Of a stretch of 52,618 bases of DNA, positions 1-52,618 are shown piece by piece. Below the pieces are notes generated by a model. The model ran no database searches, had not been told where the DNA came from, and saw only the letters and a program-made list of their open reading frames with translations. How positions within the stretch are numbered: position 1 is the first letter of the stretch; each line of letters begins with the position of its first letter. The stretch is from a bacterium. GTDB lineage: Bacteria > Patescibacteriota > Saccharimonadia > Saccharimonadales > Saccharimonadaceae. The stretch covers positions 1 to 52,618 of the forward strand of contig JAUIGB010000004.1 in NCBI GenBank assembly GCA_030429975.1. The letters are read 5' to 3'. The position numbers were made by a program, and so were the translations under genes.

Positions 1-26
1 ACGGAAAAGTCCATACATTAACATAA

Positions 27-56
27 TTGACATATTATGTCAATGTAAGGTATGCT
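27..56 (+). promoter_or_regulatory. tgt promoter with palindromic operator-like site
   Basis: A -35 TTGACA lies at 27-32 and a -10 TATGCT at 51-56 with an 18-nt spacer. This places transcription start at about the A of the tgt ATG (64), so the mRNA is probably leaderless. The -35 is embedded in a perfect palindrome, TTGACAT-ATT-ATGTCAA (27-43), which could be a repressor site. The promoter is seen directly; the operator role is inference. Confidence 0.6.
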
Positions 57-60
57 ATAA

Positions 61-1266
<1,206 letters not shown>

Positions 1267-1336
1267 AGTCAAAAAACGATTAGGTTGTTGGATTATATAT
1301 TTATCAAAGCATAAAAAGTTTGCTAGTATATAAAGT

Positions 1337-1630
1337 ATGTACGGGATATTATTAGCGGTACACATAGTGACTGTCATTCTGTCGATAGCGGTGATGTCTG
1401 TCGCGGTTATTGCCGCTCTATCGGGTTGGCGTAAGTCTATACACGGCGCTCACGCTGGCATTATTTTAACGTCGGCTGGTTTTATCACGGGTGCGTTGTT
1501 ATTGGCGTATTCGCCCGCCCTATCTAAATGCCTAGTGTTCGTGGCATATATAGCGGTGATGTTCGGCATATACGCGTATGGCTTTGGATTTGGCAAGCGA
1601 CGAAACGCACGACTACTAAGGTCAAGCTAG
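1337..1630 (+). CDS. small three-helix membrane protein, unknown
   Basis: A 97-residue, very hydrophobic protein with about three transmembrane segments (roughly residues 3-28, 38-57 and 65-85) and a basic C-terminus (GKRRNARLL). It is not recognised. The ATG at 1337 follows a -10-like TAGTAT by 7 nt, the leaderless spacing common in this window. It lies 70 nt after tgt and just before the AI-2E-type permease on the same strand. It may be part of a larger polytopic family, but nothing identifies a function. Confidence 0.7.
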   Translation: MYGILLAVHIVTVILSIAVMSVAVIAALSGWRKSIHGAHAGIILTSAGFITGALLLAYSPALSKCLVFVAYIAVMFGIYAYGFGFGKRRNARLLRSS

Positions 1631-1663
1631 TAAACATAATAATATTTGGATATACTTACAACA

Positions 1664-2806
1664 ATGAAGGTAAAGATAGAGATCGAGACCAAAACGTTTA
1701 TACGATTCTGGTTGGTAGTGGTCGCATTCGTGATGGCCTATATCTTTGTCACTAGTGCATTTCAGGGCTTGGTTATTCTGGCTACCGCATTTTTCTTTGC
1801 GGTTGTGCTGAATGGACCGGTTGGCAAGCTGGCCAAGTACATGCCAGGCAAAAGTCGTGCAGCCGGCACCTCGATCGCATACGTGCTAGTGTTGGCATTT
1901 CTGGGCGTGTTCGCGTTTTTGGTTGTTCCGCCCATTTTCGAACAATCAGCTAGGGTCGCTGCCTCTATACCTACATTCGTGGACAACGTTCAAGAGCGTG
2001 GTGAGGGTATATACAAACTGGCGGGTCATTACGGCCTAGAAGATCAAGTTCATCAAGCCTTCGACACCGTTCGAGATAATGCTCAGGACTGGGCATTTAA
2101 CATGTCACAAAACATCGGCGCAAACTTAATTAGTAGCGTAGGCTCGTTGGTTGGATTTTTGGTGGCTGCCTTCTTGGTAATCGTGTTGACTTTCTTTATG
2201 TTAATCGAAGCACCCAGGTGGCAAAAAACTATTTGGGGTCTATACAATGACGAGAAACGAATGAAGCATCACCATGGCCTGGTAACTAAAATGCACAACG
2301 TCGTATCAGGATTCGTAACGGGTCAACTGGCGGTAGCTGGAGTGGCAGGATTTTTTGCTGGCTTCGTGGTCTTCTTGCTCAGTTGGATATTTGCCGTTCC
2401 AGCCAACTTGGCTCTGCCGGCAGCTGCTATAGTATTCCTCCTGACGCTAATACCAATGTTTGGCGCGACCATCGCTGGAGTGATAATCAGTCTTCTACTG
2501 GCGTTTAACGACGTTGGTGCCGCTATAGTATTTATCATTTACTTTGTCGTTTATCAGCAAATCGAAAACAATTTCATATCTCCAGCCATACAATCAAAAA
2601 CCGTCGAGCTTTCCGCATTGGCTATCTTGGCCGCCGTAACAGTCGGCGTGTATCTATTTGGCATTGTCGGAGGTATTATATCTATTCCAATCGCCGGTTG
2701 TATCAAGGTGTTGTTAGAGGATTACGTAGAACATGCGCAGGATAATCGCAAAGAATCAAAACATCCATTACATAAGATACTCAAAAAAGTCCAAGACGAA
2801 TCATAA
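1664..2806 (+). CDS. AI-2E family transporter (PerM/TqsA-like permease)
   Basis: Polytopic inner-membrane protein of the AI-2 exporter superfamily (UPF0118). About 380 residues, with two N-terminal transmembrane helices, a soluble amphipathic stretch (about residues 80-150) and four to five further helices. The family signature is seen near residues 295-312: YFVVYQQIENNFISPAIQ. A TTG start at 1646 would add six residues, but ATG 1664 is preferred. Substrate is not predictable: family members have been linked to AI-2 export, Na+/H+ exchange or drug efflux. The downstream hairpin at 2813-2845 ends the unit. Confidence 0.9.
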   Translation: MKVKIEIETKTFIRFWLVVVAFVMAYIFVTSAFQGLVILATAFFFAVVLNGPVGKLAKYMPGKSRAAGTSIAYVLVLAFLGVFAFLVVPPIFEQSARVAASIPTFVDNVQERGEGIYKLAGHYGLEDQVHQAFDTVRDNAQDWAFNMSQNIGANLISSVGSLVGFLVAAFLVIVLTFFMLIEAPRWQKTIWGLYNDEKRMKHHHGLVTKMHNVVSGFVTGQLAVAGVAGFFAGFVVFLLSWIFAVPANLALPAAAIVFLLTLIPMFGATIAGVIISLLLAFNDVGAAIVFIIYFVVYQQIENNFISPAIQSKTVELSALAILAAVTVGVYLFGIVGGIISIPIAGCIKVLLEDYVEHAQDNRKESKHPLHKILKKVQDES

Positions 2807-2812
2807 AATACG

Positions 2813-2845
2813 AAGTCCCCGCACCGTGTAATCGGTCGGGGACTT
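2813..2845. terminator. bidirectional hairpin terminator
   Basis: Inverted repeat AAGTCCCCG / CGGGGACTT with a 15-nt loop, flanked by T/A-rich sequence. It lies between the convergent permease gene and the GC-rich cassette on the minus strand and probably serves both. Confidence 0.75.
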
Positions 2846-2864
2846 TTCGCATTTCATTGAACTG

Positions 2865-3134
2865 CTAGCGCGAGGCTTGTCGGAAGCGAGCGGTCTGACG
2901 CATCATCGCGCCGATCAGCGGATCCAGCATCCGGGCCCGCCTGTCCAGCTCTTCCGCATAGGCCTTGGCGGCCATCTGGCCGAGCGCGGCCTCGTTCAGC
3001 TCCTCGCCGACGCGAACTTCTTCTCGTGATACAGCCGGCACGAATTGCGGTGGCTGATGGTTGACGATTGAAGCTATGCGTCCGGTTCCGTGGTTGTGCA
3101 TCGCGCTCAGCTTTCGCTTGCACCTACTTGCCAT
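2865..3134 (-). CDS. GC-rich cassette protein, small basic, unknown
   Basis: An 89-residue basic protein, unrecognised. Start ATG at 3134 (MASRCKRKL) is chosen because GAGAGGAAG sits 5-6 nt upstream; the longer reading frame to 3191 lacks such a site. A -10-like TTATAAC lies about 60 nt upstream of the start. The C-terminal half is Ala/Arg/Glu-rich and probably helical. Base use is visibly GC-richer than the neighbours, and the gene stands alone with its own promoter and the terminator at 2813-2845. It is the first of a series of such cassettes in the window. Confidence 0.6.
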   Translation of the reverse strand: MASRCKRKLSAMHNHGTGRIASIVNHQPPQFVPAVSREEVRVGEELNEAALGQMAAKAYAEELDRRARMLDPLIGAMMRQTARFRQASR

Positions 3135-3210
3135 TTGACTTCCTCTCGTCAGGCTTCGGTTGAAATACGAACTATGTTTGTTATAACACAAAAATTAGTA
3201 AAAGTAAACT

Positions 3211-4572
3211 TTAGATATGCTCCCAAAACGTTCCATGTTGCGTGTCACGCACCGCCACGCCTTGCCCTAATAGTTCTTCGCGCAGCTCGTCAGACTTTTG
3301 CCAGTCCTTATTCTCGCGCGCGGTTTCTCTTTGGCTGATGAGATTCTTTTGTTCATCGCTAATGTCATCTCTATGAAGCTCTATTCCCAATAGGTCACGA
3401 ACCGTGTCCAATGTTTTATGCACGCTATGTGGATTGTCAGCTTCGCCGAGTAATTCATCAATTCTAGCGACCGCTCCTGGCGTGTCTAAGTTTGTTTGTA
3501 GAATAGATAGCATTTCGTTGTCTTTATCGCCCTCTCCCCTGCCTTGCCATCTCATATCACCCGCTCGGCGCCAATTGTTAAGTCGATTTTGTGCCGCCTC
3601 TAATATTTCCCAAGTGAAGTTGCCTTCGGTTGCGTAGTGTTTGCTTAGCACTAGGAGCTTGAATGCATCTAGGTCATAACCTTTGTCGGTTATATCTTTT
3701 AATGTGTAAATATTCTCTAACGACTTGCTCATTTTTTGACCATCAACCTTAATATGATTGGCATGTAACCATATCCGACTAAATTGTTTACCGGTTACGG
3801 CTTCCGTCTGGGCAATCTCGTTAGTATGATGTACGGGTATGTGGTCGATTCCACCTGTATGGATATCAATCTGGTCGCCTAGTAGCTCTCGTGCCAGCAC
3901 ACTACACTCTAAATGCCATCCGGGGAAGCCTTTTCTGTCGGTAGCTATTGGACTATCCCATTCCATGTCTCGTTTCTCTCCGTTGGCACTGAACTTCCAA
4001 ACGGCAAAATCAGTTGGATTTTTTTTGCCCGTGTCGGCGACTCGTGCTCCGAATTGCAATCCTTCGATATCTAACTTTGCTAACTTTCCATAATCATCTA
4101 GCTTACTAGTATCGAAATATATCCCATCATCGATAACATACGTGAATCCTTTTTTGTTCAGTTCCTCTACGAAGGCTTTTTGCTGCTCAATGTAATCGGT
4201 CGCGCGTGGCATATGATCTGGACGAATCAGTCCCAGCTGGCTGTAGGCTTCATTATCTGCAATGGCTATATACTTTTCCGCGACTTCCCAGGCTGTCAGT
4301 CCTTCGCGTAACGCACCTTTTAGCATTTTGTCCTCACCGGCATCTTCGTCGCTCGTTAAATGACCCACGTCAGTTATGTTCTGCACGCGCGTTACGTTGT
4401 AGCCACTGGCGCGTAGCATGCGTACTAGTACATCCCAGTATATGTACGATACCCAGTTGCCGATGTGTGGTTGGCTATATACGGTTAGCCCGCAAGTATA
4501 CAGTGATACATCCTTTGCGTTACCTACTTCGTCGGCGTTTCGTGTTAGCGTGTTATGAAGCTTTACTGTCAT
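3211..4572 (-). CDS. cysS: cysteinyl-tRNA synthetase
   Basis: Charges tRNA-Cys with cysteine (class I synthetase). 453 residues, near normal length. Visible landmarks: YTCGLTVYSQPHIGN near the N-terminus (zinc Cys plus the HIGH-equivalent PHIGN), GWHLECSVLA (second zinc Cys), a conserved HHTNEIAQ segment, and KMSKS (in GQKMSKSLEN). A short DALR-type C-terminal region follows. The start overlaps the 3' end of the DHH phosphoesterase gene by 20 nt, so the two are co-transcribed and probably translationally coupled. Confidence 0.96.
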   Translation of the reverse strand: MTVKLHNTLTRNADEVGNAKDVSLYTCGLTVYSQPHIGNWVSYIYWDVLVRMLRASGYNVTRVQNITDVGHLTSDEDAGEDKMLKGALREGLTAWEVAEKYIAIADNEAYSQLGLIRPDHMPRATDYIEQQKAFVEELNKKGFTYVIDDGIYFDTSKLDDYGKLAKLDIEGLQFGARVADTGKKNPTDFAVWKFSANGEKRDMEWDSPIATDRKGFPGWHLECSVLARELLGDQIDIHTGGIDHIPVHHTNEIAQTEAVTGKQFSRIWLHANHIKVDGQKMSKSLENIYTLKDITDKGYDLDAFKLLVLSKHYATEGNFTWEILEAAQNRLNNWRRAGDMRWQGRGEGDKDNEMLSILQTNLDTPGAVARIDELLGEADNPHSVHKTLDTVRDLLGIELHRDDISDEQKNLISQRETARENKDWQKSDELREELLGQGVAVRDTQHGTFWEHI

Positions 4573-5548
4573 GTTCGTTCAATGCCTTGTCGGTGGCTTC
4601 GATTAATTCGTTAATTATTTTGTCGTAGTCTTCGTATACGCGAAATCCTGCAGAATACTCGTGTCCGCCACCTCCAAAATATCCTGCGACTGTTTCGGCG
4701 ATTGGTGTATTAGCCCGTAATTTACCTGTCAGCTTGCCATCTGGATATGTCTTTATTGCCACCGCAATCTCTACGCCTTCGACCAGCCGCATCTCGTCCA
4801 GTACTAATATGCTGGGGTTGTAGCGGTCACTATATTGCTGAATATCTTCCCATGGGATATGAACAACGGCCAGTCTGCCATTTAGTAGATATTCTATCCT
4901 TCCAATCAGCTCGCCTTTATACGACAGTATGTCCTGTGGTTTTTTCATATATTCGCGACGACGTTCTTCGATATGTGACGCGTTTGCGCCCAGCGACGCC
5001 AGCTTGGAGCATAATTCAAAAGTACCAGCGCCGACTGCCTGTGTCGTCAGTCCTAATGTATCGCTCATAACTGCAATCATCATGGCTTCGGCCGCTGATT
5101 GATTGATAGACCAGTCATTTGATTCGGCCAATCCATAGATTACCTCGCTCGTCGCCACGGCATCTTGTGATAGAATAGTGTGCTCAAATGTCAGGTCGGA
5201 CTGGGTGGTGTGGTGATCTATGACTAGTACGGGATGAGTTTCTAGGAAATGTCGCACGCCAGATGAACCTAACGCTTTGCTTAACAGTGTTTCGGCGGCG
5301 GTATCGACGATTATCGCCATGTCGGCGCTGGTGTCAAAATCCGTGACGATTCTATCCCAGCCTTTTATATAGCGCAGATACTTTGGCACGTCGATTTGGC
5401 AGTACATCACTACTTCTTTGCCCTGGTCTGATAATATTTCCTCTAGCGCGACGGAACTACCAATACTATCGCCATCTGGATTTTCGCCCTGAATCACGAT
5501 TATTTTATGGGCTTCATTGATAATGTTTGTTGCTGTCTCGTACATCAT
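4553..5548 (-). CDS. DHH/DHHA1 phosphoesterase, NrnA-like
   Basis: Likely degrades nanoRNA or pAp, or cyclic-dinucleotide products, as NrnA/GdpP-type enzymes do. The 331-residue protein has an N-terminal DHH domain with NPDGDSIGS (about residue 24) and the signature VIDHHTT (about 130), and a C-terminal DHHA1 domain ending in GGGGHEYSAGF. The real start may be the second ATG at 5545: a TACAAT -10 box lies exactly 7 nt upstream, as for other leaderless genes here. It is followed by overlapping cysS. The substrate is not determined by sequence. Confidence 0.9.
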   Translation of the reverse strand: MMYETATNIINEAHKIIVIQGENPDGDSIGSSVALEEILSDQGKEVVMYCQIDVPKYLRYIKGWDRIVTDFDTSADMAIIVDTAAETLLSKALGSSGVRHFLETHPVLVIDHHTTQSDLTFEHTILSQDAVATSEVIYGLAESNDWSINQSAAEAMMIAVMSDTLGLTTQAVGAGTFELCSKLASLGANASHIEERRREYMKKPQDILSYKGELIGRIEYLLNGRLAVVHIPWEDIQQYSDRYNPSILVLDEMRLVEGVEIAVAIKTYPDGKLTGKLRANTPIAETVAGYFGGGGHEYSAGFRVYEDYDKIINELIEATDKALNEHDSKAS

Positions 5549-5678
5549 ACTAATTGTATCAGAGGTAATCCAAACCGCATAACGTTGACAATATTAGTTA
5601 TTAATGAAATTATATTCAAAACGGCACTTCTGTTGCCAATAGAACGTTTCAGAGGTTACAAACGAAAGGAATGCGGTC

Positions 5679-6056
5679 ATGAAAGACTTATGGCTGTTGA
5701 TCGTCGGCGATATGCCGACGTCACTACAATGGATCGGAGCAATCGCGGGATTCATGCTTGCTCTGTCGATGCTGGCCGTGGGCAAGTTCGGCTATAGCAA
5801 AGTCGAAAGACCAAACCCGCGCCACCTCGAGTCGTCAAACGCCGTAAACGTGTGGCCGGTATTCATACCACTCGAACGTCTCGCGGGACCTGTGTCCAAC
5901 GCCATGTTCTGGCTGTTCACGGGCACGCTACTCGGCTACTTGGCTTCGGTCATCATGTTTCATGCATGGCCGTGGTCGTTACCGGTTGCCGTCGCACTGG
6001 CCATCGCGACGTGGCGGTTCGACAGGTGGTATCAACGGCACATCCTTCCGACGTAA
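5679..6056 (+). CDS. GC-rich cassette membrane protein, unknown
   Basis: A 125-residue protein with about three transmembrane segments (roughly residues 18-35 and two between 72 and 112) separated by a hydrophilic stretch. No family recognised. The ATG is preceded by GAAAGGAATGC (Shine-Dalgarno) and a leader of several tens of nt after an AT-rich promoter region. It is flanked by native minus-strand genes but runs on the plus strand with its own terminator. GC-rich codon use fits the cassette group. Confidence 0.65.
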   Translation: MKDLWLLIVGDMPTSLQWIGAIAGFMLALSMLAVGKFGYSKVERPNPRHLESSNAVNVWPVFIPLERLAGPVSNAMFWLFTGTLLGYLASVIMFHAWPWSLPVAVALAIATWRFDRWYQRHILPT

Positions 6057-6080
6057 TTGACCTAGAACAAGGGTGGGAAC

Positions 6081-6105
6081 AGGGAAGCTTCATCGCTTCC
6101 CTTTT
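6081..6105 (+). terminator. Rho-independent terminator of cassette gene
   Basis: AGGGAAGC / GCTTCCCT stem with a 6-nt loop, followed by TTTTCC. It ends the GC-rich cassette just before the 3' end of recR on the opposite strand. Confidence 0.85.
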
Positions 6106-6114
6106 CCATTTTAT

Positions 6115-6729
6115 TTACAAAATTTTTCGACCTTCTAGCGCATGGCCTAGAGTTATCTGATCGGCGTATTCCAGGTCGACGCCCACTGGTATTCCACGCG
6201 CCAACCGGCTCATTTTTATATCTATTCCCTTTTCTTGAATATGACGTTGCAGGAATAACGATGTCGACTCGCCTTCCACGCTAGCGTTGGTCGCGATAAT
6301 GATTTCTTCTACCTTGTCTTTTTTGATACGATCTAGTAATTCTGGAATATGCAATTGCTCTGGCCCCACTCCATCTATTGGGCTGATTGCCCCGCCTAGG
6401 ACATGATATGTTCCGTGGTATTGACCAGTACGCTCGATGGCGATTATGTCCAGCGGCTCCTCGACTACTGCTACCAGCGTCTTGTCACGCGATTTATCAC
6501 TGTATAATGGCGAGACGTCTAGAGATGAGTCAATCAAGGCGAAAGTGACAGGACATGATTTTACGCCCGTATGTAGTTGTTCCAGACTTGTCGCAAGCTT
6601 GTCAGCTACGTTTGGTTTTGCTCGCAACAAATAATACGCATAACGCTCTGCTGTGCGTGCGCCTACGCCCGGTAGGCGCCCAAGTTCATCTATGACATTG
6701 GTCAATGCCTTTGGCAGCAAATCTGCCAT
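6115..6729 (-). CDS. recR: recombination mediator RecR, zinc finger degenerate
   Basis: RecR helps load RecA at gaps with RecF/RecO. 204 residues: an N-terminal helix-hairpin-helix region (LGRLPGVGARTAERYAYYLL), then a Toprim domain (VVEEPLDIIAIE, HVLGGAISPIDGVGPE, IIIATNASVEGEST) and the C-terminal ARGIPVGVDLEYAD motif. The zinc finger normally holds four Cys (CPxC ... CxxC). Here only Cys59 remains: the second Cys is replaced, and the CxIC pair reads VSPL. The gene starts 3 nt after YbaB stops, the classical ybaB-recR pairing. Confidence 0.95.
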   Translation of the reverse strand: MADLLPKALTNVIDELGRLPGVGARTAERYAYYLLRAKPNVADKLATSLEQLHTGVKSCPVTFALIDSSLDVSPLYSDKSRDKTLVAVVEEPLDIIAIERTGQYHGTYHVLGGAISPIDGVGPEQLHIPELLDRIKKDKVEEIIIATNASVEGESTSLFLQRHIQEKGIDIKMSRLARGIPVGVDLEYADQITLGHALEGRKIL

Positions 6730-6732
6730 GAA

Positions 6733-7038
6733 TTACATTCCGAGATTGCCGAGACCGCCCATTAGCGGCTTCATCTTTTCGGCGGCAATTTCCTGAGCCT
6801 TTTGCATGCCGTCACGTACTGCTACTTCGATATTACTCTCTAGCTCCTCGATATCGTCTAGGTCAACTTGCTCTGGATCTATTTTAATTTTCTCTACTTT
6901 TAGTTCGCCATTAATGGTCAATTCCACCATTGGATTGTCGTCGTCATCGCCACCAGATACGACTACTACCTTTTGTTTTTTTAGGTCTTTTTGCGCTTTG
7001 CGCAGTTCGTTCAACATTTTCATTTGGTCAAATGCCAT
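6733..7038 (-). CDS. YbaB/EbfC family nucleoid-associated protein
   Basis: Small DNA-binding protein, typically a dimer and often encoded between dnaX and recR. 101 residues, with an N-terminal helical part (QMKMLNELRKAQKDLKKQ), a central beta region (MVELTINGELKVEKIKIDP) and a Gly/Met-rich C-terminus (MGGLGNLGM). Length and motif order match the family. A Shine-Dalgarno-like AAGGAG precedes the ATG. dnaX is separated from it here by the membrane protein and dnaB. Confidence 0.92.
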   Translation of the reverse strand: MAFDQMKMLNELRKAQKDLKKQKVVVVSGGDDDDNPMVELTINGELKVEKIKIDPEQVDLDDIEELESNIEVAVRDGMQKAQEIAAEKMKPLMGGLGNLGM

Positions 7039-7104
7039 GAGTATTCTCCTTTTTTACGGCCTATTTCCGCTTCGTTTATGGGGTAATTATACAGTATTTA
7101 TACC

Positions 7105-8544
7105 TTAACGTCGATAAATATAGTACCTATCGGCTTCCTCGCTGGTGGCGGTGGTCACGATTCGTGACGGTATCAAATCTATTCTATCGTGGGCTGCGCT
7201 GGTAGCTGCAAAATCACCACTGGCGGGAATTGCACCCAGTATGAGCGGTGGTTTTTCATAATACCCTATTAACGCTATATAAAATTCCCTTTCGCTTGGC
7301 GTCGTAACTAATGTTTTAATATCGTTACCACTAATATGTGAGTTGTATAGCGACACGTCATGATTGAAGCTTTTTGCCGTTACGGGATCGTAGCTATAGC
7401 CATCAAAATACCTTCCTAGGCCGGAAAAAACCAATCCGCCTACCAATATTGTTAGTGGCAGTATGCCTACGAATCTCGCGTACGGGTTTCGCGGAAACAT
7501 GTCATACCAAAACCTTAGCAAATATCCCAGGCCGCTCGCTAGTAACAACAACATAGGCACGAATGCTATTCCGGCGAACTCCGGATTAATGATGAGCACC
7601 GGCACTAGTAGCAAAATCCACGCCACCAACGTGTAGCTACGTGCCGTATATCTGATTTTGAATAATTGCCATGCGCCTATCACTATCAAAGCGATCGAAC
7701 CTAGCCCTAGAACTGGTGTCATTAGCACGCCGCTCTGTGGCCATATAAAGTTAAAGAATTGTTGTGACAGTATTTGTAGATTGACCCATATGTCTGGGGG
7801 CCATGTTGCGGGTGCACCCAGTAATGTAAGTATCAATGACGGATTGAATAACGCCAGAACGAACAGCGGCGCCATGATCGATAGGCTGATTGACAGTAAT
7901 AGTAACAGGTGTAGTTTTGGCATCTGTTTTAAGACATACCGAACATGCGGGTGTAGTAGGCCTGCGCTACAAATAGCTCCAACCAGATAGATACTCAACG
8001 GGGTATACAGGCTAAGCGGTAATACGATAAAGAATACGAGTTTCCACAATCTCTTGTGGCGTTCCGACGTGGTAATCATGGTGGCGGCCAATAGTAACCA
8101 AATTGGCCACAAGATATAGGTTATCGTGCCCGTTCCCGCCTGCGCCAAGAACAGAAATTGACCAGTGGTAATCATAATGACTGTAGCGAGCAGTGCTATA
8201 TTTGGTCGAAACCACCTACGTAGCAGAAAGACGGCGCCCAAACCGGCAAAGAACGCCGCGACTAATGACGGCAGTTTGAAGGCAAATTCAGTAGGTCCCA
8301 GTAGTTCTAGGCTCCACCTTTGCAGAACAAAAAGAGGCATGTTCGGTACTGCCAGTGTATCAACGTCTTGCAAGTCCATGTTTGAGGTAGCTATGAACTG
8401 AGCGCGTTCCGTCTCGCTCAATCCACCCGGAACATACAGTCCGGCGATCGCGAGTAGTACTATGAAAAACAAGGCGACGAGGGCATAGCCGATTTGGTAT
8501 CGCCACCGGTATGCCAGAAACTTGCTAAAAAATAATCTCGCCAT
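7105..8544 (-). CDS. GT39/ArnT-like multi-spanning glycosyltransferase-type membrane protein
   Basis: 479 residues with about ten predicted transmembrane helices. An early luminal loop contains SETERAQFIATSNM, similar to the D/E-rich first loop of GT-C fold (PMT/ArnT family) enzymes. The C-terminal 90 residues are soluble and extracytoplasmic. Such proteins transfer sugars from polyprenyl-phosphate donors to lipids or proteins. A canonical Asp-Asp/Glu pair is not obvious, so catalytic competence is uncertain. It could also be a non-enzymatic GT-C-like protein. Confidence 0.7.
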   Translation of the reverse strand: MARLFFSKFLAYRWRYQIGYALVALFFIVLLAIAGLYVPGGLSETERAQFIATSNMDLQDVDTLAVPNMPLFVLQRWSLELLGPTEFAFKLPSLVAAFFAGLGAVFLLRRWFRPNIALLATVIMITTGQFLFLAQAGTGTITYILWPIWLLLAATMITTSERHKRLWKLVFFIVLPLSLYTPLSIYLVGAICSAGLLHPHVRYVLKQMPKLHLLLLLSISLSIMAPLFVLALFNPSLILTLLGAPATWPPDIWVNLQILSQQFFNFIWPQSGVLMTPVLGLGSIALIVIGAWQLFKIRYTARSYTLVAWILLLVPVLIINPEFAGIAFVPMLLLLASGLGYLLRFWYDMFPRNPYARFVGILPLTILVGGLVFSGLGRYFDGYSYDPVTAKSFNHDVSLYNSHISGNDIKTLVTTPSEREFYIALIGYYEKPPLILGAIPASGDFAATSAAHDRIDLIPSRIVTTATSEEADRYYIYRR

Positions 8545-8576
8545 TTCTCATTATTATATCATGAGAAATAACAGTT

Positions 8577-9828
8577 TTACTCTTGTCGGGCGCTGGCGGA
8601 CATAAAGCGCATACGCTCTGGGTGGAAGTACAGATCTACCTTGCCTACTGGACCGTTACGATGTTTGGATATCAGTAGATTCGTGATATTTTCATTTTCT
8701 TCGTCGGAATTATATACACCCGGCCTATGAATAAACATTACTATGTCAGCGTCTTGCTCGATGCTTCCTGATTCTCGCAAATCCGACAGCTGTGGTTTCT
8801 TATCTTCGCGCGATTCGACGCTACGACTCAACTGACTCAGTGCGATTACCGGAACGTTCAATTCACGCGCCAAAAGCTTTAAGCCACGGCTGATTTCGCT
8901 CACCTCTTGTACGCGGTTGCCGTCACTTCGCGTCACGCTCGCTTGCATCAACTGCAAGTAGTCGACTACTACCAAACCGAGAGGAGCTTGGTGTGCGGCG
9001 CGCTTGGCCTTTGTGCGCATCTCTAGAACGGTCAAGCCTGGTGTGTCGTCAATAAATATTGGAGCTTCGGCGATCTCGCCTGATGCCTCTGATAATTTGG
9101 CAAAGTCATCATCACTCAGATTACCAGTACGAATCTTCCAGCTATCGACGCCACTTACGTCGGACAGCATACGATCTATCAATTGTTCTTTGCTCATCTC
9201 TAGGCTAAAGAACAGCACGGACTCTTTGTTCAAGGTAGCTATGTTGTACGCAAGGTTCGTGACGAACGTTGTCTTGCCCATTGCTGGACGGGCAGCGAGG
9301 ATGATAAGGTCACTTCTTTGCAGTCCGGCAGTCATGCTGTCTAGGTCTTTGTAACCTGTTTTTAGACCTCGAATAGCACCCTTGTTGCGATGAAGCTCTT
9401 CTAGACGGTCAAAGTTTTCTAGCAGAATCGATTCCACGCTGGCCAAGTCTTGTTTTAGGTTTTGGTTACTGACGGCAAAAAGCTCGGTCTCTGCTTTTTC
9501 CAATAGCTCTTGGACGGATTTGTCTTCGTCGTAACCCAATTCCGAGATATCACCACTCGCGCGAATCAACCGTCTTCGTACTGCCTTCTGTGATACGATT
9601 TCGGCGTATGTAGTCGCGTGAGCCGCCGTTGGTACGTAATTAGTTAGCTCGGTCAGATAGGCCGAACATTGCCTCGAATATAGTCACGTGTCTTTTATCA
9701 TAAAAATCACGTGCCGTTACCGCTTCGGTCACGTCAGAAAGCACGTCTTCGTCTATTAACACCGCTCCCAACAGGCTCATTTCTGCGTCGATGTTTTGTG
9801 GTGGTATCTTTGCTTGTGCGTCAGTCAT
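8577..9828 (-). pseudogene. dnaB: replicative DNA helicase DnaB, frameshifted with internal deletion
   Basis: The first 62 codons (9828-9640) give a DnaB N-terminal domain: QNIDAEMSLLGAVLIDEDV up to TIFEAMFGL, then SDRAN and a stop. Shifting by +1 at about 9658 restores YLTELTNYVPTAAHATTYAE and runs in frame into the helicase domain (ATG-proximal part at about 9569; Walker A ARPAMGKTTF; then SLEMSKEQL, VVDYLQLM and the ALSQLSRSVE sensor region). Compared with the family, about 29 residues of the N-terminal domain are absent at the junction. dnaB is essential, so a sequencing/assembly deletion or a second copy elsewhere is likely. Its start overlaps dnaX by 8 nt. Confidence 0.9.
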
Positions 9829-11281
9829 CTAATTTTACCTCTGTTCCGCCACCCATCATCTCGGCAATTTTGGCTAACTTTTCGTCTTCTGGCGGTTTGT
9901 TATGAGCCAATGTTGTCACGTTGGTTTCCGGGTAGCCGATTTGATTCAGTGCCTCTCCTAATTGTGATTGGTATTTTACTTCGTCAAGTTTGCTCTTACT
10001 GAATTTTCGACCACAGTATATTGTCAGGCGATCCTCGTCGTATTCAAACTGGCACTTTGACAACACGCTATATAGCGCCACTTGGTTCTGCCTGGTGTAA
10101 TCGAGGAGTTTCTTTGAATCAAAAGGCTGGTCCGACTTGACTACTTTTTTCGGGGGTTTACTCGTTATTGGCTCGGCTGGTACTTTCTCTTTTACTACGA
10201 TCACGGGAGCCTCAATAACTGTTGGTTTGACGGGTTTTTTGGTGGCCTCGACTGCGCGATTAACCGGAGGCTTGTTAGCGGGGACTGTTGCCGTCGGGCT
10301 GGGCGTCGTGGCTAGCATCAATGTCGTGAGCAGTTTCAAGCCAGGACGAGACGAAGAATTGACCGCCAGCAGGTCGTCGATCAATCGTATCTGCCAGCCT
10401 GGCGAAGGCTGGTTGAGTATCTCCGCACGAAGCGTCTCTATCAATTGGTCTGTCAAAACATGAGGTTGTATGCCCTGTTTTTCTAGATTATCTAATGTTT
10501 CAACAATCTTTCTGGCATCGTTGGATTTCGTGGCCTCTATCAATGTGTCGACCGCCTGCGCGGGGGCGAAACCTAACGTGCTTTCGACTAATTCTTTGGT
10601 AATGCCCTCGTTGTCATCGGCATATCCTGATAGTTGGTCTAGTAGTCCGATAGCATTTCGAAAACTACCGTCACCACGCGCGGCGATTAGCTCTATTGCT
10701 CCGTCATCAATCTTTATACCTTCGCCCTTTGCTATTTTCTTCAAATGACGGGCTAGGTCTTCGCGACTAATCGCGCGAAAAGCAAAATGTTGCGTGCGAC
10801 TTATTATCGTGTCGGGCACTTTGTGTAGGTCTGTAGTGGCAAGTATAAAAACGACGTGCTCGGGTGGTTCTTCTAGCGTTTTTAACAATGCGTTAAACGC
10901 CGGTTTTGATAGCATATGAACTTCGTCTACAATGTATATTTTTTTGTTTGCGGATGTCGGTGCTATCATTACGCGGTCGCGTAGTTCGCGTACATCATCA
11001 ACACCATTATTACTGGCGGCATCTATTTCGATAATATCTAGGCGTGAATCGTCGCCTTTATACGGAAGTTGATTTATCTCGTGCGCCAATATACGAGCGA
11101 TCGAAGTCTTGCCAACGCCCTTTGGCCCGGTCAGCAGATATGCATGCGAAATACGACCCGCGGACAAACTGCGACGTAGTATCTCCGTAGCGTGGTTTTG
11201 GCTGACGATCTCGTCTAGCGAACGCGGACGGTATTTACGATATAACGCCCTGCGGACGTTGCTACTCTCCCTCTTGCTCAT
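9821..11281 (-). CDS. dnaX: DNA polymerase III subunit gamma/tau
   Basis: Clamp-loader ATPase of the replisome. AAA+ domain with Walker A GPKGVGKTS, DEVHML (Walker B), LEEPPEHVVFILATT and SRTQHFAF (SRC-type motif), then a clamp-loader lid and a Pro/Lys-rich linker leading to a tau-like C-terminal domain. The family's zinc-binding Cys cluster between Walker A and DAASNNGV is missing (the loop reads INQLPYKGDDSRLD). Start ATG 11281 (MSKRESS) is preferred over the 11314 frame because a TACAAT -10 lies 7 nt upstream. It precedes and overlaps dnaB. Confidence 0.95.
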   Translation of the reverse strand: MSKRESSNVRRALYRKYRPRSLDEIVSQNHATEILRRSLSAGRISHAYLLTGPKGVGKTSIARILAHEINQLPYKGDDSRLDIIEIDAASNNGVDDVRELRDRVMIAPTSANKKIYIVDEVHMLSKPAFNALLKTLEEPPEHVVFILATTDLHKVPDTIISRTQHFAFRAISREDLARHLKKIAKGEGIKIDDGAIELIAARGDGSFRNAIGLLDQLSGYADDNEGITKELVESTLGFAPAQAVDTLIEATKSNDARKIVETLDNLEKQGIQPHVLTDQLIETLRAEILNQPSPGWQIRLIDDLLAVNSSSRPGLKLLTTLMLATTPSPTATVPANKPPVNRAVEATKKPVKPTVIEAPVIVVKEKVPAEPITSKPPKKVVKSDQPFDSKKLLDYTRQNQVALYSVLSKCQFEYDEDRLTIYCGRKFSKSKLDEVKYQSQLGEALNQIGYPETNVTTLAHNKPPEDEKLAKIAEMMGGGTEVKLDD

Positions 11282-11289
11282 ATATATAA

Positions 11290-11314
11290 TTGTACCCTCT
11301 TTTCGAGGGTACAA
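11290..11314. promoter_or_regulatory. inverted repeat over dnaX promoter
   Basis: Perfect 10-bp inverted repeat TTGTACCCTC / GAGGGTACAA with a 5-nt spacer. It covers the -10 box (TACAAT on the minus strand, 11294-11289) of the presumed leaderless dnaX promoter. It is either an operator or a terminator remnant of upstream transcription; the lack of a leader argues for an operator. Confidence 0.5.
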
Positions 11315-11373
11315 TCGTTGTAGTTTTCTTGGTGTGGATGTCTAGTGGAAATACCTGTTGAAAACGATGAATC

Positions 11374-11889
11374 TTACAGAGGTGCTTCAACCGCAGCCCA
11401 TGTAGCGTCCGGATTGTCGACGGGTACGATAATAGTTACCTGATCACCTTCCTTGATATGGAAGAACGTGACGCTGGCTAGCAATATTCGGTATTCCTTA
11501 CCGCCTGCTTCAACATAGTATGCTCCGTCGTGCTGAATCAATGTTCCTACGATCTGCTTTCGTTCAATTGGACCGATTTGCTTGTATATGAAACTACCGT
11601 CATCAGCGATAGTAAGCTTTAAGACATCGCCTTCTAGTAGTTTTGATTTGCTGGCATAGTTCGCTGGTACTGGGTAATTCTTTCCATCTGGACCGACCAT
11701 AACTTGGCCGTCGAATACGCCTTCTATAATTTTACCGGTTACGTCTTCGGTACTGGATTTTGGCGTTACTACAGAACCATCGTCGCCGATGATACTAATC
11801 AATAATTCCTTTGCAGCGGCCAAGTTGGTCTCTGCTTCTTGTATCAGTGATGTGAGTCGTTTTACTTGTTTCTCTGGTAAATCAGACAT
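11374..11889 (-). CDS. conserved hypothetical protein with beta-barrel-like repeats
   Basis: About 171 residues, starting at ATG 11889 (MSDLPEK) with AAGGAA upstream. It has an N-terminal helix (about residues 5-35) and then a beta-rich remainder: GKIIEGVFDGQVMVGPDGKNYPVPANYASKSKLLEGDVLKLTI, followed by a second related half (IVGTLIQHDGAYYVEAGGKEYRILLA, EGDQVTIIVP). The two halves look like tandem small beta barrels that could bind nucleic acid. The type is familiar from CPR genomes but has no known function. It sits upstream of dnaX on the same strand. Confidence 0.75.
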   Translation of the reverse strand: MSDLPEKQVKRLTSLIQEAETNLAAAKELLISIIGDDGSVVTPKSSTEDVTGKIIEGVFDGQVMVGPDGKNYPVPANYASKSKLLEGDVLKLTIADDGSFIYKQIGPIERKQIVGTLIQHDGAYYVEAGGKEYRILLASVTFFHIKEGDQVTIIVPVDNPDATWAAVEAPL

Positions 11890-12064
11890 TTTCTCGCATT
11901 CCTTGTCTGTTTTTGGTGATATCACGTCTATATATAACAGCCCAGATAGATAATGTCAAACGTAAATACGTTTATCCACAAACCTAACAGTAATACGTGC
12001 AATTACGTTGTAAAAACGACGGCATATTTATATTTTTTGCGCAAGACAAATGCGATTGACTAAA

Positions 12065-12586
12065 TTAAAAGTCACCCGGAATGATTATTCCTTCATATGG
12101 TTCTAGCGGGTCAAAGTTTGGTATCGATTTTTTAATCATCTGCTTAAAGTAAAATGTTTTGTGACCCTTGTTCTGGGCATTCATTATCCGCACACTTCCT
12201 AGTGCCTTCACGGCGAGATTGTACGGATGATACATGACGTAGACATCATCGTCTTGCACTATCAACCTGTCGCCAACGAAATCATGTGATGCCTTGATTG
12301 ATACATTCTCTGAAAGGCGCCCCGTGTCATCCAGCCGATAGGTTTGAAAGTACTCTTGTTCAGCTACATATCGTGAGTGCGTAACTACCGTCGTGTCAGT
12401 AAAGACTAACGTATCATCGTCAGATTCATTGTTTATATAATCAATATAGTTATCAATATCACGAACGCGCTGACTTTTCGGACCTTCTATCTCTAGCCAG
12501 TTTCGGCGATTGGTTATGTATTGATGCGTACCGTGGGTCCACTGGTTCTTTGGATAGTTCGGCCGATAGTGTTCGAGTTTGTCCAT
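12065..12586 (-). CDS. hypothetical protein
   Basis: 173 residues, soluble, rich in Asp, Tyr and His, with no recognised motif. The N-terminus (HYRPNYPKNQWTHGTHQYITNRRNW) is aromatic and basic; the middle is predicted beta-rich (DTLVFTDTTVVTHSRYV, DRLIVQDDDVYVMYHP). The start overlaps the stop of the upstream 82-residue gene by one nucleotide (TAATG), so the pair is translationally coupled. The two are probably functional partners. No function can be offered. Confidence 0.7.
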   Translation of the reverse strand: MDKLEHYRPNYPKNQWTHGTHQYITNRRNWLEIEGPKSQRVRDIDNYIDYINNESDDDTLVFTDTTVVTHSRYVAEQEYFQTYRLDDTGRLSENVSIKASHDFVGDRLIVQDDDVYVMYHPYNLAVKALGSVRIMNAQNKGHKTFYFKQMIKKSIPNFDPLEPYEGIIIPGDF

Positions 12587-12834
12587 TAGTACCAGCCGTC
12601 GCCGTGGGCTTCGTATTTTTTGTCGATTTGCGAGCTTTTTCGAATCATTTGTTTCAATATTTCCGATCGGCGTTTATATGACATGCTATTTACGCGTCCT
12701 TTTTCGCCAGGCATGACGGGATGCTTGATTACCTTGGCCGGGTCTACTCCTAGCCGTTCCAGTTGTGCCGGAGTCATACCTTCTCTAATCCTTATTGGTA
12801 AACCATTCTTATTACGCTCGTATCGTTCGCCCAT
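12586..12834 (-). CDS. hypothetical small basic protein
   Basis: 82 residues, very basic and mostly hydrophilic, unrecognised. It contains MTPAQLERLGVDPAKV and a Lys/Arg-rich second half. The ATG is preceded by AGGGAG at a long distance (about 12 nt). It is the first gene of a two-gene unit with the 173-residue protein, coupled through TAATG. The basic character would allow nucleic-acid binding, but this is inference only. Confidence 0.65.
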   Translation of the reverse strand: MGERYERNKNGLPIRIREGMTPAQLERLGVDPAKVIKHPVMPGEKGRVNSMSYKRRSEILKQMIRKSSQIDKKYEAHGDGWY

Positions 12835-12896
12835 CTCTTTAAAATCTCCCTTTGGTTTTATGATACTCCCCTATATAAAAAACGTCCAAAATTGAA

Positions 12897-12929
12897 AACA
12901 CCGCGTACCTTGTTAGGGTACGCGGTGTT
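12897..12929 (-). terminator. terminator of cassette gene A
   Basis: AACACCGCGTACC / GGTACGCGGTGTT, a perfect 13-bp stem. Its core (ACCGCGTACC / GGTACGCGGT) recurs in the terminator after the paralogous cassette gene at 28341-28841. Confidence 0.85.
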
Positions 12930-12958
12930 GTCACGTGCGTCTCGTGGGACGCTAGTGG

Positions 12959-13384
12959 CTAGCCGGAATAGCGGGCCATTCGGACGTCGTCGGACGCGAC
13001 GTTGTGCCGTGCCACGAAATCGTCGGACATCGCCATGCAGGTGACGGTCTTGTTTCGCAGTGACTCGGGCACGTCGGGGGCGCACGCGAATGCCACTTCG
13101 AACGGACGCTCCAGTCTGTCGAACAGCTCGTCACAGTCGCCTGACGCGAACGTGTTGTTCCACAGCGTGCCTAGCTCGCCGTCGACGATTACGACGCTGT
13201 CACACGCCAGCAGGCAGTGCGCCTGCTCGGGATGCATCAGCACCACGTTGTTCGGCGTCGACCTCTTCATCATGCCGTCGATGTAGATGGCGGCCTCGAT
13301 CGTCGCCATCGTCTGAGTCGCGTCTCCGCAGTCGACCCGGTCGAGCACGTTCAGCGGAAACGATAGTACGCTGGCATTTGCCAC
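12959..13384 (-). CDS. GC-rich cassette protein A (paralog of 28341-28841)
   Basis: 141 residues, soluble, unrecognised. It starts at GTG 13384 with AGGAG six nt upstream. It is a clear paralog of the 166-residue protein at 28341: A47-68 (VVLMHPEQAHCLLACDSV..) aligns with B58-79 (IVLAHPIAAFVLLLSADV..), and A94-136 with B109-152. Shared features include an N-terminal T-I-x4-Y-x-D, HP, IVD, a central FAxAPxVPxxLR block and a C-terminal DVR. GC-rich, single gene, own promoter (TTGTTA-17-TATAAT on the minus strand) and a terminator related to B's. Function unknown. Confidence 0.75.
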   Translation of the reverse strand: MANASVLSFPLNVLDRVDCGDATQTMATIEAAIYIDGMMKRSTPNNVVLMHPEQAHCLLACDSVVIVDGELGTLWNNTFASGDCDELFDRLERPFEVAFACAPDVPESLRNKTVTCMAMSDDFVARHNVASDDVRMARYSG

Positions 13385-13443
13385 GATTGACTCCTATTGG
13401 TTGTTGTTCCGGAACTACCCCCAAATACTTGCAGGGTGTGCTT

Positions 13444-13510
13444 ATTATATCACAAAATACATTAAATAACAAGGGTCATCATTGATAAATACGATATAAT
13501 ATGTTTTAAT
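13444..13510. promoter_or_regulatory. divergent cassette promoters
   Basis: Minus strand: TTGTTA (13472-13467), 17-nt spacer, TATAAT (13449-13444), leading to cassette A with a leader of about 55 nt. Plus strand: TTGATA (13482-13487), 17-nt spacer, TTTAAT (13505-13510), with TATAAT also present at 13495-13500, leading to the cassette at 13561. These are canonical sigma70-like boxes. Confidence 0.65.
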
Positions 13511-13560
13511 AGTACAGATGTCGCAGTATTGCGAATCGGACCTACGGGAAGGAAACCCCC

Positions 13561-14106
13561 ATGCACAAAAAGCTTCCTCGCGAATTTGACGTCGCGGGAA
13601 TAGATGCCGAGGAGTTGCTCGGGATACTGAACAATGCCCTGAAGGAGGATGAGGCGCGTCGAACCAGGCAACAGATGCTACGGCAAAAGTCGGGCCTGGA
13701 GCTGACGCTCGTTGCCTCCGCGGACGCGATTGGCGCTGTCAACGCGACGGCGTCGATATTGCGTCAGCGCTCCGTGCTGTACAACAACAGCTTGGGCGTC
13801 AAGGAAAATCTTGGCATGGCGATGATTCTGGCCTCGACCCTGTTATCACTTCGAGCAACAGTGCCCGAAATCGTGTATCGGGTCAAAACCGGACAATCGC
13901 TGGTTTCGACGTCGGGCGAACCCGGCTCGGATCAGCTGATCAAGACATTGATTGGCTCGCTGGCCATCACGTTGTCGACGCTTTCGTTGGGGCGACTCCC
14001 CTTCACCAATCGAGTATTGACCTCCTATGGACGACGCTCGATGTCCGTGATGTCCGCCATCAGTGCGACACGGCTAGCACTCAATGTGCGTAGCCGACGC
14101 GCATAA
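13561..14106 (+). CDS. GC-rich cassette protein with hydrophobic segments, unknown
   Basis: 181 residues, unrecognised. A charged N-terminus (about residues 1-45, Arg/Glu-rich) is followed by moderately hydrophobic helices around residues 50-65, 82-100 and 128-150, and a basic C-terminus (NVRSRRA). It could be membrane-associated. The ATG is preceded by GGGAAGGAAACCCCC (Shine-Dalgarno AAGGA). It is transcribed divergently from cassette A and ends at a strong hairpin. GC-rich codon use contrasts with rplJ/rplL downstream. Confidence 0.65.
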   Translation: MHKKLPREFDVAGIDAEELLGILNNALKEDEARRTRQQMLRQKSGLELTLVASADAIGAVNATASILRQRSVLYNNSLGVKENLGMAMILASTLLSLRATVPEIVYRVKTGQSLVSTSGEPGSDQLIKTLIGSLAITLSTLSLGRLPFTNRVLTSYGRRSMSVMSAISATRLALNVRSRRA

Positions 14107-14109
14107 CAT

Positions 14110-14170
14110 ACCCGCCACGCGGAAACACTGAATACAGTCGTTCCCGTCCATGTGGCGGGTTCGACTTTTT
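14110..14170 (+). terminator. terminator of cassette gene
   Basis: Outer stem ACCCGCCAC / GTGGCGGGT with a long inner loop, followed by TCGACTTTTT. It separates the cassette from the rplJ promoter. Confidence 0.8.
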
Positions 14171-14184
14171 CTGACATAACCTTG

Positions 14185-14212
14185 TTGACTTTTTAACCAT
14201 CTTTGCTATAAT
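14185..14212 (+). promoter_or_regulatory. rplJ-rplL promoter
   Basis: TTGACT (14185-14190), 16-nt spacer, TATAAT (14207-14212). Transcription would begin near 14219, just before the L10 leader. Confidence 0.75.
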
Positions 14213-14221
14213 TTTTACAGC

Positions 14222-14347
14222 ATTACACCAAAGACCGTAGCCGTTCTATACGAACTTAATCCGCTACCGAGGCGTGATCAAATGAATTTTGATTATTTCC
14301 ACCATTGGTCCTAGGTTTACACTGCGAGTATCTAGGACCTCTTTTTA
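14222..14347 (+). promoter_or_regulatory. ribosomal protein L10 leader with attenuator
   Basis: The segment CCAAAGACCGTAG ... CGCTACCGAGGCG matches the L10-binding leader fold known from rplJ operons (a kink-turn-like element with ACCGAGG). It is followed by the terminator hairpin GGTCCTAG / CTAGGACC (14307-14339) and TCTTTTT. The expected role is autoregulation: L10(L12)4 binds the leader and promotes termination before rplJ. Identification rests on motif memory and position. Confidence 0.8.
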
Positions 14348-14580
14348 TTCGCGGAAGCCAAGGCGTGTACATGCGAGAATCTTAACAACTCGGGTCGAAG
14401 ACCTCATGCAGAACAAGCACGTACCCTGAAACGCGCTCTTTTTGCCCCGAACAGGACCGAAACCTTCGCGAAGTAACTACGGTTACTCCTTGTCGTTTTC
14501 AATCAGTCCGGAACAAAAATCATCACGTCTCAGGAATACGGCTCATTATGCAAGAGGCCTAATAAACTTAACCAAGGAGT
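14348..14580 (+). other. rest of rplJ 5' leader, structured, no gene seen
   Basis: About 230 nt between the attenuator and the rplJ Shine-Dalgarno (AAGGAG at 14573). No credible open reading frame was found. Small hairpins are visible, for example AGTAAC-tacg-GTTACT near 14474-14488. It may add a second layer of control or be a processed leader; nothing specific is recognised. Confidence 0.5.
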
Positions 14581-14589
14581 TTCAATCTT

Positions 14590-15114
14590 ATGGCTATAAG
14601 CAAAGATAAGAAAAATGAATTGGTTGCTGAAGTTTCTGAATTGCTATCAAATAGCAAGTTGACAGTATTTGCACAATGTAACGGTTTGACCGTTGCAGAC
14701 ATGCAAGATTTGCGCCGACAGGCTCGCGAAGCTGGCGTGGTTATTAAGGTGGTCAAAAACCGCCTAGTCCGCGTCGCTATGAGCGAGAGCGAAACGTACA
14801 AAAATACCGACACGTCATTATTGACTGGTCAATTACTGTACGCTGTTAGCGCAGAGGACGAAGTTGCACCTGCCAAAGTACTAGATGAATTCGCGAAAAC
14901 GCATCCAGCGTTGGTATTCACCGGTGCTTTTGGCATGGAAGGCGAAGTCATGGACGCCGAAGCCGTAAAGGCTCTAGCCAAATTGCCATCAAGGGGCGAA
15001 TTGGTTGGTCAGGTCGTTTCTATGCTATTGTCACCAGTCAACGATGTCACGAACGCGCTTTCTGGCAATCTACACGGATTGTTAGATGGCGTCGAAGCAA
15101 AGGCTTCTGCTTAG
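14590..15114 (+). CDS. rplJ: 50S ribosomal protein L10
   Basis: Base of the L12 stalk on the large ribosomal subunit. 174 residues, normal length. The N-terminal domain has AISKDKKNELVAEVSELL, the family segment GLTVADMQDLRRQAREAGVVIKVVKNRL, and FTGAFGMEG later. The C-terminal helix that binds L12 dimers is present (VSMLLSPVNDVTNALSGNLHGLLDG). AAGGAG lies 11 nt upstream. It is co-transcribed with rplL 51 nt downstream. rplA is not adjacent but about 36 kb away in this window. Confidence 0.97.
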   Translation: MAISKDKKNELVAEVSELLSNSKLTVFAQCNGLTVADMQDLRRQAREAGVVIKVVKNRLVRVAMSESETYKNTDTSLLTGQLLYAVSAEDEVAPAKVLDEFAKTHPALVFTGAFGMEGEVMDAEAVKALAKLPSRGELVGQVVSMLLSPVNDVTNALSGNLHGLLDGVEAKASA

Positions 15115-15165
15115 AAACCTAGCAACCTACACCACAATTTTAATGAAGATAAGGAGTCTACTATT

Positions 15166-15549
15166 ATGGCAGACGTAAAGAAACTAGCTGAAGAGCTAAC
15201 AAAGTTGACCGTACTAGAAGTCAACGAACTAAAAACTGTACTAAAAGAAGAATACGGTATCGAACCTGCTGCAGCTGCTGCTGTCGCTGTTGCAGGTCCT
15301 GCTGCTGGTGGCGAAGCTGCTGGCGGTGACGACGAAAAGAGCGAATTTGACGTCAAACTAACTGACGCTGGTGCTCAAAAAGTTGCCGTTATCAAGGCTG
15401 TAAAAGAAATCACCGGACTTGGTCTAGGTGAAGCAAAAGCTATCGTCGATGGCGCACCTGCACCTGTAAAGGAAAAGGTCTCAAAGGACGAAGCAGAAAA
15501 CGCAAAGAAACTTCTAGAAGAAGCTGGCGCTACAGTCGAATTGGTCTAA
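15166..15549 (+). CDS. rplL: 50S ribosomal protein L7/L12
   Basis: Stalk protein that recruits translational GTPases. 127 residues, with an N-terminal dimerisation domain ([22 protein letters not shown]), an Ala/Gly-rich hinge (about residues 42-62) and a C-terminal domain with the conserved [34 protein letters not shown] and [12 protein letters not shown]. It is followed by a strong terminator at 15591. Identification is secure. Confidence 0.98.
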
Positions 15550-15590
15550 TCCAATACGACTGCCAAAATTATCGATCCGATTGTTGCAAA

Positions 15591-15616
15591 AGCACCCCTT
15601 GCTGGGGTGTTTTTGT
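15591..15616 (+). terminator. terminator of rplJ-rplL
   Basis: GCACCCC-ttgct-GGGGTGT stem followed by a T run (TTTTTG). Confidence 0.9.
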
Positions 15617-15662
15617 TTGCTGTCATTGTTTGTGTCTTTACGCTTATGCTAAAGTATTAGTA

Positions 15663-16214
15663 ATGCTACGTCAGTTACTGAACAAACCAGCGAACAGACG
15701 AAAAGCGAGTGGTTTCACTATCGTTGAATTGTTAATAGTGGTGGTCGTTATAGGCGTGCTGGCCGCGATTGTTATAGTCGCCTATAATGGCATAACTCAA
15801 CAGGCACGCGCCACGGCTACGGGCGACGCGCTTAGAAATGTCGCTAGCGCTCTTCAGTTTTTTGCTAGGTCGGATGCTTTAGCTACTTGGCCTGCGGAAT
15901 CATCATATGGTGGCGGAAACCCAAGTATCGCTACTGTGATTGCCAATGAACCAACACTAGCCAGCTCACTAAGGGCAGCTCCTAGTGTTGCTGACATACC
16001 GTCGAATAACTGGCGATACGATAATGACGGCGATTCATACGATGGATGTTCCAGTAGTGGGGGTGGTATAAATATTTTGATTACTGGCATGACTACCGAA
16101 ACGATTCAGGCGGTTGACGATGCCGTAGACGATGGGGATTTGGCGTGCGGGAATGTTCGCATTTCGGGTACGACCATCTTGGTATATTCGGTCGCCAACA
16201 CGAATGCGCTTTAA
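15663..16214 (+). CDS. type IV prepilin-like protein
   Basis: 183 residues from ATG 15663. After a basic leader (LLNKPANRRKASG) comes the class III prepilin signature GFTIVELLIVVVVIGVLAAI: cleavage after Gly, Phe+1, Glu+5 and a hydrophobic assembly helix. The globular part has four Cys that could form disulphides. CPR cells use such pilins for attachment and perhaps DNA uptake. The start is supported by a -10-like TAAAGT 7 nt upstream. Assembly genes (pilB, pilC, pilD) are not in the window. Confidence 0.9.
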   Translation: MLRQLLNKPANRRKASGFTIVELLIVVVVIGVLAAIVIVAYNGITQQARATATGDALRNVASALQFFARSDALATWPAESSYGGGNPSIATVIANEPTLASSLRAAPSVADIPSNNWRYDNDGDSYDGCSSSGGGINILITGMTTETIQAVDDAVDDGDLACGNVRISGTTILVYSVANTNAL

Positions 16215-16220
16215 GAAAAT

Positions 16221-16269
16221 AAAAAAGTGGCAGGCGGATAGGTATTATCCTATTCCGCTTGCCACTTCT
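16221..16269. terminator. bidirectional terminator
   Basis: Long stem AAGTGGCAggCGGATAGG / CCTATtCCGcttGCCACTT with a 6-nt loop, an A run before and T-rich sequence after. It serves both the prepilin gene and the convergent acyl-CoA dehydrogenase cassette. Confidence 0.85.
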
Positions 16270-16312
16270 TGACCATTTCCCACCTGGTCGATTGTGCGGA
16301 TTGAGTTCGCGT

Positions 16313-17536
16313 TCAGCTGATTCGTAGGCCACTGATTGCTCGGGCAATCACCAACTGTTGAATCTGCTCGGTTCCCTCAAAGATGTCGTAGATCTTGGCG
16401 TCACGGTGCATGCGCTCCACCGGGAAGTCCCGAGTGTAGCCATAGCCGGCGTGAATCTGCATCGCTCTTTCGGTGACCCATACGGCAGTACGGCCAGCCT
16501 TCAGCTTTGACATAGACCCTTCGGCGTTTTTGTAGCCACCGTTGACTCCCATCCATGCCGCGCGATGCACCAGCAAACGTGCCGCGTCGATTTCTGTCAG
16601 CATGTCGGCCAACATGAACGCAATCGCCTGGTTTTCGATGATCGGCTTGCCGAACGCTTTGCGTTCTTTGGCGTATTGGAGGGACTCTTCGTAGGCTGCA
16701 CGGGCAATGCCGACAGCCATCGCGCCCACGGTGGGGCGAGTCGCCTCAAAGGTTGCCATGGCAGGTTGCTTCTCACCGGAATGACCGCTCTCGCGAGCAC
16801 GAGCCAGCTTGGCGTCGAGCTTTTCCTTGCCTCCCAGCAAGCAATGACCCGGAACGCGCACGTTGTCTAGAACGACTTCGGCCGTGTGACTGGCTCGAAT
16901 ACCGTGCTTTTTGTACTTCGTGCCTTGGCTCAGGCCCTTGGTGCAGGGGGGCACGATGAAGCTTGCCTGTCCGCGACCCTTCAGTTCGGGATCGACGGTA
17001 GCTACCACGACGTGGACATTGGCGATGCCACCGTTCGTGATCCATGCCTTGGTGCCATTCAGCACCCACTCGTCCTTGGCTTCGTCATAGACGGCCAGAG
17101 TACGCAGTGATGACACGTCGCTACCGGCTTCGGCTTCGGACACGCAAAACGCACCGAGCTTGACATCGTTGGCGTCGCCATAGCACTGGGGTACCCATTC
17201 CAGGGTCTGGTCCCAGGTGCCGTTAGCGGCGATGCCAGCCGCGGCGAGGGATGACCCAAAGATAGCCAGTCCGATGCCAGCGTCTCCCCAGAACATTTCT
17301 TCCAGCGCGACCGGCAGTGTCAGGCCCGTCGGGTCAGAAAACCCGTCCCGGATGAATTCCCAGTCGTACAGACCGATTTGCGCGGCCTGCTGCACGATTG
17401 GCCACGGAAATTCCTCGCGCTCATCCCACTCATGTGCGGCGGGTCGAATCACCTCATCAGCGAACTCATGAACCCACTTGCCGATGTCCGCTACGTCCTC
17501 GGGTAGTACCAGCGAGAACGGCTTGTCATCAGACAT
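16313..17536 (-). CDS. acyl-CoA dehydrogenase (GC-rich, acquired)
   Basis: Flavoenzyme that forms an alpha,beta-double bond in acyl-CoA. About 407 residues from ATG 17536 (MSDDKPF; AGGAG upstream). Seen in order: an N-terminal helical domain, the FAD/substrate segment GAFCVSEAEAGSDVSSL, KAWITNGGIANVHVV, RARKAFGKPI-type ERKAFGKPIIENQ, and the C-terminal IHAGYGYTRDFPVERMHRDAKI with YDIFEGTEQIQQLV, whose EGT Glu is the usual catalytic base. No other fatty-acid oxidation gene is nearby, and CPR genomes generally lack beta-oxidation. GC-rich codons suggest transfer, plausibly from an actinobacterium. Confidence 0.93.
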   Translation of the reverse strand: MSDDKPFSLVLPEDVADIGKWVHEFADEVIRPAAHEWDEREEFPWPIVQQAAQIGLYDWEFIRDGFSDPTGLTLPVALEEMFWGDAGIGLAIFGSSLAAAGIAANGTWDQTLEWVPQCYGDANDVKLGAFCVSEAEAGSDVSSLRTLAVYDEAKDEWVLNGTKAWITNGGIANVHVVVATVDPELKGRGQASFIVPPCTKGLSQGTKYKKHGIRASHTAEVVLDNVRVPGHCLLGGKEKLDAKLARARESGHSGEKQPAMATFEATRPTVGAMAVGIARAAYEESLQYAKERKAFGKPIIENQAIAFMLADMLTEIDAARLLVHRAAWMGVNGGYKNAEGSMSKLKAGRTAVWVTERAMQIHAGYGYTRDFPVERMHRDAKIYDIFEGTEQIQQLVIARAISGLRIS

Positions 17537-17620
17537 TATCAACTCCTGTCTTCCGCATTGTAAACGTACTTCAAATCTTGAAGTTGGGAATATTATGGCA
17601 TATTTTGCCTATAAATTCAA

Positions 17621-17878
17621 TTACGTTCTATTATTATTGATGGTCAATGAATCGATATCGACGTCTATATCTGCCAATTTCTCGGTAATCAGCTTTTTGG
17701 TATCATTTACACCTTTATTGTAGATTTCTGGTGCCAAATTTTCCGTGACTATGTCTATAATGTCTTGCGCGGCTATTACGCCTACCATATCCTCGTCTAT
17801 TTCTTCTATTCGTGCGATTACTTCATCTACGCATTTGCGTTGTAATTCATCGTTTGCACTATCCCATTTTCTATTCAT
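17621..17878 (-). CDS. DUF2164 family protein
   Basis: 85 residues, acidic. It matches the small DUF2164 family pattern: CVDEVIARIEEIDEDMVGVIAAQDIIDIV followed by APEIYNKGVNDTKKLITEKLADIDVDIDSL, close to the family's YNxGVxDA...EKxADLD stretch. Function is unknown. It may form a small unit with the membrane protein gene just upstream (17895-18182). Confidence 0.75.
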   Translation of the reverse strand: MNRKWDSANDELQRKCVDEVIARIEEIDEDMVGVIAAQDIIDIVTENLAPEIYNKGVNDTKKLITEKLADIDVDIDSLTINNNRT

Positions 17879-17894
17879 GTTAATAGTATATCAA

Positions 17895-18182
17895 TTACAA
17901 ATTCATGGCTGGGAATATCAAACCGACCCACAGCAGTCCCCACGTGATAAACAACAGCATAAATACGACGATGCCTACCGTGGCCTTTTTGCCCGCGGGC
18001 GTGGACGAAGCACGAAAAGCCGGATCGATTTTTTTCCTAAAGTAATCACCAAACCCAGCTACTATAAGTGCCGGCTGTAATACTACCATTGCCTTGATTG
18101 TCTCTACTGTGTCTCCCGAGGGAAAATACATAATGAGCGCGAACACTATCTCGACGGCCAATAGATTAAATAAATTCTTCAC
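17895..18182 (-). CDS. small membrane protein, unknown
   Basis: 95 residues with two to three hydrophobic segments (about residues 3-20, 28-44 and 65-92) and a basic cytoplasmic loop (FRKKIDPAFRASSTPAGKK). Not recognised. It is on the same strand as the DUF2164 gene, 16 nt apart, so probably co-transcribed. Confidence 0.65.
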   Translation of the reverse strand: MKNLFNLLAVEIVFALIMYFPSGDTVETIKAMVVLQPALIVAGFGDYFRKKIDPAFRASSTPAGKKATVGIVVFMLLFITWGLLWVGLIFPAMNL

Positions 18183-18227
18183 TCAATTATCATATCACAC
18201 TCATGCATACCGGCCCATGATAGATAT

Positions 18228-18257
18228 TTGACTAACAATACAATAAAATGTTATAAT
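18228..18257 (+). promoter_or_regulatory. cassette promoter
   Basis: TTGACT (18228-18233), 18-nt spacer, TATAAT (18252-18257), with a leader of about 45 nt and AGGAAGG before the ATG at 18309. Confidence 0.7.
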
Positions 18258-18308
18258 ATGCATACATAGTCAGGTCTGCTGACTAGTCCCGCACAGGAAG
18301 GTAAAAAC

Positions 18309-18608
18309 ATGACAAACGGGTCCAACCAGGACCGGGTCGCACCGCAGTCGCGCGGTGTGAACCTATCGGTCGGCAGCGGCCTCGCCATCTGCGGCAGTCT
18401 GATGTTTGGCGGAGGCCTGACGGCTTTTCTGGTTCTGTTCAACTTCAGCGACATCTTCGTCGACAACTCGGCAGCCTTCGAGAAGATGGCGGAAAGCGAT
18501 GACATACTCAACGACTTCGTAATGTTGCTCATCCTTTTCTTCACAGCCCTACCCGGCTTCGCCGCCTACTGGCTGACCAAGATGATCATCGGCGCGAACG
18601 ACGACTAG
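18309..18608 (+). CDS. GC-rich cassette membrane protein, unknown
   Basis: 99 residues with two transmembrane helices (about residues 20-45 and 73-93) separated by an acidic loop. The N-terminus is polar (TNGSNQDRVAPQSRG). No family recognised. It has its own promoter, Shine-Dalgarno (AGGAAGG, about 6 nt before ATG) and terminator, and is GC-rich compared with both neighbours. It is a typical cassette of this window. Confidence 0.7.
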   Translation: MTNGSNQDRVAPQSRGVNLSVGSGLAICGSLMFGGGLTAFLVLFNFSDIFVDNSAAFEKMAESDDILNDFVMLLILFFTALPGFAAYWLTKMIIGANDD

Positions 18609-18632
18609 CAGTTGTCGTACCTACCAGTGCAA

Positions 18633-18677
18633 CGCCCACGCCCTACACCTCGGTGTTCGGCGTGGGCGCTTTGCTTT
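18633..18677 (+). terminator. terminator of cassette gene
   Basis: CGCCCACGCC / GGCGTGGGCG stem with a 16-nt loop, followed by CTTTGCTTTT. Confidence 0.85.
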
Positions 18678-18713
18678 TAGACACTAGCTATTTTGTTTGC
18701 TACAATAATGCTA

Positions 18714-19457
18714 ATGAAGCAACCAATTGTGTCGGTAAAGGATTTTTCGTTACGAATTGGCGAAAAAACCATAGTGAGAGATCTAAGCTTTGACGTGCAC
18801 CCTGGCGAAGTATTCGCCTTGTTGGGCGCAAACGGATCTGGCAAAACCAGCACCATTCGTTCGCTACTGGGTATCTACAAATCCACCGACGGTACGCTAC
18901 ATGTTGACGGCAAAAGATACACGCCCGAACAGGCGCGACTAGTCGGATACTTGCCCGAGGAACGAGGACTCTATACACGCTCAAAAGTTTTGGACACTAT
19001 GATATATTTTGGTGAGTTAAAAGGTCTTGGTCGCGACGAAGCACGCGAGTTCTCGCTGTCATACCTAGATAGAGTTGGCCTAGCCGACAAGGCAAATACC
19101 AAAATCAAAAAGCTATCTGGTGGACAGCAACAAAAAGTTCAGCTGGGCGTCGCTATCATCGGCGAACCAAAGTTATTGATATTAGACGAACCCACCAAAG
19201 GGCTAGATCCAGTCAATCGCAAGCTACTGCTAGATATCGTAGATGAACTGCAAAACAAAGGCGCCGCGGTGATTTATATTACACACTTGATGGAGGAAGT
19301 CGAACGTCTGGCGGATAGGCTGTTGATTCTAAAGGATGGCAAAGCTAGGGCCTATGGCGGTATCGCCGAAGTAAAGAAAAAGTTCAAATCCAAATCACTA
19401 GAAGACGTGTTCGTGTCTATTTATAACGAAAAAAGCACGGAGGCAAAAGATGTCTAA
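18714..19457 (+). CDS. ABC transporter ATP-binding protein, NatA-like
   Basis: ATPase subunit of a two-gene ABC exporter. Walker A GANGSGKTSTIRSLLG, signature LSGGQQQKVQLGVAI and Walker B LLILDEPTKGLDP are followed by the H-loop (YITHLMEEVE). About 248 residues. Start ATG 18714 (MKQPIVSV) is chosen because a TACAAT -10 box ends 7 nt upstream; ATG 18708 would leave only 1 nt. The stop region overlaps the permease start by 8 nt (19450). Similar pairs (NatAB type) export ions or drugs; the substrate is unknown. Confidence 0.93.
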   Translation: MKQPIVSVKDFSLRIGEKTIVRDLSFDVHPGEVFALLGANGSGKTSTIRSLLGIYKSTDGTLHVDGKRYTPEQARLVGYLPEERGLYTRSKVLDTMIYFGELKGLGRDEAREFSLSYLDRVGLADKANTKIKKLSGGQQQKVQLGVAIIGEPKLLILDEPTKGLDPVNRKLLLDIVDELQNKGAAVIYITHLMEEVERLADRLLILKDGKARAYGGIAEVKKKFKSKSLEDVFVSIYNEKSTEAKDV

Positions 19458-20679
19458 GCTAAAGACCGTCATCAAGCACGAGTATTGGACTATAGTCAAA
19501 CAGCCTAGTTTTTGGATTTCTATGATCGCGACTCCCCTGCTGATAGCGGTTGCTTTTGGGCTCAGCTATTTGGGCAATGCCGCCAGCGAGGACCGCATAG
19601 AGGAACTCGCAAAGGATCTAAAAAACGTCGCTATAGTCGACCAAAGTGGCCTTATTAGTCACGATATTATCCAAGGAAACGGACTAGAGATCAGTCCGTC
19701 CTACCAAGAGGAAATGTTGCGCGAACAAGTCATCAATGGCGAAACCGAAGCCCTGATAGTGTATCCAGATACCCTCGCCAAAGATCGCAAGTATTCCGTG
19801 TACATGAGTAGCGACGACCTGACAAAGATGGGCGCGGTCACCGGCCTAGCCGATGGCATGTTAAAGACCAGTATATTCCTAGGTCTAGGTTCTGCCGATG
19901 TTATCGCCTTGGCGCAAAACGGCGCCGAGAGCCAAGTCACGACGTATCGCGATGGCGAGGCCACCGCTGGTTTGAACGAATACGTGGTTCCGGGACTATT
20001 CATCGTTATTTTCTATATAGTGTTCCTGTTCTCGGTCGGTTACATGCTGACCAGTGTCAGCGAAGAAAAAGAAAACCGCTCCATGGAAATGGTGCTAACC
20101 TACGTCAAGCCACGGAACCTAATAGTAGGCAAACTATTGGCAGTTATCTTGGTTACGCTCACGCAAGTTGTGTTCTTTGTGCTGATGGCCGCGGTCGTAT
20201 ATGGCATTGCACTATTACTGGGCAATACCCTGACGTTGCCTGCTGGCATAGATATGCAAAAGATAGTGTTCGATCCCGTCACGATTCTGTTCGCAGCTGC
20301 CTTCTTGGTCGTTGGATTCCTGATGTTTGCCGGCTTTATGACAGCCACGGCCGCTATCGCTCCTTCCTCCAAAGAAGCAAACAATTTCTCTACAGTATTT
20401 TACGTCGGCGCGTTCGTGCCGTTCTGGTTCATCACGATGATTCTGACCGATCCAGAAAATCCAGTGACCAAGTTCATCACCTACTTCCCTGTCACGTCAC
20501 CAGTCGTTTCCCTGATTCGAAACACTGTTGGCAATATGGGCACGCTAGAAACGATTTCGGCGCTCGTCGTCATGACTATATTCATGGTATTCAGCGTGTG
20601 GTTGGCCGTACGTTCATTCAGCCTAGGCGCGCTGGAATATGCTAGCGCGGTTAAGGTAAGGAGTTTGCTAAAAAAGTAG
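19450..20679 (+). CDS. ABC-2 type permease, NatB-like
   Basis: 409 residues: one N-terminal helix (about 20-40), a large extracytoplasmic domain (about residues 45-180), then five to six helices in the C-terminal half. Matches the ABC-2 permease fold of NatB/YhaP proteins, including SVSEEKENRSMEMVLTYVKPRNLIVGKLLA. It is the partner of the overlapping ATPase gene. The 3' end adjoins the minus-strand RNA element at 20672-20935. Confidence 0.92.
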   Translation: MSKLKTVIKHEYWTIVKQPSFWISMIATPLLIAVAFGLSYLGNAASEDRIEELAKDLKNVAIVDQSGLISHDIIQGNGLEISPSYQEEMLREQVINGETEALIVYPDTLAKDRKYSVYMSSDDLTKMGAVTGLADGMLKTSIFLGLGSADVIALAQNGAESQVTTYRDGEATAGLNEYVVPGLFIVIFYIVFLFSVGYMLTSVSEEKENRSMEMVLTYVKPRNLIVGKLLAVILVTLTQVVFFVLMAAVVYGIALLLGNTLTLPAGIDMQKIVFDPVTILFAAAFLVVGFLMFAGFMTATAAIAPSSKEANNFSTVFYVGAFVPFWFITMILTDPENPVTKFITYFPVTSPVVSLIRNTVGNMGTLETISALVVMTIFMVFSVWLAVRSFSLGALEYASAVKVRSLLKK

Positions 20680-20935
20680 GGTTCTTTGTTCTGGAATGAC
20701 CCAGAACCAGGTCACCGCATTTGAGGTCAAACGCGGGCAAACCCCCGGGGTGGCTTCGACTCGCCATGAACTACCAAACAAAAAATACCGGTCGTGGATT
20801 GTCGACCCATAAAGGGTCGTCCCAAAATATAAAAACTAGTTAACTATTTTGGGCAGAAATCCACGAACTATTCCGGTATTTTTATTTACTAGTTCTTGGG
20901 CGTCTGCAGAGACCCCGGACCCCGATGGCTACGCG
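20672..20935 (-). ncRNA. structured RNA element E1 (inverted homolog of E2)
   Basis: No coding potential. Read on the minus strand it is homologous to E2 (24190-24495). A long imperfect stem is closed by AATACCGG / CCGGTATT (20884-20780) and contains the hairpin CCCAAAATA / TATTTTGGG with TTAACTAG in its loop, then CGACCC / GGGTCG. A T6 run follows, then hairpins ATGGC / GCCAC and CGCGTTTG / CAAATGCG, then TGACCTGGT and GGGTCATTCCAGAACA (20702-20687), and a T6 run at about 20675. Stems shared with E2 differ in sequence but still pair. Probably a small RNA; structured ends of a mobile element are the alternative. Confidence 0.6.
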
Positions 20936-20953
20936 CGAAAATTGCGAATATAT

Positions 20954-20983
20954 ATATGTGGAAACATATGTTTTTCCATATGT
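20954..20983 (+). repeat. 30-bp inverted repeat, left copy
   Basis: The sequence begins ATATGTGGAAACATATG and ends in TCCATATGT. It matches the reverse complement of 23940-23969 at 29 of 30 positions. It contains several CATATG-type palindromes and lies just upstream of E1 (minus strand), so it may be the E1 promoter/operator region. Confidence 0.85.
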
Positions 20984-21077
20984 ATTTCTACAGAGTTAGA
21001 TTGCGGTTTTTGTTATGTAAGTTGTTGGGTGTGATGTTATATTGAGGAGTGCCCCTGTAATCGTGAAAAGTCAACCG

Positions 21078-21836
21078 TTAATACTTAAGTAAAACGTTTG
21101 CAATCAAATCCTGTCCGTAATCAACTGCCTTGTGACTTGATATTACAATAGTCGATGGATGCGCGGCAGAGTTTCGTTCACCTAGTCTTGTATCAAGTAT
21201 TTTACGAACATCATTTGTGACCACGCCGGCGGACCGCAAAAGTTCGATGAACTTTACTTCTTTTAAATCTGAAAAATCGTCGAATTTAACAACCTTCTTG
21301 ACACGAGCATCTGGGCTTTTTGCGAGTGCAGTATTGAATGCTTTCAGCTCTGATGTAAACACATGTTTCTGTAAATGATAAAGCACTACTATCCAAATAA
21401 GTACCATTGCTGCCCTATTTGCCTTGACTTGATAGCATTTCGCAGCCTCACTCAGGAGGACCTGTTCGTTAGAATCAGTAATGCTTGCCATTAGCGACGC
21501 TAAATTGTCGTTAAGCTTAGTCATTTCTGGCGCACCTTCTACTATTGCAGCTATGTGTGTCAAGATATTTCCGCTAAGCTTGTAACCCTTTGGTGCTTTT
21601 ATATATTTTCCACCTCTTTTTTTTGCTTCTTCAGATAGGTATTGGGCCAGGCGACCGTGGGGGCGGATGCTAAGTTCGTCCTGGAATATACTATCGAGAT
21701 CTATGACGTTAAAGGGTGATATATTTTTATATTGTGAAATATAGTATGCGATATAATCAGTCTGAACTCTGCTATCTAGTTTGTAGAAGTCAGGGATTTT
21801 TTTTGTGTAATCATGGGCTGAAATAGAATCTGACAT
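21078..21836 (-). CDS. winged-helix / HEPN-like fusion protein
   Basis: 252 residues, last gene of a five-gene operon. The N-terminal part (about 22-95) follows the winged-helix pattern of the four upstream proteins: DYIAYYISQY, DLDSIFQDE, GRLAQYLSEEAKKRGGKYIK, GYKLSGN. The C-terminal part (about 105-252) is helical, with a hydrophobic helix (MVLIWIVVLYHLQKHVF) and RLGERNSAAHPS, which holds an R-x4-H motif (R221, H226) with Asn after the Arg, typical of HEPN ribonucleases. This suggests an RNA-cleaving effector of a defence or toxin system. The HEPN call rests on motif and helix pattern only. Confidence 0.65.
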   Translation of the reverse strand: MSDSISAHDYTKKIPDFYKLDSRVQTDYIAYYISQYKNISPFNVIDLDSIFQDELSIRPHGRLAQYLSEEAKKRGGKYIKAPKGYKLSGNILTHIAAIVEGAPEMTKLNDNLASLMASITDSNEQVLLSEAAKCYQVKANRAAMVLIWIVVLYHLQKHVFTSELKAFNTALAKSPDARVKKVVKFDDFSDLKEVKFIELLRSAGVVTNDVRKILDTRLGERNSAAHPSTIVISSHKAVDYGQDLIANVLLKY

Positions 21837-21846
21837 ATTAAACTCT

Positions 21847-22269
21847 CTAATTACTGGTTCGCCCGTTCGTTAGCACTTCATCCCACCCAAGTGTTAACTG
21901 ATATGTTCCCTTTTTGGGATTGTTTATCCAGCCGTTGGTCTTCGCAACAGTGGGGTATTTGGTGTTGAACTTTGAACCAAGAAGCGTTTTTGCAGTCATG
22001 TTTGACCATAACTTTTGAATGTCGGAAAGTGAGACTGCAACCTCGAAATTACCCTTGGCCAAGTACGCTACTAAAAGTGTAAATTTCTTCTCACCCGATT
22101 TCCCTTGCGCATATCGGCCCACGAATGCACGTTCATTAAGCGACCAGTTAGGCATTAAGGCGTCGTTGGCGGTAGATTCCTGCGACGCCGCCGTGCCCTG
22201 TATATTTTCGACTAATGCTTCAAGTGCGGCGACTCGCTTTTCGAGCTCGTCTATTTTACTTCCTGTCAT
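21847..22269 (-). CDS. coiled-coil winged-helix protein 4 of the island
   Basis: About 140 residues from ATG 22269 (MTGSKIDELEKR); the frame is open to 22275. An N-terminal coiled coil (KIDELEKRVAALEALVENIQ) and a polar linker lead to a winged-helix-like domain (about 60-138) with FTLLVAYLAKG, LSDIQKLWSNM, NGWINNPKKGTYQLTLGWDEVL. Architecture matches the two upstream genes, from which it is diverged. It overlaps the upstream gene and ends 10 nt before the HEPN fusion gene. Probably a DNA-binding or partner subunit. Confidence 0.75.
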   Translation of the reverse strand: MTGSKIDELEKRVAALEALVENIQGTAASQESTANDALMPNWSLNERAFVGRYAQGKSGEKKFTLLVAYLAKGNFEVAVSLSDIQKLWSNMTAKTLLGSKFNTKYPTVAKTNGWINNPKKGTYQLTLGWDEVLTNGRTSN

Positions 22270-22648
22270 TTTCAAATCCCTTCAATAATTCTTCTAAGAA
22301 GTCTTCACCCTGCTGTGTCAGGTCGTATCTATTATTTGTTTCGGGGTCGCGGATATATCCATCAACGATTGCACGTTCGAGTAGCTTTGGGTCACACTTG
22401 CCGACAAATTTGGCACCGGTCCAGCTTTCTTTGATTTGTGTAAATCCAATTGGCGGTTGGTTTGATACCTTTTCGTTGTATCCTACTATGAGTGCTATCT
22501 TCTTCTGCCCATTTGTAAGATGCGCGCTACGGGATAATTGCGAAAGCGCTATTGCTTTGCCTTGATGGGGTTTTATTTCGGATGCACCATCGCCAAATAC
22601 TGCTGCTTCAAGACGCTTCAGGCGCTTTTCAAAATCAGCCCGTTCCAT
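22256..22648 (-). CDS. coiled-coil winged-helix protein 3 of the island
   Basis: 130 residues. A short N-terminal coiled coil (RADFEKRLKRLEAAVF), a linker, and then a winged-helix-like domain: KIALIVGYNEK, FTQIKESWTGAKFV, LLERAIVDGYIRD, RYDLTQQGEDFLEELL. The GYI...Y-LT-G pattern is the wing strand region shared with its neighbours. The ATG overlaps the upstream stop by one nucleotide (TAATG). Diverged paralog of the adjacent genes. Confidence 0.75.
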   Translation of the reverse strand: MERADFEKRLKRLEAAVFGDGASEIKPHQGKAIALSQLSRSAHLTNGQKKIALIVGYNEKVSNQPPIGFTQIKESWTGAKFVGKCDPKLLERAIVDGYIRDPETNNRYDLTQQGEDFLEELLKGFENDRK

Positions 22649-23064
22649 TATTTTCCAAATCCTTCCTTAACAACCGCTTGTCCGGTCATAGTTAAACACC
22701 ATGTCTTTTTTCCATCACGCTCTCCTACGGGCATTATGTGGCCTTTTTGAATGCGCTTTCCAATTTTATCATTTACATTTGAAGGTGCCTTCAGTCTACT
22801 TTCGATAAACAAACGCCGTAGTTCATCGGCAGTAAAGTTAGTTTGTTCCCTGAATATTTCGAGAAAACTAGCTAGAACGAGTGTCCGCTCTGTGTCATCA
22901 GTAGGATTCTTTTCGAGCACATATTCGGCAACAGACATTTGCCGTGCCGGAGTTGCGTTTTTCGTCACTTTTGTGTCAGCCGGTGACTGAGCGGTGAGAA
23001 GATTTTCAATCGCCTGTAGTCGCTGGTTTATTGCGTCTAGGCGTGCAATAATTTCAGAATCCAT
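22648..23064 (-). CDS. coiled-coil winged-helix protein 2 of the island
   Basis: 138 residues. Coiled coil MDSEIIARLDAINQRLQAIENLL, a linker rich in Thr/Ala/Pro, and a winged-helix-like domain (about 58-136): LVLASFLEIFREQ, FTADELRRLFIESRLKAPSN, KIGKRIQKGHIMPV, WCLTMTGQAVV. The strongest match to the shared pattern. It begins 2 nt after the previous gene's stop and is coupled to the next through TAATG. Confidence 0.78.
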   Translation of the reverse strand: MDSEIIARLDAINQRLQAIENLLTAQSPADTKVTKNATPARQMSVAEYVLEKNPTDDTERTLVLASFLEIFREQTNFTADELRRLFIESRLKAPSNVNDKIGKRIQKGHIMPVGERDGKKTWCLTMTGQAVVKEGFGK

Positions 23065-23066
23065 AG

Positions 23067-23465
23067 TTAAGCCTCTTCTGTTCCGATTTTGGAGTGTAGC
23101 TCTTCTAATAAATAATTTGGTACGTAGTATCTTTTTTCGCCATCCTTTTTGACGTCATGTGTCTTTTCCAGGAGTCGTTTTAGGCAGCTTTTTACGCTAC
23201 CTTCAGCCATTACGTCAAGGGCGATGACTTCGGACGGCGACATTGCGTCGGCGACATTGTCAAATAGTAAGTGACGAGCTTTTTGCGCCACTAAAATGAT
23301 TAATATTTTTGAACTGTTTGATAATTTGTAGAATGCTGGTAAGAATGATATTTCTCCAGTCTTGTTAAAAACTACGTAGCCCGTGAGTAGCGAAGTTAAC
23401 CGCTCCCTATCGATATTATCCGTACTTTCGACTATCAGACTTGTAAGTGGATTCTGGTCCCCCAT
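23067..23465 (-). CDS. winged-helix-like protein 1 of the island
   Basis: 132 residues, first gene of the operon. It lacks the N-terminal coiled coil of the next three proteins but carries the same domain order in its second half: KILIILVAQKARHLL, MSPSEVIALDVMAEGSVKSCLKRLLEK, RYYVPNYLLEEL. The ATG at 23465 has GGAGGAAAACC upstream. A canonical promoter at 23492-23521 drives it. Role unknown; a regulator or assembly factor for the downstream proteins is inference. Confidence 0.72.
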   Translation of the reverse strand: MGDQNPLTSLIVESTDNIDRERLTSLLTGYVVFNKTGEISFLPAFYKLSNSSKILIILVAQKARHLLFDNVADAMSPSEVIALDVMAEGSVKSCLKRLLEKTHDVKKDGEKRYYVPNYLLEELHSKIGTEEA

Positions 23466-23491
23466 GGTTTTCCTCCGTTCTGTTTGTGTTT

Positions 23492-23521
23492 AGTATATTT
23501 GACGACGCAAGGATTTGTCAA
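23492..23521 (-). promoter_or_regulatory. strong promoter of the winged-helix/HEPN operon
   Basis: On the minus strand: TTGACA (23521-23516), 18-nt spacer, TATACT (23497-23492). Start expected near 23485, giving a short leader with GGAGG before the ATG at 23465. Confidence 0.75.
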
Positions 23522-23939
23522 TTGTTTTGTAGCGTAATTTTTCATATAACACAATTTCCTCTGTTTATATTTAAATATGCTTATGGATAATATAAGTAAA
23601 ATATTGACACGTCCCAATAGTCCGCGACGTGGTATGTCAAAATAATAAAAAGTTCCATATTTACTGATGATAAATCTATACATTATATATGCTTGCCTAT
23701 CTAGTGTATGTATATAGTTGTCAAGGATTATCTACGGATAATAAATTTAAAGTGAAATAACGATAATGAAAACGCCCTATTATTATAACGTGCAGATTAG
23801 AATCGACATTGCATTAGTCAGGATAAGATTTAGTTTAATATTTATATATTTCAGGATCCGACCTCGAAACGGTGAAAATCATTGCATGGCATGTGATAAC
23901 TTATACTATCAAAACCCATGATTCACATCTGTTAAATAA
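23522..23939. other. AT-rich non-coding stretch inside the island
   Basis: About 420 nt, very AT-rich, with stops in all frames and many short TATA/ATTATA strings. The one open frame (82 codons at 23435-23683) overlaps the operon promoter and looks spurious. Nothing specific is recognised; such a stretch could hold further regulator sites. Confidence 0.55.
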
Positions 23940-23969
23940 ACATATGCAAAAACATATGTTTCCACATAT
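23940..23969 (-). repeat. 30-bp inverted repeat, right copy, over AbrB-like gene promoter
   Basis: Plus-strand sequence ACATATGCAAAAACATATG followed by TTTCCACATAT. It is the inverted partner of 20954-20983 (one mismatch in 30). It ends 9 nt before the -10 box (TATAGT, 23979-23984) of the AbrB-like gene and so covers its -35 region, as an autoregulatory operator would. Confidence 0.85.
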
Positions 23970-23990
23970 GTTTTTTGTTATAGTGGGGGT

Positions 23991-24173
23991 ATGGCTAGAA
24001 GAAAAACAAACAAAGAAAACATTCGGAATATTCAGCAAACGCAGGATACGTATAGTATCAGCATCCCCGCGCGTATCATGCAAAAGTTGGGTTGGCGCAA
24101 GCGACAGAAGGTTGTTATTTCCGAGTCGCGGAATAGGCTGACTATCAAAGACTGGAAGAAAAAACGCAGTTAG
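23991..24173 (+). CDS. AbrB/MazE-like swapped-hairpin regulator
   Basis: 60 residues. A basic N-terminus (ARRKTNKENIRN) is followed by a SpoVT/AbrB-type fold: DTYSISIPARIMQKLGWRKRQKVVISESRNRLTI. The central SISIPARIMQKLGW matches the usual xVTIPxxIRxxLGI core. These proteins dimerise and bind palindromic DNA as transition-state regulators or antitoxins. TATAGT ends 6 nt before the ATG (leaderless). The CATATG-rich inverted repeat just upstream is the natural candidate operator. It may control the neighbouring operon and RNA elements (inference). Confidence 0.85.
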   Translation: MARRKTNKENIRNIQQTQDTYSISIPARIMQKLGWRKRQKVVISESRNRLTIKDWKKKRS

Positions 24174-24189
24174 TACCGCCGCTAAGCGG

Positions 24190-24495
24190 GTGTGTTTTGC
24201 TGTTCAGCCGGGCTTCATGTCACACCGAGGCATATAGTGACAACAAAGCTGGAATAATTCACGAGGACCAGTCCATTTGATTAACTAGAATATAGAAATG
24301 GACCGACCATAGGGAGTTCCGCAGTGACCAGCTTTTTGTTGCTATGTGCCGCGTCTGTGATATGACCGCCCGAGAATCTCTTTGGTTCTTTCTCTGCCGA
24401 TACGAGAAAGAACTGACCTGGTCCGCCGGCTGGCGGATGGGTCATTCCAGAACATTACGTCGGTTCCTGCAGGAACGGCTATCTATTCTTTTTAC
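24190..24495 (+). ncRNA. structured RNA element E2 (inverted homolog of E1)
   Basis: Non-coding, about 300 nt. GGTGTG / CACACC starts it; the main stem is CAACAAAGCTGG / CCAGCTTTTTGTTG (24241-24341). Inside are GGAATAATTC and the hairpin GTCCATTT / AAATGGAC with TTAACTAG in the loop, then GACCGACC. Downstream: hairpin GTTCTTTCTC / GAGAAAGAAC (24385-24413), TGACC(TGG)TCCGCC / GGCGGA(T)GGGTCA, then ATTCCAGAACA, a GGTTCCTGCAGGAAC palindrome and a T5 run near 24490. The blocks TGACCTGGT (24414-24422) and GGGTCATTCCAGAACA (24439-24454) are identical in E1. Confidence 0.6.
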
Positions 24496-24664
24496 TATCG
24501 TCTATAATTCCGCCGATTATCGCGCCGGTTGCCGAGCCTACTAGAGCGCCTAGGCCTATTTGATCAAACAGTATCCAACCCAAAAAGATACCAGCAGACG
24601 TACCAATACCTATGCCAGCGTATAGATTCTTGTTTTTTTGCTGTTTCTTTTTTGACTTTTTCAT
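24479..24664 (-). CDS. glycine-zipper small membrane protein
   Basis: 61 residues: a Lys/Gln-rich N-terminus (MKKSKKKQQKNKN), then two Gly-rich hydrophobic stretches (YAGIGIGTSAGIFLGWILF and IGLGALVGSATGAIIGGII) with GxxxG spacing typical of glycine-zipper proteins, and a charged tail. Function unknown. The ATG is 6 nt after a TATGAT -10 box (leaderless). The 3' end overlaps the presumed end of E2. Confidence 0.7.
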   Translation of the reverse strand: MKKSKKKQQKNKNLYAGIGIGTSAGIFLGWILFDQIGLGALVGSATGAIIGGIIDDSKKNR

Positions 24665-24729
24665 AGATTAATCATAGCAAAAATACACTATTAACACTAT
24701 AAGCTTATGTTTTTTGCTATAGTTAGTCT
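24665..24729. promoter_or_regulatory. mirror-image divergent leaderless promoters
   Basis: The two outward ends are near-symmetric: AGATTAATCATAGCAAAAA on the left and, in reverse complement, AGACTAACTATAGCAAAAAA on the right. -10 boxes TATGAT (minus, 24676-24671) and TATAGT (plus, 24718-24723) each sit 6 nt from the start codon. Confidence 0.7.
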
Positions 24730-25641
24730 ATGAGCAAAAAGAAGACAAACAAAAAACCATTTGGGCCGGGCAAGGTAATACTGAGCGTTATATTTGGTTT
24801 GATTGCTTTGATTATGTTTGGTGCGTTCATGATGCTGTATCAATACCTTGCGTCGGTCACTCTTTCAGCGGTCGGCGTCTCAATCAAAGGTGTTTTGCCG
24901 GCTATCATAGTTAGTAGCCTACCTTTCGTGGCGATAGCTGTTGCTATGGCTGTTTCGATAATGAAATCGGGCCGGAAAAAGCTAGATACACTGTGGCAAA
25001 TTACTTTCGTGTCTAGTTCTGTGCTCGTCGGCATCATCATATTTTACATACTAGGCGATATCAATCCGTTACTTAACTGGTCATTCTATATTCTGTCTAT
25101 GGGCACGCTCGGAGTGGTTGGGCTGGTAGGCGCAATGCTTTCTATAATCACGATTGTTATTGGTGTCGTCGGGCTAGTTATGCTGATTCGGAGCAAAAAG
25201 TCCGTAGAGCCCCGTCATATTCTATGTCTAGTTGTCGCAGTGATAGCGTATATAGCATTCGTTCCAGCGACTTTTAACTTTTCGCCTCAAAATGAACTAA
25301 AGGTGAACGACACCGTGTATAAAATATCCGAGCCGGCAGATGCAAGTGAATGGTTTTTTGTCAACCATTCCAAATACGAGGATGTTTCGCCTAGTATCCG
25401 AAACTGCGAAATAGACACGATTGGAATTCAGACGAAGACTTTGAACGGTACGAGTACAGACTATATTGAAGTACGGACGATACCTATCGATGGATACGAT
25501 TATTTCACCGGGATAAAGACCAACGAACCAAAAGTGTTCATGTTGCCTCTGCGTTACGAAGAACGCCTACTCCAAGCAATAGAAAAATACAGCCAACACG
25601 GTTGCGACCGGTCAGTGAAAATGACTGGTCTGGGAGTATGA
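24730..25641 (+). CDS. polytopic membrane protein with C-terminal soluble domain, unknown
   Basis: 303 residues with about six transmembrane helices within residues 15-185 (for example VILSVIFGLIALIMFGAFMML and IITIVIGVVGLVMLI), followed by a soluble domain of about 115 residues with two Cys (NCEIDTIG; HGCDRSV) that may form a disulphide outside the cell. Basic N-terminus (SKKKTNKKPFGPGK). Not recognised. The start is fixed by a TATAGT box 6 nt upstream. The DUF2200 gene follows after 7 nt but has its own promoter. Confidence 0.75.
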   Translation: MSKKKTNKKPFGPGKVILSVIFGLIALIMFGAFMMLYQYLASVTLSAVGVSIKGVLPAIIVSSLPFVAIAVAMAVSIMKSGRKKLDTLWQITFVSSSVLVGIIIFYILGDINPLLNWSFYILSMGTLGVVGLVGAMLSIITIVIGVVGLVMLIRSKKSVEPRHILCLVVAVIAYIAFVPATFNFSPQNELKVNDTVYKISEPADASEWFFVNHSKYEDVSPSIRNCEIDTIGIQTKTLNGTSTDYIEVRTIPIDGYDYFTGIKTNEPKVFMLPLRYEERLLQAIEKYSQHGCDRSVKMTGLGV

Positions 25642-25648
25642 TTGATAT

Positions 25649-26002
25649 ATGAGTAACGAACGAGTATATTCCATGAGTTTTTCTAGAGTCTATCCTCTAT
25701 ATGTCGAAAAGGCCATGAAAAAGGATCGAACAAAAGCAGAAGTAGATGAAATAATATGCTGGCTGACTGGCTATACGCCCAAGGGTCTGGAGTTACAGCT
25801 GGCACGACAAACCAGCTTTGAAAAATTCTTTGCCGACGCGCCAAGGATGAACCCTGTCCGAAAATCGATAACCGGTGTAATATGTGGCGTGCGCGTCGAG
25901 GATATCAAAGAGCCTTTGATGCAAGAGATTCGATACTTGGACAAACTCGTCGACGAACTAGCAAGGGGCAAGTCGATGGACAAAATCCTGCGAAAAGCCT
26001 AG
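25649..26002 (+). CDS. DUF2200 family protein
   Basis: 117 residues, an almost full match to the compact DUF2200 pattern: [84 protein letters not shown]. The family is small, soluble, widespread and uncharacterised. The ATG lies 6 nt after TATGAT, which overlaps the end of the preceding gene, so it can be expressed separately as a leaderless mRNA. Confidence 0.92.
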
Positions 26003-26041
26003 TGGCGACGGTGTATAATACCCAAAAAGGAGTTTTTTGAT

Positions 26042-26899
26042 ATGAGCGAATTACTGAACGAGATCAAGACAGAGGTAAAGGATTTTTTGGACAATAGTCG
26101 TTATGGCGTATATCGTGAGATATCACGAACGGCTATTTTTAATACCGATGGCGTGGACATAGAAGTCGATCAAAGCAAGATGATTGGCAGTGAAGAATTA
26201 GACGTGATTCGTGCCAATGGCGCGTCGTCATTGGCCACCGCTGAATGGTTCAATGACGTAGAGTGGATTGAAAACTTGCCCAATGACTATCGTTCGTATC
26301 GCAGGCTGCTGGTCAACGCTCGGTATCCCATGGAATATTTCGACGAAGAGCCAAAGTACGGCATGTTTAGTGGTGGACGTTGGCTGGATCAATATGGAGC
26401 CGTTAGTGGATATGGCAGTAGGGACGAGATTAGTAGTTGGTCGCTACAATTTGTCGACCCTGATAGTCGTTCTGTCAAGAATCTGCAGTATCCAAAAGAT
26501 TCCGACGCACTCGATCAATATAACGCGCGCTACAAACAATATCTAGAACAGCTCGATTCGGCGGACTCCACAGTTGCCTATTACCAGGGATTTGAACGTG
26601 GACATTCCAAGCTGGCCGACAAAAAAGGTAGGACATTGGGTGGACTATCACTAGGCGGAGTCGGCGTATTCGAGGTATTGCACAAAAGTGAATCCGCCAC
26701 CGATGACATAGTAGATGTAACCAGGGTGCGTCTCAACCATAGGGGTCGTTTGCGTAAGTATAGCGGCAGAAGTATCGAGATTACTGGTGACGAGGCAATG
26801 ACCGAGCCATACTTTGACGGCGAAGATGACCGTAAAGTTGCTAGCGAAAAACTGCTAGTAAAAACGTTGAAGTTAGTCAAAGATTTAACCAAGCAGTAA
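26042..26899 (+). CDS. hypothetical protein
   Basis: 285 residues, soluble, acidic, unrecognised. An N-terminal helix (ELLNEIKTEVKDFLDN) is followed by a mixed region rich in Tyr, Trp and Asp (EWFNDVEWIENLPNDYRSYRR, GGRWLDQYGAVSGYG) and a Gly-rich turn (LGGLSLGGVGVFEVL). AAGGAG lies 13 nt upstream, and a TATAAT box at about 26015 gives a short leader. The gene ends directly at the terminator of the convergent cassette. Confidence 0.75.
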   Translation: MSELLNEIKTEVKDFLDNSRYGVYREISRTAIFNTDGVDIEVDQSKMIGSEELDVIRANGASSLATAEWFNDVEWIENLPNDYRSYRRLLVNARYPMEYFDEEPKYGMFSGGRWLDQYGAVSGYGSRDEISSWSLQFVDPDSRSVKNLQYPKDSDALDQYNARYKQYLEQLDSADSTVAYYQGFERGHSKLADKKGRTLGGLSLGGVGVFEVLHKSESATDDIVDVTRVRLNHRGRLRKYSGRSIEITGDEAMTEPYFDGEDDRKVASEKLLVKTLKLVKDLTKQ

Positions 26900-26904
26900 A
26901 GACA

Positions 26905-26961
26905 GAAAACCCCGCGACCATCGGCGCGGAGCTTCTGCTCGACGTTGTCGATAGTGCGGGG
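26905..26961 (-). terminator. terminator of two-gene cassette
   Basis: Stem ACCCCGC / GCGGGG with a structured loop; on the minus strand it is followed by GTTTTCTGTC. The 3' part is almost identical to the terminator of the cassette at 35133-35651 (shared minus-strand strings GAGCAGAAGC and CCGATGGTCGCGGGGTTTTC). Confidence 0.8.
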
Positions 26962-26962
26962 A

Positions 26963-27115
26963 TTAGTGACTGATGCCCATTGTCAGCGTGTCTCTCTGAT
27001 AGCGAAGAGTGCTCTGGTGGCGTTGCCGCCCGCTGATCTCTCGCATATCGCGTATGGCCAACCACGCCGACCCTACGATTACACCCAATAGCGTCATAAT
27101 CACGACTGCTAACAT
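26963..27115 (-). CDS. 50-residue membrane protein, second gene of cassette
   Basis: A short gene: ATG at 27115 preceded by AGGAGG five nt upstream, stop TAA at 26963 directly before the terminator stem. The product has an N-terminal transmembrane helix (MLAVVIMTLLGVIVGSAWLAI) and a basic, polar C-terminal half (RDMREISGRQRHQSTLRYQR...). It lies 25 nt downstream of the 132-residue cassette gene on the same strand, so the two form an operon. Function unknown; the strong ribosome site and position support a real gene. Confidence 0.7.
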   Translation of the reverse strand: MLAVVIMTLLGVIVGSAWLAIRDMREISGRQRHQSTLRYQRDTLTMGISH

Positions 27116-27140
27116 GTTTTCCTCCTGTTCGAGCGCTGGC

Positions 27141-27539
27141 CTAACGAGCCATGTACCACACTTCGTTGATCTTGACGGCTTCGATATGGGTGAAGCGGTG
27201 TGGACTGTAGATCATGTCATTGGGTCTGAGCGATATCGCAAAAGCCTGTGGCTTCCATCTGGCGCCTATAGACGGATCGACATAGGCGAATCCAACCAGC
27301 GACCATCCGCCGTTACTATTTGGAATCTCGGCACCAACTTGCCACATGCGATACTGGTTACCCAGTTCGTCGGCGACCAGTTGATCGTCAATCCATTTCC
27401 CGGAGTCGAATCGGAAGTTACCCCCTGTTACGATGCGGTACTCGGTGTGCCTGTCGCCATTTTTGGTGCGGTCGATAATCAACAGATTGCCGTTCGCCAG
27501 TTCACCCACGAACCAGGGTTTATTCGGTACTTCGGACAT
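27141..27539 (-). CDS. GC-rich cassette protein, unknown
   Basis: 132 residues, soluble, beta-rich and tryptophan-rich (PWFVGELANGNLLIIDRT, GKWIDDQLVADELGNQYRMWQVG, GGWSLVGFAYVD, VWYMAR). No family recognised. AAGAGGTGG precedes the ATG (27539), and a TTATAGT box lies about 45 nt upstream of the start. First gene of a two-gene cassette with the 50-residue membrane protein. Confidence 0.68.
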   Translation of the reverse strand: MSEVPNKPWFVGELANGNLLIIDRTKNGDRHTEYRIVTGGNFRFDSGKWIDDQLVADELGNQYRMWQVGAEIPNSNGGWSLVGFAYVDPSIGARWKPQAFAISLRPNDMIYSPHRFTHIEAVKINEVWYMAR

Positions 27540-27656
27540 GTGTCCACCTCTTTTCAGTAGCTCGTCCGTTATGTTTACTATAACATAAAATTATATTACC
27601 CACAAATAAACACCCCTATGCTTTTGTATTCGGTCGTGTAAATATATACTATCGAT

Positions 27657-28250
27657 ATGGGTAGTGCTGAAACGGGCGGATATGGTGAAATCAGCCCTGC
27701 TGACTTTGGCGAGCCTACAGAATCTACACGCGAGACGTTAGCGAATACGCTAGAACGACTAAAGAATTTGACCGTTGGCGTTCCTTACGAACACGTAATT
27801 CGTATCGGCGACCATATCATTGAACGACCACCCTTGCCTGATGGGCTGGGCCCTATTACGCAGTATGAATATGATCAAATTCGTGATCCCCTATTCGACC
27901 CCGAGGAAGAAACCGATTTTGGTTTTCGCATACTAGAGGCTAGTGACGAAACTTTTTCCGACTGGTTTGCACTCCAGGGGCAAGAAGAAAAAATCTACGA
28001 AGTCTATTACAAGGATGGTATTATCGACATCCATTACGCCTATTGGCCTAGTACCGAAGAACTAGATATATCCGACTATATGCAGATTGACGCAATGCCC
28101 GGAACGCCAGAATGGCGAGAGCAACTATTGGCGATGATTCGATCCGTCGAAGAGCCTATCGAAAACGGCGCGAACATACCGACCGAAGGCTCCATGAAGC
28201 ATCTGATAGCCGTGCTAGAGCAAGAGATCGCCAAACGCTATACCGAATAG
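27657..28250 (+). CDS. hypothetical acidic protein
   Basis: 197 residues, strongly acidic, soluble, unrecognised. The middle holds ERPPLPDGLGPITQYEYDQIRDPLFDPEEE and a beta-rich stretch (KIYEVYYKDGIIDIHYAYWP); the C-terminus is helical. The ATG sits 6 nt after TATACT (27645-27650), the leaderless arrangement. Native composition. No functional clue from the neighbours. Confidence 0.75.
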   Translation: MGSAETGGYGEISPADFGEPTESTRETLANTLERLKNLTVGVPYEHVIRIGDHIIERPPLPDGLGPITQYEYDQIRDPLFDPEEETDFGFRILEASDETFSDWFALQGQEEKIYEVYYKDGIIDIHYAYWPSTEELDISDYMQIDAMPGTPEWREQLLAMIRSVEEPIENGANIPTEGSMKHLIAVLEQEIAKRYTE

Positions 28251-28260
28251 CATACAGCTA

Positions 28261-28289
28261 TTGCTTTTTATAGCCATTAGTGTTATAAT
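28261..28289 (+). promoter_or_regulatory. promoter of cassette gene B
   Basis: TTGCTT (28261-28266), 17-nt spacer, TATAAT (28284-28289). Leader of about 45 nt with ACAGGAG before the ATG at 28341. Confidence 0.7.
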
Positions 28290-28340
28290 AGTACATAGCC
28301 GTAAGGTAGTGTAGTTCACAACTAGAGAACAGGAGCCATC

Positions 28341-28841
28341 ATGGCGACCATCAAGGACCTCGATACCATCGAGCGCGTCATGCCCGAGTGGGCCGACCAG
28401 ATCAACGAAGGCACCAGCGTCGACGAGCCGAGCACCTGCCGACCGATCAACACGATCGCCAAGCTGGTGTACGCCGACTGCGCGGTCCTGAACGTGTACG
28501 CGCCCACGGACATCGTCCTGGCTCATCCGATCGCCGCTTTCGTGCTGTTGCTGTCCGCCGACGTTCAGATTGTCGATCCCGGCGTCCGCGCCATCTACGA
28601 CAACTGGATGGTCGAGGCCGCTCAGGGCGGAAAGAACGTCTTTCCCGCCCGCATGACCGAACGTCGCTTCGCCGTCATGTTCGCCGACGCTCCCAGCGTT
28701 CCGCGGAACTTGCGGGGCGAGATGCTGGACCTGCAGGTCATGCCGAGTCGGTATGTCAGCGAGAACGACGCCCACTTCGGTGACGTCCGCGTCGTCCGGC
28801 GCGATGGCACACCGACCCAAGGCCTCAGCACCTGGTTCTGA
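28341..28841 (+). CDS. GC-rich cassette protein B (paralog of 12959-13384)
   Basis: 166 residues, soluble, unrecognised. Aligns with cassette protein A over most of its length: INTIAKLVYADC with MATIEAAIYIDG, IVLAHPIAAFVLLLSADV with VVLMHPEQAHCLLACDSV, FAVMFADAPSVPRNLR with FEVAFACAPDVPESLR, and a shared ending (GDVRVVRR / DDVRMARY). It has extra N-terminal and C-terminal residues. Own promoter, Shine-Dalgarno and terminator; GC-rich. The conserved HP, IVD and APxVPxxLR blocks probably define a new small family. Confidence 0.75.
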   Translation: MATIKDLDTIERVMPEWADQINEGTSVDEPSTCRPINTIAKLVYADCAVLNVYAPTDIVLAHPIAAFVLLLSADVQIVDPGVRAIYDNWMVEAAQGGKNVFPARMTERRFAVMFADAPSVPRNLRGEMLDLQVMPSRYVSENDAHFGDVRVVRRDGTPTQGLSTWF

Positions 28842-28864
28842 TTCACTCCCATCTACAGGCGAAC

Positions 28865-28892
28865 ACCGCGTACCTCCGGGTACGCGGTTTTT
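28865..28892 (+). terminator. terminator of cassette gene B
   Basis: ACCGCGTACC-tccg-GGTACGCGGT followed by TTTT. The stem is the same as the core of the terminator after paralog A (12897-12929). Confidence 0.9.
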
Positions 28893-28901
28893 CGTTGCCC
28901 T

Positions 28902-29282
28902 CTAGTCGTTAATTGATTCCAAAATCTCTGGTAAATCAGCTGGTAGTATGTCGGCTTTTATAATATATCCGTCAGCCCCATGATCCATGGCGTTGTCTGC
29001 TACGCTATGCTGGGCCAGATTTGTTAGTACTAATATGTTAGCCTGCGTGCAGCTGAATGATGCGTCGTTACGCAGAAACTGCAGAACCTCTAATCCCGTC
29101 TCCCCTGGTAACATCACGTCCAGCAATACGTATGTTGGTTTGAAGTTAACTAGCTTTTCCCTAGCCTGTGCCCAGTTGCCAGCTAACTCCACGGTATATC
29201 CCGCGCCTCGAAGAGCTTTTTGGTACAGGTCACGAAGCATTGGTTCGTCCTCAATTATTAGTACGTTTTTTGAACCATCCAT
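28902..29282 (-). CDS. response regulator, receiver domain only (pair 1)
   Basis: 126 residues: a single receiver (CheY-like) domain with the acidic pair EDE near residue 11, phosphoacceptor Asp55 (YVLLDVMLPG), Thr in VLTN and the conserved Lys in GYIIKADI. No output domain, so it must act by protein contact. The ATG lies inside the 3' end of the kinase gene (32-nt overlap; GAGAGGAC upstream), ensuring coupled synthesis. Close paralog of 40355-40789. Confidence 0.93.
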   Translation of the reverse strand: MDGSKNVLIIEDEPMLRDLYQKALRGAGYTVELAGNWAQAREKLVNFKPTYVLLDVMLPGETGLEVLQFLRNDASFSCTQANILVLTNLAQHSVADNAMDHGADGYIIKADILPADLPEILESIND

Positions 29283-31503
29283 GGCGTCCTCTCGATACGT
29301 TTTGGGTTACTAGCGCGTCGTCGCGTTCTGGTAAGTATACAGGAAGCGTGAAGTAAAATGCTGAACCACCTCTGCCCTGATCCGGGGATATACCTATCGT
29401 TCCACGCTGTAATTCAATAACGGTTTTTGATATAAACAAACCTAACCCTGTGCCTCGCGTTCCGGTAATCATGCTACGTTCGGCGCGATAGAACTTAGAG
29501 AAAAGTTTTTCGCGTAATTCTTCGGGGATACCAGGTCCGTTATCAATCACCTCCACCCTGGCTTCGTCACTAGTGGCGGTGATGTTTACTCGTATTTGTC
29601 CGCCATCCGGTGTGTATTTTATAGCGTTGCCGATGAGATTGTTCAGAACTTCCGTGATAGATGCTGGGTCGGCGGGTACGTATACATTGTGATTAATACT
29701 AGAAGTGAACGACAGCACTTGTCTCTTTTGGGCGGCGATTTGTTGGTGTTGTTCTACGTTCGTCGCGGTCATTTGTGTTAGGTTCAGTTTGTCTAGGAAT
29801 ATTTCCATATCGCCACGTTCGATACGAGCGATGTTTAGTAGTTTGTTGATTAGCTCGCGTAATTGCTGAGTGCCGATTATGGCGTTTTGTAGGTCTTCGA
29901 TATTCTCTGTTGATAGACTATGAATAGCTTCGCGGTTTATCACGTCTAGATACCCGGATATAACGGTCAAAGGTGTACGAAGTTCGTGCGCCGCGATTGC
30001 TACGAAATCTAGTTTCATGAAATCTAGTTCGCGAGTGGCTGTTTGGTCATGCATGGTTATGATAGCTGCTACGCTCTCATCTTCTCTCTCATTGACTTGA
30101 ACAATTAAGTTCATGTATTGAACCGACTCACCTTTTGCCAGCACCACGCCCTCATAGGATTTAGTTCCTGAATAGCCGATATCTAGGTTTAGTGGCCTGC
30201 CGTCTATTGTCCACGGAAATATTTCCGACAGTGGACGTCCTACGAATGGAGGCTCGACGTGGTTCACTATTCTGGTTGCCGATGGATTGATGGACACTAT
30301 TTCTTGCCTCGCGTTAATGGCGATTATTCCATCGTTTACGCTATTTATGATGCTTTGTAATTGTGATTGTCCAAAACTGAGATTGCTGTTGTTCGCCTGT
30401 AAGCTATTGATATAAGTGCTAATGTTGGCGCCTAAGCCGTTGAGCGTTTCTGACATTTCCCGAAACTCGTCGTTTGTTTTTACGTCGATTGGCTGACTAT
30501 AGTCGTTTTTTGATAATCGCCTGATACCATCGAGCAGGCTTTTTACGGGGCTGGCTATTCTCCATGTAAACAAGATGCTCGCCAATACCGTAGAGACAAC
30601 CATTACTATAGCTACTGTAATCGCCGTCAGAATAAAGGACATATATGCGCCGTTCACACTACTAACGGGTTGTTCAACTATCACGCTCCAACCGACATCG
30701 GTCAGACTGGCATTCGCCAAAACGTCTTGTTTTTCAGCGGATATCGTTTGCTTCGTCTCGCCTTCTCCGCCAGCGAAACTTCTCACGCTCTCTACGGTGC
30801 TAAAATCGTTTCTGATTGTCAATGTTGTTTCGTCTGGGTGGTAAACTAATTGATTGTCGGTGTCGACGACATACATCTTTTCGTCGCTATCTAACTCTGG
30901 TAGTATGGATTTCCATGTTTCATCCGTCGTTTGATAGTATCCAATAATACTACCTAGTAGACGATTAGTAGTAGACGTCGAATCATAGACAGATATACCT
31001 ATAGTGATTAGTGGTCTGTTGTTCACGTCACGGGATACGTCAATTAATTGACGTTCGTTATCCATCAAGCTCAGTCCCTGGTTATTGCTGGAATTATCAG
31101 ACGATGGCAACGTAGAAGACGCGATACGAATACCATCGCTCCCTCTCGTAGCAGTTCGTAATGTGCGATCTAGCGTCAAAAACTCTACTTTTTGTAGGTC
31201 GGTATTATTTGACATTAAATTTTTTAGTTGTGGCTCTAACTGATCGGGCGCCAAGCTGAATTGTGACGCAGATAATTCTAACTGTGAGATGAGCGAGTCA
31301 ATATATCTGTCAACTTGTCGGGCTCCATCCGACGATAACCTCTGCTGGTTAGATGCCGCGCTTTTTAGAAGTGGCTCGGTACCGGCATTGGTCAATATGA
31401 CACTAACGATGATGACAGGCAACACAGCAATAGCCAAAAAATAGCTAAGTACACGGGTCGATACTTTGCGCCTATAAGACGACTGTTTTTTCTCCTCACC
31501 CAT
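29251..31503 (-). CDS. membrane sensor histidine kinase (pair 1)
   Basis: 750 residues: TM1 (about 19-38), an extracytoplasmic Cache-like sensor (about 40-285), TM2 (about 289-313), HAMP (about 314-367), PAS (about 380-490), HisKA with phosphoacceptor His506 (VAIAAHELRTPLTV) and HATPase with N box NLIGNAIKYT, DNGPGIPEEL and GTGLGLFISK. It phosphorylates the overlapping receiver protein. The ligand is unknown. Paralog of the kinase at 40758-43076, with the same domain order and the same C-terminal GWFKKRT motif. Confidence 0.95.
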   Translation of the reverse strand: MGEEKKQSSYRRKVSTRVLSYFLAIAVLPVIIVSVILTNAGTEPLLKSAASNQQRLSSDGARQVDRYIDSLISQLELSASQFSLAPDQLEPQLKNLMSNNTDLQKVEFLTLDRTLRTATRGSDGIRIASSTLPSSDNSSNNQGLSLMDNERQLIDVSRDVNNRPLITIGISVYDSTSTTNRLLGSIIGYYQTTDETWKSILPELDSDEKMYVVDTDNQLVYHPDETTLTIRNDFSTVESVRSFAGGEGETKQTISAEKQDVLANASLTDVGWSVIVEQPVSSVNGAYMSFILTAITVAIVMVVSTVLASILFTWRIASPVKSLLDGIRRLSKNDYSQPIDVKTNDEFREMSETLNGLGANISTYINSLQANNSNLSFGQSQLQSIINSVNDGIIAINARQEIVSINPSATRIVNHVEPPFVGRPLSEIFPWTIDGRPLNLDIGYSGTKSYEGVVLAKGESVQYMNLIVQVNEREDESVAAIITMHDQTATRELDFMKLDFVAIAAHELRTPLTVISGYLDVINREAIHSLSTENIEDLQNAIIGTQQLRELINKLLNIARIERGDMEIFLDKLNLTQMTATNVEQHQQIAAQKRQVLSFTSSINHNVYVPADPASITEVLNNLIGNAIKYTPDGGQIRVNITATSDEARVEVIDNGPGIPEELREKLFSKFYRAERSMITGTRGTGLGLFISKTVIELQRGTIGISPDQGRGGSAFYFTLPVYLPERDDALVTQNVSRGRHGWFKKRTNN

Positions 31504-31607
31504 TCTCTATTATGTTAATGCTTTTAACTACATATGTCGAGGTATTGAAATACAATAGCCAACGGTTTACTATGCGATGCTTTTAGAGTTGTGATATTAT
31601 CATGCTT

Positions 31608-32885
31608 ATGAACAACGACTCTAGTCAAAACCCTAATAATTTGAATTCACCTGCCCCGGGTTCACCCGAGAATAACTACGGTCCAATAGAACCCCCAAGT
31701 CCACCAAAGAAAAAGAAATGGTACAAAAAGAAAGCAGCGTGGCTAATAACAGTATTAGTATTGTGTCTACTCTCTGGTGGTGGCCTATATGCGTACTATC
31801 TATCAACGCAAAAAGACGTCGCCACATCAAATGACTCGTCCGCGCAACCAAAAACGGAACCACAAAAAGAACTGGTTCCGAATAACTTGCTTTATGTAAC
31901 GACGAAGTATACAGACGGTGACACTTGTTCCATGAACGAGGAAACTGTGCATGGTGTTTCGTTGGCTGATAACGAGTCAAAAAAAGTAACGACTATAGAA
32001 GATTATCAATCAGTCGTACAATATAGCACTCACGAAGACAAAATAGTGATTGCTACGGACTCTTCATGCGCCAGCAGTGAAGGGCCTGCCCTGCTGTACA
32101 GTAGTGATGGCGGTGCTAGCTTCGAAAAAATATTTGAAGGAGAGTCGCTAGGGGACGTGGTCGCCGATCAGATAACCGGTGTGACTTTTTCAAGTGATGG
32201 CAACAGTATAGTTTTCGGATACCTACCGAATGATTCACGAAAAAATACCGCGAAATTAATCGATGTCAAGACACGGGACGTGAATGATTTGTTCACTATC
32301 GATGACGCGGGGCTGTTTCCCGTGGCATATGATGGGAATAAACTACACTACTCCTCTGGTTGCTACAACTGTGGCGGTGGCAAAATCGGAATTAAAACGT
32401 ATGACATGACAGATGATAAACATGTCGCATTATTCAGTGCGGATACGGCAATCGGCTATGACATCTCGCTCAATCCCAAACAAAACAAAGCTCTGCAGCT
32501 GATAAATATAGGTAATAATAACTACCAGATAGTAGAGTTTGAGGTCGCGACAAAAAAACAAGCAACAATAGTAGAAATCAGTGGCGTGAGCGGCGGTAAT
32601 CCCCGTGCGGGATATAGTGACAGGGGCGTCGTATATTACACGAAAGACAGCTCGTTCTATCTATTTAACGACGGCGAATCCGTAAAGATGTTTGACGCGC
32701 CTGACCCTATTTCAAACGTTTATTATGTTGGCGATGGAAAAATAATATATAGTACAGGAACCCAGGAAGGTGGTACCGTGTATATATACGACATCGACAA
32801 TACCCAAGAATCATCGAAAGTCTATGACTATGAATACCCTGGTAGAATACTGGGCATCACTGCGAAGTTCGAAACGGTAGAGTAG
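31608..32885 (+). CDS. membrane-anchored extracellular beta-propeller-like protein
   Basis: About 425 residues. A Pro/Asn-rich N-terminus, a Lys cluster (KKKKWYKKKAAW), one transmembrane helix (about 45-65) and a Ser/Thr-rich linker lead to a large beta-rich domain with WD/TolB-like repeats (SSDGGASFEK, TFSSDGNSIVFGY, YDGNKLHYSS, NPKQNKALQLI). A CYNCGGG segment may bind metal or form a disulphide. ATG 31608 is favoured over 31602 because TATTAT ends 7 nt upstream. Divergent from the kinase gene. Probably a surface protein; function unknown. Confidence 0.8.
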   Translation: MNNDSSQNPNNLNSPAPGSPENNYGPIEPPSPPKKKKWYKKKAAWLITVLVLCLLSGGGLYAYYLSTQKDVATSNDSSAQPKTEPQKELVPNNLLYVTTKYTDGDTCSMNEETVHGVSLADNESKKVTTIEDYQSVVQYSTHEDKIVIATDSSCASSEGPALLYSSDGGASFEKIFEGESLGDVVADQITGVTFSSDGNSIVFGYLPNDSRKNTAKLIDVKTRDVNDLFTIDDAGLFPVAYDGNKLHYSSGCYNCGGGKIGIKTYDMTDDKHVALFSADTAIGYDISLNPKQNKALQLINIGNNNYQIVEFEVATKKQATIVEISGVSGGNPRAGYSDRGVVYYTKDSSFYLFNDGESVKMFDAPDPISNVYYVGDGKIIYSTGTQEGGTVYIYDIDNTQESSKVYDYEYPGRILGITAKFETVE

Positions 32886-32930
32886 CGCCCATATAAACAC
32901 GATCCGTATATCGTGCTATGGTGAGTATAT

Positions 32931-33506
32931 ATGTATACAAAAACCCATATCATCTACATACCTGGATTTGGCGCCAAGTATGATTGGCTGAGGTCTTTTA
33001 TACTAAGCAAGTGGCGCTTTAAGGGTATTACTGTTGATATGGTGCCGATGAATTGGCATGAAGGCACGTTTGATCAAAAAATGAACGCGATTAATAAAGC
33101 CGTAGACCGCGCAAAAAGCAAAAGGATCGTACTGATTGGCGAAAGCGCCGGAGGAAGCATGGCAGTTCACATGTATGCGCATAGACCAGATGATTTGAGC
33201 GGTGTCATCACGCTGTGTGGCAAAAACATCCTTCCCGAAACCGTTCAGCAACGGTATATAGATAATTCACCCGCGTTTGGCGTGTCTATGAAAAACCTCA
33301 ACAATTCCATCAAGATGATACCTGCGGTTAATAGAAGTAAATTCGTGTCGGTCTATCCCATCTACGACCCCGTAGTGCCTGTTAACGAAACATTATTACC
33401 TGGTTGCCGTCGAAAAAGACTTTTGCTGGTTGGTCACGTCTCGGTAATCTTCATAACGATTACTGTTCTGGCGAAAGTGTTAGTGAGTGTAGCGAGAAAA
33501 ATTTAA
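32931..33506 (+). CDS. alpha/beta hydrolase fold protein
   Basis: 191 residues. HIIYIPGFGAKYDW (oxyanion region), nucleophile elbow LIGESAGGSMAVHMYA (G-x-S-x-G), Asp in YPIYDPVVPVNE and catalytic His in LLVGHVSVIF complete a plausible triad. The short length resembles small RBBP9-like or lipase-like hydrolases. The C-terminus past the His is basic and hydrophobic. Substrate unknown. A -10-like TATGGT lies 8 nt upstream of the ATG. It converges on the GNAT gene with one base between stops. Confidence 0.85.
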   Translation: MYTKTHIIYIPGFGAKYDWLRSFILSKWRFKGITVDMVPMNWHEGTFDQKMNAINKAVDRAKSKRIVLIGESAGGSMAVHMYAHRPDDLSGVITLCGKNILPETVQQRYIDNSPAFGVSMKNLNNSIKMIPAVNRSKFVSVYPIYDPVVPVNETLLPGCRRKRLLLVGHVSVIFITITVLAKVLVSVARKI

Positions 33507-33507
33507 C

Positions 33508-33972
33508 CTATTTTTGTATTGCATACACCGTACAAAAACGGTGTTGCTTTCGACCGGCTATATCATCCAGTTTTTTATACTCACTCGCGGGTTTTAGATG
33601 TTCATAACCCAGGCTACGATAAAAACCACTATTCATACGACCGTCGGTTAGAGCGAATAAGGTTTCGCCTGTTTCTACAACCTGGTTATAGACCCCCTCG
33701 GCCAAGGCGCGTCCAATTCCCTGTCTGCGAGCATCCTTGTTCACGCATAAGGTCATGAGGTATACTCTGTTCTCTCGGCCGGCATATCCGACACAGCCCA
33801 TCATCGCCATTGAACCCATATCCCGCGCCGCCAACCAACCGGCGCAATCTTCCGCCCCTTCAAAGCTCAGCTTGCTGTTGTGACTCACGAAATTTTCCAG
33901 CTCGTTCACGACGTCATCGTTTAAGTCGGTAGTCGCGGGAAGGAACTCTAATAGCGTCTGATGCTCGGGCAT
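33508..33972 (-). CDS. GNAT family N-acetyltransferase
   Basis: About 154 residues from ATG 33972 (MPEHQTLLEFL); an upstream in-frame start at 34044 would lie inside the preceding gene. GNAT fold: DMGSMAMMGCVGYAG (beta4), RVYLMTLCVNKDARRQGIGRALAEGV (acetyl-CoA binding Q/RxxGxG/A) and a final SGFYRSLGYE. Transfers acetyl from acetyl-CoA to an amine; substrate unknown. It follows the 205-residue gene 4 nt downstream, so co-transcribed. Confidence 0.9.
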   Translation of the reverse strand: MPEHQTLLEFLPATTDLNDDVVNELENFVSHNSKLSFEGAEDCAGWLAARDMGSMAMMGCVGYAGRENRVYLMTLCVNKDARRQGIGRALAEGVYNQVVETGETLFALTDGRMNSGFYRSLGYEHLKPASEYKKLDDIAGRKQHRFCTVYAIQK

Positions 33973-33976
33973 AACT

Positions 33977-34591
33977 CTATTCTTCCCTATGGAGCCTTTT
34001 GTGTTCCTCGATTTCTTCTGGCGATGGCATGTAGTAGTCGCCAATTGCAGTGACTGGAATAGTCAGATAGTTATCATGACGCACTAGTGAGTTTTCTTCG
34101 CCCAGGCTTGGGTTGCGATATGCCGAGCTGTGTAGGCGCACGCTGATGATGGCGCGGTGTCCTATCGGCGAAGTTAAATCTTCGAAATAGTGTTTTTCAA
34201 AAAATCCTAATTTGCCACCTACTCGGACATGGTCATGCTCCTTGAGCACCTTAATAACGCCCTGCATATCGTGGCTGACCGCCTGATCAATTGGCGTAAA
34301 CCATTGATTGACATCAATCTGGGCGGGGTTGTTGAGCGTGGTTGCGGTGTAGTGATACGACAGCTCGTTTACGGCTATTTGCGCGTTAGCTGCTTGCGCC
34401 TCCCGTGAACCAGGGTGTTTGTCTAGTATTACGTTCTGGAGAGCTATCGCGCACGCAATTGGATCAAGCTTTTGGGCAAAAATCTGATCCATGTCACCGT
34501 CTGATACATCAAATTTTTGAACATCTTTGAACTGTTCTTCCCAGTGCTGAAAGTCGCGTAGTTGCTTGTCCGTAAAATGCTCTTTTGACAT
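33977..34591 (-). CDS. hypothetical protein
   Basis: 204 residues from ATG 34591 (MSKEHF); a GTG just upstream is possible. Soluble and His-rich (HHxH-like clusters: EHDHVRVGGKLGFFEKHYFEDL, GHRAIISVRLHSSAY). The N-terminal half is helical, the second half beta-rich. No family recognised. It is the upstream partner of the GNAT gene in a two-gene unit. Confidence 0.72.
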   Translation of the reverse strand: MSKEHFTDKQLRDFQHWEEQFKDVQKFDVSDGDMDQIFAQKLDPIACAIALQNVILDKHPGSREAQAANAQIAVNELSYHYTATTLNNPAQIDVNQWFTPIDQAVSHDMQGVIKVLKEHDHVRVGGKLGFFEKHYFEDLTSPIGHRAIISVRLHSSAYRNPSLGEENSLVRHDNYLTIPVTAIGDYYMPSPEEIEEHKRLHREE

Positions 34592-34660
34592 CACATATTC
34601 CCGTCTATACCATTACTATAACATAATAATGGTATATGTAAATTATGATAAATCTTGGTG

Positions 34661-35032
34661 TTAGCTTTGAGAGCCTAGAGTGCTATTGACCATTTCGACC
34701 AATTTAGCTGGTATGACGTCGGCTTTTTCTAGATAACCACTTACGCCTAGCGCCAGGGCCTTGTTTATTTGGTCTACTTGGTTTTGGTTAGTGAATACTA
34801 AAACTTTCACGGAAGGATGCTTTCGTAAGTCGTATGCATTTAAGAAACCTAGACCGTCAAGCTTTGGCATCATCATGTCTAATAAAATGATATCGAACTG
34901 ATATTGATTCGCCTGACTCAGGCCTTCTTCGCCATTACTGGCGACGACGACATTGTGTCCAGCACCCTGTAGTGCTGTACTATACATTTCTTGTAGGTCG
35001 AGATCGTCGTCAACTAAGAGTATGTTTGCCAT
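34661..35032 (-). CDS. orphan response regulator, receiver domain only
   Basis: 123 residues, CheY-like: VDDD near residue 9, phosphoacceptor Asp52 (IILLDMMMPKLDG), VLVFTNQNQ and Lys in GYLEKADV. No adjacent kinase. It is less similar to the two paired regulators than they are to each other, but shares the late KADxxPA motif. It could be phosphorylated by either kinase of the window. Confidence 0.93.
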   Translation of the reverse strand: MANILLVDDDLDLQEMYSTALQGAGHNVVVASNGEEGLSQANQYQFDIILLDMMMPKLDGLGFLNAYDLRKHPSVKVLVFTNQNQVDQINKALALGVSGYLEKADVIPAKLVEMVNSTLGSQS

Positions 35033-35086
35033 GCTAATAATTATAACTATTTTCTATGAAATTACACATAGTTTTAAAAACAGAAA

Positions 35087-35141
35087 ACCCCGCGACCATC
35101 GGCCGCGAAGCTTCTGCTCGGGTTTCCGATGATCACGGGGT
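35087..35141 (-). terminator. cassette terminator overlapping the end of the gene
   Basis: Arms ACCCCGCGACCATCGG (35087-35102) and CCGATGATCACGGGGT (35126-35141) form a long imperfect stem; the minus strand continues GTTTTCTGT. The 5' arm includes the last codons and the stop of the gene at 35133. Near-identical 3' sequence occurs at 26905-26961. Confidence 0.8.
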
Positions 35142-35651
35142 AACGGATTCTTGCTGGTCGATGAGTTTCTGCAGGCGCGCTATTTCAGCGCGTAGCCGAT
35201 TGCAGTTTCTGGCGGCGTACTCGGCGGCATGCATGGGGGCGCAGGCCGCTTCCCACTGGCTCGTGGCCAGTTCTTCCCTGGCCTTCTTCAACTGCTCTTC
35301 AAGAGTCAGCTCGATGAAGACGGCGTCCCTCAACTGGTCGTCGATGTTACGATCTAGATCGATTATCTGAACGCAAGTGCCGTCCATGCTGCCATCGACC
35401 AGGTGGACCCTTCTTGACAGCTCCTGTTCGTTATCGAGGTAAAAAGGAAATACCTCTTCGAAGCCGTTGTCGTAGAGGTTGTGCTGGTGCACCACCAGGA
35501 TGTGCTTGCTACCCACCTCTTTGGCGTCTTGAATCCAGCCTTCTACTTCGTCACGTGACACCTTGGGTACTCGCCTTGCGCTGCCACCACGGACTTCGTC
35601 CGGGAAAGGACTTAGGTCCTGCGTGAACAGGTTCTTCAACCATCTCAGCAT
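35133..35651 (-). CDS. GC-rich cassette protein, unknown
   Basis: 172 residues, soluble. The N-terminal half is mixed (DEVEGWIQDAKEVGSKHILVVHQHNLYDNGFEEVFPFYL, then HLVDGSMDGTCVQIIDLD). The C-terminal half is helical and probably a coiled coil (LTLEEQLKKAREELAT, LRAEIARLQKLIDQQ). Not recognised. A TATAGT box lies about 75 nt upstream, and GAAGGA precedes the ATG. Single-gene cassette. Confidence 0.68.
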   Translation of the reverse strand: MLRWLKNLFTQDLSPFPDEVRGGSARRVPKVSRDEVEGWIQDAKEVGSKHILVVHQHNLYDNGFEEVFPFYLDNEQELSRRVHLVDGSMDGTCVQIIDLDRNIDDQLRDAVFIELTLEEQLKKAREELATSQWEAACAPMHAAEYAARNCNRLRAEIARLQKLIDQQESVTP

Positions 35652-35771
35652 TGTTAATCCTTCGTTCTCTGATGAGGCAGAGAAAAAACCTATGCCGATC
35701 CAACAGGGATGGCGATATCTTGACTATACCATAAAACATTGCAAAACGGTAGTACTTATGCTATAATATAT

Positions 35772-36227
35772 ATGAATATGAGGAGTCCCGAAATAGCGTT
35801 TGCGGATCAGAATATGATGCTGGTCGATGACAGGCATCTGCAAACACGTATCGTGACCGCCGATAGGGACAAGACAAAGGTTTCGCCAGATGAACTACAT
35901 CAGATTCTGACCGTTGGCAATTCGGCGATTCGTAGCCAGATAGAGTCAATATATCAACGTAATTACCGACCCGATGCCGAAATCTATAGACCTTCCATAT
36001 GGGTCGCGCAAATGATAGCGAAACGACATGATGATAGTGTGGCTTATAGCGAACTAGGTCTGGCCGAAAACACTGGCATACTCAGCACTCCACTTGGTCT
36101 GAATAATCCATATCGAGAATACTGGAATGCTATTCGCGAATCCGGTTTTGTTGCCGAGGCTCGTAGAAGTTATAGTGGCAAGAATGCAGGCGCGTGGCTG
36201 TTGGCTAGGGTTGACCCTACTCCGTAG
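35772..36227 (+). CDS. hypothetical protein
   Basis: About 151 residues from ATG 35772 (or 35778). Soluble; DKTKVSPDELHQILTVGNSAIRSQIESIYQRNYRP is helical, and the rest is mixed. Unrecognised. A TATAAT box at 35762-35767 ends 4 nt before the first ATG and 10 nt before the second, so the transcript is leaderless or nearly so. The stop abuts the stop of the convergent DUF348/3D gene. Confidence 0.7.
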   Translation: MNMRSPEIAFADQNMMLVDDRHLQTRIVTADRDKTKVSPDELHQILTVGNSAIRSQIESIYQRNYRPDAEIYRPSIWVAQMIAKRHDDSVAYSELGLAENTGILSTPLGLNNPYREYWNAIRESGFVAEARRSYSGKNAGAWLLARVDPTP

Positions 36228-37103
36228 TTAGCGTCCGTCTGGATATGACCAGTCCGTGGCAAGGTCAAATCCATGGGGATATCGCAGAGCGAATCCGCCG
36301 GTATCATATATCTTACCGGGTCCCATGCTAGTTTCGACTATCGAGCATCTCGGGTAAATACCGTAATTCGCGGCGACTAAAACATATCCGTCTTTGTCTA
36401 CCTTCGCGCCATCGACGGCGCGTATCGTATAACTGTTATTCGCCCCGCAGTGATTTATGACAATATTCATCGGTAGGTCATAATATGTTTCCCGATGGGC
36501 GACTCCGTCGCTATCTACATATATTTGCGCCCCTTTGGACTTGGTCAGTGCGTTGGGTTTTGGTTGAAAGACGACCTTGCTTGGTTTTACTGACTTTCGC
36601 TTGATTGTGAGTATTGTACTGGCGCCATCCTTTACAAAGTCCCCTGTGGTAAAGGTTGCCTTATCGAGGTTGCCTATTTTGTCCAGACCGGCGAGTTTCA
36701 CTATCTGTCTAGGGGTAGCCTCTGCGGTTACTACCTTTTGCCGCACCTGTCCGTCGATGACTAATACTGGTCGCGATCTGTATATGATAATAGCCGGGTC
36801 GGTGTCTAGTAATTCGCTGTTTATAGACGGTTCTACTACATCCTGCGGGGCTATTGGTATCTGGGCGTCATCTAGCGCTTGACGTACTGTTTTGGCGTGC
36901 GTTAACACTACCCTTTCTTCTCCGCGATCAAAAAATGTCACCAATCTACCTATTTGTGATGATTGAATACTATCGGCTACTATGTACGCAACAGAGATCA
37001 CGCCAACCATGACAAAAAATACGGACACGGCTATTAATAATCTTCGATGTGTTTTTCGTAATTCGCGAAGTTTTTTTAGTCGCTTGCGCCTAGACCGTTT
37101 CAT
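36228..37103 (-). CDS. DUF348 / 3D-domain cell-wall protein
   Basis: 291 residues: a basic cytoplasmic N-terminus, TM (about 21-44), a DUF348 ubiquitin-like domain (about 54-105: VRQALDDAQIPIAPQDVV) with a second related region (TPRQIVKLAGL) and a C-terminal 3D double-psi barrel (about 205-285) with IYDTGGFALRYPHGFDLATDW, holding Asp residues that give the fold its name. YabE/Rpf-like proteins of this type act as lytic transglycosylases on peptidoglycan. A role in wall remodelling is plausible. Confidence 0.85.
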   Translation of the reverse strand: MKRSRRKRLKKLRELRKTHRRLLIAVSVFFVMVGVISVAYIVADSIQSSQIGRLVTFFDRGEERVVLTHAKTVRQALDDAQIPIAPQDVVEPSINSELLDTDPAIIIYRSRPVLVIDGQVRQKVVTAEATPRQIVKLAGLDKIGNLDKATFTTGDFVKDGASTILTIKRKSVKPSKVVFQPKPNALTKSKGAQIYVDSDGVAHRETYYDLPMNIVINHCGANNSYTIRAVDGAKVDKDGYVLVAANYGIYPRCSIVETSMGPGKIYDTGGFALRYPHGFDLATDWSYPDGR

Positions 37104-37136
37104 AGGTTAATAATATCAGAAACGCTTATATTTACG

Positions 37137-37385
37137 TTAGCCTCTGGCTATACGCACTACTACTCCGCCTGCGATAGTGTACCTAAGGCGCCGATAGTTC
37201 ACGTCATTGATGTCAGGATATACCATGCTAGTTTCCGATGATGGTTCGGTTTGCCATCCATTGTCACGGGCACGGCTCAGGAACTCGTTTTCTTGTAGTC
37301 CAAAGTAACTATACATTTCGCCTAAAACTCTCTGCATGCTGCGTACGTCTGGACCTGACGTGTTTTGAGGTAGGTGGTTGCTCAT
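37137..37385 (-). CDS. hypothetical small protein
   Basis: 82 residues from ATG 37385 (MSNHLPQNTSG). A GAATAT box ends 6 nt upstream; the longer frame to 37430 would overlap the methyltransferase gene. Soluble, with VRSMQRVLGEMYSYFGL helical and RRLRYTIAGGVVVRIARG beta-rich. Not recognised. It lies between the methyltransferase and the 3D-domain gene on the same strand. Confidence 0.65.
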   Translation of the reverse strand: MSNHLPQNTSGPDVRSMQRVLGEMYSYFGLQENEFLSRARDNGWQTEPSSETSMVYPDINDVNYRRLRYTIAGGVVVRIARG

Positions 37386-37396
37386 ATTACTATATT

Positions 37397-38161
37397 CTAA
37401 CAGTTCTTTTTTATGGGCGCATATTGCCAAGAGTTACCGTTCATTTGATATTCCATAGAGAACGCGGACTTTGCCAGCCTAGTGGACGTCCTAGTCGCCA
37501 CTATATCCACGAAATTAGCACCGTGTCCAACGTCTTGACTCGAGCTGATTGACACTTCGGCGAAGCCGGCCCGAATCGTCAAATCCCTAACGGTTTCTAT
37601 GTCTAGTTGACTAGCGTCGCGTCCTGCTGGCTTTACACCCTTTCCTAGGGGGAAGTTTTCGACGGCGATCGTACCGCCCGGTAGTATTTTGTCGTACGCT
37701 TGTTCTAGCGTGCCCAATGGGTCTATTAGTAGCCAAAAAGTCTTGTTACTAATAACTAGATCGTAACCATTCAGCAAACCCTCTACGTTAGATAGTCTTT
37801 CTGCATTACCCACTACGTAGTTTTCTTTGCGTATCTTTTTTGTCATGGGATATTCGTCGGTATGATAATCGTATATTGATAATGCCTGGGCTGCGTGACC
37901 CATTTCTTGGGCCATGAGAACGAACGCGCCACGAGCTGCTCCAATATCTAATATCCGTAGATTCTCGCGTGAACCTATAAGTTCGGCCGCGGATACTGAT
38001 TTACTCTTTTCTGTTTTAAAGCGACACTCGCTAGTCTTTCCTTGATACTCGTATCGACGCCCATCATTTTGTGACTGCTTTTCATGTATATCAATCAGCT
38101 GGTTAATCCATACTGGTCGTCGTTCGTGTAGGGGTAGTATATCGCCGCACTCTGTCATCAT
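37397..38161 (-). CDS. class I SAM-dependent methyltransferase
   Basis: 254 residues. Rossmann-type methyltransferase with motif I ILDIGAARGAFVLMAQ, post-I acidic SIYDYH, motif II/III region GYDLVISNKTFWLLIDPLGTLEQAYDKILPGGTIAVEN and a late GFAEVSISSSQD. Such enzymes methylate small molecules, lipids, nucleic acids or proteins; no feature points to a substrate. Native composition. Confidence 0.85.
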   Translation of the reverse strand: MMTECGDILPLHERRPVWINQLIDIHEKQSQNDGRRYEYQGKTSECRFKTEKSKSVSAAELIGSRENLRILDIGAARGAFVLMAQEMGHAAQALSIYDYHTDEYPMTKKIRKENYVVGNAERLSNVEGLLNGYDLVISNKTFWLLIDPLGTLEQAYDKILPGGTIAVENFPLGKGVKPAGRDASQLDIETVRDLTIRAGFAEVSISSSQDVGHGANFVDIVATRTSTRLAKSAFSMEYQMNGNSWQYAPIKKNC

Positions 38162-38207
38162 GAGCTCTGAGTAATTAATACCATGTAATTAGATATTTAT
38201 CAAATAA

Positions 38208-38246
38208 GCATTTCGCTCCGGGTCATCGACGACCGGAGCGAAATGC
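38208..38246 (-). terminator. terminator of cassette gene
   Basis: GCATTTCGCTCCGG / CCGGAGCGAAATGC, a perfect 14-bp stem; the minus strand continues TTATTTG. The sequence between stop and stem (minus strand GCTCCGCGTCATC) recurs after the cassette at 43191-43619. Confidence 0.85.
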
Positions 38247-38271
38247 TGCGGAAACGATGACGCGGAGCGCG

Positions 38272-38547
38272 TCAGCTCTGTTGGTTGGAAACGGTGGTCG
38301 TCAGTCGGGCACGCCTTTGGTGCTCTGTTAACTTTTCCTGGTACTCGGGTGAGCTCTGGAGCTCGGTCAGGGTGATGTCGCCTTTGCGCGGTAGAAAGCC
38401 GAACATGCGAGCGATACGTTCCGTGACCCCATTCGCGTTCAGTACGGCATAACAGAGGACGGCAACTGGTATGACCAGAGCCATCAGGCCGAGCGTTCCC
38501 GCGAAACCTGCCGTTATGCCAATTCCTCCACCTACGAGAAATTCCAT
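38272..38547 (-). CDS. GC-rich cassette membrane protein, unknown
   Basis: 91 residues: an N-terminal Gly-rich membrane region (MEFLVGGGIGITAGFAGTLG and ALVIPVAVLCYAVLNANG, two helices) and a basic, polar C-terminal half (RKGDITLTELQSSPEYQEKL...). Unrecognised. GGAAGG precedes the ATG by about 7 nt, with an AT-rich promoter region upstream. Own terminator; single-gene cassette. Confidence 0.66.
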   Translation of the reverse strand: MEFLVGGGIGITAGFAGTLGLMALVIPVAVLCYAVLNANGVTERIARMFGFLPRKGDITLTELQSSPEYQEKLTEHQRRARLTTTVSNQQS

Positions 38548-38629
38548 GGTAGTTACCTTCCTAATGTGCTGAATCTAGACTATTGCCCAGACCCCGTCAT
38601 TTAATAACTATGACCTCCGGATGTCAACT

Positions 38630-40291
38630 TTAATGAGGTAGTTGTTGTGGACGCGAGAATTGATTCACTGACTGCGTTGGCACGTTCTGCTGGATTGGTT
38701 GCGCGGGTGCTCCGCTAGATGACGGCATAATGACTTTTTTGAAAGGCTGGCTTGCAACGGCTGATCGAACTTGACTGATTTGAGGAGGGCCCGACTGTAC
38801 CTGGGCTGCAGGTGGCGTAGGTGCGACTGGCACCCGTTGCTGTGTTGCCGCGGTCGCTTGTTGCACCGGATTGACCTGCGGCGTGGCGGTCGTTGGCCTT
38901 GCGACTTGTTGCGTGACATTTGGTGTCTTTGGTGCTTGGTTGTTTGGTGCGGTTGCAGCGACGGGATTTGGCGCGCTAGGAGCAGTCGTCTGTGGTGGCA
39001 ATTGCTGTGCCATAGGAGGAGGAACGCCAGGCTGGGTGGTAAGAGAGGTATTGTTTTGCGCAGTGGGTTGGGAAGGTTGGGTTGGCGTCAGCATAGTGTA
39101 GTTGCCGGATGAACTTTCAATGACCGATCCAGACATCACTCCTGGTAAGTATGTTAGATGCCTAGATGGCACATCAAATACCGCGTCTTCTATTGCAGCT
39201 CTTCTTTGATGACGTCTAAACAGCCACAATCCTATAATGCCCCCTATTACAGCCAGTCCCGCGCCCGCTATCGCTATGAATGCCGGGCTAAACGTAAACA
39301 TTGCTCCAGGCAGTTTTACCTCGACAACTTCGCCAAAGTTTTCCGTACTTAGGTCTAGGTCTTTACTAATCGTTCTTCCTTGATACGATACACTTATGCT
39401 ATGACCTCCGGTCAGCACGTTCGAGAACACAACTCTACCGTTTTCATCTGTTTTTTGTTTCTCGCCACCGTCTAGGGTTACTTCCGCGTTTGGAACTATC
39501 TTCCCGTTTTCATCACGAACCAATATAGCCAAAGGCACCACCGACAATTCGTCGCCGTTTACGACTTCACCATTATCGTCTACGACTATGTCCTTTGGCT
39601 GGTCTTCGTTTTTGCTGTCTTTAGAAGTATCTTTTTTATCATCAGATTTCGATCCTGGTTTTTTTGAACCACCAGAGCTCCCAGTGCCTCCACTTCCGGT
39701 ACCGCCCCCTCCACTACTGCCACCACCGTCGTCGGGTGTTGGTGACGGTGAAGTAGACGGGCTTGGCGATGGTGATGGCGATGGATCCGGATCGGGTGGA
39801 TCGGGCGTAGCCGCGGTAATTGGAATGGTCGCTAGTGTCTTGCTGAAGTTACAAACAACGTTCCCGTATCCCTGTACTACTGTAGTAGATTTTTTCAGCT
39901 TTATAACCACGTTACCACCTGCATTACCACTGGCAGTATGAGACCAGTTGGGATAATGACCCACATAAGTACTGTGGCCTGTGGTAGGACTAGGGTTGGT
40001 GTAGGCAAAGTTTTGGGAATAATTTGGTGATGATGTGTTCGTCGCGGTCATTTCAAATACCGATGAAGACACGTTGAAACGATAGCTTTTTGCTGGCTGC
40101 ACAGATATACCTGTAACCGTGAAATTTTGTCCCTCTTCTACGCTATTAGGAACTGTCGCCTTAAAGGTGACGGTTACGTTACAAAACTCCGTTTGGGTTA
40201 CAGCACCGGCAACAACTGTTGATGGCGCAGAAAACAAACTCGACAGAGCAAGTATTGGTAGGAATATGGCAATGATGATGTTTTTTTGCAT
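38630..40291 (-). CDS. large surface-anchored protein with Cna-B-like domain and Gln/Pro-rich tail
   Basis: 553 residues: signal peptide (1-29, cleavage near VVAGA), an N-terminal beta domain (30-160), a Pro/Ser then Gly/Ser/Asp/Lys low-complexity linker (163-235), a carboxypeptidase-regulatory or Cna-B-like beta domain (250-325: IVPNAEVTLDGGEKQKTDENG), TM (336-358), a basic stop-transfer (FRRHQRR) and an intracellular tail of about 190 residues rich in Pro, Gln, Thr and Ala. Probably a cell-surface stalk or adhesin. The tail is unusual for a surface protein and could contact cytoplasmic partners. Confidence 0.82.
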   Translation of the reverse strand: MQKNIIIAIFLPILALSSLFSAPSTVVAGAVTQTEFCNVTVTFKATVPNSVEEGQNFTVTGISVQPAKSYRFNVSSSVFEMTATNTSSPNYSQNFAYTNPSPTTGHSTYVGHYPNWSHTASGNAGGNVVIKLKKSTTVVQGYGNVVCNFSKTLATIPITAATPDPPDPDPSPSPSPSPSTSPSPTPDDGGGSSGGGGTGSGGTGSSGGSKKPGSKSDDKKDTSKDSKNEDQPKDIVVDDNGEVVNGDELSVVPLAILVRDENGKIVPNAEVTLDGGEKQKTDENGRVVFSNVLTGGHSISVSYQGRTISKDLDLSTENFGEVVEVKLPGAMFTFSPAFIAIAGAGLAVIGGIIGLWLFRRHQRRAAIEDAVFDVPSRHLTYLPGVMSGSVIESSSGNYTMLTPTQPSQPTAQNNTSLTTQPGVPPPMAQQLPPQTTAPSAPNPVAATAPNNQAPKTPNVTQQVARPTTATPQVNPVQQATAATQQRVPVAPTPPAAQVQSGPPQISQVRSAVASQPFKKVIMPSSSGAPAQPIQQNVPTQSVNQFSRPQQLPH

Positions 40292-40354
40292 GTTTTTATT
40301 TTTTTCAGTGCCTGCTAACAGTTTAGCATAAGAGTAATATACGTGTCTAATTTT

Positions 40355-40789
40355 TTATAATTCCGAATCAGACTCGGAATTTTGTTCTGATTTTGAGTGC
40401 TTTTCGTCGGTTTCTTCTAGAGAACGGACGACTGTAGGCAAGTCTTTCGGTAGTATGTCTGCCTTTATTACGTATCCGTCTGCCCCATGTTCCATGGCGT
40501 TGTCCGCAACATTACGTTGCGCTAGATTCGTGAGTATAATGATTTTCGTGTTCATGCACCCGTGCTTAGGATTAGTTCTTAGTTCGTTCAGTATCTCTAG
40601 GCCGGACGCGCCAGGCAACATAATATCTAAAAACATTACGTCTGGGCGGAAGTTTGGCAGCTTGGCATAGAGCTCATTGGCGCTATCGGCGACTTCTACT
40701 AAATAATGAGCGTCAGCCAACGCCAAGCGATACATATCGCGAATCATTACATCATCTTCAACTAGTAGTACGTTTCTTGAACCAGCCAC
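40355..40789 (-). CDS. response regulator, receiver domain only (pair 2)
   Basis: 144 residues: a receiver domain like pair 1 (EDD near 11, phosphoacceptor Asp55 in VMFLDIMLPG, IILTNLAQ, Lys in GYVIKADI) plus an acidic/polar tail of about 20 residues (EETDEKHSKSEQNSESDSEL). No output domain. The ATG lies inside the kinase gene with the same 32-nt overlap as pair 1. Close paralog of 28902-29282. Confidence 0.93.
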   Translation of the reverse strand: MAGSRNVLLVEDDVMIRDMYRLALADAHYLVEVADSANELYAKLPNFRPDVMFLDIMLPGASGLEILNELRTNPKHGCMNTKIIILTNLAQRNVADNAMEHGADGYVIKADILPKDLPTVVRSLEETDEKHSKSEQNSESDSEL

Positions 40790-43076
40790 GAACCCCTCCT
40801 TGTGCGTTTTTTGCTACTTTTTCGTCATCTCTTGCAGGGTCATAAATCGGCAGCGTAAAGTAGAATACCGAACCGTGACCCTGATCTGGTTCTATGCCTA
40901 TTTGACCGCCTTGCAGCTCAATGATTGTTTTGGATATGAACAAGCCTAGTCCCGTGCCCTTACTGCCGGCTATCAAGCTCCGTTCGGCTCGATAAAATTT
41001 CGTGAACAACCTACCCCGCATATCATCTGGAACTCCCGGACCATTATCTTTTATCTCGACGCGAACAAACTCGCCTACGGATGTCATACTGACCTTTACC
41101 TCGCCCCGCTTTGGCGTGTATTTTAACGCGTTACCGATCAGGTTGTTTAGCACCTCGACTATCGAAGCGGTGTCTGCTGGAGTATATATGTCGCCATTTA
41201 ATGTGGTGCTGTATGTAATCTTTTGCTCTTTTTGATCTGCGACTGGTTGGTGTTGTTCTACGTTTTCTTCTACTAGTTTTGAAATATTTAGTTTTTCTAT
41301 GAATATCTCCATGTCACCGCGTTCGATACGGGCTATATTCAAGAGTTTGTTAATTAATTCCCGCAACTGATTGGCGCCGACCATGGCTTTTTGTAAGTTT
41401 TCGAGCTGGAATACGTTCAACTGGGTCGCCGCGCTGGTATTGAGAATGTCCAAGTAGCCTCGAACGACTGTCAGCGGCGTACGCAGCTCGTGGGCAGCAA
41501 TCGCTACGAAATCTAACTTCATAAAGCTCAATTCTCGGCTCTCTGACTGGTCATGGATTGTTATTATCGTCGATACATTGCCCGTTTTGTTTTCCAGTAC
41601 AGAAACCATAATATCTACATAAACGACGCTTCTATCGTTTTTCAATGTCAAATCTTTGTATTGCTGAGTGCCTACGGTCTCTAGGTCTGGGGTGAACGGT
41701 TTTTCGTCGTGTTCCCATTTAAACACTTCGGAGAGCGGTTTGCCGTCGATATTCATCGGTTGCAAGCCAATCATTTTCGCGGCCGGTGGATTGGACGATA
41801 CGATTTCGCCTTTGCTGTTTAGGGCTACGACACCGTCACTTACACTGCTAATAATGTTATTCAACTTTGCCTGTTCTACTAGCAAACGCATATTGTTGAC
41901 CTGCAGGTCGCCAATTAGTTTTTTAATACTCATACCCATTCGGTTAAATGTATTAGCCAGGTCTTGTAGTTCATCTTTTGTCTTTACTTCTATGGTATGT
42001 TCAAACTCTCCTCTGCCTAGTTGCCTAGCTCCCTCTGAGAGTTTACGTATAGGCCTTACTAGTTGTCGGCTAAAGAACAATCCGGCCAAAATAGACAGAA
42101 TGATCGCGCTTATACCGATAGTTGCAGCCATCTGAATGAAAGAGTTTACACTTGCATAGATACTAGATACAGGCTCTTGAACGATCACGCCCCACTTTGT
42201 TAACGTTTCTGCTGGCGTGCTAACAACCTCCACGTTCTTTTCGGATAAACTTGCACCAGTATCTCTGTTCCCGCCAATAAACTGCTTGACAGCTTGGGTT
42301 TGTTTTAATTCCGTGTGAGAAAAGAGGAATTTGCGGTCTGGATGCGCGACCAATTCGCCCGTATTCGTTACGACGTATGCGTATCCTCCGTCCCCTATTT
42401 TTGATGATATTACGGATTCTAGCATGGCGCCCGCGTCGTAATAACCAGCTATAACGCCTATCATGTCCTCGGACTGCTTTGCCACCTGTGAAACAAAGAG
42501 CCCGCCGGTAGGATCGCTATATTCCCTCAGGATAGGAATTGCTATACCAATCTGAGAATTATTTTGGGCATCACGAGCTACTGTTATCAGGAACTGTTTT
42601 CCTAACAAAAAGTTTAAGGCACCTGTTTGATCTCCGGACTCATCGTCTGACACCGTGGCCGTAATGGTGTCGTCCGATTGACGCACTAATTCCGTACGTT
42701 TGCCGTCTTGGGTCAGAAATGTCAGATTCTTTAGCGTTGCAGTTTGGTCAAACAGTATACGCAGGTTTTCAGCCAGCTCGTCATCGTCAAGTTGTTCATT
42801 CGAAAACTGCCGACCCTGTAGATCTAATAAGTTTATATTGTTGGCAAGATAGTTATCTACGCGGCGAGCCATGTCTGTCGCGACCGCTTCTTGTTTTTCA
42901 CTGGCATTTTTTAGCAACTGATCATTTGCCGCCGTAACCAGCACGTAGCTAACGGTTATTAGGGGCACAAGACCAATAAGCACAAAGTTGATAAAAACTT
43001 TTGTTGATATCTTACCTCTAAAGATGTGCGTTATTCTACGCAAAAACCTCCCACGATCAGAAGATGCGTCACCCAT
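40758..43076 (-). CDS. membrane sensor histidine kinase (pair 2)
   Basis: 772 residues with the same order as pair 1: TM1 (about 29-48), Cache-like extracytoplasmic sensor (50-305; FLTQDGKR, YAYVVTNTGELVAHPD are typical dCache strings), TM2 (about 313-336), HAMP (337-390), PAS (402-515), HisKA with His529 (VAIAAHELRTPLTV) and HATPase (NLIGNALKYT, DNGPGVP, GTGLGLFISK). The sensor region is diverged from pair 1, so the two pairs probably detect different signals, while the kinase core and C-terminus are conserved. Confidence 0.95.
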   Translation of the reverse strand: MGDASSDRGRFLRRITHIFRGKISTKVFINFVLIGLVPLITVSYVLVTAANDQLLKNASEKQEAVATDMARRVDNYLANNINLLDLQGRQFSNEQLDDDELAENLRILFDQTATLKNLTFLTQDGKRTELVRQSDDTITATVSDDESGDQTGALNFLLGKQFLITVARDAQNNSQIGIAIPILREYSDPTGGLFVSQVAKQSEDMIGVIAGYYDAGAMLESVISSKIGDGGYAYVVTNTGELVAHPDRKFLFSHTELKQTQAVKQFIGGNRDTGASLSEKNVEVVSTPAETLTKWGVIVQEPVSSIYASVNSFIQMAATIGISAIILSILAGLFFSRQLVRPIRKLSEGARQLGRGEFEHTIEVKTKDELQDLANTFNRMGMSIKKLIGDLQVNNMRLLVEQAKLNNIISSVSDGVVALNSKGEIVSSNPPAAKMIGLQPMNIDGKPLSEVFKWEHDEKPFTPDLETVGTQQYKDLTLKNDRSVVYVDIMVSVLENKTGNVSTIITIHDQSESRELSFMKLDFVAIAAHELRTPLTVVRGYLDILNTSAATQLNVFQLENLQKAMVGANQLRELINKLLNIARIERGDMEIFIEKLNISKLVEENVEQHQPVADQKEQKITYSTTLNGDIYTPADTASIVEVLNNLIGNALKYTPKRGEVKVSMTSVGEFVRVEIKDNGPGVPDDMRGRLFTKFYRAERSLIAGSKGTGLGLFISKTIIELQGGQIGIEPDQGHGSVFYFTLPIYDPARDDEKVAKNAQGGVRGWFKKRTTS

Positions 43077-43134
43077 TACCTTATTATGCTAACGTTTTTT
43101 CCCTGATAACACAAGCTTTTTCAGATAAAAAGAA

Positions 43135-43160
43135 TGCTCCGGTCACCAACGACCGAAGCA
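43135..43160 (-). terminator. terminator of ASCH cassette
   Basis: TGCTCCGGTC / GACCGAAGCA imperfect stem; the minus strand continues TTCTTTTTATC. Related to the terminator at 38208-38246 (shared GCTyCGGTCGTyGrTGACC pattern). Confidence 0.8.
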
Positions 43161-43190
43161 AACTTTTTGCTGGTTGTTGATGACGCGGAG

Positions 43191-43619
43191 CTAGCTTGTC
43201 GCTGGAGCATCCTCGAAGTACCACTTGACCTGCTCGCCGCGGACATCGTCCCATGTGACCACTGTGACATCCGAGTCCCATGTGATCGAGTCGCCGTAGA
43301 ACTGTTGCAGGCCTGCCAGCAGCGCGTCGGCCGAATCGAAACCATCGGCCCGCCATTCGCCCTCGGTTACGTCGCGAAGCGTGGTGTGCCGGACTGGACC
43401 GATTGTCGCCATGCACCACACAGAGTGGCTGTTTTCCACCGGTGGCAGTTTACCGTCTTCGTCGGACGGTGTCTCGTAGTGCAGGATCAACAGTCCGCCG
43501 GGCGTAAAGTTGCGGTGTCCGGTGCGGACACTGATCTTCTTGTGTCCTTCGAAGACGTCACGCACCATGTCTAGCGTACCGAGTGCCAGTGCCTGCGGTA
43601 CGGGTTTCAGTTCACCCAT
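43191..43619 (-). CDS. ASCH-domain-like protein in GC-rich cassette
   Basis: 142 residues from ATG 43619 (MGELKPVPQ; AAGGAG upstream), not the longer frame to 43667. The pattern resembles ASCH domains: FEGHKKISVRTGHRNFTPGGLLILHY (family G-x-K-x-x-x-x-R), a central strand AxIGPVRHTTLRDVTEGEWRADGFDSADALLAGLQQFYG, and a terminal DVTVVTWDDV. ASCH proteins bind RNA or hydrolyse N4-acetylcytidine (YqfB). Fold assignment is by pattern memory. Own promoter (TATAGT), leader and terminator. Confidence 0.65.
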   Translation of the reverse strand: MGELKPVPQALALGTLDMVRDVFEGHKKISVRTGHRNFTPGGLLILHYETPSDEDGKLPPVENSHSVWCMATIGPVRHTTLRDVTEGEWRADGFDSADALLAGLQQFYGDSITWDSDVTVVTWDDVRGEQVKWYFEDAPATS

Positions 43620-43696
43620 CTCAGGTCTCCTTATTAAAAAAGAGCGACAAATTTTGCCACTCATCAAACTATATCACATCTGTGATAACAAGGAAA

Positions 43697-43730
43697 AGGC
43701 GCCACGACTCGGTTTGAATCGTGGCGGCCT
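43697..43730 (-). terminator. terminator of 42-residue cassette gene
   Basis: AGGCgCCACGA / TCGTGGCgGCCT stem with an 11-nt loop; the minus strand continues TTTTCC. Confidence 0.8.
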
Positions 43731-43747
43731 GAAGTGGGTAGTTGCTC

Positions 43748-43876
43748 CTAGTCGGAGTCGTCCAATGTGTGCATGTAGCAGACCCAGTTTCCGTTTTTCA
43801 ACGTTTCGGCGGTTTTGCCGCACATTTGGTCTTTGCACGTTTCCCCGGCTGGCGGGGTCAAATTGGAGCGTTGCAA
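43748..43876 (-). CDS. 42-residue cysteine-containing small protein
   Basis: A short gene: TTG start at 43876 with AAAGGGA seven nt upstream, TAG stop at 43748, a TATAGT box about 35 nt before the start and a terminator 18 nt after the stop. The product contains TCKDQMCGKTAETLKNGNWVCY, where two Cys four residues apart and a third downstream suggest a metal site or disulphide. No ATG is available in the frame. Unrecognised, but the complete expression signals make a real gene likely. Confidence 0.6.
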   Translation of the reverse strand: MQRSNLTPPAGETCKDQMCGKTAETLKNGNWVCYMHTLDDSD

Positions 43877-43944
43877 CTTAACGTCCCTTTCGTTGTTCCT
43901 ATTCGGACTATATATTTATACCACAAAAACGAGATATATACAAA

Positions 43945-44355
43945 TTATACGCTGACAAATGCAGATATCACGAAGTTAACAATCGCATACGCGAGTATGG
44001 CCACGATTACTCCTATGATTGCGTACAATATGGTGTTTTTTGCAGTTTGAATTTTCTCGGAGTTTCCGCCACTAATCGTGTACAAAATACCGCCATAAAT
44101 AATCATCAATACGCTGACGGCACCGATGATAAACAGAAGAACGTTCGTGATGGTTGTTATTGCGCCACCTTCGCCAAATAACTTAGTGGGCGATGATTCG
44201 TTGCGACCACAATCCGAGCCACTTCCCACTGGATTATCTGAATTCAGCTGACAACCCTGGGCGGATACAGTAGCGGCTCCTAGTCCGCTAACGCATAGAG
44301 CGAACAGAGGTACTAGTAACATCTTACTCATTATTTTTTGAATAGTAGATTTCAT
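43945..44355 (-). CDS. TrbC/VirB2-like or pilin-like small secreted membrane protein
   Basis: About 136 residues from ATG 44355 (MKSTIQKIM). Signal peptide (1-31, ending VSAQG), a short Cys-containing loop (CQLNSDNPVGSGSDCG), then two transmembrane helices (about 62-86 and 101-130) linked by GGILYTISGGNSEKIQTAKNTILYA. This arrangement is common in CPR genomes beside type IV secretion or pilus genes and resembles TrbC/VirB2 pilins. No other secretion gene is adjacent. Exact role uncertain. Confidence 0.8.
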   Translation of the reverse strand: MKSTIQKIMSKMLLVPLFALCVSGLGAATVSAQGCQLNSDNPVGSGSDCGRNESSPTKLFGEGGAITTITNVLLFIIGAVSVLMIIYGGILYTISGGNSEKIQTAKNTILYAIIGVIVAILAYAIVNFVISAFVSV

Positions 44356-44480
44356 ATTATCCCCTTTTCTACGTATAATACCTATGCTAATCATACATCA
44401 TGGTAGCAAAATGACAATTAGAAACAGCTATGCTTGCAAAATTATTAAAAAAGTAGTATAATTATAGTATAAGGAGAATC

Positions 44481-45530
44481 ATGAGCCATTCATTCGGTGA
44501 AGCAATAAGATTCGCTAGCGGTGACGTTCCAAAAGGCCACCCTAACTTTAATGGCAAAATGCACCTAGAGGGACTTCCGCTGGACGGTAACTCCGAACTA
44601 CTAAAGGCGATGGACAATCGTATGATGTTCATGGGCCATATAGCTCTGGTGCAGGTAATGCAACCGCATACTGGTGCGGGTGTGGCGAACCATTCTGATG
44701 TATATGACAATACGCTCGCCCGGCTCGGCGGCTCCATTGGTATGATTACTGCATCGGCGTTTGATGGTGAAAACGGAGACAAAGTCGCCCAACTCATTAC
44801 CTCGCTTCACAAGCCTATCCACGGTAGACTGCCCGATGGAATGTTGTACAGCGCCCTCAATCCAAAAAGCTGGGTAGAAACACATCTGACTTTTTTTCAG
44901 GCTGCCGAGCAAATATTCCTACGGTTTGATCCACGCTCCGATGACCCTGAACTACGCGATAGTATTTTGGAACAAATGTACATGGAGTACATCACTTGGT
45001 ATCAGCGATTTGGAATCACAGATGAACATTTACCTGAAAACTATGGTGAGTTTCAGGATTTTTGGAAGAACATGGTCACTAATGATTTAACTATGACCGA
45101 TTCCGCGAAATGGGGATTCAGCCTACTAAAAGACAAAAAGTTTCCATTCCCTACCGCTGTTCCAGAACTTGCTCGTCGCGCCATGAATATTCCACTTGCC
45201 GAGCCCACCGGATTCGTCGGTAAACTCATCATGGGCGGTATGCCGTCCGAAATACGGAACAATCCTGACTATGCAGATGATTTGCCAAGGTTTACAAAAC
45301 GGGACGAAAAATTAGTTAAATTGTTTGATTCAGTGGTAAAGAAGAGGTGGCAACATCTACCCGCCAGCGTTCGCTATCCTGTGAATGACCTGAAGTTCAT
45401 GCAACAGCATGGTATGCACGAAGGGGCTTCCGAACGTGTTATGGTGGCTGGTTGGGATGGCGTAAATATGGCCATTAAGGCTCAGCAGTCACTGAGTCGA
45501 ACAATAAAATCATTGATCCGTATAAATTAG
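44481..45530 (+). CDS. MpaB/DUF2236 family oxygenase-like protein
   Basis: 349 residues. Matches the DUF2236 (mpaB/latex-clearing protein) pattern: LARLGGSIGMITASAFDGENGDKVAQLITSLHKPIHGRLPDGMLYSALNPKSWVETHLTFFQAAE, followed by WYQRFGITDEHLPENYGEFQDFWKNM. Members bind b-type haem and oxidise lipids, terpenoids or rubber; many are uncharacterised. AAGGAG lies 6 nt before ATG 44481, with TATAAT/TATAGT boxes close upstream. The last 4 nt overlap the end of convergent tmk. An oxygenase is unexpected in a fermentative CPR cell. Confidence 0.82.
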   Translation: MSHSFGEAIRFASGDVPKGHPNFNGKMHLEGLPLDGNSELLKAMDNRMMFMGHIALVQVMQPHTGAGVANHSDVYDNTLARLGGSIGMITASAFDGENGDKVAQLITSLHKPIHGRLPDGMLYSALNPKSWVETHLTFFQAAEQIFLRFDPRSDDPELRDSILEQMYMEYITWYQRFGITDEHLPENYGEFQDFWKNMVTNDLTMTDSAKWGFSLLKDKKFPFPTAVPELARRAMNIPLAEPTGFVGKLIMGGMPSEIRNNPDYADDLPRFTKRDEKLVKLFDSVVKKRWQHLPASVRYPVNDLKFMQQHGMHEGASERVMVAGWDGVNMAIKAQQSLSRTIKSLIRIN

Positions 45531-46207
45531 TATCCTAGCCGGCTTTGTATGTCTTTTTGTATTTCGTCTTCGCTACGCATATTGCCATCTGCGTCGGTAC
45601 ATTCTATTGGTATGTACTTGTCTGGAAACATCTCGCATAATTCCTTGTATACCAACAGTACGCGCGCCTGGTATTCGGTATCGCTTTCGTGTAGGTCATG
45701 AGTCGACTCTGTGTAACTGCGTTTTGCCTTTTTCGCGACGTTTTTGTACGCGGTTTCTGGTGGAACGATCATGACGAAGTTTTTGTCGGGTACCAACATG
45801 CCCATTTCACGCTCGTAATTCGCCAGCCAGCGCATGAACTCATGTCGTTCGTCGGCATCTTCGTATTTAGCGCCCTGGTACGCATAGTTTGATCCATCGT
45901 ATCTGTCCAATACTGCCCAGTGGTCTGGGCCCTGCTCTATATGGTTGATTATTTCGCCAGTTCCGACCAGGCGATCCGCCGCGTATGCTAATGCGACTAA
46001 TCGAGGTGGAACTGAATAAAGTTCCCCATATTTGCCGTTCAAGTACTCCTCTACTGGAATAGCTGACTGCTCGCCATATCTAGGAAAGCTGCGTTTTAAA
46101 ACATTTTTACCAATTGATGACGCGAATAGCCGTGTCTTTTCAGCTTGGGTTCCTTTACCGGATCCGTCGCCACCCTCAAATGTTATTACTAAACCCCGTT
46201 CGTTCAT
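45527..46207 (-). CDS. tmk: thymidylate kinase
   Basis: dTMP to dTDP kinase, 226 residues. P-loop FEGGDGSGKGTQAEK, then KRSFPRYGEQSAIPVEEYLNG, an AYAADRL segment (DR motif), VLDRYDGSNYAYQGAKY (dTMP-binding DRY-like motif) and an extended lid. The ATG overlaps the end of dcd by 4 nt, so the two are translationally coupled. It works downstream of ThyX in dTTP synthesis. Confidence 0.92.
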   Translation of the reverse strand: MNERGLVITFEGGDGSGKGTQAEKTRLFASSIGKNVLKRSFPRYGEQSAIPVEEYLNGKYGELYSVPPRLVALAYAADRLVGTGEIINHIEQGPDHWAVLDRYDGSNYAYQGAKYEDADERHEFMRWLANYEREMGMLVPDKNFVMIVPPETAYKNVAKKAKRSYTESTHDLHESDTEYQARVLLVYKELCEMFPDKYIPIECTDADGNMRSEDEIQKDIQSRLGY

Positions 46208-46923
46208 TTTATCCCCTCTGGTAAACCTTTAATCTTTGGCGGCATCATACGTTGATCTTTGTAAGACCTGGGTAGCATTTGTTCGGGCGACCAGGTCGCA
46301 ATCAGCTCGTCTAGGTCACTGGTATGCTGGTATTTGCCACTCATGCCTCCGCGGCCACTACTATAATCACCTTTGACTATGCCGGTTTTGTGAAAGATCA
46401 GCTGCCCTATTCGTTCCCCCACTGGAAGTACAACCGATTCATGGCGGTTGAGATTGTAGATTTCTAGAGTAATACGATTGATATATCCTGGGTCTATCCA
46501 GCCAGCATCGAAGCACACCGCCACGCCATTGCGACCCCAGCTACTGCGTGATTTGACTTCGCAGGCTCCTCCATGTGGACGTACGCCTACGAATTCATGT
46601 GTGTGCGCCAATATGCGTTCGCCAGGGCGTAGAACTATGATTGGATGATTTTTGGGAATATTTTCAAACAGCGCGTAGCCATTCTTTTTGCACCACACGG
46701 AATGTGGTTCGGCTTCTAGCGGGCCATTGAAATATTTATCCACGCCTTCTTTGTCGAACGGGTTGTATACTTTGGACGCGTCGGAATATTCTTGTTTATA
46801 AAAGTAGTATCCTAGCGTGAAATCCAGGCTAGCTTCGGAAACATTCTCTGGGTTGTACGGAACGCTGACGATTGATCCATCGTCTATAGCTGCTTTAATT
46901 TCTATATTACTGTATACGCTCAT
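46204..46923 (-). CDS. dcd: dCTP deaminase (dUTPase-fold)
   Basis: 239 residues, dUTPase/Dcd trimer fold: ILAHTHEFVG, CEVKSRSSWGRNG, CFDAGWIDPGYINRITLEIYNLN (the family's catalytic Glu lies in RxTLEI) and PVGERIGQLIFHK. It deaminates dCTP to dUTP, or to dUMP if bifunctional; the two cannot be separated by eye. It is longer than typical Dcd (about 190) because of an N-terminal insertion (residues about 40-70). First gene of a dcd-tmk operon. Confidence 0.9.
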   Translation of the reverse strand: MSVYSNIEIKAAIDDGSIVSVPYNPENVSEASLDFTLGYYFYKQEYSDASKVYNPFDKEGVDKYFNGPLEAEPHSVWCKKNGYALFENIPKNHPIIVLRPGERILAHTHEFVGVRPHGGACEVKSRSSWGRNGVAVCFDAGWIDPGYINRITLEIYNLNRHESVVLPVGERIGQLIFHKTGIVKGDYSSGRGGMSGKYQHTSDLDELIATWSPEQMLPRSYKDQRMMPPKIKGLPEGIK

Positions 46924-47198
46924 GGCAAAATCGGCAGTCTCGGTCCCTCACTTAAAACTTACTTAATTGTAGCATGTTTTTACGGGCAAGATGAAGGTCA
47001 ATATGTGACATATGCGTGAATTAACGACAAGTAATGCAATCATAATGAGTTGCGAGACTTTTGATATCGTGACACACAAAAGATCCCAACAATTTAATCT
47101 GTTAGTAAGCATAAGTATGATACAACATTATTTATCGTTTGTAAAAATAGTTGTATAATGTATATTTGTCGCCACTGATAGTGGGAAAGGAGGGACAT
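46924..47198 (+). promoter_or_regulatory. intergenic region with promoter for 47199 gene
   Basis: About 275 nt without a gene. A TATAAT box at about 47154-47159 with AT-rich upstream sequence precedes AAAGGAGGGAC and ATG 47199. The string TTAGTAAGCATAAGTATGATA (about 47102-47122) is echoed at 47670-47684 (TTAGCATAAGTATGATA), where it forms the promoter of the next gene. The 47102 copy may therefore be a second promoter. Confidence 0.5.
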
Positions 47199-47651
47199 AT
47201 GTTAGTAATCAAAAAACGATACCAAAACAAAAACTTTTTAATTGCAGAAGGTGTAGTGTTCGCGTGTTTCTTCGCCGCGATGATGACGTTTATGGTAAAC
47301 GCGATTGCGCCGTCTAATGATAAAGTTGCCCGGAATAATGATCAAGGGCAACAAGACAATAGTAAGCAAAGGTCAAAGGAGAAAAACGATGAAGAGAACA
47401 AGAAAACAACAAACGAAGATAGTACGCAAAATACCGGTCAAGGTGCTGTAGTCGTGCCTGTTAAAAGTTCGGAAACTACTGATCCGTCAACCGCCGAACC
47501 GGTTGTAAACGTACCCGAGCCAACGACAAGCCCGGCTCCAAAGCCATCACCCACGCCAGAGCCAACGCCGACACCTACACCTACTCCAAGTCCGAGCCCT
47601 ACGCCGACACCAGAGCCGGAGTCATCACCTGAACCAACGCCAGAACCGTAG
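47199..47651 (+). CDS. membrane-anchored protein with Pro-Thr-Glu repeat stalk
   Basis: 150 residues from ATG 47199 (MLVIKKR; AGGAGG upstream), not the 47151 frame. One transmembrane helix (about 13-36), then a Gln/Asn/Lys-rich stretch and a C-terminal tail of about 55 residues of PTPEPTP / PSPSPTP repeats ending in EPTPEP. The tail is an extended, probably wall-spanning stalk. No globular domain. Likely a surface or wall-associated protein; function unknown. Confidence 0.75.
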   Translation: MLVIKKRYQNKNFLIAEGVVFACFFAAMMTFMVNAIAPSNDKVARNNDQGQQDNSKQRSKEKNDEENKKTTNEDSTQNTGQGAVVVPVKSSETTDPSTAEPVVNVPEPTTSPAPKPSPTPEPTPTPTPTPSPSPTPTPEPESSPEPTPEP

Positions 47652-47695
47652 TGTCATATATTGCAAAATTAGCATAAGTATGATATAATTAAGGT

Positions 47696-48289
47696 ATGTC
47701 AAGTATAGGTGAGAAACCCTATTATTACTTCCATACAATGGTGGATACTAATGCTGCGGTGTTCTCTTCTATCATGGGTCAACACGGAAGAGAACGCCCG
47801 CCAATCAAAAAGTTGGATGTGTTTTTGAACGCAAGTGACGAAACTCCCAGCGGTGTGGCCAAAGCTATGGGCTTTGATATACGCGAAGTATTATGTACCG
47901 TATCCAGGCCCAACCCGGCAGTTACATATCATAAACCTTACGGACTTGTGCTGGACGGAGTCATGAAAAGTTGCTTCGATGGCGACACTGGAAAAGTTCT
48001 AAGAAGTAATGGGGAGTATGACGACCATTTGTTCGATTTTACAAATGAAACAACGACTGACCACCTACTCGGCGAATGGTACGACGATTACGAGCAAAAA
48101 AATAGATTTACCTGGAACGAGGCTTTGCTCGCTAAAGGCGCTCGAGTCGTCGGCGCATTCCATGATCCTAGAATAGAAACCATGAGGCAAATTGGTGGCA
48201 CCAAAGAAGAATACCGGCAGTTTATCGACAAGGTCGGTCGATGTGGTCTGGATCTATTTCAGGTCACTACAAAATTCGGTTTGTTCTAA
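47696..48289 (+). CDS. hypothetical protein
   Basis: 197 residues, soluble, unrecognised. KPYYYFHTMVDTNAAVFSSIMGQHG opens the protein; HKPYGLVLDGVMKSCFDGDTG and EYRQFIDKVGRCGLDLFQV follow. It lies within the nucleotide-metabolism group but has no visible nucleotide-binding motif. The ATG is 6 nt after TATAAT (47684-47689), so leaderless. Possible mixed alpha/beta fold. Confidence 0.72.
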   Translation: MSSIGEKPYYYFHTMVDTNAAVFSSIMGQHGRERPPIKKLDVFLNASDETPSGVAKAMGFDIREVLCTVSRPNPAVTYHKPYGLVLDGVMKSCFDGDTGKVLRSNGEYDDHLFDFTNETTTDHLLGEWYDDYEQKNRFTWNEALLAKGARVVGAFHDPRIETMRQIGGTKEEYRQFIDKVGRCGLDLFQVTTKFGLF

Positions 48290-48377
48290 ACAAAACTAGC
48301 ATCGCAACTGTACCACGTAGATACCGTTTGATATTATAGAAATATCTATACTAAAACTTTGAGAGAGAGGATGTGAC

Positions 48378-49976
48378 ATGTCTAGTGGTTATGAGTTGGT
48401 AGGAAAAACATCCGAGGGGTTGTTGTATTTAACTGATGAAGGTAAAAAGCGTATTGAATCATGGGTCACGGATGTAGAGGCACCTGTTTATGCCTTCTCC
48501 GAGGATGCTGATCCGCAGGCGGTAGCCGCGGCAATGGCGCGTTTGTCTAGAAACTCTAATGATCTGAGAACTATTATTGCGAGTGAATTTATTGAAGATT
48601 CCGATAAGGAAATTGGACTTTTGCGACGAGTCGTGAACCAGTTTGGCGATGATTCGGTTATGCAGCTCTACCCCCTACAAGTGGTGGTTGAAGGCATGAG
48701 CAACCTGGCTACCAAGGAAGTTGAATGGGGTCGGCTTGCGGCATATCTAGAGCAATCCACTAGATACCTAAGGTTTGATAAAAAAGACGAAAATGGGCGT
48801 TATGCATACTATACTCCCGCCGAATTTGACGATGAGACGACAGAACTCTACGAGAAAACAAATAACGAGATATTTGATATATATTCATCGCTGTATGAAA
48901 AATTAAAGCAATATATTATGGACAATTCTAGTACTCCCGAAGAGGAGCGAGACGGAGCCTGGCGTACAGCATGTCATGCACAGGCATGTGATGGGGTTCG
49001 TTCGCTTTTGCCAGCATCAACGAAGGCCACGGTCGGTATAGTTGGTAGTGCTCAAGCAGTTAACAATATGATTCAACATCTTCGTTCTCATGAGCTACCA
49101 GAGATGAATAAAATTGGCGGACAGGTACTGGATGCGGTGCGCGCAGTTGCTCCTGTGTTTTTCGAGAGAACAGATATGCCCACTAGGGGTGACCTAATAG
49201 TTCATCATCGTAGTGAAACTCGTGATCAATCGAAAGAGTTAGCGAAACAGATATTGCCCGAAGTAGAAGTCAGTAAAGAGGATATGGGCCCGGGCGTCAA
49301 ATTGGTGGGGGTTGATGGAACCGAAGACGAGCTTGTCGTGAAAATACTGGCCGATTCTAGCGACTATCCCTATGAAAAGATTATCGAGGTGGTCGAACAA
49401 TTAGGCACTGAAAAAAAGGAAGAGATTTTAAAAACCTATATAGGTGACCGTTATAACCGCAGGGCCAAGCCGGGCCGTGCATTTGAATTTATACACTATA
49501 CCTTTGAGGTGCAGTGTGATTATGGAGCATTTCGTGACATACAAAGGCACAGGATTGTAGACGGTCTAGACTGGCAGTCGCTGGATATAAGGCTTGGGCA
49601 TGTGACTCCAGATATTATAGTTGATGCTGGATTAGATCAAGCCTATCAAAGTGCCTTCAAAAAGAGTCAAGAATTGTATGGCGAACTAAAAAAGCGGGGC
49701 TACGATGACCAGGCACAATACGCTACCCTGTTTGGCCATATGATGCGATTCACTGTGAAAATTAACGCGCGATCACTGGTGCATACCGCTGAATTGCGAA
49801 CAAGTCCCCAGGGTCATCCGGCGTACAGAAAGGTGTATCAGGACATGCATAAGCTTGTGGCGGAGGTTCATCCGAATGTTGCGGAAGCCATGAAATTCGT
49901 TAGTCAGTCAGAAGATGAGGAGCTGGCTAGACTTGGGGCCGAGAAATACAATCAGCAAAAATACGGAAACAAGTAG
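48378..49976 (+). CDS. tandem-domain ThyX-like flavin-dependent thymidylate synthase
   Basis: 532 residues, about twice a normal ThyX (220-250). First half: FGDDSVMQLYPLQVVVEGMSN, EQSTRYLRFD (about 125-134) and ARTACHAQACDGVRSLLPASTKATVG. Second half: HYTFEVQCDYGAFRDIQRHRIVDGLDWQSLDIR (about 373-405) and ARSLVHTAELRTSPQGHPAYRK. The ThyX motif RHRxxSx5SxR is degenerate: RHR is lost in domain 1 (EWGRL), and in domain 2 the first Ser is Asp. It probably methylates dUMP with methylene-THF and FAD as a pseudo-dimer. GAGAGGATG precedes the ATG. Confidence 0.82.
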   Translation: MSSGYELVGKTSEGLLYLTDEGKKRIESWVTDVEAPVYAFSEDADPQAVAAAMARLSRNSNDLRTIIASEFIEDSDKEIGLLRRVVNQFGDDSVMQLYPLQVVVEGMSNLATKEVEWGRLAAYLEQSTRYLRFDKKDENGRYAYYTPAEFDDETTELYEKTNNEIFDIYSSLYEKLKQYIMDNSSTPEEERDGAWRTACHAQACDGVRSLLPASTKATVGIVGSAQAVNNMIQHLRSHELPEMNKIGGQVLDAVRAVAPVFFERTDMPTRGDLIVHHRSETRDQSKELAKQILPEVEVSKEDMGPGVKLVGVDGTEDELVVKILADSSDYPYEKIIEVVEQLGTEKKEEILKTYIGDRYNRRAKPGRAFEFIHYTFEVQCDYGAFRDIQRHRIVDGLDWQSLDIRLGHVTPDIIVDAGLDQAYQSAFKKSQELYGELKKRGYDDQAQYATLFGHMMRFTVKINARSLVHTAELRTSPQGHPAYRKVYQDMHKLVAEVHPNVAEAMKFVSQSEDEELARLGAEKYNQQKYGNK

Positions 49977-49995
49977 AAATCTTAAATGATGTCGG

Positions 49996-50514
49996 TTATT
50001 CGAACTGACGACCGATGACATTGTTCGGGTCTTCACGGTTGAACAGCACTTCGCTTCCCTCTAGTAAGTGAACCTTGCTTATTCCGCTATCCAGCATTGT
50101 ATTCCAGCAAGGTTCGCAACACCACCAATGTCCCCATAGATATAGCTCGGCTCCCTCTAGGTTTTGTATACCAACTTCGCGGGCGTCATTAATCGCGGAT
50201 TGTTCCGAATGATTTTTTGGATGGCAACCCTCGCATAGTTCGTAATCTTCGCCTGTTTTCGAGCCACGCTTTACGCGTTCGCACTCGTTGTTTTCGTGGT
50301 AGTCGCTACCATTCGCGCCTATGCCAACTATCGCACCGTCGCGCACGATAATACTGCTGTTTGGCATGACTTTGTCTAGCGAGTATCGCTGTGCGTATTC
50401 GCGCGCCATCTGCATGAATAGGTTGTTCATGCTGGTGTACTCAATCGTGGCCTCGTCTGGCATATATGGATATTCAATTTTTTGACCGTTCGGCAACCCC
50501 TCATGGTTCGGCAT
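49996..50514 (-). CDS. dCMP deaminase-like zinc cytidine/deoxycytidylate deaminase
   Basis: About 172 residues from ATG 50514 (MPNHEGLP; GAAGGGAC upstream). Zinc-dependent deaminase signature: HSEQSAIND (H-x-E) and WCCEPCWNTM (C-x2-C). Cys residues in ECERVKR and CEGCHPKN match the extra zinc/regulatory region of dCMP deaminases. Converts dCMP to dUMP, the ThyX substrate. It is convergent with the ThyX gene; together with dcd and tmk it makes a short dTTP route. Confidence 0.85.
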   Translation of the reverse strand: MPNHEGLPNGQKIEYPYMPDEATIEYTSMNNLFMQMAREYAQRYSLDKVMPNSSIIVRDGAIVGIGANGSDYHENNECERVKRGSKTGEDYELCEGCHPKNHSEQSAINDAREVGIQNLEGAELYLWGHWWCCEPCWNTMLDSGISKVHLLEGSEVLFNREDPNNVIGRQFE

Positions 50515-50552
50515 ATTCTGTCCCTTCTGAATGTAATTAATCACATTATAAC

Positions 50553-50580
50553 AAAAAGACCCCTGGTACGGGGCCTTTTT
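50553..50580. terminator. bidirectional-looking terminator after rplA
   Basis: AAAAAGaCCCC-tggtac-GGGGcCTTTTT. It ends the rplA transcript (minus strand) immediately upstream of the dCMP deaminase gene. Confidence 0.85.
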
Positions 50581-50594
50581 GTTAATGGGACACT

Positions 50595-51596
50595 CTAGCT
50601 AATACTAGATTCTACTTTGATACCAGGACCCATAGTGGTGCTGACACTAGTAGTGTTTATATAGTTACCCTTTAAGCTGGATGGTTTTTGTGCTTTTAGG
50701 CTCTCAAAGAACGCATTAGCATTTACCAATAGCTTGTCCGCTCCAAAACTCACTTTACCAATAGCAATGTGAACAATGGCTTGCTTGTCTACACGGTATT
50801 CTACGCGACCGGCTTTTGCTTCCGTAACGGCCTTGGCTACGTCTGTCGCTACAGTGCCACTCTTTGGGTTTGGCATCAGACCGCGTGGGCCAAGTAGACG
50901 TGCGTACTTACCGAGCTTAGGCATGTATTGTGGAGTTGCGACTAAGATGTCAAAGTTCAATTCTTCTTTGTCTAGTTGTTTGAGGAATTCTTCGTCACCT
51001 ACCACGTCCGCTCCGGCTTTTTTCGCGTCAGCATGTAGGTCTTCTGGTGCGAATACGGCTACGCGTACCGTTTTACCGGTTCCGTTTGGTAGCGCTACTG
51101 TCGCACGGATATTCTGATCTGCCTGCCGTGGGTCTACGCCTAGGCGTACGTGTACCTCTACGCTAGCGTCAAATTTAACAGGGTTTGTTTGTACCGCTAG
51201 ATCCAGGGCTTCCTTTAGGCTGTACATTTTGTTTCGGTCGACTAATTCCGCGACCTTTCGGTAGTTTTTACCGCGTCGTTCGATGCGCGGTCGTACCTTT
51301 GGTGCTTCGCCCTTTTTGACGGTTGCTTTCGCGTCATCTGACTGTGGAGTCGTGTCGCCAGCTTCTTTGCGGGCCTCTTTTTCCATTTTTTCAGCAACTT
51401 CTTTTTGAGCCTTTTCACTACGCTTGCCTGCTTTGGCGGCGGTTTTTTCTTCGGATACCTCTTCCGTATCCGCAGGTGTTTCCGCTGACTGGTCAGCACC
51501 CTTAATCGCCGATTCAATTTCGGCAATTGTGTTCTTGTCGGTAACTTCTAGACCGAGTTCTTTTGCTTTTTCTAGCAATTCTGCTTTTTTAGCCAT
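50595..51596 (-). CDS. rplA: 50S ribosomal protein L1 with N-terminal extension
   Basis: 333 residues from ATG 51596; typical bacterial L1 is about 230. The L1 domain starts near residue 95 (KNYRKVAELVDRNKMYSLKEAL) and contains the hallmark GRLLGPRGLMPNPKSGTV-type segment (RLLGPRGLMPNPKSGTVATDV) and the terminal GNYINTTSVSTTMGPGIKV. The first 30 residues (KKAELLEKAKELGLEVTDKNTIAEIESAIKG) look like a HeH/SAP-type helix-extension-helix, followed by an Ala/Glu/Lys-rich linker. L1 binds 23S rRNA at the L1 stalk. rplK is not adjacent. Confidence 0.96.
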   Translation of the reverse strand: MAKKAELLEKAKELGLEVTDKNTIAEIESAIKGADQSAETPADTEEVSEEKTAAKAGKRSEKAQKEVAEKMEKEARKEAGDTTPQSDDAKATVKKGEAPKVRPRIERRGKNYRKVAELVDRNKMYSLKEALDLAVQTNPVKFDASVEVHVRLGVDPRQADQNIRATVALPNGTGKTVRVAVFAPEDLHADAKKAGADVVGDEEFLKQLDKEELNFDILVATPQYMPKLGKYARLLGPRGLMPNPKSGTVATDVAKAVTEAKAGRVEYRVDKQAIVHIAIGKVSFGADKLLVNANAFFESLKAQKPSSLKGNYINTTSVSTTMGPGIKVESSIS

Positions 51597-51702
51597 GATT
51601 AGACTAATCCTTTCTGTGGTGCAAGCGATGGTTGTACCATCTCCCAACATTGATTGTTATGTATTGATTATACCAAAACAGGGGTAGATTGTCTACATGG
51701 AA

Positions 51703-51731
51703 TTGACATAATTTACTAACGATATTAAAAT
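51703..51731 (+). promoter_or_regulatory. cassette promoter
   Basis: TTGACA (51703-51708), 17-nt spacer, TAAAAT (51726-51731), leader of about 65 nt with a CCGTCA/TGACGG hairpin and AGGAAG before ATG 51801. Confidence 0.7.
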
Positions 51732-51800
51732 ATCCTAGATTCCGTCAAACTGACGGGACTAGTACATCGGCGTAGCCGGTCAGTAGAGAGAGTAGGAAGC

Positions 51801-52091
51801 ATGAGCTTTCTGTCAAAGATAGCGGGCTTGTTTGCCCCATTCAGATCCGAGCCCTCACCGCTTTCGGGCGTGTCATGGGAGCTCCTTGAGGACAGCGACG
51901 AGCTGTACGTTCGTGAACGCGCCGTGTTTCGCGTGAATGGCGAGGGCGCCAACATGACCTTCACCTACCTAGGTGGAACCGCCGGTGAAATCCTGGATGA
52001 CAAACTGCAAGACTTCGGAGGTTGTCCGATAACGATGGCGCAGTTAGACCGTCTGATGCCGGAAACCGCCCAAGGGCCCATCATCCACTGA
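51801..52091 (+). CDS. GC-rich cassette protein, unknown
   Basis: 96 residues, soluble. LSGVSWELLEDSDELYVRERAVFRVNGEGANMTFTYLGGTAGE is beta-rich; the C-terminus (GGCPITMAQLDRLMPETA) is mixed. Not recognised. AGGAAG lies 5 nt before the ATG. Single-gene cassette with a canonical promoter and two downstream hairpins. Confidence 0.66.
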   Translation: MSFLSKIAGLFAPFRSEPSPLSGVSWELLEDSDELYVRERAVFRVNGEGANMTFTYLGGTAGEILDDKLQDFGGCPITMAQLDRLMPETAQGPIIH

Positions 52092-52101
52092 TGCTACTAT
52101 A

Positions 52102-52163
52102 GCGACGCTGGCGCGGGAGATTCCCGCCCAGCGTCGCGTACGCACCCCGTGAGGGTGTTTTTT
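52102..52163 (+). terminator. two hairpins ending the cassette
   Basis: A long stem GCGACGCTGG / CCAGCGTCGC (52102-52137) without a T run is followed by CACCC-cgtga-GGGTG and TTTTTT (52143-52163), a standard terminator. Confidence 0.8.
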
Positions 52164-52169
52164 AATATA

Positions 52170-52198
52170 TTGACAAATTATGATTTTTATGATAATAT
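52170..52198 (+). promoter_or_regulatory. promoter of last cassette gene
   Basis: TTGACA (52170-52175), 17-nt spacer, TAATAT (52193-52198). Leader of about 85 nt, then GAGAGGGTG before ATG 52293. Confidence 0.6.
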
Positions 52199-52292
52199 CT
52201 AGATAATAATTGATGATCTATAAAAAGCCAGTTGCTGTTTTTGATCAACAATGATCGTTGACAAGCAAGAGCAAAAAACCGAGAGGGTGACC

Positions 52293-52618
52293 ATGTGTCA
52301 TGATGCGAGGACCCCGACTGTTCAGCAAGACGCCGAGCAGCTAGCCGAGATCGCGAAACGGCTGGATAGACTATCCATTGCCGATGCCGACGCCGATACG
52401 CGGAGCCTGTTCTTCGCGACAATTCGCAATTTGAGTCAGCTGGCAAGCAGTGCCAGAAGCGAGCTGGAATTTCGTGAATCGACAGGCATGGATCCCGAGA
52501 CGGGTCTGGAGTCGGCCGAAACCCACGTTTACGTGGTGACCAACCCCGAGATTCCGGACGACGAACCATATACTCGTCGTCACGAAAAGAGTCCAACGGT
52601 CATCGCGACGTCGCATGA
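52293..52618 (+). CDS. GC-rich cassette protein, partial at window end
   Basis: The frame is open for 108 codons from ATG 52293 to the window edge. The visible protein starts MCHDARTPTVQQ and has a helical region (QLAEIAKRLDRLSIADADADTRSLFFATIRNLSQLASSARSELEF) followed by HVYVVTNPEIPDDEPY. Unrecognised. It has its own promoter and Shine-Dalgarno, and GC-rich codons like the other cassettes. Minus-strand open frames over it are shadows. Confidence 0.62.
   Translation, partial: MCHDARTPTVQQDAEQLAEIAKRLDRLSIADADADTRSLFFATIRNLSQLASSARSELEFRESTGMDPETGLESAETHVYVVTNPEIPDDEPYTRRHEKSPTVIATSH

Follow-up and report, generated by a model that had tools for sequence, protein, structure and literature searches.

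Intrinsic (Rho-independent) terminators are built from a GC-rich hairpin and a subsequent U-run behind the stop codon. In ribosome-controlled attenuators—like the trp and pyrBI leaders—the position of the ribosome chooses between competing RNA stems. Identical hairpins behind unrelated genes are known from the uptake-signal terminators of Neisseria and Pasteurellaceae, and uptake signals number hundreds or thousands of copies. On the level of genes, phage morons are single genes with their own promoter and terminator and a deviating GC content, located between conserved genes, and integron cassettes are single genes carrying a structured 3′ element, attC.

The window analyzed here—a stretch of 52,618 nt, positions 1 to 52,618 of the forward strand of contig JAUIGB010000004.1 (GCA_030429975.1; Saccharimonadaceae, Patescibacteriota)—bears 3′ ends that resemble these systems only in part. 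They share hairpin, U-run, and position with intrinsic terminators, yet they carry three arms forming two exclusive hairpins with a common 3′ arm, and the first arm lies on the stop codon. As in attenuators, the ribosome position would choose between the stems; in contrast to these, the elements are found at the gene 3′ end and not in a leader, and in most copies both stems are predicted to be able to end transcription. Unlike integron cassettes, the genes have their own promoters and a U-run after the element, and they are single, scattered between ordinary genes on both strands, with no integrase or array seen at the cassettes. On balance, we think it probable that the shared sequences are intrinsic terminators of accessory cassettes, that two of their families are three-arm elements with alternative hairpins, and that the coding part has been exchanged in places.

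Shared 3′ ends of small GC-rich genes

The earlier note had reported near-identical 3′ sequences in three pairs, and direct reading at their coordinates finds all of them. All three pairs consist of intrinsic terminators that close small, GC-rich genes, most of them orphans: a stable GC-rich hairpin stands behind the stop codon, with a folding energy far below that of shuffles (z −4.4 to −6.2), and a U-rich run follows P1 and/or P2 in each window copy, being weak after some P2. The elements are as follows.

35088-35140, minus strand: family-2 copy 1, stem P1 (proximal hairpin); 15 bp, stop TGA 35133-35135 inside the 5′ arm; then TTTTCTGT
35081-35116, minus strand: family-2 copy 1, alternative hairpin P2; CAGA/UCUG base, 3′ arm common to P1; then TTTTT; third arm p<0.004
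26910-26961, minus strand: family-2 copy 2, stem P1; begins 1 nt past stop TAA (26963-26965)
26903-26937, minus strand: family-2 copy 2, alternative hairpin P2
38215-38268, minus strand: family-3 copy 1, stem P1, GCTCCGCGTCATCG / CGATGACCCGGAGC; begins 3 nt past stop TGA 38272-38274
38207-38247, minus strand: family-3 copy 1, alternative terminator hairpin P2; then TATTT; third arm p<0.004
43136-43191, minus strand: family-3 copy 2, stem P1; begins on the final base of stop TAG 43191-43193
43127-43168, minus strand: family-3 copy 2, alternative hairpin P2; AAAAAG/CUUUUU base; third arm p=0.003
12897-12929, minus strand: family-1 terminator, single hairpin, behind 12959-13384
28865-28892, plus strand: family-1 terminator, single hairpin, behind 28341-28841
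14110-14166, plus strand: further three-arm 3′ end behind 13561-14106; P1 14110-14160, P2 14136-14166; p=0.01-0.02

Genome-wide statistics refer to 341 kb of the 1.02 Mb genome, sampled as stretches, and pattern and model searches to the whole genome. Pair 2 (26905/35087) matches over 46 bp with 93% identity (E 5e-8, all-against-all in the 341 kb) and ranks first among 163 gene 3′ ends, scoring 41 where the null reached at most 19-24; as judged from sequence comparison, its copies are homologous beyond doubt. Homology of the pair 3 copies (38208/43135) is supported more weakly than that of pair 2, by the hairpin together with 13/13 identical bases at the stop codon, by a score of 26 (null maximum 19-24, same 163 ends), and by a covariance model (R2) built from both copies, which returned exactly these two in 41 genomes with E 1e-18 or better. 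Pair 1 (12897/28865) bears identical 13-nt arms, AACACCGCGTACC, and its score of 21, with 17-21 as the null maximum, is by sequence alone not significant. The genes of this pair (12959 and 28341) are paralogues (BLASTP E 2e-15), and, by this measure, pair 1 is an ordinary case of terminators behind paralogous genes.

That the coding sequences of pairs 2 and 3 are unrelated, as had been claimed, holds: similarity between their genes is undetectable. The gene in front of 26905-26961 had to be corrected to a 50-codon ORF at 26963-27115 on the minus strand, whose stop codon abuts the hairpin, and which was overlooked because of an 80-aa cut-off.

The genes form cassettes, each with its own promoter and terminator, a leader of ~45-75 nt, and a deviating composition as in morons; they are monocistronic, once with two genes. 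Promoters were assigned by the −10 match only.

35133-35651, minus strand: 172-aa orphan gene before family-2 copy 1; GC3 0.69; −10 TATAGT at 35728
26963-27115, minus strand: 50-codon membrane-protein ORF before family-2 copy 2; follows 27141-27539 (minus strand) in the same unit
27141-27539, minus strand: 132-aa orphan gene, first in the two-gene unit with 26963-27115; −10 TATAGT at 27582
38272-38547, minus strand: gene for a 91-aa membrane protein; GC3 0.62; likely orthologue in relative G008 (L059:11691-11924) at the same place
43191-43667, minus strand: 158-aa ASCH-domain gene; start probably 43619; GC3 0.67; −10 TATAGT at 43673
12959-13384, minus strand: 141-aa gene, paralogue of 28341; GC3 0.84; −10 TATAAT at 13449
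28341-28841, plus strand: 166-aa gene, paralogue of 12959; GC3 0.86; −10 TATAAT at 28284
13561-14106, plus strand: 181-aa orphan gene ending in a three-arm terminator; GC3 0.68; −10 TATAAT at 13495

In difference to morons, these cassettes reside in a bacterial chromosome, and at least one is likely shared vertically between species: the likely orthologue of 38272 sits at the same place in G008—there with ordinary GC3—and hence points to at least partly vertical inheritance. Also in difference to morons, the cassette proteins tried have no relatives in phage collections: IMG/VR holds none for the pair-1 protein family, the 35133 protein, or the family-2 motif, INPHARED phage records none for the 28341 and ASCH proteins (tblastn), and PHROGs, like PADLOC, returned nothing significant for the cassette proteins tried. 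The ASCH domain of 43191 is the sole Pfam domain match, and this gene has no homologue in 150 other genomes of the family. For the pair-1 protein, an AlphaFold model (pLDDT 62) matched nothing meaningful in the PDB.

Two competing stems at the stop codon

It is the third arm that sets pairs 2 and 3 apart. The first arm of P1, P1a, lies on or next to the stop codon, and the first arm of P2, P2a, 15-30 nt further on; both are complementary to one 3′ arm, and, therefore, only one of P1 and P2 can form in a given RNA. Most P1 begin −8 to +13 nt from the stop, which places P1a within ribosome reach in most elements as in an attenuator, and most P2 begin at +16 to +35 nt; exceptions are a G009 copy with P1 at +35 and L007 with P2 at +9. 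The third arm is supported at p ≤0.003 behind 35133, 38272, and 43191. The U-tract after P2 is weak in G006, G008, 43191, and L007.

At a threshold of p<0.03, third arms occur behind 6 of 15 GC-rich cassettes in this genome versus 1 of 45 ordinary genes (Fisher p = 6e-4). This enrichment was not replicated in the small sample of relatives, which holds three GC-rich cassettes only with usable terminators; the two clear third arms of the relatives follow ORFs whose GC3 is ordinary, and the coding status of one of these ORFs is doubtful. For family 3, a hand alignment of three sequences (both copies of this genome, behind 38272 and 43191, and the G008 copy, which was picked out by a blind third-arm scan) displays compensatory double changes at four pairs in P1 and five in P2. 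Support for P1 of family 2 is modest: manual reading gives one compensatory position that is clear and another that is partial.

In Escherichia coli, the ribosome represses a terminator that follows the stop codon by a few bp, and full efficiency is gained beyond about 27-30 bp (PMC4824070). A first arm at the stop codon combined with a second arm past the reach of the ribosome would be a natural answer to such silencing. Following a promoter, a leader of ~45-75 nt, and a GC-rich orphan gene, a cassette would end in its own terminator, in which a ribosome on the stop codon would mask P1a while P2 could still form; without a ribosome, the more stable P1 would form. Termination might thereby be kept despite the position of the terminator on the stop codon. 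Where the U's do not directly follow P1, termination could instead be made dependent on translation. The copies thus look more like a stop signal that copes with the ribosome than like a tag for gene insertion.

A plainer reading, which we regard as possible though less probable, takes the elements as ordinary single long hairpins, the third arm as arising incidentally from GC-rich, repetitive sequence, and the pairs as remnants of old duplications or local rearrangements. Pair 1 is exactly of this kind, about half of the GC-rich cassettes bear ordinary single hairpins, family 2 counts one or two copies per genome, and its 35087 and G008 copies lie in the same neighbourhood (between the 36228 and 34661 homologues), though at a different spot. 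Against it speak the rarity of third arms behind ordinary genes and their enrichment behind the cassettes of this genome, the compensatory changes between species in both stems, and the coding sequences of pairs 2 and 3, which were not diverged duplicates in any test made.

Copies in relatives and possible turnover of the genes

The earlier note had considered that these might simply be the commonest terminators of the genome. The genome search it proposed found few copies, with unrelated genes before pairs 2 and 3: the families are tiny, with no more than two or three copies per genome, and hence are not its common terminators. The family-2 element occurs once in each of three genomes of the same genus (E 1.5e-10, 1.8e-9, and 2.7e-7); the other relatives searched gave no significant match. 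In 84,980 species, a pattern scan yielded 39 matches, all but these same three unconvincing by covariance model and attributable to chance. The genes before the family-2 copies are mutually unrelated (172 aa, 50 aa, 294 aa, and one 96-aa family in two genomes); those of the same-genus copies are unrelated to either window gene.

Homology breaks at the stop codon, which fits a coding part that was exchanged or replaced. In families 1, 3, and 4, gene and terminator were at times passed on together; for family 2 and 43191, the coding part before the terminator may have been exchanged, leaving unrelated genes with near-identical 3′ ends. More tentatively, one might envisage a genus-wide class of translation-responsive, bistable terminators on the stop codons of orphan-gene cassettes, duplicated or retained while the genes before them turn over, so that the terminator and not the gene would be the lasting part of the cassette. 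A 3′ end that can outlast its gene might offer a way into the question of how symbionts with very small genomes acquire orphan genes and express them.

Among the roles suggested earlier for the 3′ end, that of an RNA element gains support from the structured terminators, the conserved family-2 loop, and the family-3 changes in both stems, and that of a recombination handle or integration signal finds none, since a shared 5′ border was not found—promoters and 5′ flanks at the cassette borders share nothing convincing. A handle for inserting or swapping cassettes is hence unlikely, even though the same element stands behind unrelated genes, homology begins at the stop codon, and the G009 site behind the 38630 homologue lacks the cassette that this genome and G008 bear. 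Besides the absent border, the low copy number of each family, the many different terminators on otherwise similar cassettes, the seemingly vertical inheritance of 38272, a homologous gene in G002 with a different terminator sequence, and the lack of a mobility gene in the cassettes examined argue against it.

Similarly improbable is a binding site for a protein that binds or stabilizes RNA (ProQ/FinO or CsrA-like), with the family-2 CGAGCAGA loop as putative target. This loop is invariant in 5/5 family-2 copies while P1a varies, and ProQ/FinO are described as binding terminators (PMC12001967); however, the loop is absent from families 1, 3, and 4, and its CAGA is already under constraint from forming the base of P2. 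Hairpins that serve as DNA-uptake signals and terminators at once have a real precedent in Neisseria and Pasteurellaceae (PMC1852404), and genes resembling those of type IV pilins occur at 15630-16214, but with two or three copies and no 9-12-base k-mer behaving as an uptake signal in the 341 kb, this reading is ruled out on copy number in the sampled genome.

The sole Rfam match in the window is an L10 leader.

Shared gene 3' ends and their rarity

The three pairs of near-identical gene 3' ends described in the earlier note are real and were correctly read as terminators, each pair founding a terminator family of its own:

12897-12929 and 28865-28892: pair 1, whose genes are paralogues (32% identity, E 2e-15)
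26905-26961 and 35087-35141, minus strand: pair 2, a 46-bp match of 93% identity and the top score of all pairs among 163 gene 3' ends
38208-38271 and 43135-43190: pair 3, 13 identical bases from the stop codon with the likeness running on through the hairpin, its score barely above the null for these 163 ends

The paralogy of the pair-1 genes is enough to account for their common terminator; the related genome G002 has a homologue of the same anatomy with another hairpin sequence. For pairs 2 and 3, the claim that the coding sequences are unrelated was borne out, none being similar within either pair: pair 2 joins a 50-codon membrane-protein ORF (26963-27115) to a 172-aa protein, and pair 3 a 91-aa membrane protein to an ASCH-domain protein.

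Pattern and covariance-model searches found families 1 and 2 twice per genome each, and family 3 twice with one weak candidate in addition. Hence, these are not simply the commonest terminators of the genome, as had been raised as a possible refutation; a role as DNA-uptake signal was likewise rejected on the rarity of the families. Family 2 has one significant copy each in G006, G008, and G009—all of the same genus as the genome of the window—with no significant match in the other relatives searched, and a pattern scan across 84,980 species gave nothing significant beyond these copies. In G006, the element follows a gene for a 294-aa protein; in G008 and G009, it follows genes for 96-aa proteins homologous to each other. 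The G008 copy sits directly 5' of the homologue of gene 36228 and fairly near that of gene 34661, and the 35087 copy of the window is placed between 36228 and 34661; the two copies share a neighbourhood and differ in precise position.

Three arms around the stop codon

The notable feature of these terminators is a three-arm architecture that straddles the stop codon and is concentrated on orphan cassettes. Families 2 and 3 bear three arms at the 3' end instead of two: arm P1a on or beside the stop codon, arm P2a about 15-30 nt beyond, and one 3' arm that pairs with either, forming hairpin P1 or P2. The TGA of gene 35133 lies inside P1a, the first base of P1 in 43191 is the last base of TAG, and P1 of 26963 begins one base past TAA. 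For 35133, 38272, and 43191, the segment before the terminator is complementary to the terminator 3' arm far above shuffled sequence (p <= 0.003). Among all usable gene ends of a 341-kb sample, a third arm was found at p<0.03 in 6/15 GC-rich cassettes and 1/45 ordinary genes (Fisher 6e-4); at p<0.01, the counts were 4/15 and 0/45. This enrichment was not replicated in 271 kb from relatives, as that sample held only three GC-rich cassettes. A blind third-arm scan of the same 271 kb picked the G008 gene end L059:11924 and one G008 end of a further family (ACCCCCGC...AGCACC...GCGGGGGTGCT), which is also found 3' of two adjoining G009 ORFs (p ~0.05):

L064:4683, L070:6370, and L070:6827: further three-arm family (ACCCCC...AGCACC...GGGGGTGCT), in G008 and at the two neighbouring G009 ORFs

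At L007, two adjoining GC-rich membrane-protein genes (2432-2812 and 2821-3258) with the common motif GPAIEQI make up one cassette that ends in a three-arm terminator.

Compensatory changes and a ribosome-dependent model

The G008 gene end L059:11924 lies directly 3' of the 38630 homologue, matching the place of 38272 in the window. Its 77-aa membrane protein is weakly similar to the 38272 protein (E 0.001); in G009, the site behind the 38630 homologue is empty. A structure-based alignment of three sequences (own 38272, own 43191, and G008) displays double compensatory changes at four P1 and five P2 pairs, with the GCTCC and CCGGAGC cores unchanged. The covariance model built from pair 3 scored weakly at the G008 site (E 0.015) and at L013:4062 of the own genome (E 0.039). 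The latter (L013:4062-4128) is a possible third family-3 element of this genome, 3' of an ORF whose coding status is in doubt. In family 2, read by hand, both bases of one P1 pair have changed, from C-G to U-A, other positions differ by wobble, and CGAGCAGA is invariant. Judged by the compensatory changes in both families, the two mutually exclusive stems appear to be maintained.

In Escherichia coli, a terminator few bp behind the stop codon is almost wholly repressed by the translating ribosome, and full efficiency is regained beyond ~27-30 bp from the stop (PMC4824070). Counted from the stop, P1 of most elements begins between -8 and +13 and P2 between +16 and +35 (+1 and +25 in the 26963 copy), the exceptions being the G009 copy (P1 +35) and L007 (P2 +9). 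When the 12 nt that follow the stop are masked, folds with energies of -15 to -36 kcal/mol are still predicted. The best-supported model is that P2 would terminate while a ribosome occupies the stop codon and P1 would do so when none is there. Where no U's directly follow P1—at 38272, 13561, and L070—we infer from the same design that termination would depend on translation.

Cassettes and a proposed exchange of coding parts

The window is an entire contig (52,618 bp) of a genome of 1.02 Mb in 38 contigs. Ordinary genes, which include those for ribosomal proteins, recR-, dnaX-, and cysS-like genes, and two-component systems (named by reading translations), mostly show a GC3 of ~0.3-0.6. About 12 small genes of GC3 0.62-0.86 each stand alone amid these, and Pfam, PHROGs, and PADLOC gave no assignment for nearly all of them. 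In most of these cassettes, a -10 hexamer (extended in some) lies 43-80 nt 5' of the start codon, the ribosome site is rich in purines, and the gene ends in a GC-rich terminator of its own; the terminator hairpins of top stability in the 341-kb sample are mainly those of GC-rich cassette genes. In anatomy, the cassettes are moron-like.

Pair 1 appears to have inherited gene and terminator as a unit, and 38272 and the further family (L064/L070) probably did so too; in family 2 and at 43191, the two are uncoupled. Between copies, homology ends at the stop codon, and the promoters differ. Neither a mobility gene nor a common 5' border was found for the cassettes examined, which leaves the proposed recombination handle or integration signal unsupported. 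The coding part may have been exchanged via recombination within the terminators. The likely G008 orthologue of 38272 has a GC3 of 0.43, so high GC3 alone is no proof of recent import.

An acyl-CoA dehydrogenase-like gene (16313-17542, GC3 0.69) is unexpected for Saccharibacteria; its G008 homologue (L108:6231-7442, 62%, GC3 0.54) lies near the family-2 locus and also bears its own hairpin terminator. A ribosomal protein L10 leader (RF00557) occupies 14210-14354, shortly 3' of a cassette terminator, and the histidine kinase/response regulator pairs at 28902-31503 and 40355-43076 are paralogous (~61% DNA identity). The apparently non-coding ~225 bp at 20714-20938 are 96% identical to G000:C28 1037-1260 (L021) and related (67%) to an inverted stretch at 23934-24166. 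The palindrome ATCCATATGGAT is clustered in L018, L021, and L022, and to it belongs ATCCATATGGA, the commonest 11-mer of the 341-kb sample (16 copies).
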